Part shown: one piece after another, positions 1 to 64,000 of the stretch
Numbering within the stretch: position 1 is the first letter of the stretch
Layout: every line of letters begins with the position of its first letter
Origin: Paraburkholderia acidisoli
GTDB taxonomy: Bacteria > Pseudomonadota > Gammaproteobacteria > Burkholderiales > Burkholderiaceae
Reading direction: 5' to 3'
DNA: 64,000 nucleotides
Assembly: GCF_009789675.1 (NCBI RefSeq)
Contig: NZ_CP046913.1
Span: 1,054,001-1,118,000 of the forward strand
Program-made: the position numbers and the translations under genes
Notes under the pieces: model-generated
Seen by the model: the letters and a program-made list of their open reading frames with translations, nothing else
Databases searched by the model: none
Told to the model about the DNA's origin: nothing

Positions 1-557
1 CGAAACAGGCCGTGCTCGCCTTCAACGGCGACGTCTACGAGGGCTTCGACGCGAAATCGCTTTCCGCCACCGACCTCGACTATGCGCAGCGCCACGTGCG
101 CGTGCTCTCGGGTCTGTATGGCGTGCTGCGGCCGCTCGATCTGCTGCAGCCGTATCGGCTCGAAATGGGCACGCGCTTCGAGAACGCGCGCGGCAAGGAT
201 CTCTACGCCTTCTGGGGCGAGCGCATCACGCAGGCGCTCAACGCGCAGTTGCAACACAATCGCAAAAGCTCGCGCGTGCTCGTGAACTGCGCGTCGAACG
301 AGTACTTCAAGGCGGTCAAGCCGAAGCAGCTCGCGGCGCCGGTCATCACGCCCGTGTTCGAAGACTTCAAGGGCGGCCGCTACAAGATCATCAGCTTCCA
401 TGCGAAGCGCGCGCGCGGCTTGATGGCGCGCTACGCGGTGGAGAACCGCATCGCCGAACCGGAAGCGCTCAAGGCGTTCGACAGCGAAGGCTACGCATTC
501 GATGCGGGCGCATCGAACGATTCGACCTATGTGTTTCGCCGGCGCCTCGCCGACTGA
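1..557 (+). CDS. yaaA: Peroxide stress protein YaaA (UPF0246), 3' part
   Basis: The reading frame is open from the left edge (frame of base 3) and its start lies outside the window. About 184 residues are visible. The block [13 protein letters not shown], followed by [26 protein letters not shown] in pieces, is characteristic of the YaaA/DUF328 family, which in E. coli limits intracellular free iron and DNA damage during peroxide stress and binds DNA. The conserved C-terminal [18 protein letters not shown] stretch is also present. The protein is cytosolic. The next gene starts 15 bp downstream, so the two may be co-transcribed. Identification is by family recognition; the role is transferred from E. 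coli. Confidence 0.92.
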
Positions 558-572
558 TCGGAGGACAGCACC

Positions 573-1736
573 ATGACGATTGCCATTTCCAGCCAGTTCG
601 ACGCAGGCGCGATCGAGGTCGTGTCGTGCGAGCGCGCCGACGACATTCGCCTGCGCGTGCGCCCCGACAATCAGTCGGAGTTCGCGCAATGGTTCTACTT
701 CCGCGTGACGGGCGCGCGCGACGAGCGTTGCGTGATGACGTTCGAGAACGCGTCGGCGTGTGCGTTTCCGGAAGGCTGGCGCAACTACGAGGCGGTGGCG
801 AGCTACGACCGCGTGAGCTGGTTCCGCGTGCCTACGTCGTACGACGGCAAGCACCTCGTGATCGACCACACGCCCGACTTCGACAGCATCTACTACGCGT
901 ACTTCGAGCCTTATGGCGAAGAGCGCCATGCGGCGTTTCTCGGCGCGCTCCAGCAGTTGCCGCATGCGACGCTCACGGAACTGGGCCAGAGCGTGGAGGG
1001 CCGGCCGATGTCGCTGCTCACGCTCGGAACGGGCGGCGAGAGCGCGGCGAACGGCAAGCCTAAAAAAACCGTATGGATCGTCGCGCGTCAGCATCCGGGC
1101 GAGACGATGGCGGAATGGTTCGTCGAAGGTCTGGTGAAGCGGCTGGCGGGTTGGGGCGACTGGGCCGGCGATCCGGTCGCGCGCAAGCTCTACGATCACG
1201 CCGTGTTCCATATCGTGCCGAACATGAACCCGGACGGCAGCGTGCACGGCAATCTGCGCACCAACGCCGTGGGCGCGAACCTCAATCGCGAATGGATGGC
1301 GCCGGACGCGCAGCGCAGCCCCGAAGTGCTGGCGGTGCGCGAGGCGATCGAAGCCACGGGCGTCGATCTGTTCTTCGACATTCACGGCGACGAAACGCTG
1401 CCTTATGTATTCGTGGCCGGCTCGGAAATGCTGCCGGGCTTCACCGACCAGCAGCGCACCGAGCAGACCGCGTTTATCGAAGCGTTCAAGATCGCGAGCC
1501 CCGACTTCCAGGACAAGCACGGTTACGAAGCGAGCCGCTATCGTGAAGACGCGCTCAAGCTCGCCTCGAAGTACATCGGTCATCGCTACGGCTGCCTCTC
1601 GCTCACGCTGGAGATGCCGTTCAAGGACAACGCGAATCTGCCCGACGAGCGCGTGGGCTGGAACGGCGAGCGCAGCGCCGCGCTCGGCGCCGCGATGCTG
1701 CAGGCGATCCTGCATCACGTCGAAACGTTCGCCTGA
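573..1736 (+). CDS. M14 family zinc carboxypeptidase (cytosolic CCP-like)
   Basis: 387 residues, no signal peptide, with GAGGAC 7 bp before the ATG. The N-terminal 150 residues form the beta-rich domain found in cytosolic carboxypeptidase-like M14 proteins. The catalytic domain has the zinc ligands HPGE (H174, E177) and H271 in FDIHGDE, substrate-binding NPDG and NREW blocks, and the general base Glu in LTLEMPF (E347). All catalytic residues are present, so an active metallopeptidase is expected. The natural substrate is unknown; eukaryotic relatives trim polyglutamate side chains. A strong terminator follows 24 bp after the stop. Confidence 0.88.
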   Translation: MTIAISSQFDAGAIEVVSCERADDIRLRVRPDNQSEFAQWFYFRVTGARDERCVMTFENASACAFPEGWRNYEAVASYDRVSWFRVPTSYDGKHLVIDHTPDFDSIYYAYFEPYGEERHAAFLGALQQLPHATLTELGQSVEGRPMSLLTLGTGGESAANGKPKKTVWIVARQHPGETMAEWFVEGLVKRLAGWGDWAGDPVARKLYDHAVFHIVPNMNPDGSVHGNLRTNAVGANLNREWMAPDAQRSPEVLAVREAIEATGVDLFFDIHGDETLPYVFVAGSEMLPGFTDQQRTEQTAFIEAFKIASPDFQDKHGYEASRYREDALKLASKYIGHRYGCLSLTLEMPFKDNANLPDERVGWNGERSAALGAAMLQAILHHVETFA

Positions 1737-1759
1737 AGCGCTTGCATCGCGGGTAAAAG

Positions 1760-1796
1760 AAAAGGGGGAAGCGGCCAGGCCGCTTCCCCCTTTTTG
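1760..1796 (+). terminator. Rho-independent terminator after the M14 gene
   Basis: A nearly perfect 15-bp GC-rich inverted repeat (AAGGGGGAAGCGGCC and its complement, with a one-base centre) is followed by TTTTT. The left arm is preceded by A residues, so it could also act on the opposite strand for the convergent gene ending at 1848. Confidence 0.85.
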
Positions 1797-1847
1797 TATC
1801 GACGATACGGGGTTCGACGAGATCGTGCGCGAGATGCGCCCGATCCC

Positions 1848-2492
1848 TTAGTGCTTCTTCTTTGTGGTCGACTTCTTGGCCGTGGATTTCGACTTGCCGC
1901 TGCTCGCCGTCGACTTGTGGCTCGATTTGCTCGACGTGGCCTTCTTCGACGAGCCTTTGCCGCCCTTCTTCACGACGTGCTTGCCCTTGCCATGCGCGCT
2001 GCCGTGCGACGTGGCGCGACTCTCGCTACGCGCGCGCGCCGGCGGCACCGGGTCGTTCCAGCTGAACGCGAGCATTTGCTGGCCCACGTAGCCGCAGCGG
2101 AATTTGAGATCGTAGGGCGAGCTGCCGCTGTCCTTCGAGACGCCAACGCCTTCGACGGTCACGATGGTGTCGACCTTCACGCGTTGCTTGCCTTCGTCGA
2201 ACGAGTCGTTCCAGGGCGTGATGCTCGAATGCGCGCTGTCGAACGAGGTGGGCGGAAACTCCACGTGATCGAGCGCGGAAGACGTGCTGGCGACGAAGTC
2301 GCCGTGCGCCGCGCAGTCCGCGACGAGCGGATCGGCGTGCATCTGCGTGACGAAGTTAGTGACGAGGTCGTTGTGCTGATCGAGCTGGTCGGCGTGCGCG
2401 AGAGGCGCGGCGGCGATCATCAGGCTCGCGGCGCACGCAGCCAGTTGGCCGGCTACGATCAGCAGCCGGCGGGATGCATGGTTGCAGTCCAT
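1848..2492 (-). CDS. Secreted protein with Lys/Ser-rich tail (BspC-like, tentative)
   Basis: 214 residues. An N-terminal signal peptide (positively charged start, hydrophobic segment, cleavage near AHA-DQ, about residue 35) sends the product to the periplasm or beyond. The middle part has two cysteines (C59 and C132) that could form a disulfide. From about residue 150 the sequence becomes a histone-H1-like tail of Lys, Ser, Thr and Ala ending KKSTTKKKH. The middle part resembles short Burkholderia exported proteins annotated as BspC-domain proteins; this is from memory and tentative. The basic tail could bind peptidoglycan, teichoic-like polymers or nucleic acid. Function unknown. Confidence 0.75.
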   Translation of the reverse strand: MDCNHASRRLLIVAGQLAACAASLMIAAAPLAHADQLDQHNDLVTNFVTQMHADPLVADCAAHGDFVASTSSALDHVEFPPTSFDSAHSSITPWNDSFDEGKQRVKVDTIVTVEGVGVSKDSGSSPYDLKFRCGYVGQQMLAFSWNDPVPPARARSESRATSHGSAHGKGKHVVKKGGKGSSKKATSSKSSHKSTASSGKSKSTAKKSTTKKKH

Positions 2493-2682
2493 CTATCTGC
2501 TTGTTAGGGATGAGGGTGAGACGTCAGGCACCGTAAGATGCCGTGTGGCGTGCTGGAGTTCAATATCGAAACAAAATTCTTTGTGCGGACGCCGACACGA
2601 CGTGCCACGAACAAAGCACGCGCGACGCATTAACGTCGCGCGATTCTATTGTGCAGGAGTGTGAGGACAACCGGAAGCGCGT
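2493..2682. other. Short intergenic region
   Basis: Holds the probable promoter of the secreted protein on the minus strand. No further gene is convincing; the AT content rises around 2560-2660. Two convergently placed stop/start ends leave no room for a sizeable gene. Confidence 0.5.
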
Positions 2683-3357
2683 TCAGGTGCGAGGGCCACC
2701 GAGCCGATAGCGGCGCACGTCGTAAGTGGTGACCCAGGCGGGCCGATACACGGCGATCAGCGCGGTTGCCATGCCGGTGAACCAGGCTTCGCCGGAGGCA
2801 AGCAGGAAGACGCTGAATGCATAGCCCGCGGGCACGGTGAGCACCGAGCCGCCGTTGAGCGCGACATGCGCGCCCAATGCGAGATACGCCGCGGCCGAAA
2901 CCGCGATAGCGGGCGAGACGAACCCTTGACCCACGATGAACATGAACAGGTTGCGCGGCAGCCAGGCCGAGCAGGCGCGCTGCAGCAATGCCGAGATGGC
3001 GACCGGGAACACGCCGAATACGAGGAAGGTGAGACCGATGCCGTCCCACGGCGCGTCGAACACCACGGCGGCCAGACCGATCACGGCGCCCATGGCGATG
3101 AGCGCGAGACCCCAGTCGAACAGGGTGACCACGAGCGTGGCGCCGAGCAGGTGCAGCACGGTGCCGTCTTCGAGCCACGCATTGCTCGCCCACAGCACGG
3201 AGATCGCCACGACGATGGCGAGCCACACGTGCTGGAGCGTGGCGTCCTGAAGACGCTTGAAGGGATTCTTCCAGAACGCGAAGGCGAGCACGCCCACGGT
3301 GACTAACCACGCACCGACAGCGACCCAGAACGGAAGCGGCGTATAGAGGAACCCCAT
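2683..3357 (-). CDS. CbiM-like integral membrane protein (COG3235, ECF-type permease family)
   Basis: 224 residues with six to seven hydrophobic segments spread over the whole length and a Gly/Ala-rich helix pattern. It matches the COG3235 group of predicted membrane proteins that automated annotation calls energy-coupling factor ABC transporter permease, related to the metal-uptake component CbiM. No partner genes (ATPase, CbiQ-like T component) lie next to it, so transport of cobalt or nickel is only a family-based guess. The gene is 11 bp downstream of the LuxR-type regulator on the same strand, so the regulator mRNA may include it. Confidence 0.72.
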   Translation of the reverse strand: MGFLYTPLPFWVAVGAWLVTVGVLAFAFWKNPFKRLQDATLQHVWLAIVVAISVLWASNAWLEDGTVLHLLGATLVVTLFDWGLALIAMGAVIGLAAVVFDAPWDGIGLTFLVFGVFPVAISALLQRACSAWLPRNLFMFIVGQGFVSPAIAVSAAAYLALGAHVALNGGSVLTVPAGYAFSVFLLASGEAWFTGMATALIAVYRPAWVTTYDVRRYRLGGPRT

Positions 3358-3367
3358 GTGCTCAATA

Positions 3368-4294
3368 TTACTCGTTGGACGGCAAAACGTGTGCGAGAGC
3401 CGTCATCGAGGTGTCGTCTTCCGTGGCTTCCGCTGTAGGACGAGGCGGTTCCGGGCAGGCTGGCGCGGCGTCGCCGTAGGGCGCGTCGGGCTCTGCGGCC
3501 ATGGGTAGCGGGATTTCACTGTCGTCTGACAGCAACGGATAGAGGAAGGCCTCGCTCTCCCTGGCTCGCAGCGGCACGGGGCCGTGTTCGCCGAGTTTGG
3601 GCTTCGCCGCGCGCTCGCATTGCGCCCGTAAGACCTGAAGGTGGCTCGCCAGCAAGCCGTTGTAGATGGCAACGGCCGCCGCGCGATTGGGGGCGCCGAG
3701 TTGCTGAAAGATGCTGGTTAGATGGACTTTCACTGTGCCCTCGCTGATGCCGAGCGCTTTCGCGATCATTTTGTTCGTATTGCCCATGTGTACGCAACGC
3801 AGGATTTGCTCCTGGCGTGGCGAGAGGTGCACCTTCGGACGCACCTTGCGGGCGAGCGCGGCGCTCTTCGCGTTGCGCCGCGGCGGCAGCGGCCACGCCT
3901 GGAACGGGCCCAGCACGTCGGCGGGCAGGTGGTCGCCGCCGAGCAGGATCAGTTCGAGGAATTTGACGATGAGAATCGCGTCGGTGCTGCGCCGGATGAT
4001 GCCGCGGGCGCCTTCGTCGATAAGCCGGCGAACCGCGAGCGGCGGCTCGGTGCTGTCGACGAGGATGGCGACGGGCAGCGCACGGTGCCGCGTGACGAAG
4101 TGGCGCAGCTCGCCGGGCCGGATGCCGTCGTGCCAGTCAATCACGATCAGGTTGGGCGTGAAGCGGTTCATCGCGCGCTCCGCGCTTCGCCAGTCCGGCG
4201 CGTCGTTAAAGCGCGCACGACGGTCGATTTGTCTTAACAGCGCCTTGAGTCCTTCGCGCCGTTCGGCGTCTGGATTGAGTACCACGAACCGCAT
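3368..4294 (-). CDS. LuxR-type response regulator with atypical receiver domain
   Basis: 308 residues, preceded by a strong AGGAGGGC ribosome-binding site. Residues 1-120 have the receiver pattern: VVLNPD at the first strand, D53 in LIVIDWHDG at the expected phospho-acceptor place, and GIIRRST at strand 5. The acidic pair of strand 1 is reduced to one Asp and the conserved Lys of strand 5 is Arg (R101/R102), so phosphorylation may be weak or absent. Residues 157-212 are a canonical LuxR/NarL HTH (LSPRQEQILRCV to NRAAAVAI). A disordered Pro/Glu-rich tail of about 90 residues follows. No sensor kinase is adjacent. Predicted cytosolic transcription factor of unknown target. Confidence 0.85.
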   Translation of the reverse strand: MRFVVLNPDAERREGLKALLRQIDRRARFNDAPDWRSAERAMNRFTPNLIVIDWHDGIRPGELRHFVTRHRALPVAILVDSTEPPLAVRRLIDEGARGIIRRSTDAILIVKFLELILLGGDHLPADVLGPFQAWPLPPRRNAKSAALARKVRPKVHLSPRQEQILRCVHMGNTNKMIAKALGISEGTVKVHLTSIFQQLGAPNRAAAVAIYNGLLASHLQVLRAQCERAAKPKLGEHGPVPLRARESEAFLYPLLSDDSEIPLPMAAEPDAPYGDAAPACPEPPRPTAEATEDDTSMTALAHVLPSNE

Positions 4295-4436
4295 GAGCCA
4301 GCCCTCCTATCGATCATGTCTCTCAGGAATGTTGTGCGACGCTCACCGTTTCCGGCAGTGGTGAGCGATCCAACAGAGCCATGATGACAAAAAGGATGCG
4401 CGCTGGCGGCCTGTCCAAATGGCATAGGACATAGGG

Positions 4437-4466
4437 CAAAAAAAAGTCCCGCGCAGAGGCGGGACC
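4437..4466 (-). terminator. Rho-independent terminator of the DUF2863 gene
   Basis: On the minus strand, GTCCCGC and GCGGGAC form a 7-bp stem with a 6-base loop followed by a run of eight or more T. It lies 23 bp after the DUF2863 stop codon. Confidence 0.85.
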
Positions 4467-4488
4467 GGGTAGGAATTTGGGCGTTTGC

Positions 4489-5703
4489 CTAGTGGAAATG
4501 TGGCTGCGCGGGCTCAGCATCTTCCGGCATCTCGGCATGAACGATCTCGCCGAGCGGATCCGCATACAGCGGCACGCCGCAGTCGTCGCAATATTCCGGC
4601 TCGAAGCGGCCGGCATGACGACGGATGTCGGTGATGCCCGATTCTTTCAGCAGCGCGACGATTTCCTCGAGCGGGCCGTTGCTGACGCTTTCCTCGGTCG
4701 GTTCTTCGTCGATCTCGGCGTCGCCGTTTTCGCGGCCATAGAGCGGCCAGACCACGCCGTAGAGCACGTCGTTGCTGCCGCGCTTCGTGAAGCCGATGCG
4801 GTATTCGTCGATACGACGCTCGCCGAAACCCGCCACCACGGCGCGCAGATCCGGGGCGCCCGCGCCGATCGTGTCGAGCAGGTAGCGCACCGCGGTGCGG
4901 ATCGTGTGCGGGCGCACGCGTTCGTCGGCGTCGCGGCAGGCCGAGTAATAGGCGTCGGGCAGCAGGCATTCGAACTCGCAGCCCGGCATGACGATAGCGA
5001 GATTCGCACCGCCTTGCGTCGCCCATTGTTCGAGACACTGACCGCGCTCGATGCGCGTGCCGCTCTCTTCTTCCTGCCAGCGGAACAGCGGGGCGCCCAC
5101 GGGCGCGGCCACCACGGCGAGCAGGAAGCGCGGATCGGCGAGGATCGGCGACGTTTCGGGCAGTTCGCCCGCGCTGATCTTGGCCGGTGCGCCGTTCAAC
5201 GCGGCTTGCGAGAGCTGCTGCGCGAGACGCCAGGTTTCGACATGATGGCGCGGCAACTGGTCGATACTATAGAGATAGGGCGCCATGGCGACACGTGTGC
5301 CGTTGGCGAGCACGTGCGCCTGCAGGTGCGTGCGCAGGGCATCGGAAGAGTCGGACTTGAGCGGACCCGAAGGAATCACGTAGCGCGTCCAGGCCAGCAC
5401 GGGGGCGGCCACGAGCAGCGCCTCGTACTGCACGCCCTCATGCTCGACAATGAACGATTCGCTATGCGTTTCGGCCATGTCGGCGAGCGCGCCGTAGGCG
5501 TCCGGATGATTCTGCTGCAGGTGATCGAGCGCGGCGTCGAGCGTGGTCTGATTGCCGTTGCGCACGACTTTCGCGAGCAGCGCGTCGAGCTTGGCCTCCC
5601 AGAAGCGGTCTTCGGTGCGGCTGCCCGAGGCGAACAGGGCGAGCGACAGGCCGACGAGTTTGTCGGCGTCAGGGGGGAGGCGTTTGGCGATTCGCGAGCG
5701 CAT
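4489..5703 (-). CDS. DUF2863 family protein
   Basis: 404 residues from the ATG at 5703. A longer in-frame start exists at 5844, but its extra 47 residues are low-complexity and unlike the family, whose members begin near MRSRIAKRL. The product is soluble, with no signal or membrane segment. A CDDCGVPLY motif near the C terminus (two Cys three apart) may bind a metal but lacks a second pair. DUF2863 proteins are common in Burkholderiales and have no known function. The gene stands alone between its terminator and the rrn promoter region. Confidence 0.82.
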   Translation of the reverse strand: MRSRIAKRLPPDADKLVGLSLALFASGSRTEDRFWEAKLDALLAKVVRNGNQTTLDAALDHLQQNHPDAYGALADMAETHSESFIVEHEGVQYEALLVAAPVLAWTRYVIPSGPLKSDSSDALRTHLQAHVLANGTRVAMAPYLYSIDQLPRHHVETWRLAQQLSQAALNGAPAKISAGELPETSPILADPRFLLAVVAAPVGAPLFRWQEEESGTRIERGQCLEQWATQGGANLAIVMPGCEFECLLPDAYYSACRDADERVRPHTIRTAVRYLLDTIGAGAPDLRAVVAGFGERRIDEYRIGFTKRGSNDVLYGVVWPLYGRENGDAEIDEEPTEESVSNGPLEEIVALLKESGITDIRRHAGRFEPEYCDDCGVPLYADPLGEIVHAEMPEDAEPAQPHFH

Positions 5704-5932
5704 AAATCTGTGAGTTAGGTGCAGAGAACCCCATATTCTAGTCGGTTCCGTGCTCGCCATCGGTTTGGGTAGCAGAGGCGCGTCGGAAGGGCGCGCAGCG
5801 GCGGGCTGCAACATGGCGCCGGTGTGGCTGGAAGGGCCGGCCAAACGTTGTATTGGGATGGACCTATATGGAGGCGAACGTCGGGCTCAGATTGAGCTTG
5901 CGCGTCGTCAAAGGCGCTCGCCAAAAAACCGC

Positions 5933-5961
5933 TTGCAAGATGTCACGGGCGTGACTAGAAT
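5933..5961 (+). promoter_or_regulatory. rrn promoter, upstream copy
   Basis: TTGCAA (5933-5938), a 17-bp spacer and TAGAAT (5956-5961) form a good sigma-70 promoter. An A-run (CCAAAAAACC) just upstream of the -35 fits an UP element. It points to the 16S gene. Confidence 0.6.
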
Positions 5962-6084
5962 CTCGGTCTTTCGCGCTTTCCATGAAGGCGCGGGGAGACG
6001 GGAAGCCTCGGCGAAAGCCTTGTGCGGCTTGGGTCTCCGGGCAGTTGAAGTTGAGCGGCAGGTTGAGCGAAGTAAAAAAACCTG

Positions 6085-6113
6085 TTGACAGATCGCCCGG
6101 CAGTCTTCATAAT
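6085..6113 (+). promoter_or_regulatory. rrn promoter, downstream copy
   Basis: Perfect TTGACA (6085-6090), 17-bp spacer and CATAAT (6108-6113), with an A-run at the upstream side (AGTAAAAAAACC). Together with the copy about 150 bp upstream it forms a tandem rrn promoter pair. A boxA-like antitermination sequence (ATCTTTAAAAAT) follows at about 6202-6213. Confidence 0.75.
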
Positions 6114-6212
6114 CTCGTTTCTCTGCTGCTGACGCAGCAACGCAGAAAACGCCGGACGGTAGCGCAGCAGTTTGCGACTGGCCAGCGGTTTCAGCGAATC
6201 GATCTTTAAAAA

Positions 6213-6239
6213 TTTACAGCCGATAAGTGTGGGCGCTTG
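6213..6239 (+). other. 16S processing stem, 5' strand
   Basis: TTTACAGCCGATAAGTGTG followed by GGCGCTT is complementary, with few mismatches, to the segment after the 16S gene at 7950-7979 (AAGCGCTCACACTTGTC then GGCTGTAAA). The two would pair in the precursor to form the long stem cut by RNase III. Confidence 0.7.
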
Positions 6240-6398
6240 ATGCGGTGGCGGCCTGAAACGTTCTCCGGAACGCTTCGGGATAAGCAAAAGTATCAAGAGT
6301 CTCACACTAAAGTAAGTCAGGTTTTTGAATTTATTCAAATTCCTGTCAGCTTTGAGTGAGCGACCGGTTCGAAAGAACCGAAAAACAGTAACAGGTTT

Positions 6399-7926
<1,528 letters not shown>

Positions 7927-7992
7927 CCAGAGCTTTCTGCTCACCGCGTTTTAAGCGCTCACACTTGTCGGCTGTAAAGAAGACAGACTCAG

Positions 7993-8069
7993 GGGTCTGT
8001 AGCTCAGTCGGTTAGAGCACCGTCTTGATAAGGCGGGGGTCGATGGTTCGAATCCATCCAGACCCACCA
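7993..8069 (+). tRNA. tRNA-Ile (GAT)
   Basis: 77 bases, acceptor stem GGGTCTG/CAGACCC, anticodon GAT at 8027-8029, TTCGAATC T-loop and encoded CCA. Located in the 16S-23S spacer as usual for this group. Confidence 0.97.
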
Positions 8070-8162
8070 TGTCGATTGACCGTTGGTGCTTCAGCACCTA
8101 CGGGCATCCCATCCCGCAGGGGACAGGGCGTGTGCATGCCACTGGGTCTGAATGGTACGAGC

Positions 8163-8238
8163 GGGGGATTAGCTCAGCTGGGAGAGCACCTGCTTTGCAA
8201 GCAGGGGGTCGTCGGTTCGATCCCGTCATCCTCCACCA
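8163..8238 (+). tRNA. tRNA-Ala (TGC)
   Basis: 76 bases, acceptor stem GGGGGAT/ATCCTCC including the G3:T70 alanine identity pair, anticodon TGC at 8196-8198, encoded CCA. Second spacer tRNA of the rrn operon. Confidence 0.97.
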
Positions 8239-8337
8239 ATCCTCAATGCCTAGTGTCCGGTTTGAACACAAGCCGGGTATTAAGCATTGGCGATTGAGCC
8301 AGTCAGAGCGATGTGAGTAAAACCATATCGGCTGTCG

Positions 8338-8349
8338 TTCTTTAACAAT
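8338..8349 (+). promoter_or_regulatory. boxA antitermination element before 23S
   Basis: TTCTTTAACAAT matches the Nus-factor boxA consensus of rrn spacers. It sits about 200 bp before the 23S gene. Confidence 0.7.
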
Positions 8350-8545
8350 CAGGAAGAAGTAGTAAAGAGATTCATCGGAAACACACTTAGAGATGGGTGT
8401 GGAGTACGTGAATCAGGGTTGTGATTGTATCAATGTATTTTTAAGTGATCGAAAGATCGCCTTGAAATACGGCGCAACACGAATACTCAACCTGTAACGC
8501 GTGACTCTCGCTGTGAGCAATCACACAGAGACACACCCGTTATAG

Positions 8546-11392
<2,847 letters not shown>

Positions 11393-11593
11393 ATAACAGG
11401 TGTGTGTCGGCAGCCGCCAGTGCGTCAGCACGAAAGGGTGCCCCATCCTGCACAAGGTGCAGGATCTTGGAGAACACATACGGTTGAGATCGTTGTTGTG
11501 CCTGAAACAACACAACCCCAATTAAGCAGCACCTCTTTACGCTTCTTCCCGATTGGCTGTGGCGCACCGTAAATGCGACGCAGCAACCCGTCA

Positions 11594-11709
11594 TGCCTGA
11601 TGACCATAGCGAGTTGGTCCCACCCCTTCCCATCCCGAACAGGACCGTGAAACAACTCCACGCCGATGATAGTGCGGATTGCCCGTGTGAAAGTAGGTAA
11701 TCGTCAGGC
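11594..11709 (+). rRNA. rrf: 5S ribosomal RNA
   Basis: About 116 bases, from TGCCTGATGACC to TCGTCAGGC, which pair as helix 1. Contains the conserved CCATCCCGAAC loop. Last gene of the operon. Confidence 0.95.
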
Positions 11710-11726
11710 TCCTCATGCTGTAAAGT

Positions 11727-11770
11727 CGAAACCCCGGTAACTCCGAAAGAGTGCCGGGGTTTCGGCGTTT
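11727..11770 (+). terminator. rrn operon terminator
   Basis: CGAAACCCCGG and CCGGGGTTTCG form an 11-bp stem 18 bp after the 5S gene. The T-tract after it is short and broken (GGCGTTT), so the stem is strong but the U-tract is weak. Confidence 0.75.
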
Positions 11771-11899
11771 ACGGCGCCGGAAAATACGCAGTATGGCGAT
11801 GTGCAAGGCAAAAACTCAACCTCCATCGCCCGCACAAGGCGATGCAGCAACCTCGGATCAATCGCGTCAGTGATTCACGCTGCCCGGCAGCGCGACGCT

Positions 11900-12073
11900 T
11901 CAGTGCCTGCGGCGAACCCGCTCGAGTACATGATGCTCAGCGAGCCAGTGGTGCATCATCCCCTCGCCGTCGTGCTCCTGTTTGTACGCACGCGATTCGA
12001 AAATCGATAGTCCCAGCAACACCAGCAAACCCACAGCCAGACCTGCGAGTCCAGCAATCGTTTCGGCATCCAT
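11900..12073 (-). CDS. Small single-span membrane protein (57 aa)
   Basis: ATG at 12073 preceded by a perfect AAGGAGG spaced 5 bases. The product begins MDAETIAGLAGL, has one hydrophobic helix (about residues 7-25) and a charged, His-rich cytosolic tail (GMMHHWLAEHHVLERV). It lies just after the rrn terminator on the opposite strand. No family is recognised. The strong ribosome-binding site and clean helix/charge layout support a real gene. Confidence 0.65.
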   Translation of the reverse strand: MDAETIAGLAGLAVGLLVLLGLSIFESRAYKQEHDGEGMMHHWLAEHHVLERVRRRH

Positions 12074-12199
12074 GGCAGCCTCCTTCGGTTTGCAGCCATC
12101 TCTATATGTTAGGACAGAGCAGGGCGCACGACGAAATTCGGGCTCGAACCCGTGTGTCGTGATTTGTCGTGATCGTTAATCGAAGGGAGAGTTGAGCCG

Positions 12200-12376
12200 A
12201 TGCAACGTATTTACCTGGCCTTGGTCGTGGCCATGACCGCCGCTTTATCCGCGTGCGCCGATAGCACGCCGAGCCATCATCACGGCGCGCCGCCGCAGGA
12301 TCCGCCCGACTATCATGGCGTGCCGACCGACGACCGTCCGCCGATGATGATCGACGCACCGTCGCCAGCGAAGTAA
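12200..12376 (+). CDS. Small lipoprotein (58 aa)
   Basis: ATG at 12200 with AAGGGAG about 11 bases upstream. Residues 1-18 form a lipoprotein signal peptide ending in the lipobox LSAC, so the mature protein starts at Cys19 and is lipid-anchored. The mature 40 residues are rich in Pro, His and Asp (a THHH-like cluster, DYHGVPTDDRPP), a composition seen in small Burkholderia lipoproteins of unknown role that may bind metal. Divergent from the 57-aa membrane protein and convergent with the MATE gene, whose stop is 11 bp away. Confidence 0.72.
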   Translation: MQRIYLALVVAMTAALSACADSTPSHHHGAPPQDPPDYHGVPTDDRPPMMIDAPSPAK

Positions 12377-12387
12377 GCAGGGAAAGC

Positions 12388-13743
12388 TCAGCGCGGCTGC
12401 GTCGAGAGAGGGCCGTCGATCGCGCCGCTAATGCGCGGCAGCATCGGCGTAAGCGTCGCTCCACGCGCAGCCATGAACACGAGCAGCGCAATCCACAGAC
12501 CGTGGTTGCCGAGCGGCCCGACGAGCGCCCACGAAGCCAGCAGGAACACGGCAAGCGAGATAGCCATCGCCCGCATCAACTCGCGTGTGCGGGTCGCGCC
12601 AATGAACACGCCGTCGAGCAGGAAGCCCCACACCGAGACGAGCGGCGAGAGCGCCGCCCACGGCAGGAAGCGCGCCGCCGCCGCCCGGACCACGTCCTGG
12701 TCGGTCAGCCGGTCGATGATCCATGAGCCGCAGAGCCAGTAGACGGCCGAAAAGCCGAGCGCGCCCATCGCTGCCCAGAACAGGTTGATCCGGACCGCTT
12801 GCCGGAAGGCATGGCGATCGCGCGCGCCGATGGCCGCGCCGACAAGGGCCTCCGCCGCATGCGCGAAGCCGTCGAGGCCGTACGCCATGAATGTCTGAAA
12901 ATTCAGCAGCAGCGCGTTCGCGGCGAGAATGGCATCGCCTTGCTTCGCGCCGAGATGCGCGAACCAGCCGAACGATCCGAGCAGGCACATCGTCCGCAGA
13001 AAAATATCGCGATTGAGGACCACGAGCCGCTTGAGCGCCGCGGGCTCCAGCACGGTGCGCAGCTTGAGCGGCTCGAGCCCACGCGGGCGCGTATGCCATA
13101 ACACGGCGGCGCCGAACACGAAGCCGAGCGCATCGGCGGTGGCGGTCGCGGCGCCGATGCCGCCGATGCCCCAGCCGAATCCATAGACGTATGCGAACAC
13201 CGCGACGATGTTCGTCACGTTGATGAAGATCTGCGAGGCGAGTGCGATGCGCACGCGTTGCGTGCCCAGCAGGTAGCCGAGCACGACGTAGTTGGCCAGC
13301 GCGAAGGGCGCGGAGCCGATCCGCGCGCGGCAATAGGCGACGGCGTTGCGTTGAACCTCGGCGCTGCCGCCGATGGCATCGAGCGCGTAATGGATCAGCG
13401 GCGACTGAATCAGCAGGATCGCCGCGCCGATCGCAAACGCCAGCAGCAACGCGCGCACGACGTTCGCCCGCAGCGCGGCATGATCGTGCGCGCCGTACGC
13501 CTGCGCGACAAGGCCGGTCGTGCCCATGCGCAGAAAGCCGAAGCCCCAGAACACGAAATTGAAGAACAGGCCGCCCAGTGCGACGCCGCCCAGATCGGCG
13601 GCGCTGCCGAGGTGGCCGGCAACGGCCGTGTCGACTGCGCCCAGGATCGGCTGCGTGAGATTGGCGAGGACGATGGGAAAGGCGAGCGTCAGGACGCGCC
13701 GATGCCAGCCGTGCTCCTTGGGCAGCGCCTGGGCGCCGCTCAA
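12388..13743 (-). CDS. MATE family multidrug efflux transporter (DinF-like)
   Basis: About 451 residues with 12 membrane segments in two homologous halves. The start of each half carries the family pattern (LAFPIVLANLTQPILGAVDTAVAGHLGS; GLVAQAYGAHDH). MATE proteins export cationic drugs in exchange for Na+ or H+. The proposed start is TTG at 13743, which overlaps the DUF2288 stop (TTGA) and has AGGA 9 bases upstream; an ATG at 13788 would add 15 residues and overlap the previous gene by 49 bp. Either way translation appears coupled to DUF2288. Confidence 0.88.
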   Translation of the reverse strand: MSGAQALPKEHGWHRRVLTLAFPIVLANLTQPILGAVDTAVAGHLGSAADLGGVALGGLFFNFVFWGFGFLRMGTTGLVAQAYGAHDHAALRANVVRALLLAFAIGAAILLIQSPLIHYALDAIGGSAEVQRNAVAYCRARIGSAPFALANYVVLGYLLGTQRVRIALASQIFINVTNIVAVFAYVYGFGWGIGGIGAATATADALGFVFGAAVLWHTRPRGLEPLKLRTVLEPAALKRLVVLNRDIFLRTMCLLGSFGWFAHLGAKQGDAILAANALLLNFQTFMAYGLDGFAHAAEALVGAAIGARDRHAFRQAVRINLFWAAMGALGFSAVYWLCGSWIIDRLTDQDVVRAAAARFLPWAALSPLVSVWGFLLDGVFIGATRTRELMRAMAISLAVFLLASWALVGPLGNHGLWIALLVFMAARGATLTPMLPRISGAIDGPLSTQPR

Positions 13744-14048
13744 CTGCGTTCCTGCACGCAAACCCAGGGTGATACCACGACCGCCCATAGCTCCGGCTTG
13801 CGCGCCGCGTAGTCGGCGGCCGTTTCGGCCTGCATGCGCTCGACGATGCCCGCCGAAAGCCACTGTGTGACGGCGGCGCTATCGTCGCTGGCGATGGCTT
13901 CAGCCACGCTCACGAGATCGAGGTCGCGCGCGACGTTCAGCAACTTGCCTTGCGCGAAGAAGCGTTCGAGGTCCTGCCAGTCGATCTTGGCGGTTTCGCC
14001 GAGCAACCTGGCGTACAGCGAGCTGGGGGTGGCGTCGTGGGTGGTCAT
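13740..14048 (-). CDS. DUF2288 family protein
   Basis: 102 residues: LYARLLGETAKIDWQDLERF at the N terminus and WLSAGIV ... LWAVVVSPWVCVQE at the C terminus are the DUF2288 signature. Small, soluble and of unknown function. Its stop overlaps the likely TTG start of the MATE transporter, so it is the first gene of a two-gene unit. Whether it modulates the exporter is unknown. Confidence 0.85.
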   Translation of the reverse strand: MTTHDATPSSLYARLLGETAKIDWQDLERFFAQGKLLNVARDLDLVSVAEAIASDDSAAVTQWLSAGIVERMQAETAADYAARKPELWAVVVSPWVCVQERS

Positions 14049-14546
14049 GATAGTGGGGAAATCGTTGCGGCCAACACTATAAACGATAGGCGGGCGGAGG
14101 GAGTCGCATTCAGCTCACGCCGGTTTATGTCAGCGCTATCTTCGGTATTAGTTTGAAAAGGACAAAATACAGATCATCGCGTCGCCATAATGATTAAACA
14201 TATGATCTAAGCAAGTTGCGAATTAGCGTTTCAAAACTGAACACTGGCAATTAAGTGACGCGTTGCGTGCGTTTGCCCACTAAAGCGGTTGAGCATAGAA
14301 AAATGTACTCCGCGGCGCCAGAAATTCAGCGTGAGTCACGTGCGAAGACAAAATGATATTAAAGTGGATCCAGGCGAAAGCCCCGTCCCGTCTGCCTTTG
14401 CGCGCATTCCTTCGGGGCGGGACGCGGGCTCGAAAGCGATCCGTGCACGTCTTGGTGAACTTTATTCGGCGGCGCGAATCGTCGTCGAAAAGTGATGCGA
14501 CACATAATCCGTGCGGCGAAGCACATTTTCGGTCTAATTAAGTGAT
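14049..14546. other. Intergenic region, partly AT-rich
   Basis: About 500 bases. The part 14110-14360 is clearly richer in A/T than its surroundings, with many in-frame stops on both strands and no credible gene. It probably holds the DUF2288 promoter on the minus strand. Otherwise I see nothing specific until the putative small RNA promoter at 14547. Confidence 0.5.
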
Positions 14547-14575
14547 TGCGCCGCAGGGAGCCCGTTGATAGATTG
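14547..14575 (+). promoter_or_regulatory. Promoter of putative small RNA
   Basis: TTGCGC (14547-14552), 17-bp spacer and TAGATT (14570-14575). Transcription would start near 14582, at the base of a stem-loop. Confidence 0.45.
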
Positions 14576-14581
14576 CGACTC

Positions 14582-14656
14582 GGCGCATGGTAAACCGGTC
14601 CTTTGCCGAAATGCGCCAAACCCCCGTTAGCCCGGCGCCATGCCGGGCTTTTTTTT
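14582..14656 (+). ncRNA. Putative small RNA with two stem-loops
   Basis: No protein gene on the plus strand explains the perfect terminator AGCCCGGC (4-5 base loop) GCCGGGCT followed by eight T (14629-14656). Directly upstream, GGCGCAT (14582-14588) pairs with ATGCGCC (14611-14617), and an unpaired AAACCCCCGTT lies between the two hairpins. With the promoter at 14547 this gives a compact transcript of about 75 bases with a terminal U-tract, the usual form of an Hfq-type regulatory RNA. The target is unknown. It may also act as a weak terminator for the convergent gene at 14698. Confidence 0.5.
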
Positions 14657-14697
14657 GCCTGTCGTTTTTATGCCGACGTCTTGCGTGCGCCGATACT

Positions 14698-15417
14698 TCA
14701 GCGCGCCGGCAGTTGACGCGCCGGATCGATCGAGCGGCCCTGGTAGCGCAGTTCGAAATGCAGCATCACGCGGTCGTTGTCCGAATTGCCCATATCGGCG
14801 ATCTTCTGCCCTTGCTCGACCGTCTGACCTTCCTTCACGAATAGCGTCTGGTTGTGCGCGTACGCCGTGAGATATCCGCCGCTGTGCTTGATGATCAGCA
14901 GGTTGCCATAGCCGCGCAGGCCGTTGCCCGCGTAGACGACGGTGCCAGGCGCGGCCGCCACGATGGGCGTGCCGGCGGCATTGGCGATGTCGATACCCTT
15001 GGAGTTGCGACCGTCGAAGGTGCGTACGACCTGGCCGCTGGTCGGCCAGACCAGCGAGATCGCCGGCGCGTTGGTTGGCGTCGACACCGCCGCGCTGTCG
15101 CTGGCATCGGGGATGAGGCGGGGCGTCGTCACGCCGGTGCGCGGCGCGACGCTCGTGCGCGCCGTAGCGGTGCCCGGAGGCGGCTCGACGCGCAGTACCT
15201 GACCGACTTCGATCGCGTCAGGATTCGACAGATTGTTCCAGCGCACGATGCTCTGCACGGACTGGCGATTGCTGCGCGCGATCTTGTAGACCGTGTCGCC
15301 GCGCTCCACGCGGTAGAAACCGGGGCCGACCGGCGCCGAACCGCACGCGGCCAGCAAAGCGATCAAAAGCGCGGCGCCTGCCGCTCGTGTCATCCGTCTG
15401 ATTCCTGGTGCCAACAT
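14698..15417 (-). CDS. NlpD-like lipoprotein: LysM plus degenerate LytM (M23) domain
   Basis: About 239 residues. The signal peptide ends in the lipobox LLAAC, so this is an outer-membrane lipoprotein. A LysM peptidoglycan-binding domain follows (YRVERGDTVYKIARSNRQSV to VGQVLRV), then a Thr/Pro linker and a C-terminal LytM domain. The LytM zinc ligands are changed: NSKGIDIA in place of HxGxDIA and MLHFELRY in place of the HxH motif. This is the pattern of NlpD/EnvC, which activate cell-division amidases without cutting peptidoglycan. ATG at 15417 is chosen; TTG 15429 and ATG 15393 are alternatives. It is not next to pcm or rpoS, so it may be a second NlpD paralogue. Confidence 0.85.
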   Translation of the reverse strand: MLAPGIRRMTRAAGAALLIALLAACGSAPVGPGFYRVERGDTVYKIARSNRQSVQSIVRWNNLSNPDAIEVGQVLRVEPPPGTATARTSVAPRTGVTTPRLIPDASDSAAVSTPTNAPAISLVWPTSGQVVRTFDGRNSKGIDIANAAGTPIVAAAPGTVVYAGNGLRGYGNLLIIKHSGGYLTAYAHNQTLFVKEGQTVEQGQKIADMGNSDNDRVMLHFELRYQGRSIDPARQLPAR

Positions 15418-15649
15418 TGAACCTCGCAAGACGCCGCCTGGCGACGAACCGCTCGGGTCCGCCGCCTCGGCAAAACGATCGATTCTAGCGGGTTTGCCCG
15501 CATAGCTGGTTTATCGCCTGACAAATGCCCAACGGGCAGGCACAGGCAAACCGTTTCGCGCGCCGCGGGCACCGCGCGGTGCGCACGAAACGAGCCGTGG
15601 TTGCTATGGGGTCACTCGGTCGCTTCGTGATCGTCTGGTGGTCGCCTGG

Positions 15650-15682
15650 TGGTCGTTACGTGGCCGTTACGTGGCCGTTACG
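15650..15682. repeat. 11-bp tandem repeat (3 units) after the epimerase gene
   Basis: TGGTCGTTACG, TGGCCGTTACG and TGGCCGTTACG in direct succession, with more diverged units to the left. On the minus strand the unit contains GCGTAACGGCC, close to GCGTGACGGCG at the stop codon of the epimerase, which ends 17 bp away. Confidence 0.8.
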
Positions 15683-15699
15683 CGGTCTTCATGCCGCCG

Positions 15700-16623
15700 T
15701 CACGCAGCCAGCGTCTTGACGCCGATACGCAGCGTCGCCGTTTCCGTGTTACCGGGGGCCAGCCAGCGCAGGCCGAGCCCGTTGTGGATCGCGTCGGGCA
15801 GGCCGAGCCACGGTTCGACGCAGTAGAAGTCGGAGTCGGGCGCTTCGGTCCATGTGGTGACGGCGTACCAGGGCAGTGAATCGGCGCAATTCAAATCGAT
15901 CGTGATCTCGCGGCCGAGGCCCGGGGCGTGCAGGCGCACCGGCGCGGGCGAGGTCGACCGCAGCACGTGGAAGCGGTCGATGATGCTGGCGTCGTCGAGA
16001 CGATATTCGGGCGCGCCGGGCTCGGGCGTGCTGATCGAGCCGTCGGGCAACTGGTAGCGGCGCTCCGAGGGCGGCAGTTCGAGCGTGGTTTGCGCGCGCT
16101 GCGCGTGCGGCAGGGCGAAGTAGAAGTGATGGCCCGCGTACCACGGCATCGGCTCGGTGCCCGTGTTGGTTGCGCTGAGCGTGACTTCGAGCGTGTGTTC
16201 GTCGATGAGGCGGTAGGCGGCTTCGAAGCGGAACGCAAACGGATAACCGACGCGCGTGGCCTCGGTATCGACCAGCGTCATGCGCAGGCCGTGGCCGTCG
16301 GCGTCGGGTTGCGCCGCGAAGGGCAAATCGCGCGCGAAGCCATGCATCGGCAGATCGCGCACCACGCCGTTGGCGTCGCGCCAGCGGCCGATCTTGCCAT
16401 CGACGAAATGGCGGCCGAGAAACGGAAAGAGCAGCGGATTGCCGCCGCGCACGCGGGCGGGCTGCGCCCAGTTCGCGTTCTCGGGCCACACGATCACGGG
16501 CTGGCCGTCGAGTTGCCAGGAGAGCAGGCGGCCGCCCGCCCACGGCGCGATGCGCAGCGTGGAAGCGCCGTGAGTGAGCGTGAGAATGTCCTGCTGCGGT
16601 TGAGCGTTCATGGGTGAGGTCAT
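15700..16623 (-). CDS. Aldose 1-epimerase family protein
   Basis: 307 residues from ATG 16623 (ATG 16611 also possible; neither has a clear ribosome-binding site). An in-frame extension to 16824 is discarded as non-family sequence. The galactose-mutarotase fold is recognised from WAGGRLLSW, GGNPLLFPFLGRH, the catalytic His in WYAGHHFYFAL and the Glu region FYCVEPWLGLPDAI. The enzyme interconverts alpha and beta anomers of a hexose or hexose phosphate in the cytosol. Substrate not predictable. No sugar genes lie next to it. Confidence 0.85.
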   Translation of the reverse strand: MTSPMNAQPQQDILTLTHGASTLRIAPWAGGRLLSWQLDGQPVIVWPENANWAQPARVRGGNPLLFPFLGRHFVDGKIGRWRDANGVVRDLPMHGFARDLPFAAQPDADGHGLRMTLVDTEATRVGYPFAFRFEAAYRLIDEHTLEVTLSATNTGTEPMPWYAGHHFYFALPHAQRAQTTLELPPSERRYQLPDGSISTPEPGAPEYRLDDASIIDRFHVLRSTSPAPVRLHAPGLGREITIDLNCADSLPWYAVTTWTEAPDSDFYCVEPWLGLPDAIHNGLGLRWLAPGNTETATLRIGVKTLAA

Positions 16624-16728
16624 GTGCGCGTTGCGTGTCGATGGAAGGACGGCCGGGAGCGGCGGCCGGGCTTGCGGATTGTGCGCTGCTTTCCGATGCG
16701 TGAAAACCCTTCGTCGGGAAACCGTGGG

Positions 16729-16757
16729 TTGGCTTGTCGGGGAACGGTCAGGATAAT
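16729..16757 (+). promoter_or_regulatory. Promoter of the 28-residue membrane peptide
   Basis: TTGGCT (16729-16734), 17-bp spacer and GATAAT (16752-16757), about 48 bp before the start codon at 16806. Confidence 0.5.
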
Positions 16758-16805
16758 TCTTCTGACCGTGTGCAGTCGCACAGAGAATTTTGTAGGAGAA
16801 CGCCG

Positions 16806-16892
16806 ATGGACCTCGCAATGGCAATGAGCATGGGCCTCTTTAGTTTGTTTGTCGGCAGCAGCGCGTATTTTTTCTACAAGATGGCGCGTTGA
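16806..16892 (+). CDS. Very small hydrophobic membrane peptide (28 aa)
   Basis: ATG at 16806 with AGGAGA 8 bases upstream and its own promoter. The product starts MDLAMAMSMGLFSLFVGSS and ends YFFYKMAR. It is a single membrane helix with a short basic end, typical for small regulatory or assembly peptides such as CydX or KdpF, though it matches none I can name. Too short for standard gene calling; support comes from the promoter, ribosome-binding site and hydrophobic pattern. Confidence 0.55.
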   Translation: MDLAMAMSMGLFSLFVGSSAYFFYKMAR

Positions 16893-17143
16893 GCATTTCA
16901 AGGCGGTGCGCCTCGCGCACCGTATCTGGTTTTTCCCTCTCCCCGCTTAGGCGCGCGCCAACCTTGCGCGCGCATCCTCGAATGTACGCTCGCCAACAAT
17001 TTTGTTGCGACGCGGTAACTTTTTCGACAAATCACCCTTCACGCTTGGCGGTGTAAATCGGCCCCGGCATAATCGGTGCGCTTTGCCGCACCGGCTCCGC
17101 GACGGTCCGGCGTTCGATTACATAACCATTACGAGGATCGCGC

Positions 17144-17974
17144 GTGAGTCTCTGGTTTCTACTTTTCTTGAGCGTGCTGCAAGGCGTCACCGAACTCTTT
17201 CCGGTGAGTAGCCTCGGTCATACCTTGCTCGTTCCGGCGCTCGTCGGCATGCATATCGACAAGCACGCGCCGCAATTGCTGCCGTTCCTCGTGGCACTGC
17301 ATCTGGGCACCGCCGTCGCGCTGCTCTGGTATTTCCGCGAGCGTTGGGTCGCGCTGATCCGCGGCTTCTTCGCATCGCTCGGCGGCCGCCGTAACGACGA
17401 CGGCCACATGATGTGGGCGCTCATCATCGGCACGATTCCGGCGGGTCTCGTCGGGCTGGCCCTCGAAAAGCGCATCGAAGTGCTGTTTCACGATCTGCGT
17501 ATCGTCGCGGCCGCGTTGATGGTCAACGGCGTGCTGCTGTGGTTCGGCGATCGCCTGCAGCGCTCGCGCATGCACCTCGCGCCGGAAAAGCTCACGTTTC
17601 GCCAGGCTTTCTTTGTCGGTCTCGCCCAGGTTGGCGCGCTGATTCCAGGCTTTTCGCGTAGCGGTCTGACGATGATCGCCGGCAACGCAGCGGGCCTCAC
17701 GACGGAAAAGGCCGCGGAGTTTTCGTTCCTGCTCGGCACGCCGATCATTTTCGCCGCGGGCGTGCTCGAACTGCCGAAGCTGTTCCACGCGCGCGACCAG
17801 CTGACGACGGCGCTCGTCGGCGGCGTGCTCACGGGCATTGCCGCGTGGCTGAGCGTGAAGTTCCTGATGCGCTATTTCGAAGGGCGTGGCCGCCTTGCGT
17901 CGTTCGGCGTGTATTGCGTGATCGCGGGTGCGATTTTCCTCGGCTGGTTCATCATGCATCCGCAGCCGGTGTGA
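17144..17974 (+). CDS. uppP: Undecaprenyl-diphosphate phosphatase UppP (BacA family)
   Basis: 276 residues, GTG start with ACGAGGA upstream. Multiple membrane helices. The two re-entrant active-site motifs are present: [14 protein letters not shown] (canonical QG-TEFLPISSTGH) and GFSRSGLTM (canonical PGTSRSG-T). The first differs in several places (LFPVSSL), which marks a divergent subgroup. The enzyme dephosphorylates C55-PP to recycle the lipid carrier for cell-wall synthesis and confers bacitracin tolerance. A second, more canonical copy is likely elsewhere in the genome (inference). Confidence 0.88.
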
Positions 17975-18113
17975 GGATGGCTCGGCCGGACTGCCCGCGC
18001 GCATCGGCGACGGGCAGGGCGCGACCGCGTGGGACGATCGCGGTATAATCCAGCCCCGTCTTCGCGGCCTCCTGACGTTTCACCACGGTTTGGGAAGGTT
18101 GGCGGGGACCGAA

Positions 18114-18190
18114 GCGACAGTAGCTCAGCTGGATAGAGCATCGGCCTTCTAAGCCGAGGGTCGGGGGTTCGAGCCCCTCCTGTCGCGCCA
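18114..18190 (+). tRNA. tRNA-Arg (TCT)
   Basis: 77 bases, acceptor stem GCGACAG/CTGTCGC, anticodon TCT at 18148-18150 in loop CTTCTAA, GTTCGAGCC T-arm and encoded CCA. A perfect TATAAT at 18044-18049 is the likely -10 box. The 3' 50 bases are duplicated at 33520-33569: an integrative element sits directly after the gene, which stays functional. Confidence 0.97.
18141..18190 (+). other. attL: 50-bp repeat in tRNA-Arg 3' end
   Basis: Bases 18141-18190 (anticodon stem to CCA) are identical to 33520-33569. The sequences diverge immediately on both sides, which defines the element borders. Confidence 0.93.
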
Positions 18191-18199
18191 ATAAAATCA

Positions 18200-18237
18200 A
18201 AGGGTTACGCGATATTTTGCGTAGCCCTTAGTTTTTT
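18200..18237 (+). terminator. Element-borne replacement terminator for tRNA-Arg
   Basis: AAGGGTTACGC (18200-18210) and GCGTAGCCCTT (18219-18229) form an 11-bp stem with one G-T pair, followed by six T. It lies 10 bp after the tRNA, inside the element, and restores termination after the original terminator was moved to 33581. Confidence 0.75.
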
Positions 18238-18245
18238 CGTACGTC

Positions 18246-18264
18246 GTGTAGGTGTTGTGTAGGT
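18246..18264 (+). promoter_or_regulatory. Candidate integrase arm-type sites, left end
   Basis: Two direct copies of GTGTAGGT at 18246-18253 and 18257-18264, 11 bp apart (one helical turn). The same motif recurs at the right end near the integrase start. Confidence 0.55.
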
Positions 18265-18299
18265 ATTTTCGTGCAGCAGTGCATCGGTGCGAGCACAAA

Positions 18300-18716
18300 T
18301 TAATATTCATCTGCCGCGATCACATACATACGATCGGGACGGCACCGACTCCAGATGAGATCGTTTGGAGCATCGCCAACATGGTGCATACCATCTAGCG
18401 CGAGCGTTTCATCAAGAAACTCCTTGAGTTTGAGTCCTGAGGCCGATACTCGCACCACATTGTGATCCGGATACACAATCTGCAACCCTTCGACCTTCGC
18501 CCAGCTCCGTATGTGGCTAATCCAGCGGCGTCCTGTAAGCGTCGGGAGAAGTCCATGACGCGGCATGTGTTTGATCATTGCTGCGAATTCGTCATCATCG
18601 CCTGCTTCAAGCCATGCTTCGCTGAACGTCATTGCAGCTCCGTGGGCAAATTCTATAAATCTTAATATACCTGGTAATTGGAATTTGCTAAGCGTCGCGT
18701 TGAAGGTCACCTGCAT
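18300..18716 (-). CDS. Hypothetical protein of the element (138 aa)
   Basis: Open from ATG 18716 (MQVTFNATLSKFQLPGIL) to the stop at 18300; the frame continues upstream to an ATG at 19109 (269 residues in all), but the added part is basic, low in structure and has no ribosome-binding site. The shorter form has a compact mixed alpha/beta pattern with FLDETLALDGMHHVGDAP near the end. No family is recognised. It is next to attL, a typical place for accessory genes. Confidence 0.45.
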   Translation of the reverse strand: MQVTFNATLSKFQLPGILRFIEFAHGAAMTFSEAWLEAGDDDEFAAMIKHMPRHGLLPTLTGRRWISHIRSWAKVEGLQIVYPDHNVVRVSASGLKLKEFLDETLALDGMHHVGDAPNDLIWSRCRPDRMYVIAADEY

Positions 18717-19285
18717 AGGAGAGACCACGCCAGTGCGGTGGTGATGGCAGATGCGTCGCTCGCGCACCTCATGCTGGTTCTGAGGAAGCAGAGAAGCCTT
18801 GTGACGCTCTTGGCGGCGTGGTCGCGCTCGGGCACCCATAGCGGCCGTGATCTGCGATCCCATTCTCGCGATTTTGACTCGGAACTTTTCCTGCAGCGTT
18901 CGTATGAAAATCACGCCGATAAGGCTCGTGGCGGGCGTTGTCAGTACGGTGTTACTCTGTTCACACAGGGATTCATCGATTTGTCGACGTGGCACCATAT
19001 GCTGCTTGCGTTCGATGTAATCAACGCTTTTATCCGTCTGCCTGTCCACTCCAGTATCTTTTCGCGATGGCGCAAGCGTTACCGTATCCGATGCCGTCGA
19101 GGCAAGCATTAGAGGAGCGCTCGGTGTCTAATTTTGCGAGAAGAGTGCCGATTGAATCGAAGTCTTGAGTGCGGCTTGGCGCTGCGAGTCTTTTGCTCGG
19201 TAGCGCTCGGCGATCAGGAAAAGGAAAAGCCCGCATTTCGCGGGCTGACAAACATGATCGCAACGCAAATTCGATTTCTATGCGT
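18717..19285. other. Element segment without a firm gene
   Basis: About 570 bases between the attL-proximal gene and the helicase. Minus-strand frames are open over 18717-19109 (possible N-terminal extension of the previous gene) and plus-strand frames overlap them. Neither has a ribosome-binding site. An imperfect repeat CCCGCATTTCGCGGG near 19230 (arms CCCGC/GCGGG) may be a terminator of the helicase operon on the minus strand. Confidence 0.4.
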
Positions 19286-20374
19286 CTATTGCGGAAGGCT
19301 CCAGTAGAAAACGTTACCGTGTCCTCGCCTGCTCTTCACGCGCAGCGCGTCGGCGGCACGACGCAACGTACGAGCGGAGATTCCTTGTGCCTTTGCTTCA
19401 AGCGCAACCGTAGTAGCCTGGACGGGAGAGCTCAAGATTTCGCGCAGGAACTCCATCGCAGTTTCTTTCGCATTCAACTCGTCTTTGTCGCCTTCTGCAG
19501 GCTCGCTCAAGAGCTCAGTTGCTGCTCCTTCGACTTTTTCACCCCAAACGACAACGGAGGCGAGCAGACCGGCCTGCGGTTCAATTTGTTCCAGGTGATA
19601 TTCAAATCCACCGTCGTCAGGGCCAATGTTGGATTTCGAGCGGGCAAAAATCCGGCGATCACTGCCATCGGCGCTCTTCACCTTGGCAGCAACAAGCACT
19701 ACGCGAGCGACGGCGGCGAATGCAATTGAGCCGATGACCCGCTGCGTCGGATCAACACCTTGACCTCCTTTCGAGAAATGCGTGATACCAATGAGCGCGG
19801 CATTCATATCCGCAGCGAGGTTAACAAGTGGTTGAAGGGCGCGGCGCGTCTCGGTGTTTTTGTGCGAGTCGCCAGTAACTGCCGACGAGATCGGATCGAC
19901 GATGATGAGGCGGACGTCGCCCAGTTGCTCGCATTCCTTCGACAATGCGGCGGTGTCGCGCGCCGGATCGAACGATTGAAATTCGCCGTTGATATTCTTC
20001 CCGGAAACGAAGTAGACCTTGTCTCGCTTTGCGCCCGCAGCCATCAAGCGCGGCAAAAGCGTATCGCCCGGATCATCCTCGCCGCTCCAGATCACGACGG
20101 AGCCTGCGGTACAGTTAGAGCCGTCGGGCCAACGTCCGCCGCGCGTGACAATCGCTGCGAGGCTCATCGCAAGGGTCGTCTTTCCCTGACCCGGTGCGCC
20201 TGCCAGAAGATGCAGCTTTCCGAGTGCAAGCCATTCATTCCAGAGCCAATCAACAGGCTGCGGTTCGAGGTTGGCAGCATTTACAAGAACAATGCCGTCG
20301 CGAACTTCCTCGGCCTTCACGTAGCGTTCCGCGTTTTCGACGACGGTGCGCATGAGTTCCGTTTCCTCGTTCAC
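19286..20374 (-). CDS. RepA-like AAA ATPase / replicative helicase
   Basis: 362 residues from a GTG start whose GTGA overlaps the primase stop. Walker A is GAPGQGKT (59-66), Walker B LIIVD (156-160), and THFSKGGQG and RSKSNIG blocks follow, as in the AAA_25/RSF1010 RepA hexameric helicases. The last 60 residues (TTVALEAKAQGISARTLRR...) look like a winged-helix DNA-binding region. It should unwind the element's origin together with the adjacent primase. Similar helicase/primase pairs are the core of satellite phages and mobilizable plasmids. Confidence 0.85.
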   Translation of the reverse strand: MNEETELMRTVVENAERYVKAEEVRDGIVLVNAANLEPQPVDWLWNEWLALGKLHLLAGAPGQGKTTLAMSLAAIVTRGGRWPDGSNCTAGSVVIWSGEDDPGDTLLPRLMAAGAKRDKVYFVSGKNINGEFQSFDPARDTAALSKECEQLGDVRLIIVDPISSAVTGDSHKNTETRRALQPLVNLAADMNAALIGITHFSKGGQGVDPTQRVIGSIAFAAVARVVLVAAKVKSADGSDRRIFARSKSNIGPDDGGFEYHLEQIEPQAGLLASVVVWGEKVEGAATELLSEPAEGDKDELNAKETAMEFLREILSSPVQATTVALEAKAQGISARTLRRAADALRVKSRRGHGNVFYWSLPQ

Positions 20375-21198
20375 GCGGCCTCCTTGAGCAGATCATTCAG
20401 ATCATTTGCGGTTTGCTGCGTCAAAAATACGCCGATCCCGGCTTCATCGAAGTTTTGCGCGCAAGTCAGTGCGGCATTCTGGCCTGCTGCGTCGTTATCA
20501 ACCGCGACGTACAGCGTTTCCAAGCCGAACAGAGGGGGCAGTGCAGCGAGATTGCCTGCATCGATGCAGGCCCAAACCGGGGAATGAGCCCACGCCAGGC
20601 TGAGCGCGGTTTCAATACCTTCGGCGATGCCGAGTCCGTTCGTAACTGCGTCATCGGGCCACAAGCGGATCACGCCGCCTTTTTTGCGATGCCCCCCCAG
20701 CAACATGCGAGGAGCGTCAATGGCCGCTTTGTGGCCGTTCGATTGAATCCACGTGCGATGCAAGCTCAGCGCGCTGCCAGTCAGAGCGTCCGTGACGAGC
20801 GCAATCATACAAGGGCCGATGTGACCGCTGGGGTGCTTCAACGACGGGTGCCAGCGCAAATCGCCATCGTTCGGAGGAATGCGGCAGCGACGAGCCGTCA
20901 AATATGCGCTCGCTTCGCCCGAAAGCGGCTCACACTTCGCCCAGAGCGCTTGGCCGTATTCAGAGAGATACTCGTGCTTCGTCGGCGCATTCGGTTTCGC
21001 ACGCGGTTGGGAATTCAACATCGGGCGAGAACCGAAGCCCGGATGGAAGTGCTCCGTGTAAGCGCAGCGGAAACAATGGCATACACCGTTGCCGTTTGCT
21101 TCGATCGTAAGGCCCAAATTACGATCACGATCTCCGCGACCGCACGCGGGGCACATGATGCGATGGTTGCCCATTGCGTATTGGTTCCAATCAATCAT
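20371..21198 (-). CDS. DNA primase with zinc finger and Toprim domain
   Basis: 275 residues from ATG 21198 (TAATG overlap with the HTH gene); the longer upstream frame is rejected. A zinc finger is formed by CPAC (16-19) and CHCFRC (C42, C45). The Toprim domain shows the acidic EGIE (193-196) and VDNDAAGQ (DND 234-236). This is the primase arrangement of P4-type elements, here as a separate protein rather than fused to the helicase. It would lay down primers at the element's origin. The stop overlaps the helicase start, so both are translationally coupled. Confidence 0.86.
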   Translation of the reverse strand: MIDWNQYAMGNHRIMCPACGRGDRDRNLGLTIEANGNGVCHCFRCAYTEHFHPGFGSRPMLNSQPRAKPNAPTKHEYLSEYGQALWAKCEPLSGEASAYLTARRCRIPPNDGDLRWHPSLKHPSGHIGPCMIALVTDALTGSALSLHRTWIQSNGHKAAIDAPRMLLGGHRKKGGVIRLWPDDAVTNGLGIAEGIETALSLAWAHSPVWACIDAGNLAALPPLFGLETLYVAVDNDAAGQNAALTCAQNFDEAGIGVFLTQQTANDLNDLLKEAA

Positions 21199-21413
21199 TA
21201 CTGCGCCTTCGCCAAGAGCTCGATCGAATTCACCGGCCACATCAAACGGCCATTCGGAAGCTTGACCGGGCGCAGGCTGTAGTACGTGCCAGTCTGGCAA
21301 TAACGCTTGCGAATCGACTGCGGGCGAAGGGTAAGGTGCGATGCCAGTTCTTCCGTAGAGAGGTACTGGCGAGTCTGATCGATCGCGTGAGAGATATTTG
21401 CTGCTTTTTCCAT
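21198..21413 (-). CDS. Small HTH DNA-binding protein (AlpA/excisionase-like)
   Basis: 70 residues from ATG 21413. The sequence RQYLSTEELASHLTLRPQ followed by SIRKRYCQTG is a winged helix-turn-helix of the MerR/AlpA/excisionase kind, with a beta-wing end (LPNGRLMWPV). It begins the coupled operon HTH-primase-helicase (TAATG and GTGA overlaps). Likely roles are control of excision or of replication genes, or recognition of the decamer array that lies 78 bp upstream of its start. The latter is inference. Confidence 0.7.
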   Translation of the reverse strand: MEKAANISHAIDQTRQYLSTEELASHLTLRPQSIRKRYCQTGTYYSLRPVKLPNGRLMWPVNSIELLAKAQ

Positions 21414-21490
21414 GAGGATTGCGCCGCATCGAACGGCGTTTTGTTGATTCGATGCGAATCCTCGATCCATTGCTGGATTTCTCCGATAGT

Positions 21491-21600
21491 AACGGCCACT
21501 AGCCGCCACTAGCCGCCACTAGCCGCCACTAGCCGCCACTAGCCGCCACTAGCCGCCACTAGCCGCCACTAGCCGCCACTAGCCGCCGCTAGCCGCCGTT
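21491..21600. repeat. Decamer tandem array, 8 perfect plus 3 variant units
   Basis: AGCCGCCACT is repeated without spacing at 21501-21580 (eight identical copies), flanked by variants at 21491 (AACGGCCACT), 21581 and 21591. The period equals one helical turn. The array sits directly upstream of the HTH-primase-helicase operon, as iterons of a replication origin would. On the minus strand the unit TGGCGGCTAG also resembles the stop region (TGGCGGCATAG) of the gene ending at 21623. Confidence 0.95.
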
Positions 21601-21622
21601 GCCGTAGCAGACTCCGGTGGGC

Positions 21623-22432
21623 CTATGCCGCCATTCGCTTACGCAGTGCATTCTTCGTAAAGAACTTGATGCCGGCGTCGACTTGGTATTTGATTCCTTC
21701 TGCGTCGACGTAGCCAAGGAGCGGTGCGGGAGGTTCGCCCATCTCCGCCAGTCGAACGAGTTCCGGCCATACCGACAGGTAGTTCGTCGGATCGGTTGCG
21801 CGACTCACGGCGACCTCGATCACGTGATCAAGCGCATGGCGCCGGTTTCGTAATTGATGTGATTTTGAAGGCGCTAGGGCAGTTTTTTTAGGCGGTGAAA
21901 ACGAGTAGGCGATCCGTGGCTGGTGTTTTGTAAGCCAGTGGTTGAGATCATCCCAGTAGGCTTCTTTACTGCGCCACGAAGGTGAATCACCCGCGGTTTG
22001 CACGAACCTCACGCGCTCTCCCCATGAATAAACGGGAAGCTCCGATCGCTCAGCTGCGTCACATAGCATCTGGACAACAACGGCAAGACGCTCCCCGCTG
22101 CTGGCTAAGAGGCGAGCCGCCTCCGCCAGCGTATAGCGCCCGGCGGCAGTCTTTTCGCTCGCGAAACGCTTCTTGAGAATTTCAAATTTAAAGATTTCGT
22201 CACAGCGTTTTGCGGCCTCCAGTCGATACTGCGGGGCGAGCTCGTTCCAGAGCGTATCCCACGGCCCCATATCTAAACATTCATCGAATCGCAGCTTTAT
22301 CCACGAAGCCAGATCGGACGGCAATTCTGAGGCTGCTTTGTCCAAATGCTGTTGGACGGCAAAAGCAAGACCGAAATCTCCAGGGAGCTTGGGGTCGTCG
22401 TCTTCGATAAGGTTTAAGCGTTCATCTATCAT
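21623..22432 (-). CDS. Hypothetical element protein (269 aa)
   Basis: ATG at 22432 (a start 12 codons upstream is less likely). The product is soluble and acidic at the start (MIDERLNLIEDDDPKLPGDF), rich in helices and Trp, with a C-terminal block LVRLAEMGEPPAPLLGYVD that I have seen in proteins of similar integrative elements in Burkholderiales. No domain of known function is visible. Its position before the decamer array and replication operon suggests a role in replication or its control. Confidence 0.7.
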   Translation of the reverse strand: MIDERLNLIEDDDPKLPGDFGLAFAVQQHLDKAASELPSDLASWIKLRFDECLDMGPWDTLWNELAPQYRLEAAKRCDEIFKFEILKKRFASEKTAAGRYTLAEAARLLASSGERLAVVVQMLCDAAERSELPVYSWGERVRFVQTAGDSPSWRSKEAYWDDLNHWLTKHQPRIAYSFSPPKKTALAPSKSHQLRNRRHALDHVIEVAVSRATDPTNYLSVWPELVRLAEMGEPPAPLLGYVDAEGIKYQVDAGIKFFTKNALRKRMAA

Positions 22433-22536
22433 CGCTATCCTGAAAAGAGCCGATACCAACAACCACAACGATCCAAAGATGCGTCGTGGCTTCTCGCGCT
22501 GCTTTTTGACAGTGGAGGTGTATCGTGTTGCCTATG

Positions 22537-22580
22537 TTGTCCACCTTGTCCACGTTCAAAACGATGGACAAGGTGGACAA
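22537..22580. repeat. 16-bp perfect inverted repeat made of TTGTCCACC units
   Basis: TTGTCCACCTTGTCCA at 22537-22552 and its exact complement at 22565-22580, with a 12-base centre. Each arm contains a direct repeat of TTGTCCA(CC), so there are four copies in a 2+2 palindrome. The nonamer matches 7 of 9 bases of the DnaA box TTATCCACA. It lies about 100 bp upstream of the gene ending at 21623 and may be its operator or an origin element. Confidence 0.85.
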
Positions 22581-22928
22581 GTTGAGCGTCTTGAATCCCG
22601 AGGAGCGCTACACGGCGTTGAAACAAAGCAAGCACACATGCGCTTCCAACTTTGAAGCGCACAACTTGCCTTGATTTTCAACCACTAGCGACGACCTAGT
22701 CTCCAAATCCGCCTTGTTCCAATTTGCTTTGCGACGCAATTTCGCGACCGCGGAGAAATTGTTATCGAAGGGGATTTGTAAGTTTTGGGTGCGCAAACTT
22801 TTGAGCAGGGAACGGGCGTGAAGGTCCGCGTCGAACACGAGACGCTTAAGGACGCAGGCAGCGTAAGAGGCGTAACTTCGCCGTTCGAGCTGACACGGAT
22901 ACTCGTCGGCGAAGATTGAGGTTGGGAT

Positions 22929-23129
22929 TTGATTTGTCCCGCTTGGGATGAATTCCACTGGTACGTCGTGGAAGACCGAAATGCGCGCAAAACGTCCGCT
23001 CGACTCTTCGAGCAAGTCCATGGTTGGAAAACATTCGGCGCGATCATGACGGAATCATATTACGTCGAGAGGCGTGCGCGGAAGTGGATTGCCATTGATC
23101 CCCTTGACGCAGGATCTGCCTTTTGGTGA
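22929..23129 (+). CDS. Possible small protein (66 aa)
   Basis: TTG start at 22929; the product starts ICPAWDEFHWYVVED and ends RKWIAIDPLDAGSAFW, rich in aromatic residues and plausible as a folded small phage-type protein. A short in-frame ORF (22785-22919, ending FELTRILVGED) lies just upstream on the same strand, and a competing 137-residue minus-strand frame covers 22608-23021. I cannot decide firmly which is used. No family is recognised. Confidence 0.35.
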   Translation: MICPAWDEFHWYVVEDRNARKTSARLFEQVHGWKTFGAIMTESYYVERRARKWIAIDPLDAGSAFW

Positions 23130-23200
23130 TTCAGCCTAGCTAAAAGTAGGCGCAGAGGAAGATTATCGAAAATAACCAAAATATTTGAAATTAAACACCA

Positions 23201-23500
23201 CTAATCTAGTTCCATGGAGAATTTGATTAGTGTTGCCCGTTGTTCGGAGCTGAGTTGATGAAATCTCAACAGTAAAGCGGCCTCATCGTCAGCCACCGCG
23301 TAGAAGTAAGTTGCAGGCACGTTTAAGGCAGCTGCAATCCGCTTGATGGTTCCAAAATCTGGGACGTGTTTCCCCCGCTCATACTGATTCATTCTCGCGC
23401 TCGCCGACATCTCGTCGATTCCGGCCAAGACTCCGAGCTTTTCTTGCGAGAGACCATTCCGGATGCGTACCTCTCGAAGTCGCCGCGCCACCACGTCCAT
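23201..23500 (-). CDS. XRE/CI-like HTH repressor
   Basis: 99 residues. Residues 5-65 form a classical HTH_XRE domain (VARRLREVRIRNGLSQEKLGVLAGI ... YERGKHVPDFGTIKRIAAALNVP), followed by a short acidic helix. Such proteins hold satellite or prophage genes silent. Two 15-bp palindromes 21 and 54 bp upstream of the start are the likely operators. It is divergent from the ParB-like gene. Confidence 0.85.
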   Translation of the reverse strand: MDVVARRLREVRIRNGLSQEKLGVLAGIDEMSASARMNQYERGKHVPDFGTIKRIAAALNVPATYFYAVADDEAALLLRFHQLSSEQRATLIKFSMELD

Positions 23501-23520
23501 TCTCAGCCTTCCCTCAAAGG

Positions 23521-23568
23521 CTAAGATATTCTTAGGGTAGCTTTCGCCTTACACTAAGAGTTCCTTAG
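23521..23568. promoter_or_regulatory. Paired repressor operators
   Basis: CTAAGATATTCTTAG (23521-23535, perfect palindrome) and CTAAGAGTTCCTTAG (23554-23568, one mismatch). The centres are 33 bp apart, about three helical turns. They lie between the divergent repressor and ParB-like genes and are the obvious targets of the XRE repressor. Confidence 0.72.
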
Positions 23569-23717
23569 TTTTTGCCGCGTTGGCAATTGCTGCCTCGAAA
23601 TTCGAATCAAGGTTGCGAGCTAGCTCGGTTGGCTCGATGTAGTTTGGGACGGAATAGGTTAGGTCGGCCTGATCGGATGGCAGGTATGGGGAAATCTACA
23701 ATCAACGGAGAGAATGG

Positions 23718-24455
23718 ATGGCCAAACCAAACGTGAAAGAACTTGAGGCAGGGCTGACACAGCATCGCTCGCCAAAGGTAATGGAGGAACTGATCGCTTC
23801 CACGGTATTGGGTCGATTTGCGGAGCAGCTATCAGCTCCGAACCAGTTGTTGCCACTCAACCGAATCAGGGATTCTCCGTATTTGCGACATGTCATTGAC
23901 GAGACTCACGTTGATGCACTCGCAGAAAGTTTCGCCACTATTGGAATCCTTGATCCGATTATCGTTCGTGAAGTGGAAGGCGACTACTTTGAGCTAATCG
24001 CGGGCCACTACAGAGTCAGAGCGGCAGCTAAGATCGGTTGGGAAAGCATTGTCGCGCGCGTTCGTACGCTAGATAATCGAGAAGCCGCACGAATGGTGGT
24101 CACGAGTAACACACAGCGACGTTACATCACCGATTTTGAGCGCTTCCATCTCTTACCACTCGCGCTTCGTGAAAATTGTGCGTATCGGTCAAAGATAGAA
24201 CTGGCACATCTTCTCGGGTGTAATCATATATCTGCTTTTTATATAGATGCATACTCTGAGCTCCCCTCGGCGGCGATAAAGATTTTGGAGGCGAAGCCAG
24301 ATTTAATCGACGCACCTACTGCAATTGCGCTGAAAAGATTTGTACGGAAACATCCCGATCTGGTTGTCCAAGTCATTCAATTGATCGCGGACGAAGCATT
24401 GGGGCAGGACGCAGCAGAAGAGTGGGTCAAGAATGCATTGAATTCCTCTGTCTAA
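23718..24455 (+). CDS. ParB/RepB N-terminal domain protein
   Basis: 245 residues. Residues 45-115 are a ParB/sulfiredoxin-like domain: LNRIRDSP, LAESFATIGILDPIIVR and the box AGHYRVRAAAKIGW, corresponding to GxRRxxA of CTPase ParB. A helical region and a HTH-like segment (SKIELAHLLGCNHISAFYIDAY) follow. There is no ParA partner, as with many phage or island ParB-like proteins, which act as nucleases, DNA-binding regulators or copy-stability factors. Its divergent placement from the repressor suggests it is expressed when repression is lifted. Confidence 0.78.
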   Translation: MAKPNVKELEAGLTQHRSPKVMEELIASTVLGRFAEQLSAPNQLLPLNRIRDSPYLRHVIDETHVDALAESFATIGILDPIIVREVEGDYFELIAGHYRVRAAAKIGWESIVARVRTLDNREAARMVVTSNTQRRYITDFERFHLLPLALRENCAYRSKIELAHLLGCNHISAFYIDAYSELPSAAIKILEAKPDLIDAPTAIALKRFVRKHPDLVVQVIQLIADEALGQDAAEEWVKNALNSSV

Positions 24456-24869
24456 GGAGCTATGCTGATTTTTCATCTATCAATCAGTAGTTAGGCGACG
24501 GAAAGTGATATTTATATCGAGTCAGTGATTCTTTTTTCTGACTCGATAAATTAAAAGAATTTATATCAAATTTACCGAATTTGAGTAATCAACGCATATA
24601 AACGTAAGAGTGTTCGTTTTAAACTATCTATGCTTTCCGTTGCATAGCGATAATTCGAAAAATTGCCTTGCGTCAGTAAATTTCAGGGTTATATTTTGTG
24701 ACGTGGAGACGTAAAGTCAAAAAAAGGGGTAATCTTTGAATTGAGAGTCTACGTAAGAAGGAGCTATTTTATTTCAACAGGAGGCTCGGCTTTCCCGGGA
24801 GCTGCGAGTTGGTTTGCTTGAAATGATCAATCAAGCTTCGTGTGGCCGCTCCCCCAGTCGAATTAAATT
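24456..24869. other. AT-rich intergenic region of the element
   Basis: About 410 bases with very low G+C, runs of A and T and no open frame with start signals. The region separates the ParB-like gene from the convergent membrane protein. An inverted repeat around 24519-24549 (TCGAGTCAG and CTGACTCGA, with TATAAAT-like flanks) forms a 9-bp stem over a 13-base loop and may terminate the ParB transcript. Confidence 0.5.
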
Positions 24870-25769
24870 TTACGCTTCCCTACAAGACGCGGCCTCGTCA
24901 GCCGTAAATTCAATTTCATGTATTTTGAGAAGGCCACTTGCTATTGCTGGTTCGAAGCTTTCAAGCAGGCGCGTAAAGCCGCTGGAAGTTCGAGTTTCCT
25001 CGCCTGGAAGCTTCATCAACACGAGATCGAGATGTGCCTCGACACGTTTGACAGTTCGATAATAATTAATTTTTGAAAGCATCACATATAAGCGATCTCG
25101 AAATGATGGCGGCGTAAACGTTCCCGGCCGAATTTCTACAAATGTTTCGTGTTCAGATAATTTAATGTAAGCATCAAATACAGGTTGCATGCTGGATATC
25201 GGATCAATGCCATGAAAGTGAGAAACCAGCTTTGCTTCAACGATAACATTTGAAGGATTTAACAAGCGCTGCTGCAAATATTTTGTGAATGCCAACTCTT
25301 CTGCTTTCTTCCAATTCGTCGTTACCCTGAGTGGAACATTTGGCGTAACAGTACTTGCCGCGTCCGCCGACTGTTTCTCTTGAACGTCCCTCTCACTTGC
25401 CTTCTGAACACTTGGCGTGGCGTGGTAATCACCATACACGTTTGTATGGCTCTGGTTCTGTGACTGTGTGTTTGAAATTGTGATGAGTTGCGAAAGAAGG
25501 TGGTTGTTTTGTTTTTCTAATTTCTCAACCTCTTTTTCCTTCTTTTTGACCTCCCGTGAGATTGAGATTACTTTTCCTACAGAGAAATTATCAAACGACT
25601 CGGCCAAGACAAGGATAAGCAATAAACAGAGTAAAGTAATGAGCCCGCTGCTGATTTCGCCTCTAGGTTCAATGGCGATGTAGCGGTAGGTAATCATTGA
25701 GACGAGTAAAATGCAGAATGCCGCAATAAGAATTCGAACAAACCAGTTTGGTTTTTTTTGTTCTTCCAT
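24870..25769 (-). CDS. Membrane-anchored protein with possible PD-(D/E)XK-like domain
   Basis: 299 residues, strongly AT-rich for this genome. Two membrane helices (about 11-32 and 40-57) are followed by a Lys/Glu coiled coil (72-95), a Gln/Asn/Ser linker (100-145) and a soluble domain (150-299). In that domain a helix with EE (158-159), the strand pair VFDAYIKLSEHETFVEIR (D199, E212, R214), a long helix and a strand (AHLDLVLM) follow the order of the restriction-endonuclease fold, with Arg in place of the catalytic Lys. No close family is recognised. Cargo position and composition suggest a defence or sensing function; this is inference. Confidence 0.6.
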   Translation of the reverse strand: MEEQKKPNWFVRILIAAFCILLVSMITYRYIAIEPRGEISSGLITLLCLLLILVLAESFDNFSVGKVISISREVKKKEKEVEKLEKQNNHLLSQLITISNTQSQNQSHTNVYGDYHATPSVQKASERDVQEKQSADAASTVTPNVPLRVTTNWKKAEELAFTKYLQQRLLNPSNVIVEAKLVSHFHGIDPISSMQPVFDAYIKLSEHETFVEIRPGTFTPPSFRDRLYVMLSKINYYRTVKRVEAHLDLVLMKLPGEETRTSSGFTRLLESFEPAIASGLLKIHEIEFTADEAASCREA

Positions 25770-26138
25770 TACCTAGATCCCCGTTTTTAATAGTCACAAA
25801 GGCTTTTACGTCACTTTGCACGCTTAATCGACAGCATCAAAGTGCAGGGCATGATACTACACGCCACTTGGCTTTACTCTCGGGGCGAATGGCGCGAAAT
25901 CGCATAATGCAAACGAAGCCTAATCCCGTACGATTTGGCTATCGGCGTCAAGTGTCTCAAAACTGGATGCGCGCGGTTTCATACAACCTGCAGCGATACA
26001 TCAACGAGCATTTCGGCGGACCGCCTTAGCGCGACCCCGAGCGGTCCTCGCCCTAAACCGTGCCAAGGACCGCTCCCTGACGAGGGACATCCAGCTCTAA
26101 TCGAGAATCTTCAAACCCTGAAGCCGGCTCAGATCTTC
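25770..26138. other. Junction region before the ars operon, with a possible 46-aa ORF
   Basis: About 370 bases marking a jump from AT-rich to GC-rich sequence. A plus-strand frame at 25889-26029 starts MARNRIMQTKPNPVRFGYRR and ends NEHFGGPP; it has no good ribosome-binding site and is left uncertain. No other gene is seen. The composition jump suggests the ars operon was inserted as a unit. Confidence 0.4.
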
Positions 26139-26175
26139 TTGCGTTTCCCCTATGTTTCGAATATATTGGAAATAT
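26139..26175 (+). promoter_or_regulatory. arsR promoter and operator overlapping the start codon
   Basis: TTGCGT (26139-26144), 17-bp spacer and TATATT (26162-26167). The dyad ATGTTTC (26152-26158) and GAAATAT (26169-26175) covers the -10 box and the first bases of arsR, and is the likely ArsR operator. Expected transcription start is at or within a few bases of the ATG at 26174. Confidence 0.6.
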
Positions 26176-26497
26176 GGAAGAAAAAGACATCATTCGTGCC
26201 TTGGCGGCGCTCGCCCACGATCTGCGCCTGCGTGTGTTCCGCATGCTGGTTGTCGCTGGGCCAGACGGTCTGACACCCGGCACCATGGCGGCGGAGCTTG
26301 ACGTGCCCAATGCGACGCTCTCCTTTCATCTGAAGGAGTTGATGAACGCTGGGCTGGTCACGCAGAAGCGCGACGGCCGAAGCCTGATCTATCGGGCGGC
26401 GTACGACCAGATGAATGCAGTCCTCGGATTCCTGACCGAGAACTGCTGTCAGGGGCAGACCTGTTTTCCACCGGGCACCGATTCGTGCCAATGCTGA
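26174..26497 (+). CDS. arsR: Arsenic-responsive repressor ArsR
   Basis: 107 residues of the SmtB/ArsR family: ALAALAHDLRLRVFRMLVV, the recognition helix PNATLSFHLKELMNAGLV and wing RDGRSLIYRAAY. The classical sensor ELCVCDLC of plasmid R773 ArsR is absent in the recognition helix region (AAELDVPNA). Instead C91, C92 and C97 plus a terminal DSCQC lie in the C-terminal helix, as in the ArsR of Acidithiobacillus ferrooxidans. As(III) binding there should release the operator. It is the first gene of an eight-gene operon. Confidence 0.92.
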   Translation: MEEKDIIRALAALAHDLRLRVFRMLVVAGPDGLTPGTMAAELDVPNATLSFHLKELMNAGLVTQKRDGRSLIYRAAYDQMNAVLGFLTENCCQGQTCFPPGTDSCQC

Positions 26498-26509
26498 CGG
26501 AGAAGAGCC

Positions 26510-26989
26510 ATGAAGCGGTTTCACGTTCATGTCCACGTCGACGACATCGCGGCCAGTGTCGCGTTCTATTCAAAGCTGTTCAGCGCAGAGCCTGCGCGCA
26601 TCGAGCCGGACTACGCGAAATGGATGCTGGAAGATCCGCGCGTGAACTTTGCGATCTCGACCCGTGGCTCGCAGCCTGGCGTTGATCATCTGGGCTTTCA
26701 GGTGGACGACGCAGCCGAGCTGGCTGAACTCGCGCAGCGTGCACAGGAAGCGGACATGGCACTGCTCGACAAAGGCAAAACCACCTGTTGCTACTCGCAT
26801 AGTGACAAGCACTGGATTGTTGATCCGCAGGGGATCGCGTGGGAGCACTTTCACACACTCGAGCGCGCATCGATTTACGGCGAAAGCCGTCCGCTCAACG
26901 CTTCGCAGTCCGAAGCGCAAGCCTGCTGTACGCCTCATGGCAAAACTGAGGACATTCCCGTCAAACCGGCCGGTAAGGCCTGTTGCTGA
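26510..26989 (+). CDS. arsI: ArsI/CadI family C-As lyase (glyoxalase fold)
   Basis: 159 residues. Vicinal oxygen chelate fold: H5 in KRFHVHV, H60 in GVDHLGF and E112 in IAWEHF are the probable Fe(II) ligands, and the ArsI-specific pair TTCCYSHSDK (C93, C94, K100) would bind trivalent methylarsenite. ArsI cleaves the carbon-arsenic bond of methylarsenite and trivalent aromatic arsenicals. The C terminus adds two more Cys pairs (ACC, KACC), possible arsenic scavengers. 12 bp after arsR and 9 bp before arsC1. Confidence 0.88.
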   Translation: MKRFHVHVHVDDIAASVAFYSKLFSAEPARIEPDYAKWMLEDPRVNFAISTRGSQPGVDHLGFQVDDAAELAELAQRAQEADMALLDKGKTTCCYSHSDKHWIVDPQGIAWEHFHTLERASIYGESRPLNASQSEAQACCTPHGKTEDIPVKPAGKACC

Positions 26990-26998
26990 GAGACCTTC

Positions 26999-27493
26999 AT
27001 GACCGACAATATCTATAACGTCCTGTTTATCTGCACGGGCAATTCCGCCCGCTCGATCCTCGCCGAAGGGCTGATGAACCATTACGGGGCCGGCCGATTC
27101 AAGGCCTACTCAGCAGGTAGCCATCCCGCAGGACAGGTCAATCCGTTTGCACTACAGGCGCTTCAGAAGATCGGTATTGAAGCAGACGGGTTCCGTAGCA
27201 AGAACTGGGATGAATTCTCCCGCGATGGCTCGCCCGAACTGGATTTCGTGTTCACTGTCTGCGACAAGGCAGCAGGCGAGGTGTGTCCGATCTGGCCGGG
27301 CCAGCCGGTAACGGCTCACTGGGGTGTCGCCGATCCCGCGGCGGTAGAGGGCACCGACGAGCAAAAGCAGCAGGCGATCCGGGATGCCGCCGTCACGCTC
27401 AAACGCCGTATCGAGCTGTTTCTCTCGCTGCCTCTTGCCAAGCTCGACGCCGTGGCCCTGAACAAGGCGGTCAGCGACATTGGCAAGCACTAG
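26999..27493 (+). CDS. arsC: Arsenate reductase, LMW-phosphatase type (copy 1)
   Basis: 164 residues. P-loop CTGNSARS (C13-x5-R) at the N terminus, and the later FVFTVCDKAAGEVCPIWPG block with two Cys typical of the thioredoxin-linked or mycothiol/glutathione-linked LMW-PTP arsenate reductases. It reduces As(V) to As(III) in the cytosol for export by the Acr3 pump. The partner thiol system cannot be told from sequence. Its nearest relative is the next gene, suggesting tandem duplication. Confidence 0.9.
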   Translation: MTDNIYNVLFICTGNSARSILAEGLMNHYGAGRFKAYSAGSHPAGQVNPFALQALQKIGIEADGFRSKNWDEFSRDGSPELDFVFTVCDKAAGEVCPIWPGQPVTAHWGVADPAAVEGTDEQKQQAIRDAAVTLKRRIELFLSLPLAKLDAVALNKAVSDIGKH

Positions 27494-27504
27494 GAACGGA
27501 TGCC

Positions 27505-27999
27505 ATGACCACGAACGTACTCATTCTGTGCACCCACAATTCCGCGCGCAGCGTTCTTTCCGAAGGCATGCTGAATCACTGGGCAAAGAGGCTCGGCAAG
27601 GACGTGCGTGCATATAGTGCCGGCAGCGCACCGAGCGGCCGCATTAATCCGTTTGCGCTCGAAGCATTGACGAACGCAGGCGTCGAGACTAAGGGCTATC
27701 GCAGCAAGAGCTGGGACGAATTTTCGAAGGACAGCGCACCGCAGATGCGGATCGTCATTACTGTGTGCGACAGCGCAGCGGCGGAGCAGTGCCCGTTCTG
27801 GCCCGGTAGCCCTGTCAAGATTCACTGGGGCTACGCCGATCCGTCGAACGCGCAAGGCGGAGACGAAGGCAAACGGCAGGCGTTCGAACTCGCCCGACAG
27901 GCCATCGGTTACCGGATGCTGCAACTGCTCTTGCTCCCCTTGGAGCGTCTGAATAACGCCGAGCTTCAGCAGGCGCTCGACGGCATCCTGCAAAGTTGA
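27505..27999 (+). CDS. arsC: Arsenate reductase, LMW-phosphatase type (copy 2)
   Basis: 164 residues from ATG 27505 (AGGAAC upstream); longer upstream frames overlap copy 1 and are rejected. P-loop CTHNSARS and IVITVCDSAAAEQCPFWPG parallel copy 1 throughout, with about half the positions identical by eye, so the duplication is old and both copies are maintained. Function as copy 1, possibly with a different reductant or induction level. Confidence 0.9.
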   Translation: MTTNVLILCTHNSARSVLSEGMLNHWAKRLGKDVRAYSAGSAPSGRINPFALEALTNAGVETKGYRSKSWDEFSKDSAPQMRIVITVCDSAAAEQCPFWPGSPVKIHWGYADPSNAQGGDEGKRQAFELARQAIGYRMLQLLLLPLERLNNAELQQALDGILQS

Positions 28000-28021
28000 C
28001 TCCCTTTCCATCGAGTTCATT

Positions 28022-29092
28022 ATGAACACCCCCAACATCGCCTCTGCGCCCAGGACAGCGTCGAAGCCAGCCATCAGCTTCTTCGAACGCTACCTCACCG
28101 TCTGGGTCGCCCTGTGCATCGTCGCCGGCATCCTGCTTGGTCAGGTGCTACCCGCCGTCTTTCAGGCGATCGGCCGTATGGAGTTCGCCCAGGTCAATCT
28201 CCCGGTCGGGCTGCTGATCTGGGTGATGATCATTCCCATGCTGGTGAAGGTCGATTTCGGCTCGCTGCACGAGGTGCGTCAGCACATCAGGGGCATTGGC
28301 GTCACGCTCGTGGTCAACTGGCTCGTCAAGCCGTTCACGATGGCGTTCCTCGCGTGGATTTTCATCAAGCACCTGTTCGCGCCGATGCTGCCCGCCGCGC
28401 AGCTCGACAGCTATGTGGCCGGCCTGATCCTGCTGGCCGCCGCGCCGTGCACGGCGATGGTGTTCGTCTGGAGTCGTCTGACGGGCGGCGATCCGCTCTT
28501 CACGCTCTCTCAGGTCGCGCTCAACGACAGCATCATGGTGGTCGCATTCGCGCCGCTCGTCGGGCTGCTGCTCGGCATCTCGGCCATCACGGTACCCTGG
28601 GCGACGCTGCTCACTTCGGTCGCGCTCTACATCGTCATCCCTGTGATCCTCGCGCAGATCCTGCGCAAGGTGCTGCTTTCGCGAGGCGAGGCGGCATTCG
28701 AAGTGGCAATGGCAAAGATCGGCCCGTGGTCGATCACGGCGCTGCTTGCCACGCTGGTGCTCCTGTTTGCCTTCCAGGGCGAGGCTATTCTGAAGCAGCC
28801 GCTCGTGATCGTGCTGCTTGCGGTGCCAATCCTGATCCAGGTGTTCTTCAACTCCGCGCTGGCGTACTGGCTCAACCGCGCGGTTGGGGAGAAGCACAAC
28901 ATCGCGTGCCCGTCTGCGCTGATCGGCGCGTCGAACTTCTTCGAGCTGGCCGTCGCGACCGCAATCGGGCTGTTCGGTTTCAACTCCGGCGCGGCGCTCG
29001 CGACAGTCGTCGGCGTGTTGATCGAAGTGCCGGTCATGCTGCTCGTGGTGCGTATCGTCAACCGGTCGAAGCACTGGTACGAGTGCACCTGA
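28022..29092 (+). CDS. acr3: Acr3 family arsenite efflux transporter
   Basis: 356 residues with ten membrane helices. The conserved family motif LLAAAPCTAMVFVWS in the fourth helix contains the Cys essential for As(III) export, and the second half has ALNDSIMVV and the loop GASNFFELAVATAI. Acr3 expels arsenite using the membrane potential and protons. It is the main resistance determinant of the operon, placed between the LMW-type and glutaredoxin-type reductases. Confidence 0.95.
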   Translation: MNTPNIASAPRTASKPAISFFERYLTVWVALCIVAGILLGQVLPAVFQAIGRMEFAQVNLPVGLLIWVMIIPMLVKVDFGSLHEVRQHIRGIGVTLVVNWLVKPFTMAFLAWIFIKHLFAPMLPAAQLDSYVAGLILLAAAPCTAMVFVWSRLTGGDPLFTLSQVALNDSIMVVAFAPLVGLLLGISAITVPWATLLTSVALYIVIPVILAQILRKVLLSRGEAAFEVAMAKIGPWSITALLATLVLLFAFQGEAILKQPLVIVLLAVPILIQVFFNSALAYWLNRAVGEKHNIACPSALIGASNFFELAVATAIGLFGFNSGAALATVVGVLIEVPVMLLVVRIVNRSKHWYECT

Positions 29093-29111
29093 GCGTAAAG
29101 GAAATAATGTA

Positions 29112-29546
29112 ATGAACGAAGTCACCATCTATCACAACCCGGACTGCGGCACCTCGCGTAATACGCTCGCGATGATCCGAAACGCGGGAATCGAGCCCAT
29201 CGTTATCGAATACCTGAAAACGCCGCCGACCCGCGACAGGCTCGTCGAACTTATCCGGCAATCCGGTCTGGGCGTGCGTGAAGTGCTGCGGCAGAAAGGA
29301 ACGCCGTACGCTGAACTGCGCCTGGACAACCCGGCATTGAGCGACGATCAGTTGCTCGACGCGATGATGGCGCACCCCATTCTCATCAACCGCCCCTTCG
29401 TGGTGACGTCGATGGGCGTGCGCCTGTGCCGTCCGTCCGAACTCGTGCTCGACGTCCTGCCCGTGGCACAACGCGGCGCGTTCACGAAGGAAGACGGCGA
29501 AGCGGTGATCGATGCGGAGGGCAAGCGTGTCCGCTCCGGTAATTGA
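29112..29546 (+). CDS. arsC: Arsenate reductase, glutaredoxin-linked type
   Basis: 144 residues. Starts with the catalytic motif [11 protein letters not shown] (C12) of the ArsC/Spx family; the three arginines near positions 60, 94 and 107 that bind arsenate in E. coli ArsC have counterparts (VLRQKG, LINRPFV, LCRPSE). Uses glutathione and glutaredoxin, unlike the two LMW-PTP reductases in the same operon. Its 3' end overlaps arsH by 20 bp. Confidence 0.93.
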
Positions 29547-30261
29547 TCTCGCCACTGAGCTTCCGCAGGTCGATGCGGCGCTGTTCCGCGTACCCGATAT
29601 CCAGCGCCTTCAGGCCACGAAGGCTTCCTTGCACGCGCCCCGCATCCTGCTGCTCTACGGTTCGCTGCGCGAGCGCTCGTTCAGCCGCTTGCTGAGCGAA
29701 GAAGCCGCGCGCCTGCTCACGGCGATGGGCGCCGAAGTCCGCATTTTCAACCCGAGCGGTCTGCCGCTGCCCGACGACGCGCCCGACACACATCCCAAAG
29801 TAGCCGAACTGCGCGAACTCGTGCTGTGGTCGGAGGGCATGGTCTGGTGCTCGCCCGAGCGCCATGGCGCAATGACCGGCATCATGAAGTCGCAGATCGA
29901 CTGGATTCCGCTTTCGATGGGCGCCGTGCGGCCGACGCAGGGCAAGACACTCGCGGTGATGCAGGTGAGCGGCGGATCGCAGTCGTTCAACGCCGTCAAC
30001 CAGATGCGCGTGCTCGGGCGCTGGATGCGCATGCTCACTATCCCGAACCAGTCGTCGGTGGCGAAGGCTTTCACGGAGTTCGATGAAGCCGGCCGCATGA
30101 AACCTTCGGCGTATTTCGATCGTGTCGTGGACGTGATGGAAGAACTGGTGAAGTTCACCTTGCTGACGCGCGATATCGGTCCCTATCTGGTCGACCGCTA
30201 CAGCGAGCGCAAGGAGAGCGCCGAAGAACTGATGAAACGCGTGAACCAGGCCAGTATCTGA
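29527..30261 (+). CDS. arsH: ArsH NADPH-dependent FMN reductase / organoarsenical oxidase
   Basis: 244 residues from GTG 29527, preceded by GGAGGG at ideal spacing; an ATG five codons upstream lacks one. Flavodoxin-like fold: [16 protein letters not shown] binds FMN phosphate, and [20 protein letters not shown] is diagnostic for ArsH. ArsH oxidises trivalent methyl- and aromatic arsenicals to less toxic pentavalent forms. Together with ArsI it extends the operon to organoarsenicals. Confidence 0.94.
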
Positions 30262-30264
30262 TCC

Positions 30265-31509
30265 ATGCCGCCGCGCTCGTCCGACCGAAAGCCCGAGAGC
30301 AATACGGCAACCTGGGCGCTGGCTATCGGCCAGCTTGTCGCGTGGGGCGCGGTCTATTACGCGTTTTCGCTCTTCGTCGTGCCGATGGAGCAGGAACTGG
30401 GATGGAGCCGGGCATCGACGAATGCAGCGCTTTCGTGCGGGCTGCTGGTGTCCGGGCTGGCCGCGTATCCGGTCGGCAAGTGGATCGATCACGGGCATGG
30501 CCGCATGGTATTGACGGCAGGTTCGCTGCTCGCCTCGGTCATGCTGGTGCTCTGGTCGCAGGCCGGGAGCCTTATCACGCTTTTTGCGGCATGGGTCGGG
30601 CTCGGCGTATCCATGGCAGCCACGCTCTACGATCCGGTATTCGCGATTCTCACGCGGGACTATCCCCGCAGCTTCCGCACGAAAATCACGCTCGTTACGC
30701 TCGTGGCGGGCTTTGCGAGCACGGTCTTCATTCCGCTCACGCAGGAGCTTGTCGATGTGCTGGGCTGGCGTCACGCGCTACTCGCGCTCGCGGCGATCAA
30801 CGCGTGCGCGTGCGTGCCTATTCACTGGCTGTCGCTGCGCAATGATCCGAACGTCACGGCACCTGCCGTCAACAAGGAACGGATCAAGGCGGAAAATGCA
30901 GCATCGGTCGGGCGCGCGCTGCGAACGCCGGTGTTCTGGGCGCTTGCGATCTGCTTTACCGCTTACTACGCGACCTTCGCTGCGCTGACATTCCACCTGG
31001 TTCCGTTGATGGTCGAACGCCACGTACCGCAACCGGTCATTCTCGCAACGATGGCGGTGATCGGGCCGGCGCAGGTTTTCGCCCGTGTTCTGTGGTTCAC
31101 CGCCGGGCGAAACGTGTCGCCCAAGATCGTCGGCCTGATCATCACTTCGGCGTTTCCGGCTTCCGTTGCGATACTGCTGATCGCTGGAACCTCGCCCGTT
31201 GCACTGATCCTGTTCGCGATCATTTATGGCGGTGCAAACGGCATGATGACGATACTGCGCGGCACCATCGTGCAGGACGTGATGTGGACCGAAGGCTATG
31301 GGGCAATCAGTGGGCTACTCTCGGCGCCGTCAAACATCGCGAAGGGGATAGCGCCGATCTCGGCAGCGTTGATCTGGACGATCGGGCAAACCTATGTGCC
31401 GGTCGAGTGGACCGTTTTGCTCGTTTCACTCACTTCCACGGCTGCATTCTGCATGGTCATCTTCTACACGCGCCATCACCGTGGTATCGCTACGGCTGCG
31501 ATCGATTGA
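30265..31509 (+). CDS. MFS transporter of the ars operon (ArsK-like candidate)
   Basis: 414 residues, 12 membrane helices, starting 3 bp after arsH. MFS motif A-like VGKWIDHGHGRMV follows helix 2. No glyceraldehyde-3-phosphate dehydrogenase gene is nearby, so it is not an ArsJ exporter of arseno-phosphoglycerate. The best hypothesis is an ArsK-like exporter of trivalent or organic arsenicals, based only on context and fold. The operon ends here. Confidence 0.85.
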   Translation: MPPRSSDRKPESNTATWALAIGQLVAWGAVYYAFSLFVVPMEQELGWSRASTNAALSCGLLVSGLAAYPVGKWIDHGHGRMVLTAGSLLASVMLVLWSQAGSLITLFAAWVGLGVSMAATLYDPVFAILTRDYPRSFRTKITLVTLVAGFASTVFIPLTQELVDVLGWRHALLALAAINACACVPIHWLSLRNDPNVTAPAVNKERIKAENAASVGRALRTPVFWALAICFTAYYATFAALTFHLVPLMVERHVPQPVILATMAVIGPAQVFARVLWFTAGRNVSPKIVGLIITSAFPASVAILLIAGTSPVALILFAIIYGGANGMMTILRGTIVQDVMWTEGYGAISGLLSAPSNIAKGIAPISAALIWTIGQTYVPVEWTVLLVSLTSTAAFCMVIFYTRHHRGIATAAID

Positions 31510-31692
31510 GCGATCTGGTTGCGCGAATCTGCGAAGCTCGCTCGTATCATAAATGTCCGCTGTAGCCTCTGGAGCGGTCACTGGGCAGTGGTGGCGTGGC
31601 AATGACCAAACTTGGCGGCGGCTACAGACCTCGCCCAAGCGGCCTTTCCAGAAATGCTAGTTCAACCTTGTAGTCCGGGCGAATGTCTCGCA

Positions 31693-31866
31693 TCAAGGCT
31701 TGCAATTTTTTGCGGCTACAAGGGCTCTTGCGCGAGTGACGATTTCGATTGATTCGTCGATGCGTTCCGCATCGCCTTCCTCATATGCCAACCTAAGAAA
31801 TTCGAATTGCGCCTCCGGCGAGTCGAGCACGTCGGCTGCGTCAAACGCGGTGGTTTTCAGTGCCAT
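31693..31866 (-). pseudogene. Truncated antitoxin (HigA-type addiction module antidote) remnant
   Basis: 57 residues from ATG 31866 with AGGAAAA upstream: MALKTTAFDAADVLDSPEAQ followed by FEFLRLAYEEGD and IDESIEIVTRARAL. This is the N-terminal half of the 'putative addiction module antidote' family (about 100 residues). The normal C-terminal helix-turn-helix is missing; the frame stops at AAKNCKP. No toxin gene lies upstream. Shifting the frame by one base gives a further 28 residues, so a frameshift rather than a clean deletion is possible. Confidence 0.6.
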
Positions 31867-31948
31867 GTCGTTTTCCTATCGCTCGGCAAATCTGTGCATT
31901 GGAGGCAAATTTCATCCAATGCCAGTTTTGCGTGTAGTTTTGGCAAAT

Positions 31949-33352
31949 TCACATTGTTGGATTGTTGTCTTCTGTAACGAACTCTATGCCAGCTTCCACA
32001 AGCATCCACGCTTCGATGCGGTTGTGCCAAAGCCTCAGCAAATCAATACTGCGCCGGCGATAATGTTTCTCTGCCAAGGCGCTTGGTTTGTGCCCCTGGA
32101 TTTGAGCGACGACGCCAACTGGACACTCGACCCACTCCGATAACGTGCTGAAGGAGCGCCGCAGACCGTGGAGGCTGATGTTGGGTAGCCCGGCGCTTTT
32201 TTGCGCTTTTTTATGGGCTATACGCGGCTCCGCGATCTTCCCGTCTGCCGATCGTGGGCTTGAGAACACCCATTCCGATGGTTTCCATGCAGGATCTTCT
32301 CCAGTGTGAGGCGCTATCGCGCGTGCAGGGGGAGCGGTGTCATTTGCTTGCTTTAATTTAAGCAAAAGATGTGCAAGATAAGGCGTTAGCGGAATGTAGC
32401 GCCCTGTTTCCTTTTCAATTTTGTCGGAAACGTGCAAGCTAAGCCATCGAAAATCAACATCATTCCAGCGAAGCCCTGCAAGCTCTTCGCGCCGCGCACC
32501 CGTTAGAAGAAGCGCTTGCAAGTAGATACTTATTACCTGATTGTTGATCCGGCCGACAGCTTCAAACCACGTCGCCAATTGTTCGCGCTGGAGGCAATCT
32601 CCCTTTGCCTTCGGGCGTGGCACTGCATCTCGTACAGCGCGCGCGGAATAAGCGCCTTCCGGTACTAGCTTGCTAAATTCCTGTTGTTCGTCGCACCAGC
32701 GGATAAATGCACGTAACTTGCGATAAGCCTGTTCCGCGTTAGTCGGTCGAAGTTGTACCTCCGCATTCATCCATGAAGCAATGTGCGCAGCATTGAGATC
32801 GGAGAGTCTAAGTTGCATTAACGGTGCAAGCGGACCTGCGACCGTCAGTCCGGCGCCTCGGCGCTTTTTCTCGCCGCCAGCTTGCGCGGCTCGTTGGTGA
32901 TCTTCGTAATGTCGCTCGCTCCATTTGCTGCGATGAGCTGCAAGATATTTATGCCACGCATCCTCCACGGCCGCATCTTTGCGTCGCGACTCTAGCTGGC
33001 GGGCCTCATGGGCCGCGCGCTGTTCAGCCTTTTGTTCGCGTGGGTCAATGTCGCGATCGAAAAGTGCTTTTAGTCGTGCTGCCTCTTGTCGCGCACCAAC
33101 GCGCTCAATTTTATCGCCAGTCGAATGATCGACGGTGACGACGCGTTCTAGCGGCCAAATGTCAGGAGAACCGATGGTGATGCGAACAGTCTTGCCAAAC
33201 AAGCGGCCTTCACACACGAACGCTTTCGAGCCTGAAGCCGTAACGCGCAATCCTAAGCCTTGCTGTTTCTTATCCCAATAAATAGTCTGCTGGCGGCCGC
33301 TTTCGCATCGATACCCCGAAATGCGTTCCGGCGTGAAATTTTCTTTGTTCAT
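31949..33352 (-). CDS. int: Tyrosine recombinase integrase
   Basis: 467 residues from ATG 33352 (ATG 33376 and TTG 33415 are in frame upstream). N-terminal DUF4102-like arm-binding region (GLGLRVTASGSKAFV), a core-binding helical domain, and the catalytic domain with R287 (LTGARREEL), H395-x-x-R398 (HGLRRSF), GHK and Y431 (EKHYRRRS). P4/CP4-57-type integrases with this layout insert at tRNA 3' ends, here tRNA-Arg(TCT). The gene reads away from attR toward the interior, and its promoter overlaps arm-type repeats, so it may be autoregulated. Confidence 0.95.
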   Translation of the reverse strand: MNKENFTPERISGYRCESGRQQTIYWDKKQQGLGLRVTASGSKAFVCEGRLFGKTVRITIGSPDIWPLERVVTVDHSTGDKIERVGARQEAARLKALFDRDIDPREQKAEQRAAHEARQLESRRKDAAVEDAWHKYLAAHRSKWSERHYEDHQRAAQAGGEKKRRGAGLTVAGPLAPLMQLRLSDLNAAHIASWMNAEVQLRPTNAEQAYRKLRAFIRWCDEQQEFSKLVPEGAYSARAVRDAVPRPKAKGDCLQREQLATWFEAVGRINNQVISIYLQALLLTGARREELAGLRWNDVDFRWLSLHVSDKIEKETGRYIPLTPYLAHLLLKLKQANDTAPPARAIAPHTGEDPAWKPSEWVFSSPRSADGKIAEPRIAHKKAQKSAGLPNISLHGLRRSFSTLSEWVECPVGVVAQIQGHKPSALAEKHYRRRSIDLLRLWHNRIEAWMLVEAGIEFVTEDNNPTM

Positions 33353-33358
33353 AAGTTC

Positions 33359-33393
33359 ACCTACACGGCGAAGCATGTAGGGGCCGTGTAGGC
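33359..33393. promoter_or_regulatory. Candidate integrase arm-type sites, right end
   Basis: ACCTACAC (33359-33366, inverted), ATGTAGGG (33375-33382) and GTGTAGGC (33386-33393): three copies of the GTGTAGG motif also found twice at the left end. They overlap the integrase start region. Confidence 0.55.
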
Positions 33394-33519
33394 AAATTCT
33401 ATGGAAATCTATCAATCTGAGTCAATCAGAATTTCAGGGGAATTTCCATATAGTCCAATAATTCAATGGGTTGTCGGACTCTGCTCATCATTGATCAATC
33501 TAGCGAAATGTGATTATTT

Positions 33520-33569
33520 TCGGCCTTCTAAGCCGAGGGTCGGGGGTTCGAGCCCCTCCTGTCGCGCCA
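33520..33569 (+). other. attR: duplicated tRNA-Arg 3' end
   Basis: 50 bp identical to 18141-18190. The 5' half of the tRNA is missing here, so this copy is not a gene. The sequence that follows (GATATCATGC and the terminator) is the original chromosomal continuation of tRNA-Arg. Confidence 0.93.
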
Positions 33570-33580
33570 GATATCATGCA

Positions 33581-33609
33581 AAAAGCCCGGTCGCTCGACC
33601 GGGCTTTTT
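33581..33609 (+). terminator. Original tRNA-Arg terminator, displaced by the element
   Basis: AGCCCGGTCG and CGACCGGGCT form a 10-bp stem with a 2-base centre followed by TTTTT. It lies 12 bp after attR, matching the distance at which a tRNA terminator is expected. Confidence 0.82.
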
Positions 33610-33665
33610 GCTTTCCATCGCGTCCGGCGTTGTGAACGGCCACCCGCGACCCACCCCCACACAAC

Positions 33666-33694
33666 AAAAAAAGGGCAGCCCGAAGGCCGCCCTT
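33666..33694 (-). terminator. Terminator of the acid phosphatase gene
   Basis: On the minus strand AAGGGCGGCC and GGCTGCCCTT (one mismatch) with a TTCG tetraloop, followed by seven T. About 50 bp after the stop codon at 33743. Confidence 0.85.
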
Positions 33695-33742
33695 GTCAAA
33701 CCCGACCGGACGTTGCCACCCGGTCAATCCACACCGAAATGC

Positions 33743-35326
33743 TTACAGCTTCACGTCGAGCGAATTCGTCAGATCGCCCATCGCCTGGCCGCCGTTGCTC
33801 TTGAGCGCGGCGTCGCGGGAAACGAGACCCGGCAGTTGCGGCAGCGCGAAGCGGCGCGTGATCAGGCGCAGGATCGACGTCGTGTCGTATTGCGTATGGT
33901 CGACGAAGTTCTTCTTCGCGAACGGCGAGATGACGAGCGCCGGAATACGCGAGCCCGGACCCCAGCGGTCGCCCTTCGGCGGCGCGACGTGATCCCAGAA
34001 GCCGCCGTTTTCGTCGTACGTCACGACCACGACCATGTTGTTCCACTGCGGGCTCTTCTGCAGATGCGCGATCACGTCCGCGATATGCTGGTCGCCGCTT
34101 TGCACGTCGGTGTAACCCGCGTGTTCGTTCAGGTTGCCCTGCGGCTTGTAGAACGAGACTTGCGGCAGCGTGCCCGCGTCGATCGCCTTGATGAACTCCG
34201 AACCGTTCAGACCGCCGTCCAGCAGGTGGGTCGAGCGCGCGTTGGTGCCCGGCGCGTAGTTCGCGAAGTAGTTGAACGGCTGGTGGTGCGGCTGGAAGTT
34301 CGGCACCGTCATGTCCGCGCCGTAGATCACGTTCGACGTGCTGTTCTGCACGGCGCTGACCGCTGCGCCCCACGCGCCGCCATACCATGCCCACGAGACG
34401 TTCGCATTCGACATCAGATCGCCGATCGTCGTCGCGGTTTGCGCCGGCATCGTCGTGGCTTGCGACGGGTCGGCCAGATTCGGATCGCCGCCCGAAGCCG
34501 CCTTGTTGCCGCTCGGCTGATACGGCGGCTGCATCGTGTTGACCGCGTAGTAGTCAGGCGTGAGCGTGCCCGACTTCACGAACTTCGGCACGCCGGTGAG
34601 CGCCGACTTCGGCGAATCGCTGGCGATCGTGAGCGACACGCCGTCCGCGTCGACCGCCGAAACCGAGGTGGCAGCCGGGCTCGTGTTCGCGTTCGTGTAG
34701 TACGGCGTGCACGCGCAGATGAGCCACTGGTGGTTCAGGAACGAGCCGCCGAACGCGCCCATGAAGAAGTTGTCGGCGAGCGCGTATTGCTGGGCGATCT
34801 TCCAGAGCGGCAGTTGCTGCGCGCTCGTGGAGTAGTGACCCATCACGAGACCGCCCGAGTCGGCCCATGCGGCGAACTTGTCGTTCTTGCCGCCGTCGAT
34901 CTGCATCTGGTTCTCGTAGAAGCGGTGATACAGGTCGCGCGTCGTGGCCGAAAGCGGTGCGTTGAAGCCGTTCGGATCGTCGATGGCGAACGGCGCGTTC
35001 GCCATGTTCGCCGTCATCGCGGCCGTGATGACGGGCGTCACGCCCGTGTGCGTGAGGCCGTTCCACACGGTCGGCAGCGTGGCGAGCACGGTGCCGTCGC
35101 GGTCGAGCTGCTGGGCGCTTGCCGCCGTCACGTTCTGCAGACCGTTGGCGTTCGGGAAGCTGCCGTAGAGGTTGTCGAAGCTGCGGTTTTCCGCGTAGAT
35201 CACGACGATGTTCTTCACCGACGCCAGCGTGGGCTTGTTGTCGTCACTGCCACCGCAGGCCGCGACCATCATCGCGGCGGCTGCCGCTGCGATCGGCGTC
35301 GCATAGAACCACTTCCTGTTGATCAT
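33743..35326 (-). CDS. Exported acid phosphatase / phosphoesterase family lipoprotein
   Basis: 527 residues from ATG 35326 with GAGAGAG upstream; an in-frame extension to 35389 is rejected. The signal peptide ends in VAAC, a lipobox. The body belongs to the alkaline-phosphatase-like phosphoesterase family (AcpA/phospholipase C type): VVIYAENRSFDNLYGSFP near the N terminus, then NEHAGYTDVQSGDQH and VVTYDENGGFWDHVAPP with the metal-binding Asp, Glu and His. It should hydrolyse phosphomonoesters outside the cytoplasm. A possible Pho box lies between it and the divergent peroxidase gene. Confidence 0.88.
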   Translation of the reverse strand: MINRKWFYATPIAAAAAAMMVAACGGSDDNKPTLASVKNIVVIYAENRSFDNLYGSFPNANGLQNVTAASAQQLDRDGTVLATLPTVWNGLTHTGVTPVITAAMTANMANAPFAIDDPNGFNAPLSATTRDLYHRFYENQMQIDGGKNDKFAAWADSGGLVMGHYSTSAQQLPLWKIAQQYALADNFFMGAFGGSFLNHQWLICACTPYYTNANTSPAATSVSAVDADGVSLTIASDSPKSALTGVPKFVKSGTLTPDYYAVNTMQPPYQPSGNKAASGGDPNLADPSQATTMPAQTATTIGDLMSNANVSWAWYGGAWGAAVSAVQNSTSNVIYGADMTVPNFQPHHQPFNYFANYAPGTNARSTHLLDGGLNGSEFIKAIDAGTLPQVSFYKPQGNLNEHAGYTDVQSGDQHIADVIAHLQKSPQWNNMVVVVTYDENGGFWDHVAPPKGDRWGPGSRIPALVISPFAKKNFVDHTQYDTTSILRLITRRFALPQLPGLVSRDAALKSNGGQAMGDLTNSLDVKL

Positions 35327-35598
35327 TTTTTCTCTCTCTCGCGTTGGGGGCCCATTTCGCTCGTCGAGCGGCCGGCGCGGGAATGACACCGGCTATCGGG
35401 CGAGGCGCAGTGTCGCAATGGAATTTGACAGGCATATGTAAATAATTACATCCAGCTTATTCTTTCCCTGTGATTGCATGACTTTCGTCTTACTGACTGT
35501 CATTGCATCGTCATGGTTCTGACATACGCTGTCGCGACTTCAATACGCCATTCGATCGAAGCGATTTCGTGGCGCCGCGTTCAAGTTCGGGGATCAGC
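35327..35598. other. Divergent promoter region, phosphatase/peroxidase
   Basis: About 270 bases with an AT-rich centre (35440-35470, ATGTAAATAATTACAT is a near-palindrome) and a TTGACA at 35425. It should hold the promoters of both divergent genes. The exact -10 boxes cannot be fixed by eye. Confidence 0.45.
35497..35514 (+). promoter_or_regulatory. Candidate Pho box
   Basis: CTGTCAT TGCA TCGTCAT: two heptamers spaced 11 bp start to start, the second matching 5 of 7 bases of CTGTCAT, as in PhoB-binding sites. A further CTGACAT lies 22 bp downstream of the first. Located between the acid phosphatase and peroxidase genes. Confidence 0.4.
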
Positions 35599-37053
35599 AT
35601 GTTGCGCAGCCTGGCGCGCCGTTCGGCGCAATCACACAATCGACAGACACGTTTGCGCGAAGGTTTGCGGCTTCGCGCGGGATGGATCGCGGCGACGGCC
35701 GCGCTTGCGCTGCTGGCCGCATGCGATGGCGGTACGAACGGAACGCGTGCGAGCGCCAGCGTGGCATCGGGCGCTTCGAACGCGGCCGTCAAGGACACCG
35801 CGGCGCAAGCGCAAAAGCAGATGCCCCCAGCGCAAGGCGCCTCAGCAATGAAGGTCGCCGCGACCGTGCCGGCGGTGGGACCCGCGCAAGGCCCGCAGAC
35901 GCGCGCCCAGGTCTACGCGCAGGTCGAACGCATGACCGCGCTCGGCAAGCAGATGTTCTTCGACCCGTCGCTTTCGGGTTCGGGCAAGCTCGCGTGCGCG
36001 TCGTGCCATAGCCCCGATCACGCGTTCACGCCCGCCAACGCGCTGGACGTGCAGATCGGCGGAACGGACATGCACCGGCAGGGCATGCGTGCGGTGCCCA
36101 CGCTCAAGTACCTGCAATCGGTGCCGGCGTACAGCGACCACTATCACGACTCCGACGACGAAGGCGACGAAAGTATCGACGCCGGTCCGACGGGCGGTCT
36201 CACGTGGGATGGTCGTGTCGATCGCGGCCGCGACCAGGCGCGCATTCCGCTGCTCTCCACGTTCGAAATGGCAAGCACGCCCGCCAAGGTCACGGCCGCC
36301 GTGCGCGCCGCGCCGTATGCCGAGGCATTCCGCGCCGCGTTCGGCGAACACGTGTTCGACAACGAAGCCGCGACCTTCGAGGCCGTGCTGCAATCGCTCG
36401 AAACCTACGAAGAGCAGCCGGACACGTTCTACCCGTACACGAGCAAATACGACGCGTATCTCTCGGGCAAGGCGACGCTGACCGCCGCGGAAATGCGCGG
36501 CCTCAAGCTCTTCAACGACGAGAACAAGGGTAATTGCGCGAGCTGCCACATCAGTCAGCGCGGCAAGGACGGCACGGTGCCGCAGTTCACCGACTTCGGC
36601 CTGATCGCCATCGGCGTGCCGCGCAATCAGGCGCTCGCCGTGAACCGCGACAAGCGCTTCCACGATCTCGGCGCATGCGGCCCGGAGCGCACCGATCATC
36701 GCAGCGCCGAGTTTTGCGGACTGTTCCGCACGCCGACGCTGCGTAACGTCGCGCTCAAGAAGGCCTTCTTCCACAACGGCATCTACCATTCGCTCGACGA
36801 AGTGCTGCGCTTCTATGCGCGGCGCGACACGAATCCGGGCGAGTTCTATCCGGTGGTGAAGGGCAAGGTGCAGAAGTTCGACGACCTGCCGCGCCAGTAT
36901 TGGGCGAACCTGAACACCGACGCGCCGTTCGATCGCAAGCCCGGCGACAAGCCGGTGTTCGACGACGCGGAGATCAAGGACGTGATCGCGTTTCTGGACA
37001 CGCTCACGGACGGCTGGCAGCCGCCGGCGCAAAGCCACGCGCAGGCGCACTAG
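35599..37053 (+). CDS. Di-haem cytochrome c peroxidase family lipoprotein
   Basis: 484 residues from ATG 35599; an upstream in-frame start at 35503 is less likely. The signal peptide ends with lipobox LLAAC. Two haem c sites are present, CASCH at 133-137 and CASCH at 313-317, in the arrangement of the CcpA/MauG family, with a linker MPP..QGAS before the first domain. Periplasmic reduction of H2O2, or a MauG-like oxidation of a protein partner, is expected. Electron donor unknown. Confidence 0.9.
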   Translation: MLRSLARRSAQSHNRQTRLREGLRLRAGWIAATAALALLAACDGGTNGTRASASVASGASNAAVKDTAAQAQKQMPPAQGASAMKVAATVPAVGPAQGPQTRAQVYAQVERMTALGKQMFFDPSLSGSGKLACASCHSPDHAFTPANALDVQIGGTDMHRQGMRAVPTLKYLQSVPAYSDHYHDSDDEGDESIDAGPTGGLTWDGRVDRGRDQARIPLLSTFEMASTPAKVTAAVRAAPYAEAFRAAFGEHVFDNEAATFEAVLQSLETYEEQPDTFYPYTSKYDAYLSGKATLTAAEMRGLKLFNDENKGNCASCHISQRGKDGTVPQFTDFGLIAIGVPRNQALAVNRDKRFHDLGACGPERTDHRSAEFCGLFRTPTLRNVALKKAFFHNGIYHSLDEVLRFYARRDTNPGEFYPVVKGKVQKFDDLPRQYWANLNTDAPFDRKPGDKPVFDDAEIKDVIAFLDTLTDGWQPPAQSHAQAH

Positions 37054-37063
37054 CCACGCGGTT

Positions 37064-37315
37064 TCAGATGCCGACCATCAGCAGGTAGGTGACGGCCAGC
37101 AGCGCGAGCAGGACGAGCACCGTGAAGGCACCCTCGCTCAGGCTCGCGCCGCCCCGGCGTGGCGCGGCGGGGACGACGGTTCTGACCGCGAGATTCGAAG
37201 CGTCGGCGGCGTCGAGTTCGGGCGGCCGCGCGTAGTGCGCGACGAACGACATCAGCCCGATGCCGATCAGGGCCAGCATGACCGCAAATACTTCGAGCGC
37301 GACGTTGAAGGTCAT
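37064..37315 (-). CDS. Small two-span membrane protein (83 aa)
   Basis: Hydrophobic segments at about 5-28 and 62-82 flank a polar loop rich in Ala, Arg and Pro. ATG at 37315. Convergent with the peroxidase gene, whose stop is 10 bp away. No family recognised. The clean membrane pattern supports a real gene; a role next to the peroxidase is not implied because it is on the other strand. Confidence 0.6.
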   Translation of the reverse strand: MTFNVALEVFAVMLALIGIGLMSFVAHYARPPELDAADASNLAVRTVVPAAPRRGGASLSEGAFTVLVLLALLAVTYLLMVGI

Positions 37316-37566
37316 GTGGGAAATCCTGTTGCCGTGTGTAGGGCGTGGGTGATTGGGAGAGGCGCATAGTAGATTTCATGCGCGGGCATCTCTATCGGAA
37401 AAGTCTGAAAATGAGAGCAAGCGCGTAGGACGGCCGGCCACGCGCGGTGGCGGAAAAAAGGGCGCGTGTTAGACTTTTTCCTCTGATTTCGATCGCTGCC
37501 CGCGATGGCCAAAGCGCCCCAGGCACGGTCGAACGCACCGCATCGCCTCATCAAGGAGAACGCCCG

Positions 37567-37968
37567 ATGTCGAAGTCGCCCCGAATCCTGCGCTGCCTGA
37601 GTGCGGCGCTGCTCGTCACGATCGGCTCGATCGGCATGAACCCGGCGCAGGCCGCCAACCTCGGTTTTCTGCACGACACGCCCGCGTCCTATATGAAGCA
37701 GGCCGACTACGATTCGCTCACGCGCGCGGTACGCGACGCCGTGGCGAACAAGGCCGACGGCGAAGCCACCACGTGGAGCAACGAAGGCCTGCGCAACAGC
37801 GTCAAGGTCGACGCCACCATCACGCCCACCAAAACCGACAAGGACGGCGACAAGACCTGCCGCACGACCGACGTCGTGGTCAACGCCAAGGGCCAGTCGA
37901 TGACGCTGCGTCCGCGCTTCTGCCGCACGGGTGCGAGCGGCGCGTGGGTATTCCAGAAGCCGCATTGA
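37567..37968 (+). CDS. Exported protein, RT0821/Lpp0805-like surface antigen family
   Basis: 133 residues from ATG 37567 with AAGGAGAA upstream. Signal peptide cleaved after AQA-ANL (about residue 29). The mature part (LTRAVRDAVANKADGEATTW ... CRTTDVVVNAKGQ ... FCRTGASGAWVFQ) has the pattern of the short rickettsial-type surface protein family, with two Cys that could form a disulfide. Function unknown. The NUDIX gene starts 7 bp later, so they share a transcript. Confidence 0.72.
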   Translation: MSKSPRILRCLSAALLVTIGSIGMNPAQAANLGFLHDTPASYMKQADYDSLTRAVRDAVANKADGEATTWSNEGLRNSVKVDATITPTKTDKDGDKTCRTTDVVVNAKGQSMTLRPRFCRTGASGAWVFQKPH

Positions 37969-37975
37969 GTACGCG

Positions 37976-38425
37976 GTGAACGCGAAGACCGTGTCGTGCG
38001 GGATCGTGCTGCTCGATCCCGAGGGCCGCGTGCTGCTCGCGCATGCGACGGGCACGAATCACTGGGACGTGCCCAAGGGGCAGGGCGAGCCCGGCGAGAC
38101 CGAGCAGGACAGCGCGCGCCGCGAAATGGTCGAGGAAACCGGTATCGCGGTCGACGCCGCGCGTCTGGTCGATCTCGGGCGCTTCGCGTATCGGCGTGAC
38201 AAGGATCTGCATCTGTTCGCCGCGCGCGCGCTCGACGACGAACTCGATCTCGCGCGCTGTGTGTGCGTCTCGCTGTTTCCGCGCCGCCACGACGGCGTGA
38301 TGATTCCGGAGATGGACGCTTGGCGCTGGGTCGCACCCGCCGACGTGGATGACTACGCGAGCCGCAGCCTCGCGCGCCTGTTTCAGACCACCTTGTCGCT
38401 GGCGGAACTGCATCGGCGCCTGTGA
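37976..38425 (+). CDS. NUDIX hydrolase (Ap4A/diadenosine type?)
   Basis: 149 residues from GTG 37976; an upstream extension overlaps the previous gene. The full Nudix box is present: GQGEPGETEQDSARREMVEE followed by TGI. The start AKTVSCGIVLLDPEGRVLL and KGQGEPGE resemble RppH/Ap4A-type enzymes, but the substrate cannot be read from sequence. Cytosolic. Followed 27 bp later by a bidirectional terminator shared with glnS. Confidence 0.86.
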   Translation: MNAKTVSCGIVLLDPEGRVLLAHATGTNHWDVPKGQGEPGETEQDSARREMVEETGIAVDAARLVDLGRFAYRRDKDLHLFAARALDDELDLARCVCVSLFPRRHDGVMIPEMDAWRWVAPADVDDYASRSLARLFQTTLSLAELHRRL

Positions 38426-38452
38426 GGTTGCGCGTATCGGCGCACAGCATGA

Positions 38453-38484
38453 AAAAGCCCGCACGGCGAACCGTGCGGGCTTTT
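38453..38484. terminator. Bidirectional terminator between NUDIX gene and glnS
   Basis: AAAAGCCCGCACGG and CCGTGCGGGCTTTT form a 14-bp perfect stem with a 4-base loop; A-run on the left and T-run on the right allow use from both strands. Confidence 0.9.
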
Positions 38485-38526
38485 GTTTGGGCGCTGCCGC
38501 CGTGAGGCTAACGCGTCGAAACGCGC

Positions 38527-40245
38527 TTACTTGCCCCAGCTGTCGCGCAAACCGACGATGCGGTTGAACACCGGCTGGCCCGGCTTCGAGTCCACGCGAT
38601 CGGCAACGAAGTAACCGTGGCGCTCGAACTGGAAGCGGTCTTCCGGCGCGGCATGTTTCGCGGCCGGTTCGACGAACGCCTGCACGACGCGCTTGGAATC
38701 CGGATTCAGCGCCTCGAGGAAGTCGCGGCCGCCCGCGTCCGGCTGCTCTTCGCGGAACAGGCGGTCGTAGAGGCGCACTTCGGCCGGCACCGCGTTGTCG
38801 ACGCTGATGAACTGGATCGTGCCCTTGACCTTGTAGTTGCTCGAGCCTTCGGTGCCCGACTTGCTGTCGGGGAAGTAATTGCAGTGCACGGCGACGATGT
38901 TGCCTTCGGCGTCTTTCTCCGCGCCCGTGCATTCCACCACGAAGCCGTACTTCAGGCGCACCTTGTTGCCCGGGAACAGGCGGAAATAGCCCTTGGGCGG
39001 CGTTTCCTGGAAGTCTTCGCGCTCGATCCACAGTTCGCGCGAGAAGGTGAATTCGCGGTTGCCGCGCTCGGGATGATGCGGATGCACCGGCGCGCTGCAC
39101 AGTTCCGACTGGCCTTCGGGATAGTTGTCGACGATCAGCTTGAGCGGGTCGAGCACGGCGGTCGCGCGCGGCGCCTTGTCGTCGAGATCGTCACGCAGCG
39201 CGCCTTCGAACACGCTCATGTCGATCCACGAATCGACCTTGGTCACGCCAATGCGCTCGCAGAACAACTGGATCGCTTCGGGCGTGAAGCCGCGGCGGCG
39301 CACCCCGACGATGGTGGGCATGCGCGGGTCGTCCCAGCCGTCCACGTGGTTCTCGTTCACGAGTTGCAGCAGCTTGCGCTTGCTCGTGATCGCATACGTG
39401 AGGTTCAGGCGCGAGAATTCGATCTGTTGCGGCAGCGGGCGCGTGAACACGCCGGCGTCGGCGAGTTCGTTGAGCACCCAGTCGTACAGCGGCCGATGAT
39501 CTTCGAACTCCAGCGTGCAGAGCGAATGCGTGATGTTTTCCAGCGCGTCCGAAATGCAGTGCGTGTAGTCGTACATCGGATACACGCACCATGTGTCGCC
39601 CGTGCGGTAGTGATGCGCGAAGCGGATGCGGTAGATCACCGGGTCGCGCATGTTGAAGTTCGGCGAGGCCATGTCGATCTTCGCGCGCAGCACGTGCGCG
39701 CCTTCCTCGAACTCGCCCGCCTTCATGCGGCGGAACAGGTCGAGGTTTTCCTCGACCGAACGATCGCGGAACGGCGAGTTCGTACCGGCTTCCGTGGCCG
39801 AGCCGCGGTTCGCGCGCATCTCTTCCGGCGTCTGGCTATCCACGTACGCCTTGCCGCGCTGGATCAGCAGTTCGGCGAATTCGTAGAGCTTGTCGTAGTA
39901 GTCGCTCGCGTAGAACAGGTAGTCCTGATCGTCTTTCTTCCACTCGAAGCCGAGCCACGTGACCGCGTCGATGATCGAGTTGACGTACTCGACGCTTTCC
40001 TTTTCCGGGTTCGTGTCGTCGAAGCGCAGGTGGCACACGCCGCCGTAACGTTTCGCGACGCCGAAGTTCAGGCAGATGCTCTTCGCGTGGCCGATGTGCA
40101 GATAACCGTTCGGCTCCGGCGGGAAGCGCGTTTCCACGCGCTGCGCCCACTTGCCCGACTGGTTGTCGTCGTCGATGATGTTGCGGATGAAATTGGATGC
40201 CGCAGGCGCGTCCGTGCGGTCGGCGTCTTTACGTTCGGTATTCAT
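38527..40245 (-). CDS. glnS: Glutaminyl-tRNA synthetase
   Basis: 572 residues from ATG 40245; the longer frame to 40329 is not conserved-looking. Class I synthetase: [16 protein letters not shown] (HIGH at 50-53), [11 protein letters not shown], and ITSKRKL in place of the KMSKS loop, followed by the beta-barrel anticodon-binding domains ending [11 protein letters not shown]. It attaches glutamine to tRNA-Gln directly, consistent with beta/gammaproteobacteria that lack the need for GatCAB on this tRNA. Length is normal. Confidence 0.97.
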
Positions 40246-40445
40246 GCGAAAGGGAAGTCGTTTCGAGGGCGCTTTCAGCTTGCCGGGAAGATCCGCAGGC
40301 TGCCGGTCCGGCGCGCCCAATGGTGCCAAATGGTGCCTTCCATTCTACCTGACGCGCCCCGCCGTGCCAGTCCCGCTGCCGTGGGGCGCTTCGGGCACGC
40401 ATGCGGGCGTCGCGTTATCCGCGAAAAACAAGGAGAACTTCGACG

Positions 40446-41030
40446 ATGAAAGCAACACGGGTGCTGGTGCTGCCGGGCTACATGAACTCGGGGCCGGGAC
40501 ACTGGCAAACGCGCTGGGAGGCGGCACACGTGGCGTACGCGAGCGTGACACGCGTGACGATGCCCGACTGGATGCACCCGGACCGCGAGGGCTGGTGCGC
40601 GGCGCTGGAGCGCGCGCTCGAAGCGGTGGAAGACGGTGCGGGCGAGGGCGCGGACGGCGTCCTGCTGGCGGCGCACAGCCTCGGCTGCCTGACTGTCGCG
40701 CACTGGGCCGCGCAGCACGCGAGCGCGGCGGCGCGCGCGAAAGTGGCGGGCGCGCTGCTGGTGGCGCTGCCCGATCCGCACGGTCCCGGCTTTCCGCGCG
40801 ACGCGCGCGGTTTCGATCCGGTGCCGCTCGCGCCGCTGCCGTTCCCGAGCGTCGTGGTCGCGAGCACCGACGATCCTTACGGCGGCACCGCGTTCGCGCG
40901 GCGTTGCGCCGGCGCATGGGGCAGCCGCTACGAGGAAATTGGCGCGCGCGGCCATATCAACGCGGAAAGCGGCCTGGGCGACTGGCCGCAAGGCATGGAC
41001 TGGCTGATGGCGCTCGGGTCGCGCGCTTGA
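40446..41030 (+). CDS. RBBP9/YdeN family alpha/beta hydrolase
   Basis: 194 residues from ATG 40446 with AAGGAGAA upstream. COG3545-type serine hydrolase: VLPGYMNSGPGHWQTRWE, nucleophile in AAHSLGC, Asp in VASTDDPYG and the His in GARGHINAESGLGDW, which is the family's end motif. The triad Ser-Asp-His is complete. Substrate unknown. Divergent from glnS. Confidence 0.88.
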   Translation: MKATRVLVLPGYMNSGPGHWQTRWEAAHVAYASVTRVTMPDWMHPDREGWCAALERALEAVEDGAGEGADGVLLAAHSLGCLTVAHWAAQHASAAARAKVAGALLVALPDPHGPGFPRDARGFDPVPLAPLPFPSVVVASTDDPYGGTAFARRCAGAWGSRYEEIGARGHINAESGLGDWPQGMDWLMALGSRA

Positions 41031-41176
41031 ACGGCGCGCCGGGCGAGGGGCGATCAACGCACGTTCAAGGCGCGGTCACGCGCGGTCAAGGCGCGGCCTG
41101 GGCGGGCTCGACGCCGCTGACGGCCCACGTAAAGCTCACACAAAGCCCGCTCGAAATCCGCTCGAGCCCGGTCAAC

Positions 41177-41275
41177 GCACGCTCAACGCACGCTCAACGC
41201 ACGCTCAAAGCCCGCTCAAAGCACGCTCAAAGCACGCTCAAAGCCCGCTCAAAGCACGCTCAAAGCACGCTCAAA
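41177..41275. repeat. 11-bp tandem repeat (9 units) containing the CoA-transferase stop codon
   Basis: Units of GCACGCTCAAA and one-base variants (GCACGCTCAAC, GCCCGCTCAAA) start at 41177 and repeat every 11 bp to 41275. On the minus strand each unit reads GTGCTTTGAGC or similar, i.e. the last two codons and stop of the gene. More diverged units reach back to about 41060. Confidence 0.95.
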
Positions 41276-42491
41276 GCACGCCTTTGCCACGCAGCGCCGC
41301 CACGTCTTCCGCGCCATAACCGAGCACGTCGCGCAGCACGGCTTCGGTGTGCTCGCCGAGCGTCGGCGGGTGGCTCGCCACGCGCGGCGGCGTCTCGCTC
41401 ATGCGGATCGGGTTGCCCACGAGCCGCGCCGTGCCGCCCGACGGGTGCGGCACGTCCACCTGCAAGCCGCGCGCCACGACCTGCTCGTTCTCGAACACCT
41501 CGCCGAGATCGTTGATCGGCCCGCACGGCACGCCCGCGGCTTCGAGCGCGCCGATCCAGTCGGCCTTGGCGCGCGTGCGGATCAGATCGGCCACGATCGG
41601 CACGAGCGTGTCGCGGTGGCGCACGCGTAGCGGATTGGTCGCGAAGCGCTCGTCCTCGGCGAGCTCGGGGCGGCCCGCGACTTCGACGAACTTGCGGAAC
41701 TGCCCGTCGTTGCCGATGGCGAGAATGATCCAGCTGTCGCGGGTCTGAAACGCCTGATAGGGCACGATGTTCGGATGCGCGTTGCCCCAGCGCGCGGGCG
41801 GGTTGCCGCTCGCGAGATAGTTCGAGTTCATGTTCGCGAGCATCGCCACCTGCACGTCGAGCAGCGCCATGTCGATGTATTGGCCAACGCCCGTGCGGTC
41901 GCGGTGCGCGAGCGCGGTGAGCACGGCGACGGTCGCGTACATGCCCGTCATCAGGTCGGCGATCGCCACGCCCGCTTTCTGCGGGCCGCCGCCCGGCAGC
42001 GCGTCGCGCTCGCCCGTGATGCTCATGAAGCCGCCCATGCCCTGCACGATGAAGTCGTAGCCCGCGCGCGATGCGTACGGGCCGGTCTGGCCGAAACCCG
42101 TGACCGAGCAGTAGACGAGGTCGGGCTTCACCGCCTTCAGCGAGTCGTAGTCGAGCCCGTACTTCTTGAGCTGGCCGGCTTTGTAGTTTTCCAGCACCAC
42201 GTCGCTCTGCGCGGCGAGTTCGCGCACGATGCGCTGGCCCTCGGGCGTGGCGATGTCCACGGTCACCGAGCGCTTGTTGCGGTTCGCGGCGAGGTAGTAG
42301 GCCGCTTCGGCGGTGTCGTGGCCGTCGGGCGTTTTCAGGTAGGGCGGCCCCCAGTGGCGCGTGTCGTCGCCGGCGCCGGGGCGCTCGATCTTGATGACGT
42401 CCGCGCCGAAATCGGCGAGCGTTTGCGCGCACCACGGCCCGGCGAGCACGCGGGTGAGATCGAGTACGCGGATATGGCTGAGTGCGCCCAT
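41271..42491 (-). CDS. CaiB/BaiF (class III) CoA-transferase
   Basis: 406 residues from ATG 42491; ATG 42506 is a possible alternative. Family marks: [59 protein letters not shown] and the catalytic-Asp region [11 protein letters not shown]. It moves CoA between an acyl-CoA donor and a carboxylic acid (formate/oxalate, carnitine or mesaconate-type substrates). No companion acyl-CoA gene is adjacent, so the substrate is open. Its stop codon is part of a tandem repeat. Confidence 0.9.
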
Positions 42492-42855
42492 GCAATGTCT
42501 TCCCATGTCGTTCTTTGGCGGGGCCGGTGCCGCTGGCAGTGCGCGCAGCGAACCGGCCGATGCGGGCAATGGTAAGCGATTCGACCAGCAAACGCGAATT
42601 TTCGGTACAGTGTTCCGCTATGCGGAACTTCATGAGACGCCGAACGGGGCGCCGCCCGATGCGCCGTTGGCACAACTTACGCCGTGTCGCATACGTGCAC
42701 GCAGCCTCGGCCGCGCCGCCGCGAGCGCGCGGCGATCCCGTATAATCGTTCGATTCAGCATCGGGGTTTTTGCGGCCTGGCGTCAAGCGCGGGCCGGCAC
42801 GCCCCGTCACAAAGATTCAGTACAGAACGCCCCCGGGAAGGACCCAACGCACGCC
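42492..42855. other. Divergent promoter region, CoA-transferase/alaS
   Basis: About 360 bases. A perfect TATAAT at 42741-42746 serves alaS, about 110 bp before its start. The remainder has no credible gene; long open frames here are the usual GC-rich shadow frames, including a plus-strand frame continuous with alaS. Confidence 0.5.
42741..42746 (+). promoter_or_regulatory. alaS -10 box
   Basis: Perfect TATAAT preceded by a GC-rich segment without a clear -35 at 17 bp. The alaS leader would be about 105 bases. Confidence 0.45.
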
Positions 42856-45480
42856 ATGAAAGCCGCCGAAATCCGCGAGAAATTTCTCAAATTCTTCGAG
42901 TCGAAGGGCCACACGATCGTGCGCTCGTCGAGTCTCGTGCCGGGCAACGACCCCACGTTGCTGTTCACGAACTCGGGCATGGTGCAATTCAAGGACGTGT
43001 TCCTCGGCACCGAAAAGCGCCCGTACTCGCGCGCCACGACCGCGCAGCGCAGCGTGCGCGCGGGCGGCAAGCACAACGACCTCGAAAACGTCGGCTATAC
43101 CGCGCGTCACCACACGTTCTTCGAGATGCTCGGCAACTTCTCGTTCGGCGACTACTTCAAGCGCGACGCGATCCACTATTGCTGGGAACTGCTGACCAAG
43201 GTCTACGGCCTGCCGGCGGACAAGCTCACGGTCACCGTCTACCAGGAAGACGACGAAGCGTTCGCCATCTGGGAAAACGAAATCGGCGTGCCGAAAGAGC
43301 GCATCATCCGCATCGGCGACAACAAGGGTGCGCGTTACGCCTCGGACAACTTCTGGACCATGGGCGACACCGGCCCGTGCGGCCCGTGCTCGGAAGTGTT
43401 CTACGACCACGGCCCGGAAGTCTGGGGTGGGCCGCCGGGATCGCCTGAAGAAGACGGCGACCGCTTCATCGAGATCTGGAATCTCGTGTTCATGCAGTTC
43501 AATCGCGATCCGCAAGGCAACATGACGAAGTTGCCCAAGCAGAGCGTCGACACCGGCATGGGCCTCGAGCGTCTCGCCGCCGTGCTCCAGCACGTGCACA
43601 GCAACTACGAGATCGACCTGTTCCAGAACCTGATCAAGGCCGCCGCGCGCGAAACCGGCATCGCGGATCTGGAAAACAACTCGCTGAAGGTCATTGCCGA
43701 CCACATCCGCGCGTGCTCGTTCCTGATCGTCGACGGCGTGATTCCGGGCAACGAAGGCCGCGGCTACGTGCTGCGCCGCATCGTGCGCCGCGCGATCCGC
43801 CACGGCTACAAGCTCGGCAAGAAGGGTTCGTTCTTCCACAAGCTGGTCGCGGACCTCGTTGCCGAAATGGGCGCCGCGTACCCCGAACTCGCCGAGGCAC
43901 AACAGCGCGTGACCGACGTGCTGCGCCAGGAAGAAGAGCGCTTCTTCGAGACCATCGAGCACGGCATGTCGATTCTCGAAGCCGAACTCGCGGCGCTCGA
44001 CGCCAAGGGCGCGAAAACGCTCGACGGCGAACTCGCGTTCAAGCTGCACGACACCTACGGCTTCCCGCTCGACCTCACGGCCGACGTTTGCCGCGAGCGC
44101 AACATGACCGTGGACGAAGCGGCCTTTGACGAAGCCATGGCGCGTCAGCGCGACCAGGCGCGCGCGGCCGGCAAGTTCAAGATGGCGCAGGGCCTCGAGT
44201 ACGCGGGCGCGAAGACCACGTTCCACGGCTACGAAGGCATCGCCTTCGACGACGCGAAGATCGTCGCGCTTTATGTCGATGGCGCTTCGGTGAACGAGGC
44301 GCAGGCGGGCCAGGACGCCGTGGTCGTGCTCGACAACACGCCGTTCTACGCGGAATCGGGCGGCCAGGTCGGCGACCAGGGCGTGATCGCGAACGCGAGC
44401 GTGCGCTTCGCGGTGCTCGACACGCTCAAGGTGCAGGCCGACGTCACGGGCCATCACGGCACGGTCGAGCAGGGCACGCTCAAGGTCGGCGACGTGGTGA
44501 AGGCGGAAATCGACACGGTGCGCCGTGCCCGCACGGCACGCAACCACTCGGCCACGCACTTGATGCACAAGGCGCTGCGCGAAGTGCTGGGCGCGCACGT
44601 GCAGCAGAAGGGCTCGCTCGTCGACGCCGACAAAACGCGTTTCGACTTCGCGCACAACGCGCCCATGACCGACGAGCAGATTCGTCGCGTGGAAGAAATC
44701 GTCAACGCGGAAGTGCTCGCCAACGCGCCCGGCATCGTGCGCGTGATGTCGTACGACGAAGCGGTCAAGGGCGGCGCGATGGCGCTGTTCGGCGAGAAGT
44801 ACGGCGACGAAGTGCGCGTGCTCGATCTCGGCTTCTCGCGCGAACTCTGCGGCGGCACGCACGTGCAGCGCAGCGGCGACATCGGCCTGTTCAAGATCGT
44901 GATGGAAGGCGGCGTCGCGGCCGGCATCCGCCGCGTGGAAGCCATCACGGGCGATAACGCCGTGCGCTTCGTGCAGGACCTCGACGCGCGCATCAACGCA
45001 GCGGCGGCGGCGCTCAAGGCGCAGCCTTCGGAGCTCACGCAGCGCATCGCGCAGGTGCAGGACCAGGTGAAGTCGCTGGAAAAGGAACTGGGCGCGCTCA
45101 AGTCGAAGCTGGCGTCGAGCCAGGGCGACGAACTCGCGGGCCAGGCCATCGACATCAACGGCGTGCACGTGCTGGCGGCCACGCTCGAAGGCGCCGATTC
45201 GAAGACGCTGCGCGAAACCGTCGACAAGCTGAAAGACAAGCTCAAGAGCGCGGCCATCGTGCTGGCGGCCGTCGAAGGCGGCAAGGTCAGCCTGATCGCG
45301 GGCGTGACGGCGGAAGCGAGCAAGAAGGTCAAGGCGGGCGAGCTGGTCAACTTCGTCGCGCAGCAAGTGGGCGGCAAGGGCGGTGGCCGTCCGGACATGG
45401 CGCAGGCGGGCGGCACGGAACCGGCGAATCTGCCGGCCGCGCTCGCGGGCGTGAAGGGCTGGGTCGAAGCGAAGCTGTAA
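42856..45480 (+). CDS. alaS: Alanyl-tRNA synthetase
   Basis: 874 residues from ATG 42856 ([20 protein letters not shown]). Class II catalytic core ([33 protein letters not shown]), editing domain with zinc-binding H564-x3-H568 ([10 protein letters not shown]) and C665/H669 (CGGTH), and the C-Ala oligomerisation/tRNA-elbow domain ending [15 protein letters not shown]. All are intact. Pairs with the tRNA-Ala at 8163, whose G3:T70 it recognises. Followed by its own terminator. Confidence 0.98.
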
Positions 45481-45521
45481 GCGCTTGCCGGTCACGTGCC
45501 GCCGGGTTGATTCCGGCGATG

Positions 45522-45553
45522 AAAAAGGGCTGCCTCCGCGGGCAGCCCTTTTT
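45522..45553. terminator. alaS terminator (bidirectional)
   Basis: AAAAAGGGCTGCC and GGCAGCCCTTTTT with a 6-base loop, 42 bp after the alaS stop. A-run on the left permits use by the convergent LysR gene. Confidence 0.9.
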
Positions 45554-45573
45554 GTTTGGACGCGGCTCCTCGA

Positions 45574-45612
45574 GCGCACTTAGACCGCGCACTTAGACCG
45601 CGCACTTAGACC
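45574..45612. repeat. 13-bp tandem repeat (3 units) containing the LysR stop codon
   Basis: GCGCACTTAGACC is repeated three times without change (45574, 45587, 45600). On the minus strand the unit reads GGTCTAAGTGCGC; the TAA of the right-hand unit is the stop codon of the LysR gene. Confidence 0.93.
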
Positions 45613-46526
45613 GTATGGGTCGCCTCGATCCTGGCGGACGACACGGCGCTTTCGCGTTGCGCCTGCTCCAGCAACGCCTGCTTCAACGCGTCGAGCGCGG
45701 GCGAGAAATGACCGCGTCGCCATACGAGCAGCGTATCGATCCGGCCGAGCTTGCCGAGCGAATGAATGGCGATGTCGTCGCTGCTGCGTTGCAGGTCGAG
45801 CACCGAGCGCGGCGCGACGGCCACGCCCGCGCCCGCCGCCACGCAGGCGACGATCGCGTGGTACGAGCCGAGTTCGAGCACACGCGTCGGGCGAATACCG
45901 TGTTCGAGATACCAGCGCTCCACATAGCTGCGGTAAGCGCAGCCGCGCTCGAACGCCACGAGCGTGGACAGCGCGACGTCGCCGGGCTGGCGGATCGGCC
46001 GGTGGCCGCGCGGCGTGAGCATCACCAGTTCTTCGCGGAACACCGGCACATGCTCGAACACGCCATCGTCCGGCAAACCGTCGAGCGGCGTGGCGATCAG
46101 TGCGGCGTCCACCTCGAACTCGCGCAGCCGCGCGATCAGGCCGCCCGTGGTGCCGGTTTCCAGTTCGAGCGTGACGTCGGGCCACGCCTGGTGATAGCGC
46201 GCGAGCAGGCCGGGCAGACGGCTCGCCGCGGCGCTTTCCATCGTGCCGAGACGCAGCCGCCCCGTGGGCCGGCCCGCCTTGATCGCGTGGCGCGCTTCGT
46301 CGGCGAGCGCGAGCAGGCGTTCGGCGTAGGGCAGCAGCGTTTCGCCCGCGGGCGTGAGCACGAGGCGGCGGCCGTCGCGCGTGAACAGCGGCGTGCCCAG
46401 CTGTTCTTCGAGCTGCTTGATGCGCGTGGTCACGTTCGACTGCACGCGGTTGAGCTTGGCGGCGGCGCGCGTGACCCCGTTTTCGCGGACGACCGCCCGG
46501 AAGATCGCCAGCGCGGCGAGATCCAT
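45606..46526 (-). CDS. LysR family transcriptional regulator
   Basis: 306 residues from ATG 46526 with AAGGAGAG upstream; the frame continues to 46565 but lacks a site there. N-terminal HTH (DLAALAIFRAVVRENGVTRAA ... QSNVTTRIKQLEEQLGTPLF in parts) and a periplasmic-binding-protein-like effector domain. Divergent from an MFS transporter with a perfect dyad (46543-46564) between them, so it probably controls that transporter. Its stop codon is inside a tandem repeat. Confidence 0.93.
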   Translation of the reverse strand: MDLAALAIFRAVVRENGVTRAAAKLNRVQSNVTTRIKQLEEQLGTPLFTRDGRRLVLTPAGETLLPYAERLLALADEARHAIKAGRPTGRLRLGTMESAAASRLPGLLARYHQAWPDVTLELETGTTGGLIARLREFEVDAALIATPLDGLPDDGVFEHVPVFREELVMLTPRGHRPIRQPGDVALSTLVAFERGCAYRSYVERWYLEHGIRPTRVLELGSYHAIVACVAAGAGVAVAPRSVLDLQRSSDDIAIHSLGKLGRIDTLLVWRRGHFSPALDALKQALLEQAQRESAVSSARIEATHTV

Positions 46527-46542
46527 GATTCTCTCCTTGGGA

Positions 46543-46564
46543 TGAATTCGTTCATCATAATTCA
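46543..46564. promoter_or_regulatory. LysR-type operator
   Basis: TGAATT N10 AATTCA perfect inverted repeat; it includes the T-N11-A pattern of LysR binding sites. Located 17 bp upstream of lysR and 85 bp upstream of the divergent MFS gene. Confidence 0.6.
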
Positions 46565-46648
46565 TTTTTCGAGAACGTTAGCGCGACGTACGATGCAGGG
46601 TGACGCGTGTTTGCCTCCCTCTTTGCCGCTTCTTTTTCGACGTCGCTC

Positions 46649-47902
46649 ATGAACGATTACGCCTCGCGCGACGCGCGCCTTGCCGGGCCGCATCCGCATT
46701 CCCATCCGGCGCGCCGGGCCGCGCTGGCCTGCATGGCGGTGCTCGCCGTGGCGCTCGGCGTGGGCCGCTTCGCCTTCACGCCGCTGTTGCCGCTGATGCT
46801 GCACGGCGGCGCGCTCGATCTGCGCGGCGGCGGCTGGCTCGCGTCGCTGAACTACGCGGGCTATTTCGCGGGCGCGGTCAGTTGCGTCGCGCTGCGCCTG
46901 CCGCACGCGCGCATCGTGCGCGCCGGGCTGGCGGCCACGGTCGTGCTCACGCTCGCGATGGGACTCACGCAGCAGTTCTGGCTGTGGGCGATCGTGCGTT
47001 TCGCCGCGGGCGCGGTCAGCGCGTGGGCCTTCGTGTTCGCCTCGCAATGGGGCTTGCGGCGGCTCGCGCAACTGGGCGCGAACGAGTGGGGTGGCGTGAT
47101 CTACACGGGACCGGGCTTCGGCATTATCGCGACGGGGCTGTGGGTGAGCGCGGCGGGACGCTTCGGCGCGCAGGTGGGCTGGCTCGCGTTCGGCGTGATC
47201 GGCGCGGGGCTCGCGGCGCTCGTGTGGCGAACCTTCGGCGCCGACGAGGCAGGCGCGCCGAAGCCCGGCAACGGGAGCGCAACGGCAGTGGCGAGCGCCA
47301 GCGCGCATCGCGCGTCCGCATCGACATCGACATCGACATCGCCCTCCGAACCCGGCTCGCGCGCCGACGCCGTCTGGCTCGTCCTGCTCTACGCGGTGCC
47401 CGGTTTTGGCTACATCATCACCGCGACCTTCCTGCCCGTGATCGCGCGGCATGCGCTGCCCGGTTCCGCGTGGCCCGATCTGTTCTGGCCGATGTTCGGC
47501 GCGGCGCTCATCGTGGGCGCGATCTCGGCGGCACGCCTGCCGCTGCACTGGGACAACCGCCTCATGCTCGCGGGCTGCTACGTGTTGCAGGCGCTGGGCA
47601 TCGCGCTCGGCATTGTCTGGCCGAACGCGGCGGGTTTCTCGTTCGGGAGTCTGCTGATCGGGCTGCCGTTCACGGCAATCACGCTGTTCGCGATGCGCGA
47701 GGCGCGGGCGTTGCGCGGCGAGCACGCGGCCGCGCTGATGGGCTATGCGACGGCGGCGTACGGCATCGGCCAGATCGCCGGGCCGCTCGTGGCGGCGCCG
47801 CTGGCGGCTTCGACGGGCTCGTTCTCGCCTTCGCTGTGGCTGGCCGCCGGCGCGCTCGTGCTGGGCGCGGCGGGCCTCGTGTGGCGAGCGGCGCGGTCCT
47901 GA
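46649..47902 (+). CDS. YbfB/YjiJ family MFS transporter
   Basis: 417 residues from ATG 46649 (a GTG at 46607 is in frame). Twelve membrane helices; LAVALGVGRFAFTPLLPLM at the start is characteristic of the YbfB/YjiJ branch. The central cytosolic loop is an unusual low-complexity stretch of Ala, Ser and Thr (about residues 210-235, encoded partly by a GACATC repeat). Substrate unknown; probably controlled by the divergent LysR regulator. Confidence 0.88.
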   Translation: MNDYASRDARLAGPHPHSHPARRAALACMAVLAVALGVGRFAFTPLLPLMLHGGALDLRGGGWLASLNYAGYFAGAVSCVALRLPHARIVRAGLAATVVLTLAMGLTQQFWLWAIVRFAAGAVSAWAFVFASQWGLRRLAQLGANEWGGVIYTGPGFGIIATGLWVSAAGRFGAQVGWLAFGVIGAGLAALVWRTFGADEAGAPKPGNGSATAVASASAHRASASTSTSTSPSEPGSRADAVWLVLLYAVPGFGYIITATFLPVIARHALPGSAWPDLFWPMFGAALIVGAISAARLPLHWDNRLMLAGCYVLQALGIALGIVWPNAAGFSFGSLLIGLPFTAITLFAMREARALRGEHAAALMGYATAAYGIGQIAGPLVAAPLAASTGSFSPSLWLAAGALVLGAAGLVWRAARS

Positions 47903-48266
47903 GCGCCGCGCGTCGTCGCGCTTCCCGGCCGGTCTTGCGGCCGGTTTCGTACTGACACCGACCGCGCCCGCTTAACGGAAGTCGTCATGCATGCCGACGG
48001 TGAAGCTGTTGTTGTTCCAGCTCGAATGTTCGGCGTTCGCTTGGTCGCCGGTCCATTCGAGACGGTGGACGTGCCGATCGTCAACCATTGTCAGGCAGCG
48101 GGAAGTTTGGTTTTCGGCATGGTTTTCGGCGCGCAATAGCGCGCGGGCGGTCTTGGCGTCAAGGCACTAGAATGGCGGTTTGCCCGCGCGAGTCGCGCCG
48201 AACGACGAACGCGCAGGCCGCCTCCTGCCGCATTTCGAATTACGCCGACACAACACGCCGCCCCCT
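47903..48266. other. Intergenic region with a possible 38-aa minus-strand ORF
   Basis: About 360 bases. A minus-strand frame at 47972-48088 (starts MVDDRHVHRLEWTGDQ, ends FTVGMHDDFR) reads like a real small polar peptide but has no ribosome-binding site and may be a gene remnant. No terminator for the MFS gene is evident. The NUDIX promoter should lie at 48150-48260. Confidence 0.4.
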
Positions 48267-48797
48267 ATGACCGACCACCAGTTTTGTCCGCGCTGCGCCT
48301 CGCGTCTCGTCGAGCGCGCCGACGCCGCCCACGAAGGCGGCCGCGTGCGCCTCGCCTGTCCCGACCTCGCGTGCGGCTATGTGTTCTGGAACAATCCGCT
48401 GCCGGTGGTCGCCGCGATCGTCGAATACGAAGGGCGCATCGTGCTCGCGCGCAACGCCGCGTGGCCCGAGGGCATGTTCGCGCTCATCACGGGCTTCCTC
48501 GAAAACGGCGAAACGCCGGAACAGGGCATCGCGCGCGAAGTGCTCGAAGAAACCTCGCTGCGCGCCGAGAGCGTGGAATTGGTCGGCGTGTACGAATTCA
48601 TCCGCAAGAACGAGCTGATCATCGCGTATCACGTGAAGGCTTCGGGCACGATCGCGCTCTCGCCCGAATTGCTCGAATACCGCCTCGTGGAACCGGCGAA
48701 GTTGCGGCCGTGGCGCGCGGGCACCGGCTACGCGCTCGCCGACTGGATGCGCGCGCGCGACCTGCCGTACGAATTCGTCGAGCGTCCTGGCCAATAG
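48267..48797 (+). CDS. NUDIX hydrolase with N-terminal zinc ribbon
   Basis: 176 residues from ATG 48267. A zinc ribbon (FCPRCASRL and ACPDLACGYVFW) precedes the Nudix domain with box GFLENGETPEQGIAREVLEE followed by TS. This is the layout of NudC-like or ADP-ribose-type Nudix proteins, although shorter than NADH pyrophosphatase NudC. Cytosolic; substrate not predictable. Stand-alone gene. Confidence 0.85.
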   Translation: MTDHQFCPRCASRLVERADAAHEGGRVRLACPDLACGYVFWNNPLPVVAAIVEYEGRIVLARNAAWPEGMFALITGFLENGETPEQGIAREVLEETSLRAESVELVGVYEFIRKNELIIAYHVKASGTIALSPELLEYRLVEPAKLRPWRAGTGYALADWMRARDLPYEFVERPGQ

Positions 48798-48921
48798 CGC
48801 GGCCGGCCATCGCGCCGCCAAACCTGGCCGCACGCCACGACCCGCGGCCACGCGCGGCCCCAACCCCACGCCACAGCGACTCATCACGCTCACGCGCTGT
48901 TTCCCGCCCAGGATTTCGCCG

Positions 48922-49366
48922 ATGAACCGACCCGCCCTGATCGACCGCGCCGCCTTCCGCCATTTCCTGCCGATCGGCACGCGCTGGATGGACAACGACG
49001 TGTACGGCCACGTGAACAACGTCGTCTACTACAGCTACTTCGATACCGTGGTGAACGAGTATCTGATTCGCGCGGGCGCGCTCGACATCGAGCAGGGCGA
49101 CACCATCGGGCTCGTGGTGGAAACGGCAGTGCAACTACTTCGCGCCGCTCACGTTCCCCGAGCGCGTGGAAGCGGGGCTGCGCGTCGTGCGTCTCGGCAC
49201 TTCGAGCGTGCGCTACGAAGTCGGGCTGTTCCGCGCAGGCGAAACCACGCCCGCCGCGCAGGGCCATTTCGTGCACGTGTATGTCGATCGCGTAACGCGC
49301 CGGCCCGTCGCGGCGTTGCCGGCCGCGCTGCGGCGCGCGCTCGAGCCGCTCGTCGTGGCCGGTTGA
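48922..49366 (+). pseudogene. Acyl-CoA thioesterase (4HBT/YbgC-like), frameshifted
   Basis: The N-terminal part (RWMDNDVYGHVNNVVYYSYF, catalytic Asp included) is in frame with ATG 48922 up to about 49125. The C-terminal part ([20 protein letters not shown] ... [20 protein letters not shown]) continues in the next frame and stops at 49366. One extra base near 49126 (ACGG before CAGTGC) explains both. The fused product would be about 147 residues, the normal length. It may be a true mutation or a sequencing error in GC-rich DNA. Confidence 0.85.
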
Positions 49367-49388
49367 GCGCGCGCACACGCCCGGGCCC

Positions 49389-50327
49389 GTGCAAACCTTC
49401 CTTATCGACACGCTCAACGGCCTCAGCTACGGCCTGTTGCTGTTCATGCTCTCCGCAGGGCTCACACTAATCTTCAGCCTGCTGGGCGTGCTGAATTTCG
49501 CGCATGCGAGCTTCTACATGCTCGGCGCCTATCTCGGCGTGACCTTCGCGCACGGTCTCGGGTTCGGCGGCGCGCTCGCGGCCGCGCCGCTCGCAGCCGG
49601 GCTCGCGGGCGCGGGCTTCGAGCGCGCGCTGCTGCGGCGCGTGCGTCCGGCCGGACCGCTCAACGCGCTGTTGCTCACCTTCGGCGCGGCCTGGGCGATG
49701 GGCGAGATCGTCAAGCTCGTCTGGGGCTTGCAGCCGCTCGCCGTGAACTTGCCCGCGAGCCTCGACGGCCCGCTCTTCACGATCGGCGGCGCGGCGTTCT
49801 CGCGGTATCGCGCGTTCACGATGATGGTGGCCACGGCCATGCTCGTCGGGCTCTACGCCTTGCTGCGTTGCACGACAATCGGGCTCGTGGTGCGCGCGGC
49901 GCTCACGCACGCGCGCGCCGTCGAAGCGCTCGGCCACGACGTGCCGCGCGTGCAGACGCTGGTGTTCGCGCTCGGCTCGGCGCTCGCCGCGCTCGCGGGC
50001 GCGGTGGCCGCGCCGCTCTTCGTCGTCGAGCCGGGCATGGCCGAATCGGTTGGCTCGATCGTGTTCGTGGTGGTCGTGATCGGCGGCCTCGGTTCGCTCG
50101 GCGGCGCGTTCGTCGCGTCGATCACGGTCGGGCTGTTGCAGACCTTCGCCGTGGCCAGCGATGCGACGTTCGGCGATCTCGCCGCGCGCTTCGGCGTGCC
50201 GATGAGCGATGCCTGGCGAGCGCTCACGCTCGCGCAAGTGGCGCCGCTGCTGCCGTATCTGCTGCTCGTCGCGATGCTGGCGGTGCGCCCGCGCGGCCTG
50301 TTCGGCGAACGCGGCGAGGCCGATTGA
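49389..50327 (+). CDS. Branched-chain amino acid-type ABC permease (LivH-like)
   Basis: 312 residues, GTG start. Eight or so membrane helices with the family pattern GLTLIFSLLGVLNFAHASFYML near the start, GLVVRAALTHARAVEALGHDV in the coupling-helix region and IVFVVVVIGGLGSLGGAFVAS. First of four coupled transporter genes. Substrates of the family are leucine-type amino acids, urea or short acids. No substrate-binding protein gene is in the cluster. Confidence 0.92.
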   Translation: MQTFLIDTLNGLSYGLLLFMLSAGLTLIFSLLGVLNFAHASFYMLGAYLGVTFAHGLGFGGALAAAPLAAGLAGAGFERALLRRVRPAGPLNALLLTFGAAWAMGEIVKLVWGLQPLAVNLPASLDGPLFTIGGAAFSRYRAFTMMVATAMLVGLYALLRCTTIGLVVRAALTHARAVEALGHDVPRVQTLVFALGSALAALAGAVAAPLFVVEPGMAESVGSIVFVVVVIGGLGSLGGAFVASITVGLLQTFAVASDATFGDLAARFGVPMSDAWRALTLAQVAPLLPYLLLVAMLAVRPRGLFGERGEAD

Positions 50328-50341
50328 GCGCGGACCCCGGC

Positions 50342-51637
50342 ATGCGTGACCCACGCCGCGCGGCGAACGCGCCTTCCCCTCGACGAACGCGCAGGGCCGC
50401 TCTTGCGCCGTGGCTCGCGCTCGCGGCGCTGCTCGCCGGGGTGCTCGTGTTGCCGCCGCTGTGCAGCGCCGCGTTTTCGCCCGCGCACGTGCCGCAAGGC
50501 TGGCTGCTCGCCGCGCTCGCGCAAGCCGCGACAATGATCGTTCTCGCGCTCTCGTACCACCTGTTGCTCGGCGAGACCGGGCTGCTGTCGCTCGGCCATG
50601 CGGCGCCCGCCGGGCTCGGTGCGCTCGCGGCGGCGCAACTGTTCAGCCGTCACGCGCTGCCCTTGCCGTTGCTGCCGCTCGTGGGCGGCGCGGGCGGGGC
50701 GGCGTTCGGCGTGTTGCTCGCGCTCGTCGCGGCGCGGCGCGCGGGCACCGCGTTCGCGATGATCACGCTCGGCGTGGGCGAACTCGTGGCCGCCGCGGCG
50801 TGGGCGCTGCCCGACTGGTTCGGCGGCGAGGCGGGCGTGTCGATCGACCGCGCGAGTGGGCCCGCCATCGCGGGCTGGACGTTCGGCCCCGACCGCGAGG
50901 CGTACTGGCTCGTCGTCGCGTGGTGCGTGCTCGCGAGCGCGGCCATCTACGCCATTTCGCGCACGCCGTACGCGCGCCTTGCCAACGCCGTGCGCGACAA
51001 CGCCGTGCGTGCGGCGGCGCTCGGTGCTTCGCCCACACGCGTGCGCGCGACCATGATCGTGCTCGCCAGCGCGTTCGCGGGCATCGCGGGCACGCTCACG
51101 CTCATCAACGTGGAACTCGCGGCCTCGGAGAGCGTCGGCATGATGCGCTCGGCGGCCGTGCTGATCGCCACCGTCACCGGCGGTACGGCGTCGTTCCTCG
51201 GGCCGGCGCTCGGCGCGTTGGTGTGGGTCGCGTTCAGCGTGGGCGTGGCCAGCGTGTCGCGCGCGTGGCTGCTCTACGTGGGGCTCTTTTTCGTTGTCGT
51301 GGTGATGAAGACGCCGGACGGCATCGCGGGTTGGTTGGCGCGACAGCGCGCGCGGCTCGCGCGTGACGGCTGGCGGCGTTGTCGCGCGACGTGGTTCGCG
51401 GGCGCACTCGCGGCGGCGTGCGCGACGCTCGCCTGCGTGATCGCGATCGAATGGGCGTACGCGTGGCGTTTCGGGATCGACGACGGCGATCCGGCGAATC
51501 GCGCGGCATCGGCGTGGCTCAAGTTCGCGGCGATCGTGGTGGCGGGCGCGCTTGCCTGGCTCGCGAACCGCTATGCGCGCGCCGCGGCGCAAGCCGAAAG
51601 CGCCCATGCCGACACCGCGCAGGAGCCGCCGCGATGA
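50342..51637 (+). CDS. Branched-chain amino acid-type ABC permease (LivM-like), with C-terminal extension
   Basis: 431 residues from ATG 50342; TTG 50324, overlapping the previous stop as TTGA and having GCGAGG upstream, is an alternative. The core has GETGLLSLGHAAPAGLGA and the EAA-like region YARLANAVRDNAVRAAALG, both standard for LivM. About 100 residues after the core add two further hydrophobic segments (around 350-372 and 393-412), longer than most LivM proteins. Overlaps the ATPase gene by ATGA. Confidence 0.9.
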   Translation: MRDPRRAANAPSPRRTRRAALAPWLALAALLAGVLVLPPLCSAAFSPAHVPQGWLLAALAQAATMIVLALSYHLLLGETGLLSLGHAAPAGLGALAAAQLFSRHALPLPLLPLVGGAGGAAFGVLLALVAARRAGTAFAMITLGVGELVAAAAWALPDWFGGEAGVSIDRASGPAIAGWTFGPDREAYWLVVAWCVLASAAIYAISRTPYARLANAVRDNAVRAAALGASPTRVRATMIVLASAFAGIAGTLTLINVELAASESVGMMRSAAVLIATVTGGTASFLGPALGALVWVAFSVGVASVSRAWLLYVGLFFVVVVMKTPDGIAGWLARQRARLARDGWRRCRATWFAGALAAACATLACVIAIEWAYAWRFGIDDGDPANRAASAWLKFAAIVVAGALAWLANRYARAAAQAESAHADTAQEPPR

Positions 51638-52491
51638 GCGCGCCGATGACGACCGCGTCGACGAACCAGGCGAACCTCGCGCTGTGCCTGATCGGCATCG
51701 AAAAGCGCTTCGGCGCGACGGCCGTGCTGCGCGGCGTCGATCTCGAGGTGCGCGCGGGCGAGCGCCACGCGCTGATCGGCCCGAACGGCGCGGGCAAGTC
51801 GACGCTCTTCAGCCTCATCGCGGGCGAGCGGCGGCCAAGCGCGGGCCGCGTCGTGCTCGACGGCGCCGACGTCACGCGCCTCTCGCCCGCCGCGCGCAGC
51901 CGTCGCGGCCTCGCGCGCAGCTTCCAGACCACCAGCGTGTTCGCGCGTTTGAGCGTGATCGAAAATTTACGCTGCGCCGTGCTCGCCTCGCTGCATGGCG
52001 GCGCGGGTTTTGCCGCGCGCTGGCTCGGTTCGCGGCGCGTGGAAGCGCGCGCGCACGAGGTGCTCGACGCCATCGGTCTCGCCGGCGCCGCGCAGCGCGA
52101 AGCCGGCACGCTCGGTTACGCCGGGCAGCGCGCGCTCGATCTCGGCCTCGCGCTCGCGGGCGGCGCGCGCACGTTGCTGCTCGACGAGCCCACGGCGGGC
52201 ATGAACCGCGCCGAGGCCGCCCGCGCCATCGACCTGATCCGCGCGACCACGGCGGGCAAGACGCTGCTTTTGATCGAGCACGACATGGACGCGGTGTTCG
52301 GTCTCGCCGATCGGGTCTCGGTGCTGGTGCAGGGCCGCGTGATCGCCACCGGCACGCCCGCCGAAATTCGCGCCGATGCCGCCGTGCGCGAGGCGTATTT
52401 AGGCAACTTCGCGGGCAATTTCGCAGGCAACTTCGCGGGCAATATCGGGCACAACATCGAGCGCGACGGCGCAGGAGGCTTCACGCCATGA
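51634..52491 (+). CDS. ABC ATPase (LivG-like) with degenerate signature motif
   Basis: 285 residues. Walker A GPNGAGKST (K55) and Walker B TLLLDEPTAG are normal, and the H-loop is LLIEHDMD. The signature motif, normally LSYGEQ in this family, is LGYAGQ at 160-165: both the Ser and the conserved Gly are changed. The C terminus carries a GNFA repeat (GNFAGNFAGNFAGN) from a 12-bp DNA repeat at about 52399-52446. ATGA overlaps on both sides show tight coupling within the operon. Confidence 0.92.
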   Translation: MSAPMTTASTNQANLALCLIGIEKRFGATAVLRGVDLEVRAGERHALIGPNGAGKSTLFSLIAGERRPSAGRVVLDGADVTRLSPAARSRRGLARSFQTTSVFARLSVIENLRCAVLASLHGGAGFAARWLGSRRVEARAHEVLDAIGLAGAAQREAGTLGYAGQRALDLGLALAGGARTLLLDEPTAGMNRAEAARAIDLIRATTAGKTLLLIEHDMDAVFGLADRVSVLVQGRVIATGTPAEIRADAAVREAYLGNFAGNFAGNFAGNIGHNIERDGAGGFTP

Positions 52492-53189
52492 CCGCGCTGC
52501 TCGAAGTGCGCGATCTGCGCGCGTGGTACGGCGCGAGCCAGGTGCTGCACGGTGTCGACCTGCACGTGCGGGCGGGCGAGGTGGTCGCGCTCGCGGGGCG
52601 CAACGGCTCGGGCCGTTCGACGCTGGCGAAGGCGCTCATGTCGATGGTGCGCGCCGAGGGCGTGCGGCGCTTCGCGGGCGCCGACCTTGCGCCGCTGCGC
52701 ACGTTCGAGATCGCGCGCCGCGGTTTGGGTTACGTGGCCGAGCAGCGCGACGTCTTCCCGACGCTGACCGTCGACGAAAACCTGCGCCTCGGTCTGGCCG
52801 CGTGCGCGGGCCGCTTTTCGATCGACGAGGCGCGCGAGCTGTTTCCCGTGCTCGCCGGGCGCCGCGCCGCGCGCGCCGGTGTGCTGTCCGGCGGCGAGCA
52901 GCAGATGCTCGCGCTGGCGCGGGCGCTGGTGGGCGCGCCCGACCTGCTGATCGTCGATGAACCGACGGAAGGCTTGTCGCAGCAAATGGCCGCGCGCGTG
53001 GGCGACGGTCTGGCGGCGTTGCGTGCCCGCGGCGTCGCGGTGTTGCTGATCGAGCAGCGGCTCGCGCTCGCGCCCGCGCTCGCCGATCGCGTCGCGGTAA
53101 TGGGCCACGGGCGCATCGTGTTCGACGGCACGCCGGGCGCGCTCGCGCAACGCGAGGACGTCGTGCGCGAATGGCTCGGCATCGGTTGA
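52488..53189 (+). CDS. ABC ATPase (LivF-like) with Walker A Lys to Arg change
   Basis: 233 residues. Walker A reads GRNGSGRST: the invariant Lys is Arg43 (codon CGT at 52614-52616). Signature LSGGEQ (133-138) and Walker B LLIVDEPTEG are intact, and the H-loop position is Gln (LLIEQR), as usual for LivF. The normal signature would serve the intact ATP site of the LivG-like partner, whereas its own Walker A would face the partner's degenerate signature. Last gene of the cluster. Confidence 0.92.
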   Translation: MTALLEVRDLRAWYGASQVLHGVDLHVRAGEVVALAGRNGSGRSTLAKALMSMVRAEGVRRFAGADLAPLRTFEIARRGLGYVAEQRDVFPTLTVDENLRLGLAACAGRFSIDEARELFPVLAGRRAARAGVLSGGEQQMLALARALVGAPDLLIVDEPTEGLSQQMAARVGDGLAALRARGVAVLLIEQRLALAPALADRVAVMGHGRIVFDGTPGALAQREDVVREWLGIG

Positions 53190-53237
53190 GCGCGGGTCAC
53201 AGGTTGACCGATGCCGCGCGTGACGGGTGCGTTACGG

Positions 53238-53325
53238 GTGCGTGATTCACGTGCGATCGACGTGTGATTGGCGCGTGATCGACGTGTGATTGGTGCGTGA
53301 TTGTTGCGTGATTGGCGCCTGATCA
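53238..53325. repeat. 11-bp degenerate tandem repeat (8 units) ending in the phosphorylase stop codon
   Basis: Eight consecutive 11-bp units, e.g. GTGCGTGATTG, ACGTGTGATTG, TTGCGTGATTG and finally GCGCCTGATCA at 53315-53325. TCA of the last unit is the stop codon (TGA) of the minus-strand gene. Units keep the core GTGATYG. Confidence 0.9.
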
Positions 53326-54255
53326 GCGCGGCAAACTCACGCGTGCGAGCGCCGTCATCGGCCGAACCTGCGCGAGCGTGTCGAGTTGTGCCGCGTCGCG
53401 CACGAAGAACGACCCCGCGAAACCGAGCGAATTCACCGAGATGCCGGCCACGTGTTCCGTCGCGCGCGGCACGGCCAGCATCCAGCGGCGCGTGACGAGC
53501 AGGTTGTACGGCGCGCCTTGCTGCGGCACGCCCTGCGTCTCGACGATGGGTACGCCCGCCGCCGCGAGCAACGCGCGATAGCCATGCAGCGCGCGTTGCG
53601 CGGCCTGTTCCGCGGGCTGCGTTCGATCGTCGAGATCGACGCGCGCGAACGCGTGACGAAACGGCAGCGCGGGAATGGTCATCACGCCATCGGCTATCTC
53701 GTCGGCTATCTCATCGGCTGTCGTCGTCGCGCTATCGAACAGCGTTTCGAGCGGTACGCACACGCGCGAACCGCCGTCGCCGCCGTCGAGCGGCATCGGC
53801 ACGATCTGCAGATGCTTGTGCGCCTGGCTCGCGCCCGCGACGGCGCCGCCGTTGTAGAAACCGAGTCCGTCGATCTCGCGCAGCGCCGTCACGAGCGCGG
53901 TGAAATCGGCGCGATCAAGCAGCGTCTCCTGCGCCACGAACGCGCGCGTGACGATCAGCAGGTGATGCGGCAGCACGTTGAACTTGTTGAGCAGCGCGAC
54001 GTGCGTGGGCGAGAGGTCGGCGACGAACAGGTCGGGCTCGTAGGGCAGAAACGGATCGCGCGGCGGCTGCGTGCGCGGCGTGAGCCTGGCGGCGTCCTTG
54101 CGCGCGAGATTGGCGGCCACGCGCACCGCGAAGCGGACCCCGCCATCGTCGATGAAGGTGTGCGCGGTTTCGATCGGATGCAGCGCGCCGCACGCGAGCG
54201 CGTGTTGCGTTTGCTGCGCGATGGCTTGCTGAAGCGGCGTCGTGCGCGCGGTCAT
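53323..54255 (-). CDS. Ap4A phosphorylase / ATP adenylyltransferase (APA1/2 family)
   Basis: 310 residues from ATG 54255. HIT-superfamily fold with the active-site motif GASQAHKHLQIVPMPL (HxHxQ), preceded by PPRDPFLPYEPDLFV and LNKFNVLPHHLLIVTR, and a C-terminal APA2-like domain (PYNLLVTRRWMLAVPR). The enzyme splits diadenosine tetraphosphate with phosphate into ADP and ATP. An ADEIADEIADG repeat at about 181-191 comes from a 12-bp DNA repeat. No terminator follows; the 11-bp array occupies that place. Confidence 0.88.
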   Translation of the reverse strand: MTARTTPLQQAIAQQTQHALACGALHPIETAHTFIDDGGVRFAVRVAANLARKDAARLTPRTQPPRDPFLPYEPDLFVADLSPTHVALLNKFNVLPHHLLIVTRAFVAQETLLDRADFTALVTALREIDGLGFYNGGAVAGASQAHKHLQIVPMPLDGGDGGSRVCVPLETLFDSATTTADEIADEIADGVMTIPALPFRHAFARVDLDDRTQPAEQAAQRALHGYRALLAAAGVPIVETQGVPQQGAPYNLLVTRRWMLAVPRATEHVAGISVNSLGFAGSFFVRDAAQLDTLAQVRPMTALARVSLPR

Positions 54256-54281
54256 CGTCGTCCTCGCCCATTACCTGCCTG

Positions 54282-54325
54282 AAAAACCAGACGGCCGGCG
54301 CCTTCGCAGGCATCCGGCCGTCTGG
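54282..54325 (-). terminator. Terminator of the Fsr-like gene
   Basis: On the minus strand CCAGACGGCCGG and CCGGCCGTCTGG form a perfect 12-bp stem with a 15-base loop, followed by five T. It lies 42 bp after the stop at 54367. Confidence 0.85.
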
Positions 54326-54366
54326 TGGGTCGTGCGTCGCGGATTCGCGTCGAACCCGCGCAAATC

Positions 54367-55617
54367 TCAGGCCGCGGCCTTTTTGGCCTTCTTGCCCTCG
54401 ACGTCGGGCAGGAACACCGTGAGGATGCCGATCAGCGGCAGGAACGAGCAGACCTTGTAGACGAACGTGATGCTGGTGGCGTCGGCAAGCTGGCCGAGCA
54501 CCGCCGCGCCGATGCCGCCGAGGCCGAACGCGAAGCCGAAGAACAGGCCCGCGACCATGCCCACCTTGCCCGGAATCAGTTCCTGCGCGTAGACGAGGAT
54601 CGCCGAAAACGCCGAGGCGAGCACCACGCCGATGATGATGGTGAGCACGCTGGTCCAGAACAGGTTCGCGTAGGGCAGCATCAGCGTGAACGGCGTGACA
54701 CCGAGAATCGAGCCCCAGATCACGTATTTACGGCCGATACGGTCGCCCACCGGGCCGCCGATGATCGTGCCGGCGGCCACCGCCGCGAGGAACACGAACA
54801 GGTGCACCTGCGCGGCCTGAATGGGCAGATGGAAGCGGTCGATCAGATAGAACGTGAAGTAGCTGTTGATGCTCGCGAGGTAGAAGTACTTCGAGAACAC
54901 GAGCAGCACGAGAACGCTCATCGCCGCCGCCACGCGGCCGCGCGAGAGTTGCACGTGCGGGACTTCGGCGCGCTTTTTCTTGAGCGCGGGGTGCGCCTTG
55001 TACCAGCGGCCGATCTGCGTGAGCACGACCATGCCGACGAGCGCCGCCGCCGAGAACCACGCAATGCTGCGCTGGCCGTGCGGAATGATGATCGCCGCGG
55101 CGAGCAGCGGCCCGAGCGACGAGCCCGCGTTGCCGCCCACCTGGAACAGCGACTGCGCGAGACCGTGCTTGCCGCCCGACGCCATGCGCGCGACGCGCGA
55201 CGACTCCGGGTGGAACACCGACGAGCCGCAGCCCACCAGCGCCGCCGCGACCAGCAGCACGCCAAAGCTCGGCGCGACCGACATCAGCAGCAGGCCGCAC
55301 AGCGTGAAGCCCATGCCGACGGGCAGCGAATACGGCAGCGGACGCTTGTCCGTGTAGACGCCCACCAGCGGCTGCAGCATCGAGGCGGTGATCTGGTAGG
55401 TCAGCGTGATGAGGCCGATCTGCGTGAACGACAGCGCGAAGTTGTCCTTGAGCATCGGATAGATGGCCAGGATCAGCGACTGGATCATGTCGTTGAGCAG
55501 ATGCGAGAAGCTGATCGCGCCGAGCACCGAATAGACGGTGCGTTGCACCGTGCCGCTGGCGGGTGCGGAAGACGGAGCGGCGCCCGGGATGGCGCGCTTG
55601 TCGAGACTGGTTTCCAT
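54367..55617 (-). CDS. Fsr-like MFS exporter (fosmidomycin resistance family)
   Basis: 416 residues from ATG 55617; the frame is open further upstream but that part is not membrane-like. Twelve helices. The start region ISFSHLLNDMIQSLILAIYPML and LITLTYQITASMLQPLVG, then GCGSSVFHPESSRVARMASGGKHGLAQSLFQVGGNAGSSLGP in parts, are typical of E. coli Fsr. It probably exports small antimicrobials such as fosmidomycin-like compounds; the native substrate is not known. Confidence 0.9.
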   Translation of the reverse strand: METSLDKRAIPGAAPSSAPASGTVQRTVYSVLGAISFSHLLNDMIQSLILAIYPMLKDNFALSFTQIGLITLTYQITASMLQPLVGVYTDKRPLPYSLPVGMGFTLCGLLLMSVAPSFGVLLVAAALVGCGSSVFHPESSRVARMASGGKHGLAQSLFQVGGNAGSSLGPLLAAAIIIPHGQRSIAWFSAAALVGMVVLTQIGRWYKAHPALKKKRAEVPHVQLSRGRVAAAMSVLVLLVFSKYFYLASINSYFTFYLIDRFHLPIQAAQVHLFVFLAAVAAGTIIGGPVGDRIGRKYVIWGSILGVTPFTLMLPYANLFWTSVLTIIIGVVLASAFSAILVYAQELIPGKVGMVAGLFFGFAFGLGGIGAAVLGQLADATSITFVYKVCSFLPLIGILTVFLPDVEGKKAKKAAA

Positions 55618-56063
55618 GTTGTCTGGGCAGCAGAAGTGTCTGCGGCGGCCGGCCGGAGCGTGCAAGGCGGCAGCAGCTAGAAAGGATCGTTTATAGGAAT
55701 GATTCACGCAGTGTAATGTGTCTCGCTCGAATAGTACGGACAAGTTTTGTCGAGAACCGGACACTTCTCGCACTGCCGCCGCGCAACCCGCGCCCCAATT
55801 TCGTGCGCGGCGCGCCGTCGCAGGCGCGGTTGCGCCGTGTCGAGCAGTGTCTCGAAAAAGCCGCAGCGAATTTTGGCGGCCCGGCCGAGCGTGTATAACC
55901 CGCCATGGCGTGCGCCCACGAAGCGCGTGTCGACGGGGCCGGAACACGCGGCAAAGCCGTTTGCGCGGCGTTAAAGATTGCGCGGCGGCGTGCCGTAGTC
56001 CGGAGTTGAGGCGGAACGCATATCAAGAAACACGCACACGCCGAACCAGGAGCGGGAGACCCA
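55618..56063. other. Divergent region, Fsr-like gene/chemoreceptor
   Basis: About 445 bases holding the promoters of both divergent genes and a possible small Cys-rich gene on the minus strand (55704-55919). No other structure is convincing. Confidence 0.45.
55704..55919 (-). CDS. Possible small Cys-motif protein (71 aa)
   Basis: GTG start at 55919. The product contains FFETLLDTAQPRLRRRAAHE and ends with RQCEKCPVLDKTCPYYSSET, a CxxC...C pattern often used for metal binding. No good ribosome-binding site. An overlapping frame with an ATG at 55906 gives an unstructured basic peptide and is less likely. It lies 86 bp upstream of the Fsr-like gene on the same strand. No family identified with certainty. 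Confidence 0.4.
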   Translation of the reverse strand: MGARHGGLYTLGRAAKIRCGFFETLLDTAQPRLRRRAAHEIGARVARRQCEKCPVLDKTCPYYSSETHYTA

Positions 56064-57755
56064 ATGAAAGCAGTATCGCAAGGCGGCCGGCACGCGGGAT
56101 TCGTGCCGCAGGAACCGGCGGGCGGCGCAGCGGACGCGCCGCCGCACAGAAAGCACGACTCGCGGCGCGCCGCCGCGAGCCAGAACGTCGCGCGGCTTTC
56201 GGTGAAGGCGACGCTGCGGCTCGCGTTTGCGCTCGTGCTCGTCGGCACGCTCGCGATCGGCGTGTTTTCGCTCACCCAGGCGAGCCGTTTGAACGGCTCG
56301 ACCCAGTCGATCTACGAACAGGGCTATGTCGCCACGCGCGCCGCCGAGGAAGTGCGCGGCCACGTGCTGCGCGCGAGCCGCGCGCAAAAGCAGTTGCTGA
56401 CGGCGACCACCGCCGCCGAGCGCGACGAGTTGGGCGCGGGCATCGACAAGGATCTCGGCGCGCTCGGCAACGAAATGACGCAGTTGCAGACCTACGCGCA
56501 GGAGCAGGGCGGCGACGCGCTCGCGCTGCAAAAGAAGCTCGCCGATGCGACCAACGCGTGGAGCGGCCATCTGCATGACTTCGTGACGCTCGTGAAGCAG
56601 CAGCCGCTCGATCTTTCGCAGATGAGCTGGCAAGTCGGCACGCAGGACGTCTCGCTGCTGGTGGAAACCGGCAAGCTCGAAACGCTCGTCAACGATCTCG
56701 TGGTGCAGCGCGGCGCGGCCGCGAAGGCGACCATGGAGAAGGCCGCGTTCATCTTCAAGTCGTCGTTCGTGATGCTGGCGGTTGCCACGGTGGCGATGTT
56801 CGTGCTCGCGTTCGTGGTGAGCGAATGGGTCGTGCGGCGCATCGCGCGCCAGTTGGGCGGCGAGCCCGCGCACGCCAAGGCGATCGCCGCGCGCATCGCG
56901 GCCGGCGATCTCGCGCAACCGGTGGCGGTGCATGCGCGCGACGCGTCGAGCATGATCGGCGCGCTGCGCGACATGCAAACAGGCCTCTCGACCACCGTTG
57001 CCGAAATTGCCGCGAGCGCGGAAGCCATTGCCTCGGCGTCGAGCGAAATCTCGACGGGCAACCTCGATCTCTCGCATCGCACCGAGCAGCAGGCCGTCGC
57101 GCTCGAACGCACGGCGAGCAGCATGGAGCAACTCACCTCGACCGTGCGTCTGAACGCCGAAAACGCCGAGCAGGCCAGCACGCTCGCGAGCAACGCCTCG
57201 GAGATCGCGGAGAAGGGCGGTTCCGTGGTGGGCCGCGTGGTGGCCACGATGGAGCAGATCAACGACAGCGCCAAGAGTATCGCGGACATCATCGGCGTGA
57301 TCGAGGGCATTGCGTTCCAGACCAATATCCTCGCGCTCAACGCGGCCGTGGAAGCGGCGCGCGCGGGCGAGGAAGGGCGCGGCTTCTCGGTGGTCGCGGC
57401 CGAAGTGCGCAATCTCGCGCAGCGCAGCGCGGCGGCGGCCAAGGAAATCAAGGCGCTGATTCATGCCTCGGTCGAGCGCGTGGAAAACGGCTCGACGCTC
57501 GCGCAGGACGCGGGCGCGACCATGAACGAAGTGGTCAAGGCGGTGAAGCGCGTGAGCGACATCATCGGCGAGATTTCGGCGGCGTCGCGCGAGCAGCGCG
57601 CGGGCATCGAGGAAATCGGCCGCGCCGTCTCGCAGATGGACGCGGGCACGCAGCAAAACGCCGCGCTCGTGGAAGAAGCGACGGCAGCGGCGCAGTCGCT
57701 CGACGATCAGGCCAAGGTGCTCAAGCGGCTGGTGGGGAAGTTTCAGTTGGCTTAG
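56064..57755 (+). CDS. Methyl-accepting chemotaxis protein
   Basis: 563 residues, GGAGCGGGAG before the ATG. A 50-residue cytosolic head precedes the first membrane helix (about 54-75). The periplasmic part is a four-helix-bundle sensor (about 76-225), the second helix lies at about 230-252, followed by HAMP and the signalling hairpin with tip [20 protein letters not shown] and [19 protein letters not shown]. No CheR/CheB-binding pentapeptide is at the C terminus (LVGKFQLA). The ligand cannot be predicted. Confidence 0.95.
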
Positions 57756-57782
57756 CGTCTCGCATAACGTTGTGCCCGCAAC

Positions 57783-57817
57783 GAAAACGCCGCGTCTTTC
57801 GAGCGCGGCGTTTTTTA
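57783..57817. terminator. Terminator between chemoreceptor and iolB (bidirectional)
   Basis: AAAACGCCGCG and CGCGGCGTTTTTT with an 8-base loop; the left A-run and right T-run suit both convergent genes. Confidence 0.88.
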
Positions 57818-57839
57818 TTGCCGATGCGTTCTTGCGTGA

Positions 57840-58643
57840 TTATTTCGCATCCCGCTCGACGATCCACTCATGCGCGGGATCGTTATGGAAGTGCCATTCG
57901 CGCGTGGGGCCGGCCATCACGTTCAGATAATACGAGTCGTAGCCGTAAGGCACGACCACGGGGTGATAGCCACGCGGCACCATCACCACGTCGTGATCCT
58001 CCACGGCGAGCGTTTCGTCGAGATCGCGCGCGTCGGTATAGACACGCTGAAACGCGAAGCCCTGGCGCGGGTTGAGTCGGTGGTAGTAAGTCTCCTCGAG
58101 CGCGCTTTCCTGCGGCAAGCGATCGGCGTCGTGCTTGTGCGGCGGGTAGCTCGACGAATGCCCCGAAGGCGTGCGCACCTCCACCACCAGCAGCGATTCC
58201 GCCGGCTCGGTTTGCGGCAGGATATCGCACACGTAGCGCGTATTCGCGTGCTTGCCGCGCGTCGTGCGTTTCATTTGCGCGGGCTCGATCAGGCGCACGG
58301 GCAGCGTGCCCGTGGCGGGCGCACTCGCCACGCCCACTTCGGCGTCGCGTGTGGCGCGCACGGTTGCCTTCACGCGGGGCGGCACGTAGAGCGCGGTGGG
58401 CGCGGCGTCTTCGAACACGCTGTCGCGCGAGCCGAGACTCGACCAGCGCTCGCCGTTGGCCTCGATATCCACGGCGCCCGCGAGCACGACGATGCAGCTT
58501 TCGCGATCGCTTTCGTGCACGTAGACGACCTCTCCGGCCGCGAGCCGGTACGCGGCGAACCCGACATAACGCCAGGCCGCCGTGGCCGGCGTGACGCGCG
58601 CGATGGTCTGGCCTTCGCGCGCGGCTTTCACGAGCAAACTCAT
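57840..58643 (-). CDS. iolB: 5-deoxy-glucuronate isomerase IolB
   Basis: 267 residues. Double-cupin fold; metal ligands are H169 and H171 (PPHKHD), E184 (LEETYYHRL) and H227 (GYHPVV). Converts 5-deoxy-D-glucuronate to 2-deoxy-5-keto-D-gluconate in the inositol pathway. Its ATG overlaps the iolE stop (ATGA). Last gene of the operon before the terminator. Confidence 0.95.
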   Translation of the reverse strand: MSLLVKAAREGQTIARVTPATAAWRYVGFAAYRLAAGEVVYVHESDRESCIVVLAGAVDIEANGERWSSLGSRDSVFEDAAPTALYVPPRVKATVRATRDAEVGVASAPATGTLPVRLIEPAQMKRTTRGKHANTRYVCDILPQTEPAESLLVVEVRTPSGHSSSYPPHKHDADRLPQESALEETYYHRLNPRQGFAFQRVYTDARDLDETLAVEDHDVVMVPRGYHPVVVPYGYDSYYLNVMAGPTREWHFHNDPAHEWIVERDAK

Positions 58644-59554
58644 GCTGCCTCCTTCGATTCGGAATCCGTAGCATCGGCGAGCGTTCGCAAGGTGCGATAG
58701 CCCTTCTGCGCATACGCATACGACGGCGCGATCACCGGGTCCTGCTCCGCCTCCACCACGAGCCAGCCGCGATACCCGTGCCGCTTGAGCCGCGCGATGA
58801 TCGCCGGGAAATCCACGGCGCCGTCGCCGGGCACCGTGAATGCGCCCGCGAGCACCGCGTCGAGAAAACTCCAGTTGCGATTGCGCGCGAGCTTGACGAC
58901 GGCGGGGCGCACGTCCTTGCAGTGCACGTGGCAGACGCGCGCGATGTGCTTGTCGAGTTCGGCAACGGGGTCGCCGCCCGCGAACGTGAGGTGCCCCGCG
59001 TCGAACAGCAGGCCCACGGCGTCGCTCGTGCGTGCCATGAGTTTGTCGACGTCGGCGGGCGTTTCCACGTACGCGCCCATGTGATGGTGATACGCGAGCC
59101 GCACGCCGCGCGAGAGCGTATAACGCGCGAACGCGTCTACGCGCGCCGCGTACTCGTCCCACTGTTTGTCGCTGAAAAAACGTGGCCGCTGATAGAGCGG
59201 GCGCGGCGCGCCCTGGATCGAATCGGCGACTTCGCCGTAGACCATCACGGTCGCACCGTTCTGCGCGAGCAGGTCGAGGTGGCGATCGACAGCGGCGATT
59301 TCCTCCTCCACGCTGCGTTTCGCGAGTTGGCCGGAATACCAGCCGGAGACGAGCGAAAGCGCGTATTGCGCGAGCAGTGCCTTGAGCGCCTGCGGCTCGC
59401 GCGGAAATTTGTTGCCCAGCTCGAAGCCTTCGTAGCCGATCTCGCGGCCTTCGCTGAGCGCCGTGGAAAGCGGCGTTTCGCCGCCCAGCGAAGGCAGGTC
59501 GTCGTTCATCCACGACAGCGGATTGATGCCGATACGTACGTCAAATGCGCTCAT
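58640..59554 (-). CDS. iolE: Myo-inosose-2 dehydratase IolE
   Basis: 304 residues, TIM-barrel of the xylose-isomerase-like family: IGINPLSWMNDDLPSLGG at the start, AYHHHMGAYVET (154-165), FDAGHLTF (184-191) and HVHCKDVRP (209-217) provide metal and substrate ligands. It dehydrates 2-keto-myo-inositol to trihydroxycyclohexanedione, the substrate of IolD. ATGA overlaps with both iolD and iolB. Confidence 0.95.
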   Translation of the reverse strand: MSAFDVRIGINPLSWMNDDLPSLGGETPLSTALSEGREIGYEGFELGNKFPREPQALKALLAQYALSLVSGWYSGQLAKRSVEEEIAAVDRHLDLLAQNGATVMVYGEVADSIQGAPRPLYQRPRFFSDKQWDEYAARVDAFARYTLSRGVRLAYHHHMGAYVETPADVDKLMARTSDAVGLLFDAGHLTFAGGDPVAELDKHIARVCHVHCKDVRPAVVKLARNRNWSFLDAVLAGAFTVPGDGAVDFPAIIARLKRHGYRGWLVVEAEQDPVIAPSYAYAQKGYRTLRTLADATDSESKEAA

Positions 59555-61566
59555 GTGCGCTCCTCGTGGCCGGGTTCGTCTTCGCTGCGTTCGGATGATG
59601 GCGTCGCCGGGGCGGCGTGCGTCGTTTCGTGCGGCGCGCGGCCGCCTCGCGCCGCGACCTGCGCGTCGTAGCGTTCGCGCGCCTCGCGCACATTCGCGCG
59701 CGGCGAAACTTCGGGCACCGCGACTTCCCACCACCAGCCGCCTTCCTCGGTCGTGCGCGCGGGGTCGGTGTCGATGCTGATGAGATACGTGCGTGACGCT
59801 GCGCGTGCGCGTTGCAGCGCCGCCTCGAGTTCCGTGATGTTGGCCACGTGCTCGGCCTGCGCGCCGAGCGAGCGCGCATGCGAGGCGAAGTCGATACGCG
59901 GTGCGCCGAGCGGCCCTTGCGCGCAATCCTCGAACAGATTGTTGAACGGCGCGCCGCCGCAAGCTTGTTGGAGGCGGTTGATGCAGCCATAGCCGCGATT
60001 GTCGAGCACGACGACAATGAGTTTCGCGCCCAGCATCACCGAGGTCGCGATCTCGCTGTTCATCATCAGATAGCTGCCGTCGCCGACCATCACGATCACT
60101 TCGCGCTCGGGGCGCGCGAGCTTGGCGCCGAGTCCGCCCGCGATCTCGTAACCCATGCACGAATAGCCGTATTCGACGTGATACGCGCCCGGCTGTCCCG
60201 CGCGCCAGAGCTTGTGCAACTCGGCGGGCAGCGTGCCGGCCGCGCACACGACAATATCTTCGGTATCCGAACGATTGGCCGAACGTTGCACGGCACCGAT
60301 CACGTCGGCGTCGTAGGGCAGGCCGCTGCGCGCGGCTGGCGCCGCCTGCGCCTGCGTGAGCTGCGCGACGCTCGCGCGCCAGTCGTCGGCGAGACGTCGG
60401 GCGCGGGCGGTCCAGTTGGCGTCGGCGCACCACGCGGCGAGTTCGCCGTCGAGCGCCGCGAGCGTGAGGCGCGCATCGGCCTGCACGGCGAGCCCGTTGT
60501 GCTTGAGCGCGTCGAAGCCGTTGGCGTTCACGCCGATCACGTGCGCCTGCGCGAACAGCGAATTCGAACCCGTGGTGAAGTCCTGCAGGCGCGTGCCCAC
60601 GGCGAGCACGCAGTCGGCGTCGCGCGCGAGCGCATTGGCCGCGGGCGAACCCGTCACGCCGATCGCGCCCACGTTGAGCGGGTCGTCCCACGCGAGCGAA
60701 CCCTTGCCCGCCTGGGTTTCGGCCACCGGAATGCCGCGCGCCGTGGCGAGCGCCTTGAGCGCGGGCGTGGCGCGCGCATAGAGCACGCCACCGCCCGCGA
60801 CGATCAACGGCCGCTTCGCGCGCTGCAACTGCGTGAGCGCGGCGTCGAGTTCGGCGGCCACGGGTGCGGGCGCATGGAACGTCACGAGGCGCGGCGTGAA
60901 GAAACTCGCCGGGAAGTCCCACGCCATCGCCTGTACGTCCTGCGGCAGCGCGAGCGTGACGGGGCCGCACAGCGCGGCGTCGGTGAGCACGCGCAGCGCG
61001 CGCGGCAGCGCCGTGAGCAACTGCGCGGGATGCACGATGCGGTCGAAGTAACGCGACACCGGCTTGAGCGCATCGTTCACTGACACGTTGCCGTCGTGCG
61101 TATCTTCGAGTTGCTGCAAGACCGGATCGGGTTCGCGCGACACGAAGATGTCGCCGGGCAGCAGCAGCACGGGCAGGCGGTTCACGTGCGCGAGCGCGGC
61201 GGCCGTGACGAGGTTCGTCGCGCCCGGTCCGATCGAGGTGGTCACCGCCATCATGCGGCGGCGGAAATGCGCCTTCGCATAGGCGATCGCGCTGTGCGCC
61301 ATTGCCTGCTCGTTGTGTGCGCGCAGCGTGGGCAATTCGTGCCGATGCTGATAGAGCGCCTCGCCGATGCCCGCCACGTTGCCGTGGCCGAAGATCGCGA
61401 ACACGCCGCCGAACAGCGGCTCCGTGCGCCCCGAGCCGTCTTCGCTCGCGACGCGCTGCGCGGCGAGATAGCGCACGAGCGCCTGCGCCGCCGTGAGGCG
61501 CACGGTGGCGGCCTGTGCGCCATGGTCCTGCCCGGTGCCCGCCATGGGTGCGATGCGTTGATTCAT
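59551..61566 (-). CDS. iolD: 3D-(3,5/4)-trihydroxycyclohexane-1,2-dione hydrolase IolD
   Basis: 671 residues from ATG 61566. Thiamin-diphosphate enzyme: LFGGVFAIFGHGNVAGIGEAL and SIGPGATNLVTAAALAHV in the N-terminal pyrimidine-binding domain, a central domain, and the ThDP motif GDGSYLMMNSEIA (GDG at about 494). It opens the ring to 5-deoxyglucuronate. ATGA overlaps with iolC upstream and iolE downstream. Confidence 0.95.
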   Translation of the reverse strand: MNQRIAPMAGTGQDHGAQAATVRLTAAQALVRYLAAQRVASEDGSGRTEPLFGGVFAIFGHGNVAGIGEALYQHRHELPTLRAHNEQAMAHSAIAYAKAHFRRRMMAVTTSIGPGATNLVTAAALAHVNRLPVLLLPGDIFVSREPDPVLQQLEDTHDGNVSVNDALKPVSRYFDRIVHPAQLLTALPRALRVLTDAALCGPVTLALPQDVQAMAWDFPASFFTPRLVTFHAPAPVAAELDAALTQLQRAKRPLIVAGGGVLYARATPALKALATARGIPVAETQAGKGSLAWDDPLNVGAIGVTGSPAANALARDADCVLAVGTRLQDFTTGSNSLFAQAHVIGVNANGFDALKHNGLAVQADARLTLAALDGELAAWCADANWTARARRLADDWRASVAQLTQAQAAPAARSGLPYDADVIGAVQRSANRSDTEDIVVCAAGTLPAELHKLWRAGQPGAYHVEYGYSCMGYEIAGGLGAKLARPEREVIVMVGDGSYLMMNSEIATSVMLGAKLIVVVLDNRGYGCINRLQQACGGAPFNNLFEDCAQGPLGAPRIDFASHARSLGAQAEHVANITELEAALQRARAASRTYLISIDTDPARTTEEGGWWWEVAVPEVSPRANVREARERYDAQVAARGGRAPHETTHAAPATPSSERSEDEPGHEERT

Positions 61567-63605
61567 GCCGCTTTCTCCTGCGGTTTTTCGCCGGCATCGA
61601 TCGTGGCATGGCCGCGTTCGGCGCGCGCCGCGCGCCATGCCGCGATCAGCGTTTCGAATGCCCGACGCGCGCGCGCGATCGCTTCGTCATCGTCGATTTC
61701 CTGGGCGAGCCACGCGCGGCTCGGCTCGTAGAAGATCGAGCGGCCCACGGTGAAGCCGCGGCAGGTTTGCGAGGCCGCCGCCGCGCGAAAACTCTCGGCG
61801 AGCTGGTCGATGGGCGCGGCGAGCCCGAGCAGTACCACGCCGCGGCAATACGGGTCGCGTTCGGCGATCAGCGCGTCGATCGCCTGCCATTGCGCGGCGT
61901 CCATCGGCTCGAGCTTCCACCACTCGGGGTAGAGGCCGATGTTGTAGAGCCGCTTGATCGCGCGATACACCGTGTCGGGCGCGTTTGGCACGCCGTCCCG
62001 CTTCGGCGGAATCACTTCGAGCAGCAACTCGTGACCGCTCGCTTGCGTCGCGTCGTAGAGCGCGCGCAATTGCGCCTCTTGTTCGAGGCGCTGCTCGACG
62101 GGTTCGTCGGGATGAAACTGCACGAGACATTTCACGGTGTGTTCGATGGGCCACGAAGCGAGCGTCGTGCCGATCGAGCGGCCGTGATCGAACACGAGCG
62201 GCACCGAGCCCGGCAATTCGACGGGCCGGCCGATCCACCAGCCGCGCCCGCTCGCCGCGTTGAGCGCGTCTTGCCCGTAACGATCGTCGATCAATACGCC
62301 GATGCGGCCCTGCAAGCCGAGCGCGTGTTCGGTCTGCGCGACCGCATCCACGAACAACTGCTTGAGTTGCGCGATGCGCGCTTCGTCCGCGCCGGTTTGC
62401 TGCGCGAGTTCGAACAGCGGATTGCGATGATCGAACGCGAAGCCAAGCACTTCGTCGCGCGGCGTGCGCGCGGGCGTGACGCGATGCAGGCGCGCGAGCG
62501 TGGCGTCGCGGTCGGGGCGGCGCATGCGCTCCGGGTCGGCGGCGGCTTCGCGCAGGAAGTAGTCGAGTTCGGCGGGCGTGGGCATCGCGGGCGCGCAACC
62601 GTGACGCGAGACCACCAGCGCGCCGCATGCGTTGGCGGCACGCGCGCACGCGTCGAGCGGCGCGTCGCGCAGCCAGCCTGAGAGAAAGCCCGCCGCGAAC
62701 GCGTCGCCCGCGCCGAGCACGTTGAGCACCTCGACTTCCACGCCGCGTTGCATGGGCAGCGCGTCGAGCGAGTCGGGCACCGCGCCTTCGATGATCTGGC
62801 AGCCGAGCGGCCCGCGCTTGACCAGCAGCGTGGCGCCGGTCACTTCGCGCACGCGGCGCAAGGCGTCGGCGAGCGCTTCCTTGCCGCCCGCAATGCGGAA
62901 CTCTTCCTCGGTGCCGATCACGAGATCGAAGAAAGGCAGGATGCGCTGCAAATGCGCGCTCACGCCTTCGCTCGCGACAAAGCGCGTCTCGCCGTCGGCC
63001 TTGCCCGTGAGTCCCCACAGCACCGGCCGGTAGTCGATGTCGAGCACCGTGCGTACGTTGTTGCGGCGCGCGTAATCGAGCGCGACGAGACTCGTGCGGT
63101 TCACGTGCTCGGTCGAAAAATGCGTGCCGGTAATCAGCAGCGCCCTGGACGAGGCAATGAAGGCTTCGTCGAAGTCGCGCGCGTCCACGGCCATGTCGGC
63201 GCAATGCTCGCGGTAGAAGATGAGCGGAAACGTGTCGCGGTCCTTGATGCCGAGCAGCACGAGCGCCGTGAGCCGTTCGTGATCCACGCGCACGTGGCTC
63301 GTATCGCAGCCTTCCTTCGCGAGCGTTTCCACGAGGAAGCGGCCCATGTGGTCGTCGCCCACGCGCGTGAGCATGGCCGAGCGCAGGCCCAACCGCGCGC
63401 AGCCGAACGCGATGTTCGCCGAGGAGCCGCCCAGATATTTCGCGAAGGTCGAGACGTCTTCGAGCCGCGCGCCCACCTGTTGCGCGTAGAGATCGACACC
63501 GAGCCTTCCGAGGCATACCACGTCGCGGCTGCGGCCGGCGGCGAAGCGGCTTTGCGCCGCGTTCGACGCGCCAGAGGGGGGCGTTTCGTTATCCGATGCG
63601 GCCAT
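61563..63605 (-). CDS. iolC: Fused 5-dehydro-2-deoxygluconokinase / DUF2090 aldolase IolC
   Basis: 680 residues from ATG 63605, chosen because GAGGAACG lies 8 bases upstream; ATG 63641 lacks such a site. Residues about 30-340 are a PfkB kinase (GGSSANIAFGCARLG; NVLGAGDAFAAGF with catalytic Asp near 300). Residues about 370-670 are DUF2090, the IolJ-like 2-deoxy-5-keto-gluconate-6-phosphate aldolase. The fusion carries out two consecutive steps to dihydroxyacetone phosphate and malonate semialdehyde. It is common in Burkholderia. Confidence 0.95.
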   Translation of the reverse strand: MAASDNETPPSGASNAAQSRFAAGRSRDVVCLGRLGVDLYAQQVGARLEDVSTFAKYLGGSSANIAFGCARLGLRSAMLTRVGDDHMGRFLVETLAKEGCDTSHVRVDHERLTALVLLGIKDRDTFPLIFYREHCADMAVDARDFDEAFIASSRALLITGTHFSTEHVNRTSLVALDYARRNNVRTVLDIDYRPVLWGLTGKADGETRFVASEGVSAHLQRILPFFDLVIGTEEEFRIAGGKEALADALRRVREVTGATLLVKRGPLGCQIIEGAVPDSLDALPMQRGVEVEVLNVLGAGDAFAAGFLSGWLRDAPLDACARAANACGALVVSRHGCAPAMPTPAELDYFLREAAADPERMRRPDRDATLARLHRVTPARTPRDEVLGFAFDHRNPLFELAQQTGADEARIAQLKQLFVDAVAQTEHALGLQGRIGVLIDDRYGQDALNAASGRGWWIGRPVELPGSVPLVFDHGRSIGTTLASWPIEHTVKCLVQFHPDEPVEQRLEQEAQLRALYDATQASGHELLLEVIPPKRDGVPNAPDTVYRAIKRLYNIGLYPEWWKLEPMDAAQWQAIDALIAERDPYCRGVVLLGLAAPIDQLAESFRAAAASQTCRGFTVGRSIFYEPSRAWLAQEIDDDEAIARARRAFETLIAAWRAARAERGHATIDAGEKPQEKAA

Positions 63606-63650
63606 GGGCGTTCCTCGTGAATGCGTTGCAATCGTGGTCATGGCGTGGTC

Positions 63651-64000
63651 TCAGATGGTCGCGCCGTCGAGTTCGGCGATCATCTTCTGCATTTCCGCGC
63701 CGCCCGCCATCATGTCGAGCACTTCGTTCTTGCTGATCGTGTCCTTCGTATAGGTGCCGAGCGAGCGGCCGCGATTGAGCAGCGTGAACGAGTCGCCGAT
63801 GGGATACGCGTGATGCACGTTGTGCGTGATGAAGATCACGGAGATACCTTTCGCGCGCGCCGCATGAATCAGCTTGAGCACGTTGAAGCTTTGCTTCACG
63901 CCGAGCGCGGCCGTGGGTTCGTCGAGAATCAGCACGCGCGCGCCGAAATGAATCGCGCGCGCGATGGCGAGGCACTGGCGCTCGCCGCCCGACATCGTGC
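63651..64000 (-). CDS. Sugar (inositol?) ABC transporter ATPase, C-terminal part
   Basis: The gene enters from the right edge and stops at 63651; about 116 residues are visible. Signature [15 protein letters not shown], Walker [13 protein letters not shown], and D-/H-loop [10 protein letters not shown]. Ends soon after the first ABC domain, as in single-domain ATPases of CUT2-type sugar importers. It lies 45 bp upstream of iolC on the same strand, so it is probably the inositol importer ATPase. Confidence 0.88.

Follow-up and report, generated by a model that had tools for sequence, protein, structure and literature searches.

The short tandem arrays found at gene ends of this genome are most probably ordinary intergenic minisatellites of the kind already known from Burkholderiaceae, tolerated after stop codons because duplications that span a stop would be silent at the level of the protein. 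An earlier note on the window, that is, the whole stretch of 64,000 nucleotides that was analyzed, had proposed a special class of arrays seeded at stop codons. This class does not hold up, because there is no strand bias and no peak of duplications at the stop itself.

In the preferred reading, replication slippage or recombination between copies would make short tandem duplications anywhere, and selection would discard those that alter the protein or the start region. A unit spanning the stop, or lying just past it, should leave the protein unchanged, given that the first stop would still end the gene, and the zone in which arrays survive would open roughly one unit before the stop. As gene ends lie close together, many surviving units would include a stop or border on one, and added copies would lengthen the gap.

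Arrays and genes in the window

All five arrays that had been described were recovered by TRF close to where they had been placed (Table 1). The earlier description of them was borne out in part. On the strand read, the stops of a CoA-transferase gene (Pfam PF02515; stop at 41271-41273) and of a gene for a LysR-type regulator (stop at 45606-45608) lie inside their arrays, whereas the Ap4A phosphorylase gene (Pfam PF19327/PF09830; stop at 53323-53325) has a stop that meets its array solely in a degenerate unit at the edge and recurs in none of the others. This last array (53218..53323) has degenerate 11-bp copies with higher-order units of 22/33 bp, and it occupies most of the convergent gap 53190-53322. 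The two remaining arrays begin 17 bp after the aldose-1-epimerase stop (according to our own gene calls) and 25 bp after that of the open frame 21623-22468, for which a Pfam search gave no match. An exact 20-base word comprising two units of the latter array was found at its own locus only in a search of the whole genome. This array is located within an island flanked by tRNA-Arg.

Table 1. Arrays and associated features in the window
Feature	Position	Strand	Copies, identity	Remarks
Degenerate 11-bp array	15618-15655	-		adjoins the next array; together 15618..15682
11-bp array	15649-15682		3.1 copies, 95%	TRF
Aldose 1-epimerase gene	15700..16611	-		Pfam PF01263; exact start uncertain (the longest open frame reaches 16824)
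10-bp array	21495-21597	-	10.3 copies, 98%	TRF
Second 11-bp array, CoA-transferase convergent gap	41046-41096	+	4.7 copies	TRF
11-bp array, CoA-transferase	41141-41281	-	12.9 copies, 85%	TRF
Hairpin terminator	45522..45553	.		A-tract and T-tract on both sides; in the LysR-alaS gap, immediately past the array
13-bp array, LysR-type regulator	45574-45613	-	3.1 copies, 100% (perfect)	TRF
Array row neighbouring the next array	53218-53245			TRF
11-bp array, Ap4A phosphorylase	53264-53323	-	5.5 copies, 77%	TRF; plus 22/33-bp rows

The CoA-transferase array has a higher-order pattern of 33 bp (3 units), and the degeneracy of its copies grows with the distance from the gene. The same convergent gap contains a second array, absent from the earlier note, which starts 15 bp past the stop of a plus-strand serine hydrolase gene at 41030. 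That all five arrays follow minus-strand genes was not confirmed: by our gene calls, the CoA-transferase, LysR and Ap4A phosphorylase arrays sit in convergent gaps and each of them is also located downstream of a plus-strand gene, which is alaS across the gap from the LysR gene. Extension of the arrays only downstream, also claimed, is, by reasoning, close to automatic: since the first in-frame stop ends a gene, copies of a unit with that stop can accumulate only behind it.

Arrays and stop codons across the genome

The genome sample consisted of 78 stretches of 20 kb (1.56 Mb, 20% of the genome), in which the gene calls came from a codon-usage caller built for this analysis and not from a published annotation, so that starts are approximate. 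TRF rows outside the set period and score were dropped, as were arrays not mostly within a gap (53 of 128 at a score of at least 50; one of them, 89% coding, overlaps a called start), gaps between overlapping genes and, for the word profile described below, gaps under 80 bp. At a score of at least 50 and with any unit length, there were 87 intergenic arrays, compared with 13 in Markov-shuffled copies. Stop codons were overlapped by 14 of 75 intergenic arrays, where uniform placement predicts 3.9, and 35 of the 75 began within 30 bp of a stop (11.3 expected under uniform placement). Start codons were overlapped by none of the 75 and, at a score of at least 40, by 2 of 160. The association of arrays with stop codons is not confined to the window, and the enrichment relative to starts and to uniform intergenic positions that the earlier note had anticipated is present in this 20% sample. 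Arrays with longer units (17-60 bp) had no excess of stop overlap (3 vs. 3.8 expected), with 19 of them within 60 bp of a stop (9.9 expected).

The strand bias that had been expected alongside was absent from the same sample: at a score of at least 45, 25 stop-near arrays follow plus-strand genes and 21 follow minus-strand genes (n = 46; 634 and 677 genes sampled, respectively). No clear pattern emerged by replichore either: among the 27 stop-near arrays on contig 1, the plus:minus counts were 4:5 in one half and 10:8 in the other, the halves being defined only by the GC-skew sign change of the sampled stretches.

Seeding at the stop was assessed with a conditional null, in which each array was placed by chance within its own collapsed gap. 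In this genome, stop overlap was then 14 of 60 vs. 7.8 expected (P about 0.01) and 35 arrays began no more than 30 bp from a stop, with 25.6 expected (P about 0.003); for a score of at least 40, the corresponding values were 23 vs. 15.4 and 61 vs. 46.5. At the alaS loci of 54 relatives (26 of 80 loci, L131-L156, which are more distant, were left out) overlap was 10 of 48 vs. 11.2, and in a second set, 40 stretches of relatives, it was 6 of 18 vs. 3.5. The word profile, which records whether a 9-base word recurs, with up to one mismatch, 6-36 bases further on, gave 61 of 3310 words in coding ends, 70 of 1986 for words including the whole stop, 181 of 3972 at 0-21 bp after the stop and 103 of 2890 at 30-80 bp. 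The rate of duplication in the genome sample climbs across the coding end without a peak at the stop, and the by-offset version of the profile had shuffled controls. With no such peak and with the excess shrinking against each array's own gap, seeding fails as a property specific to the stop. In an outgroup sample (10 genomes, 0.4 Mb), the small word profile was 1.6, 1.3, 2.1 and 3.2%, and just 5 intergenic arrays were present, too few to judge how general the 3' preference is.

A mutational process specific to 3' ends, for example slippage resulting from transcription termination or from head-on collisions, could make duplications preferentially at stops, and the excess that is left over in this genome under the conditional null fits such a process, as does the density of array beginnings, which is about twice as high up to 30 bp from the stop as deeper in the gap (the same contrast is seen, less clearly, at the alaS loci of the relatives). 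Moreover, convergent gaps are richest in arrays in all three sets, with arrays per kb of convergent, co-directional and divergent gaps amounting to 0.63/0.29/0.20, 0.92/0.41/0.19 and 0.25/0.18/0.03. However, selection against arrays near starts predicts the same contrast between gap types, and neither the absence of a peak at the stop in the word profile nor the lack of excess at the alaS loci under the conditional null agrees with a preferential origin there, which makes this process an unlikely explanation. Under a pooled-gap null for convergent gaps with terminator-like stretches excluded, stop overlap was 7 vs. 2.8 in this genome and 8 vs. 4.0 at the alaS loci, excesses that count against the reading as ordinary minisatellites. 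Crowding by terminators was rejected as the cause of the stop overlap in convergent gaps, as the exclusion shifts the expectation in this genome merely from 2.5 to 2.8. The residual stop excess in this genome is a weak leftover beside the reading of the arrays as ordinary minisatellites.

Transcript ends and reading frames

The arrays might act at the 3' end of the transcript, as terminators, Rho loading sites or RNA-stabilizing structures. Two of them, at 21.5 and 41.2 kb, do fold better than shuffles (z -5.9 and -2.9), and a simple scan found no terminator-like site beside the CoA-transferase stop, although the same scan missed the terminator between the LysR gene and alaS, so that its negatives are weak. 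In contrast, the stretches at 53.2 and 15.6 kb fold no better than shuffles (z -1.2 and +1.1), and the LysR gene retains a strong hairpin terminator beyond its array, a point on which the earlier note, by which at least three of the genes lack a normal one, was not confirmed. The fold of 45495-45565 has -34.2 kcal/mol (z -4.3), and this terminator is kept in the eight closest of the best 26 of 36 LysR orthologues. The sense strand of a Rho-dependent termination site is rich in C and poor in G. No such bias of C over G was found on the sense strand of stop-near arrays in any of three sets (mean skew -0.063, n = 45; -0.044, n = 27; -0.014, n = 14), which rules out a Rho-like signature of the arrays. 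As the arrays are, in addition, not conserved at the two orthologous ends compared below, a role at the transcript 3' end is very unlikely; nothing speaks for the suggested part in 3' end formation beyond the fact that two of the five arrays fold well.

Another suggested role, stops in several frames, received little support. Units of 10, 11 and 13 bp containing TGA, TAA or TAG do put stops in different frames, and arrays might be kept because stop triplets repeated in units whose length is no multiple of 3 would cover all frames. Among the arrays 0-29 bp after a stop, stop triplets per base are denser on the sense than on the antisense strand (0.034 vs. 0.019 here, 0.041 vs. 0.023 at the alaS loci); the values for array-free flanks are 0.020 vs. 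0.016 and 0.020 vs. 0.013, respectively. Yet a count by array leaves little of the sense excess (9 vs. 4 among 26 arrays in this genome, 7 vs. 6 among 15 at the alaS loci and 1 vs. 1 among the 4 in 20 stretches from the genus), and the Ap4A phosphorylase array does not repeat the stop of its gene. Multiples of three are also not avoided among the units of stop-overlapping arrays in the genome sample: they are about equally common at stops (5 of 14) and elsewhere in gaps (16 of 40), and at a score of at least 40 in 7 of 23 and 39 of 99 arrays. Selection for stops in all frames is thus the least probable of the explanations considered, highly improbable in our view. The mild excess of stop triplets on the sense strand is a leftover that is not predicted under neutrality alone, except where decayed copies that once spanned the stop add to it. 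Arrays lying mostly in coding DNA favour units that are multiples of three (44 of 53), a preference that fits protein change as the filter.

Turnover between species and known repeat systems

The comparison between species covered the CoA-transferase and LysR-alaS loci, two of the five, at a score of at least 50, with weaker arrays counted as absent. Including the present genome, 4 of 31 had arrays in the CoA-transferase gap, the units being 10, 11, 12 and 14 bp long, and arrays were present in the LysR-alaS gap of 5 of 36 genomes. The CoA-transferase gap is 240 bp long here; among the nine closest orthologues (among the best 26 of 44), it is -4 to 26 bp in six and 57, 61 and 106 bp in the other three, the 106-bp gap having an array of its own. 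A search for orthologues of the Ap4A phosphorylase found none. Gaps with arrays exceed the median length of array-free gaps in 9 of 11 convergent cases (4 gap families) and in 15 of 18 co-directional cases (8 gap families), families with fewer than five array-free members having been dropped. The units vary from array to array across the arrays listed and are locus-specific, not one dispersed motif. At the two loci compared, orthologous ends in other species lack an array or have other units, so that the arrays turn over rapidly in evolution and are presumably mutable.

Repeats of this kind have been described in the same family. The tandem arrays of B. pseudomallei are mostly intergenic, and their commonest units are 6-9 bp (PMC1853098), compared with 10-14 bp here, where the TRF score of 50 disfavours short units in few copies. 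Burkholderia SSR/VNTR loci have units of up to 14 nt and variable copy numbers (PMC1853098, PMC1574311), and resemble the present arrays, as far as those accounts describe them, in bacterial family, tandem form and unit range. In passaged B. mallei, 24 of 33 intergenic indels were in repeats with 7-14 nt units, and the overall distribution of the repeats was called apparently random, with 23.9% intergenic (PMC1574311). Mrazek and colleagues, as cited in PMC4679880, reported long simple sequence repeats with units of 5-11 nt, four Burkholderia genomes being among the ten richest, and a preference for multiples of three in coding regions; their survey, in that account, comprised units of 1-11 nt only, so that the 13-bp LysR array falls outside. 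A gap lengthened by direct repeats after a stop is also known from M. tuberculosis rnc-fpg1 (MIRU-VNTR), which measures 279-358 bp in one lineage but between 1 and a few tens of bp in relatives, and in which the repeats start 40 bp after the stop codon (PMC2734929). Unlike the arrays described here, its units are longer, the repeats reach the start of the next gene and a correlation between length and expression is reported (PMC2734929). Some sets of the TAACTGA repeats of Beggiatoaceae overlap the stop of the upstream gene, and forward repeats give stops in all frames, but they are described as one fixed 7-nt motif used genome-wide, mainly just before start codons (PMC4679880), whereas each array here has its own unit.

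It is unlikely that, in this Paraburkholderia lineage, stop-spanning duplication is a main source of new intergenic DNA, with arrays grown from the end of a gene pushing apart genes that once nearly touched, and proceeds faster at stops through a process tied to the ends of transcripts or of translation. What the results provide is a simple null for repeats at gene ends: arrays are expected there without any function, since stop-spanning duplications would be silent. They also indicate how the birth of repeats can enlarge the spacers between bacterial genes, the units at one and the same place differing from species to species.

Arrays at gene ends in the window and in the genome

All five tandem arrays that the earlier note had placed at gene ends were recovered by TRF, and the stop codons of the adjoining genes were borne out by strand reads. 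With a score of at least 50 and periods of 8–16, TRF found six intergenic arrays in the window, that is, these five and one more (see table), and each of the six starts less than 30 bp from some stop codon. The description of the arrays as following minus-strand genes captures half of the situation, because three of the five lie in convergent gaps.

Features of the window discussed in the text
Feature	Position	Remarks
Complete rRNA operon	6399-11709	plus strand; 16S, tRNA-Ile, tRNA-Ala, 23S, 5S
Array, aldose 1-epimerase gene	15649-15682	
tRNA-Arg	18114-18190	
Likely integrated island	18114-33566	tRNA-Arg and 3' copy, lower GC, gene content
Array, open frame without Pfam match	21495-21597	
Repeat of the tRNA-Arg 3' part	33527-33566	exact, at least 40 bases
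Sixth array	41046-41096	15 bp past plus-strand stop; TRF
Array, CoA-transferase gene	41141-41281	
Open frame antisense to alaS	42817-45579	920 codons; no Pfam match
Array, LysR-type regulator gene	45574-45613	
Array, Ap4A phosphorylase gene	53264-53323	

The genome (7.95 Mb in five contigs, with the window at 1054001-1118000 of contig 1) encodes an alanyl-tRNA synthetase in the window that shares 96% identity with its counterpart in Burkholderia sp. Ax-1719 and 93–94% with those of several Paraburkholderia species, which makes a Paraburkholderia the most likely source. The open frame antisense to this gene has a counterpart without internal stop in 34 of the 58 genomes listed, including this one, and probably results from high GC. 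The array at 21.5 kb is located within the likely island, in which the GC content between the tRNA-Arg and its 3' copy is lower (0.44–0.63 in 2-kb steps) and which carries Toprim, AAA, ParB and SBF-transporter genes. In the CoA-transferase array, a higher-order 33-bp pattern (3 x 11) is present and the regularity of the copies falls with distance from the gene, as expected from repeated block duplications. Compared to shuffled sequences, folding is better for two of the arrays (21.5 and 41.2 kb) and no better for two other stretches (53.2 and 15.6 kb). The LysR gene has a hairpin past its array, which is also found in the eight closest among the best 26 orthologues listed.

For the genome as a whole, 78 stretches of 20 kb outside the window were sampled, in which 1367 genes were called by a codon-usage caller and 128 arrays (period 8–16, score at least 50) were found by TRF, 75 in gaps and 53 mostly coding. 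Fourteen of the 75 gap arrays overlap a stop codon, compared to 3.9 expected for uniform placement in gaps, and 35 start less than 30 bp from a stop (11.3 expected). None overlaps a start codon, an overlap that the null forbids, and three begin less than 30 bp from one (9.5 expected). At a score of at least 40, 23 of 160 gap arrays overlap a stop (8.0 expected), 61 start within 30 bp of one (24.5 expected), and two overlap a start. These counts indicate that the stop association noticed in the window is real in this genome. For units of 17–60 bp, the sample contained no excess of stop overlaps (3 vs. 3.8 expected). At a score of at least 50, each kb of gap contained 0.30 arrays in this genome and 0.39 in the alaS loci, which come from 54 relatives; 40 stretches from relatives in the genus had 0.15, and 10 further genomes from the phylum had 0.10 (five arrays). 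In intergenic DNA of this genome and its relatives, unit lengths peak at 10–14 bp in three sets (the mode is 12, equalled by 11 in one of them); in shuffled DNA they are 13–29 bp, a contrast to which cut-off effects contribute.

Proposed seeding at the stop codon

Uniform placement ignores that arrays are insertions into gaps that were once shorter. Each array was shrunk to about one unit and placed randomly in its own shrunken gap. Under this gap-conditional null, stop overlaps (score at least 50) numbered 14 vs. 7.8 expected in the genome sample (P about 0.01), 10 vs. 11.2 in the alaS loci, which represent one region across 54 species and are mutually non-independent, and 6 vs. 3.5 in the 40 stretches (P about 0.07). 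In the same order, the values were 23 vs. 15.4, 14 vs. 14.1, and 7 vs. 8.2 at a score of at least 40, and 35 vs. 25.6, 23 vs. 25.3, and 10 vs. 8.2 for starts within 30 bp of a stop (score at least 50). Thus, some weak excess remains, confined to this genome. For convergent gaps only, a pooled-gap null yielded larger excesses of stop overlaps in the three sets (7 vs. 2.5, 8 vs. 3.7, and 2 vs. 0.5), also with terminator-like stretches left out (7 vs. 2.8, 8 vs. 4.0, and 2 vs. 0.5).

In the genome sample, array starts form a plateau and not a point: their density is high from a little inside the stop up to about 30 bp past it, and is roughly halved at distances above 45 bp. The fall with distance is less clear for the alaS loci. 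For all gene ends adjoining a gap of at least 80 bp, we also scored 9-base words that were repeated 6–36 bases on with at most one mismatch. In the genome sample, such recurrence was found for 1.8% of words at coding ends, 3.5% of words containing the whole stop, 4.6% at 0–21 bp, and 3.6% at 30–80 bp. The corresponding values in two sets of relatives were 2.3, 2.9, 4.3, and 4.6%, and 1.1, 1.6, 3.4, and 2.8%. With the downstream DNA shuffled, recurrence was mostly 0.5–1.5%, and below 0.5% for stop-containing words in the genome sample, so that, above chance, stop words are about level with words just downstream in this genome. The duplication rate climbs where the protein is no longer altered, without a peak at the stop itself, a profile that does not support seeding of arrays specifically at stop codons.

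Strand, frame and composition

The suggested restriction to one strand was not found in the genome sample: 25 arrays follow plus-strand genes and 21 minus-strand genes (score at least 45), for 634 and 677 genes, respectively. Unit lengths are divisible by three in 5 of the 14 arrays that overlap a stop, in 5 of 21 at 0–29 bp, and in 16 of 40 other gap arrays, vs. 44 of 53 coding arrays. Stop triplets in arrays 0–29 bp past, but not touching, the stop occur at 0.034 per base on the sense strand vs. 0.019 on the antisense strand (array-free flanks, 0.020 and 0.016), with more on the sense strand in 9 of 26 arrays and more on the antisense strand in 4. The alaS loci gave 0.041 vs. 0.023 (7 and 6 of 15 arrays), and 20 stretches from the genus had no sense excess (1 and 1 of 4). 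The mild excess could reflect old stop-spanning copies with a decayed first unit. A Rho-like C-richness was looked for in the arrays and was absent.

Gap lengths and class of repeats

The CoA-transferase gap spans 240 bp in the window. For the nine closest among the best 26 of 44 orthologues, it measures −4, 15, 15, 16, 22, and 26 bp in six and 57, 61, and 106 bp in the other three; the 106-bp gap holds an array with a different 12-bp unit. The comparison of gaps with arrays was confined to gap families that include five or more array-free members and covered 35 such gaps, two of them from the window. Arrays were present in at least one genome in 15 of 40 families. Gaps with arrays exceeded the median of array-free members in 9 of 11 convergent cases (4 families), 15 of 18 co-directional cases (8 families), and 4 of 6 divergent cases (3 families); one exception is the LysR-alaS gap in the window (125 bp vs. 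a median of 137). The median excesses (56.5 and 71 bp) are greater than the length added by repeats (30 and 26.5 bp), which would fit a contribution of decayed repeats or other insertions. One co-directional gap, downstream of a gene that we take, from reading its protein, to be gamma-glutamyltransferase-like, contains arrays in seven species (loci L088, L091, L098, L099, L102, L123, and L124; about 7600-7830). On visual inspection, some units appear related and others do not, which makes it probable that new arrays have arisen and that old ones have drifted.

In the parts of the literature covered, tandem repeats of B. pseudomallei are described as mostly intergenic (PMC1853098), those of B. 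mallei as shifting in copy number on passage (PMC1574311), four Burkholderia genomes as within the top ten for long simple sequence repeats of 5–11 nt (PMC4679880), and a mycobacterial gap as enlarged by repeats (PMC2734929). Stop-spanning arrays as a named class are absent from the titles among the literature matches listed, which is not proof of absence. The arrays resemble those of B. pseudomallei and B. mallei in being tandem, and those of B. pseudomallei also in being mostly intergenic (PMC1853098, PMC1574311, as far as these sources were covered). The arrays are probably intergenic minisatellites, the location of which would be set by where duplications are silent.
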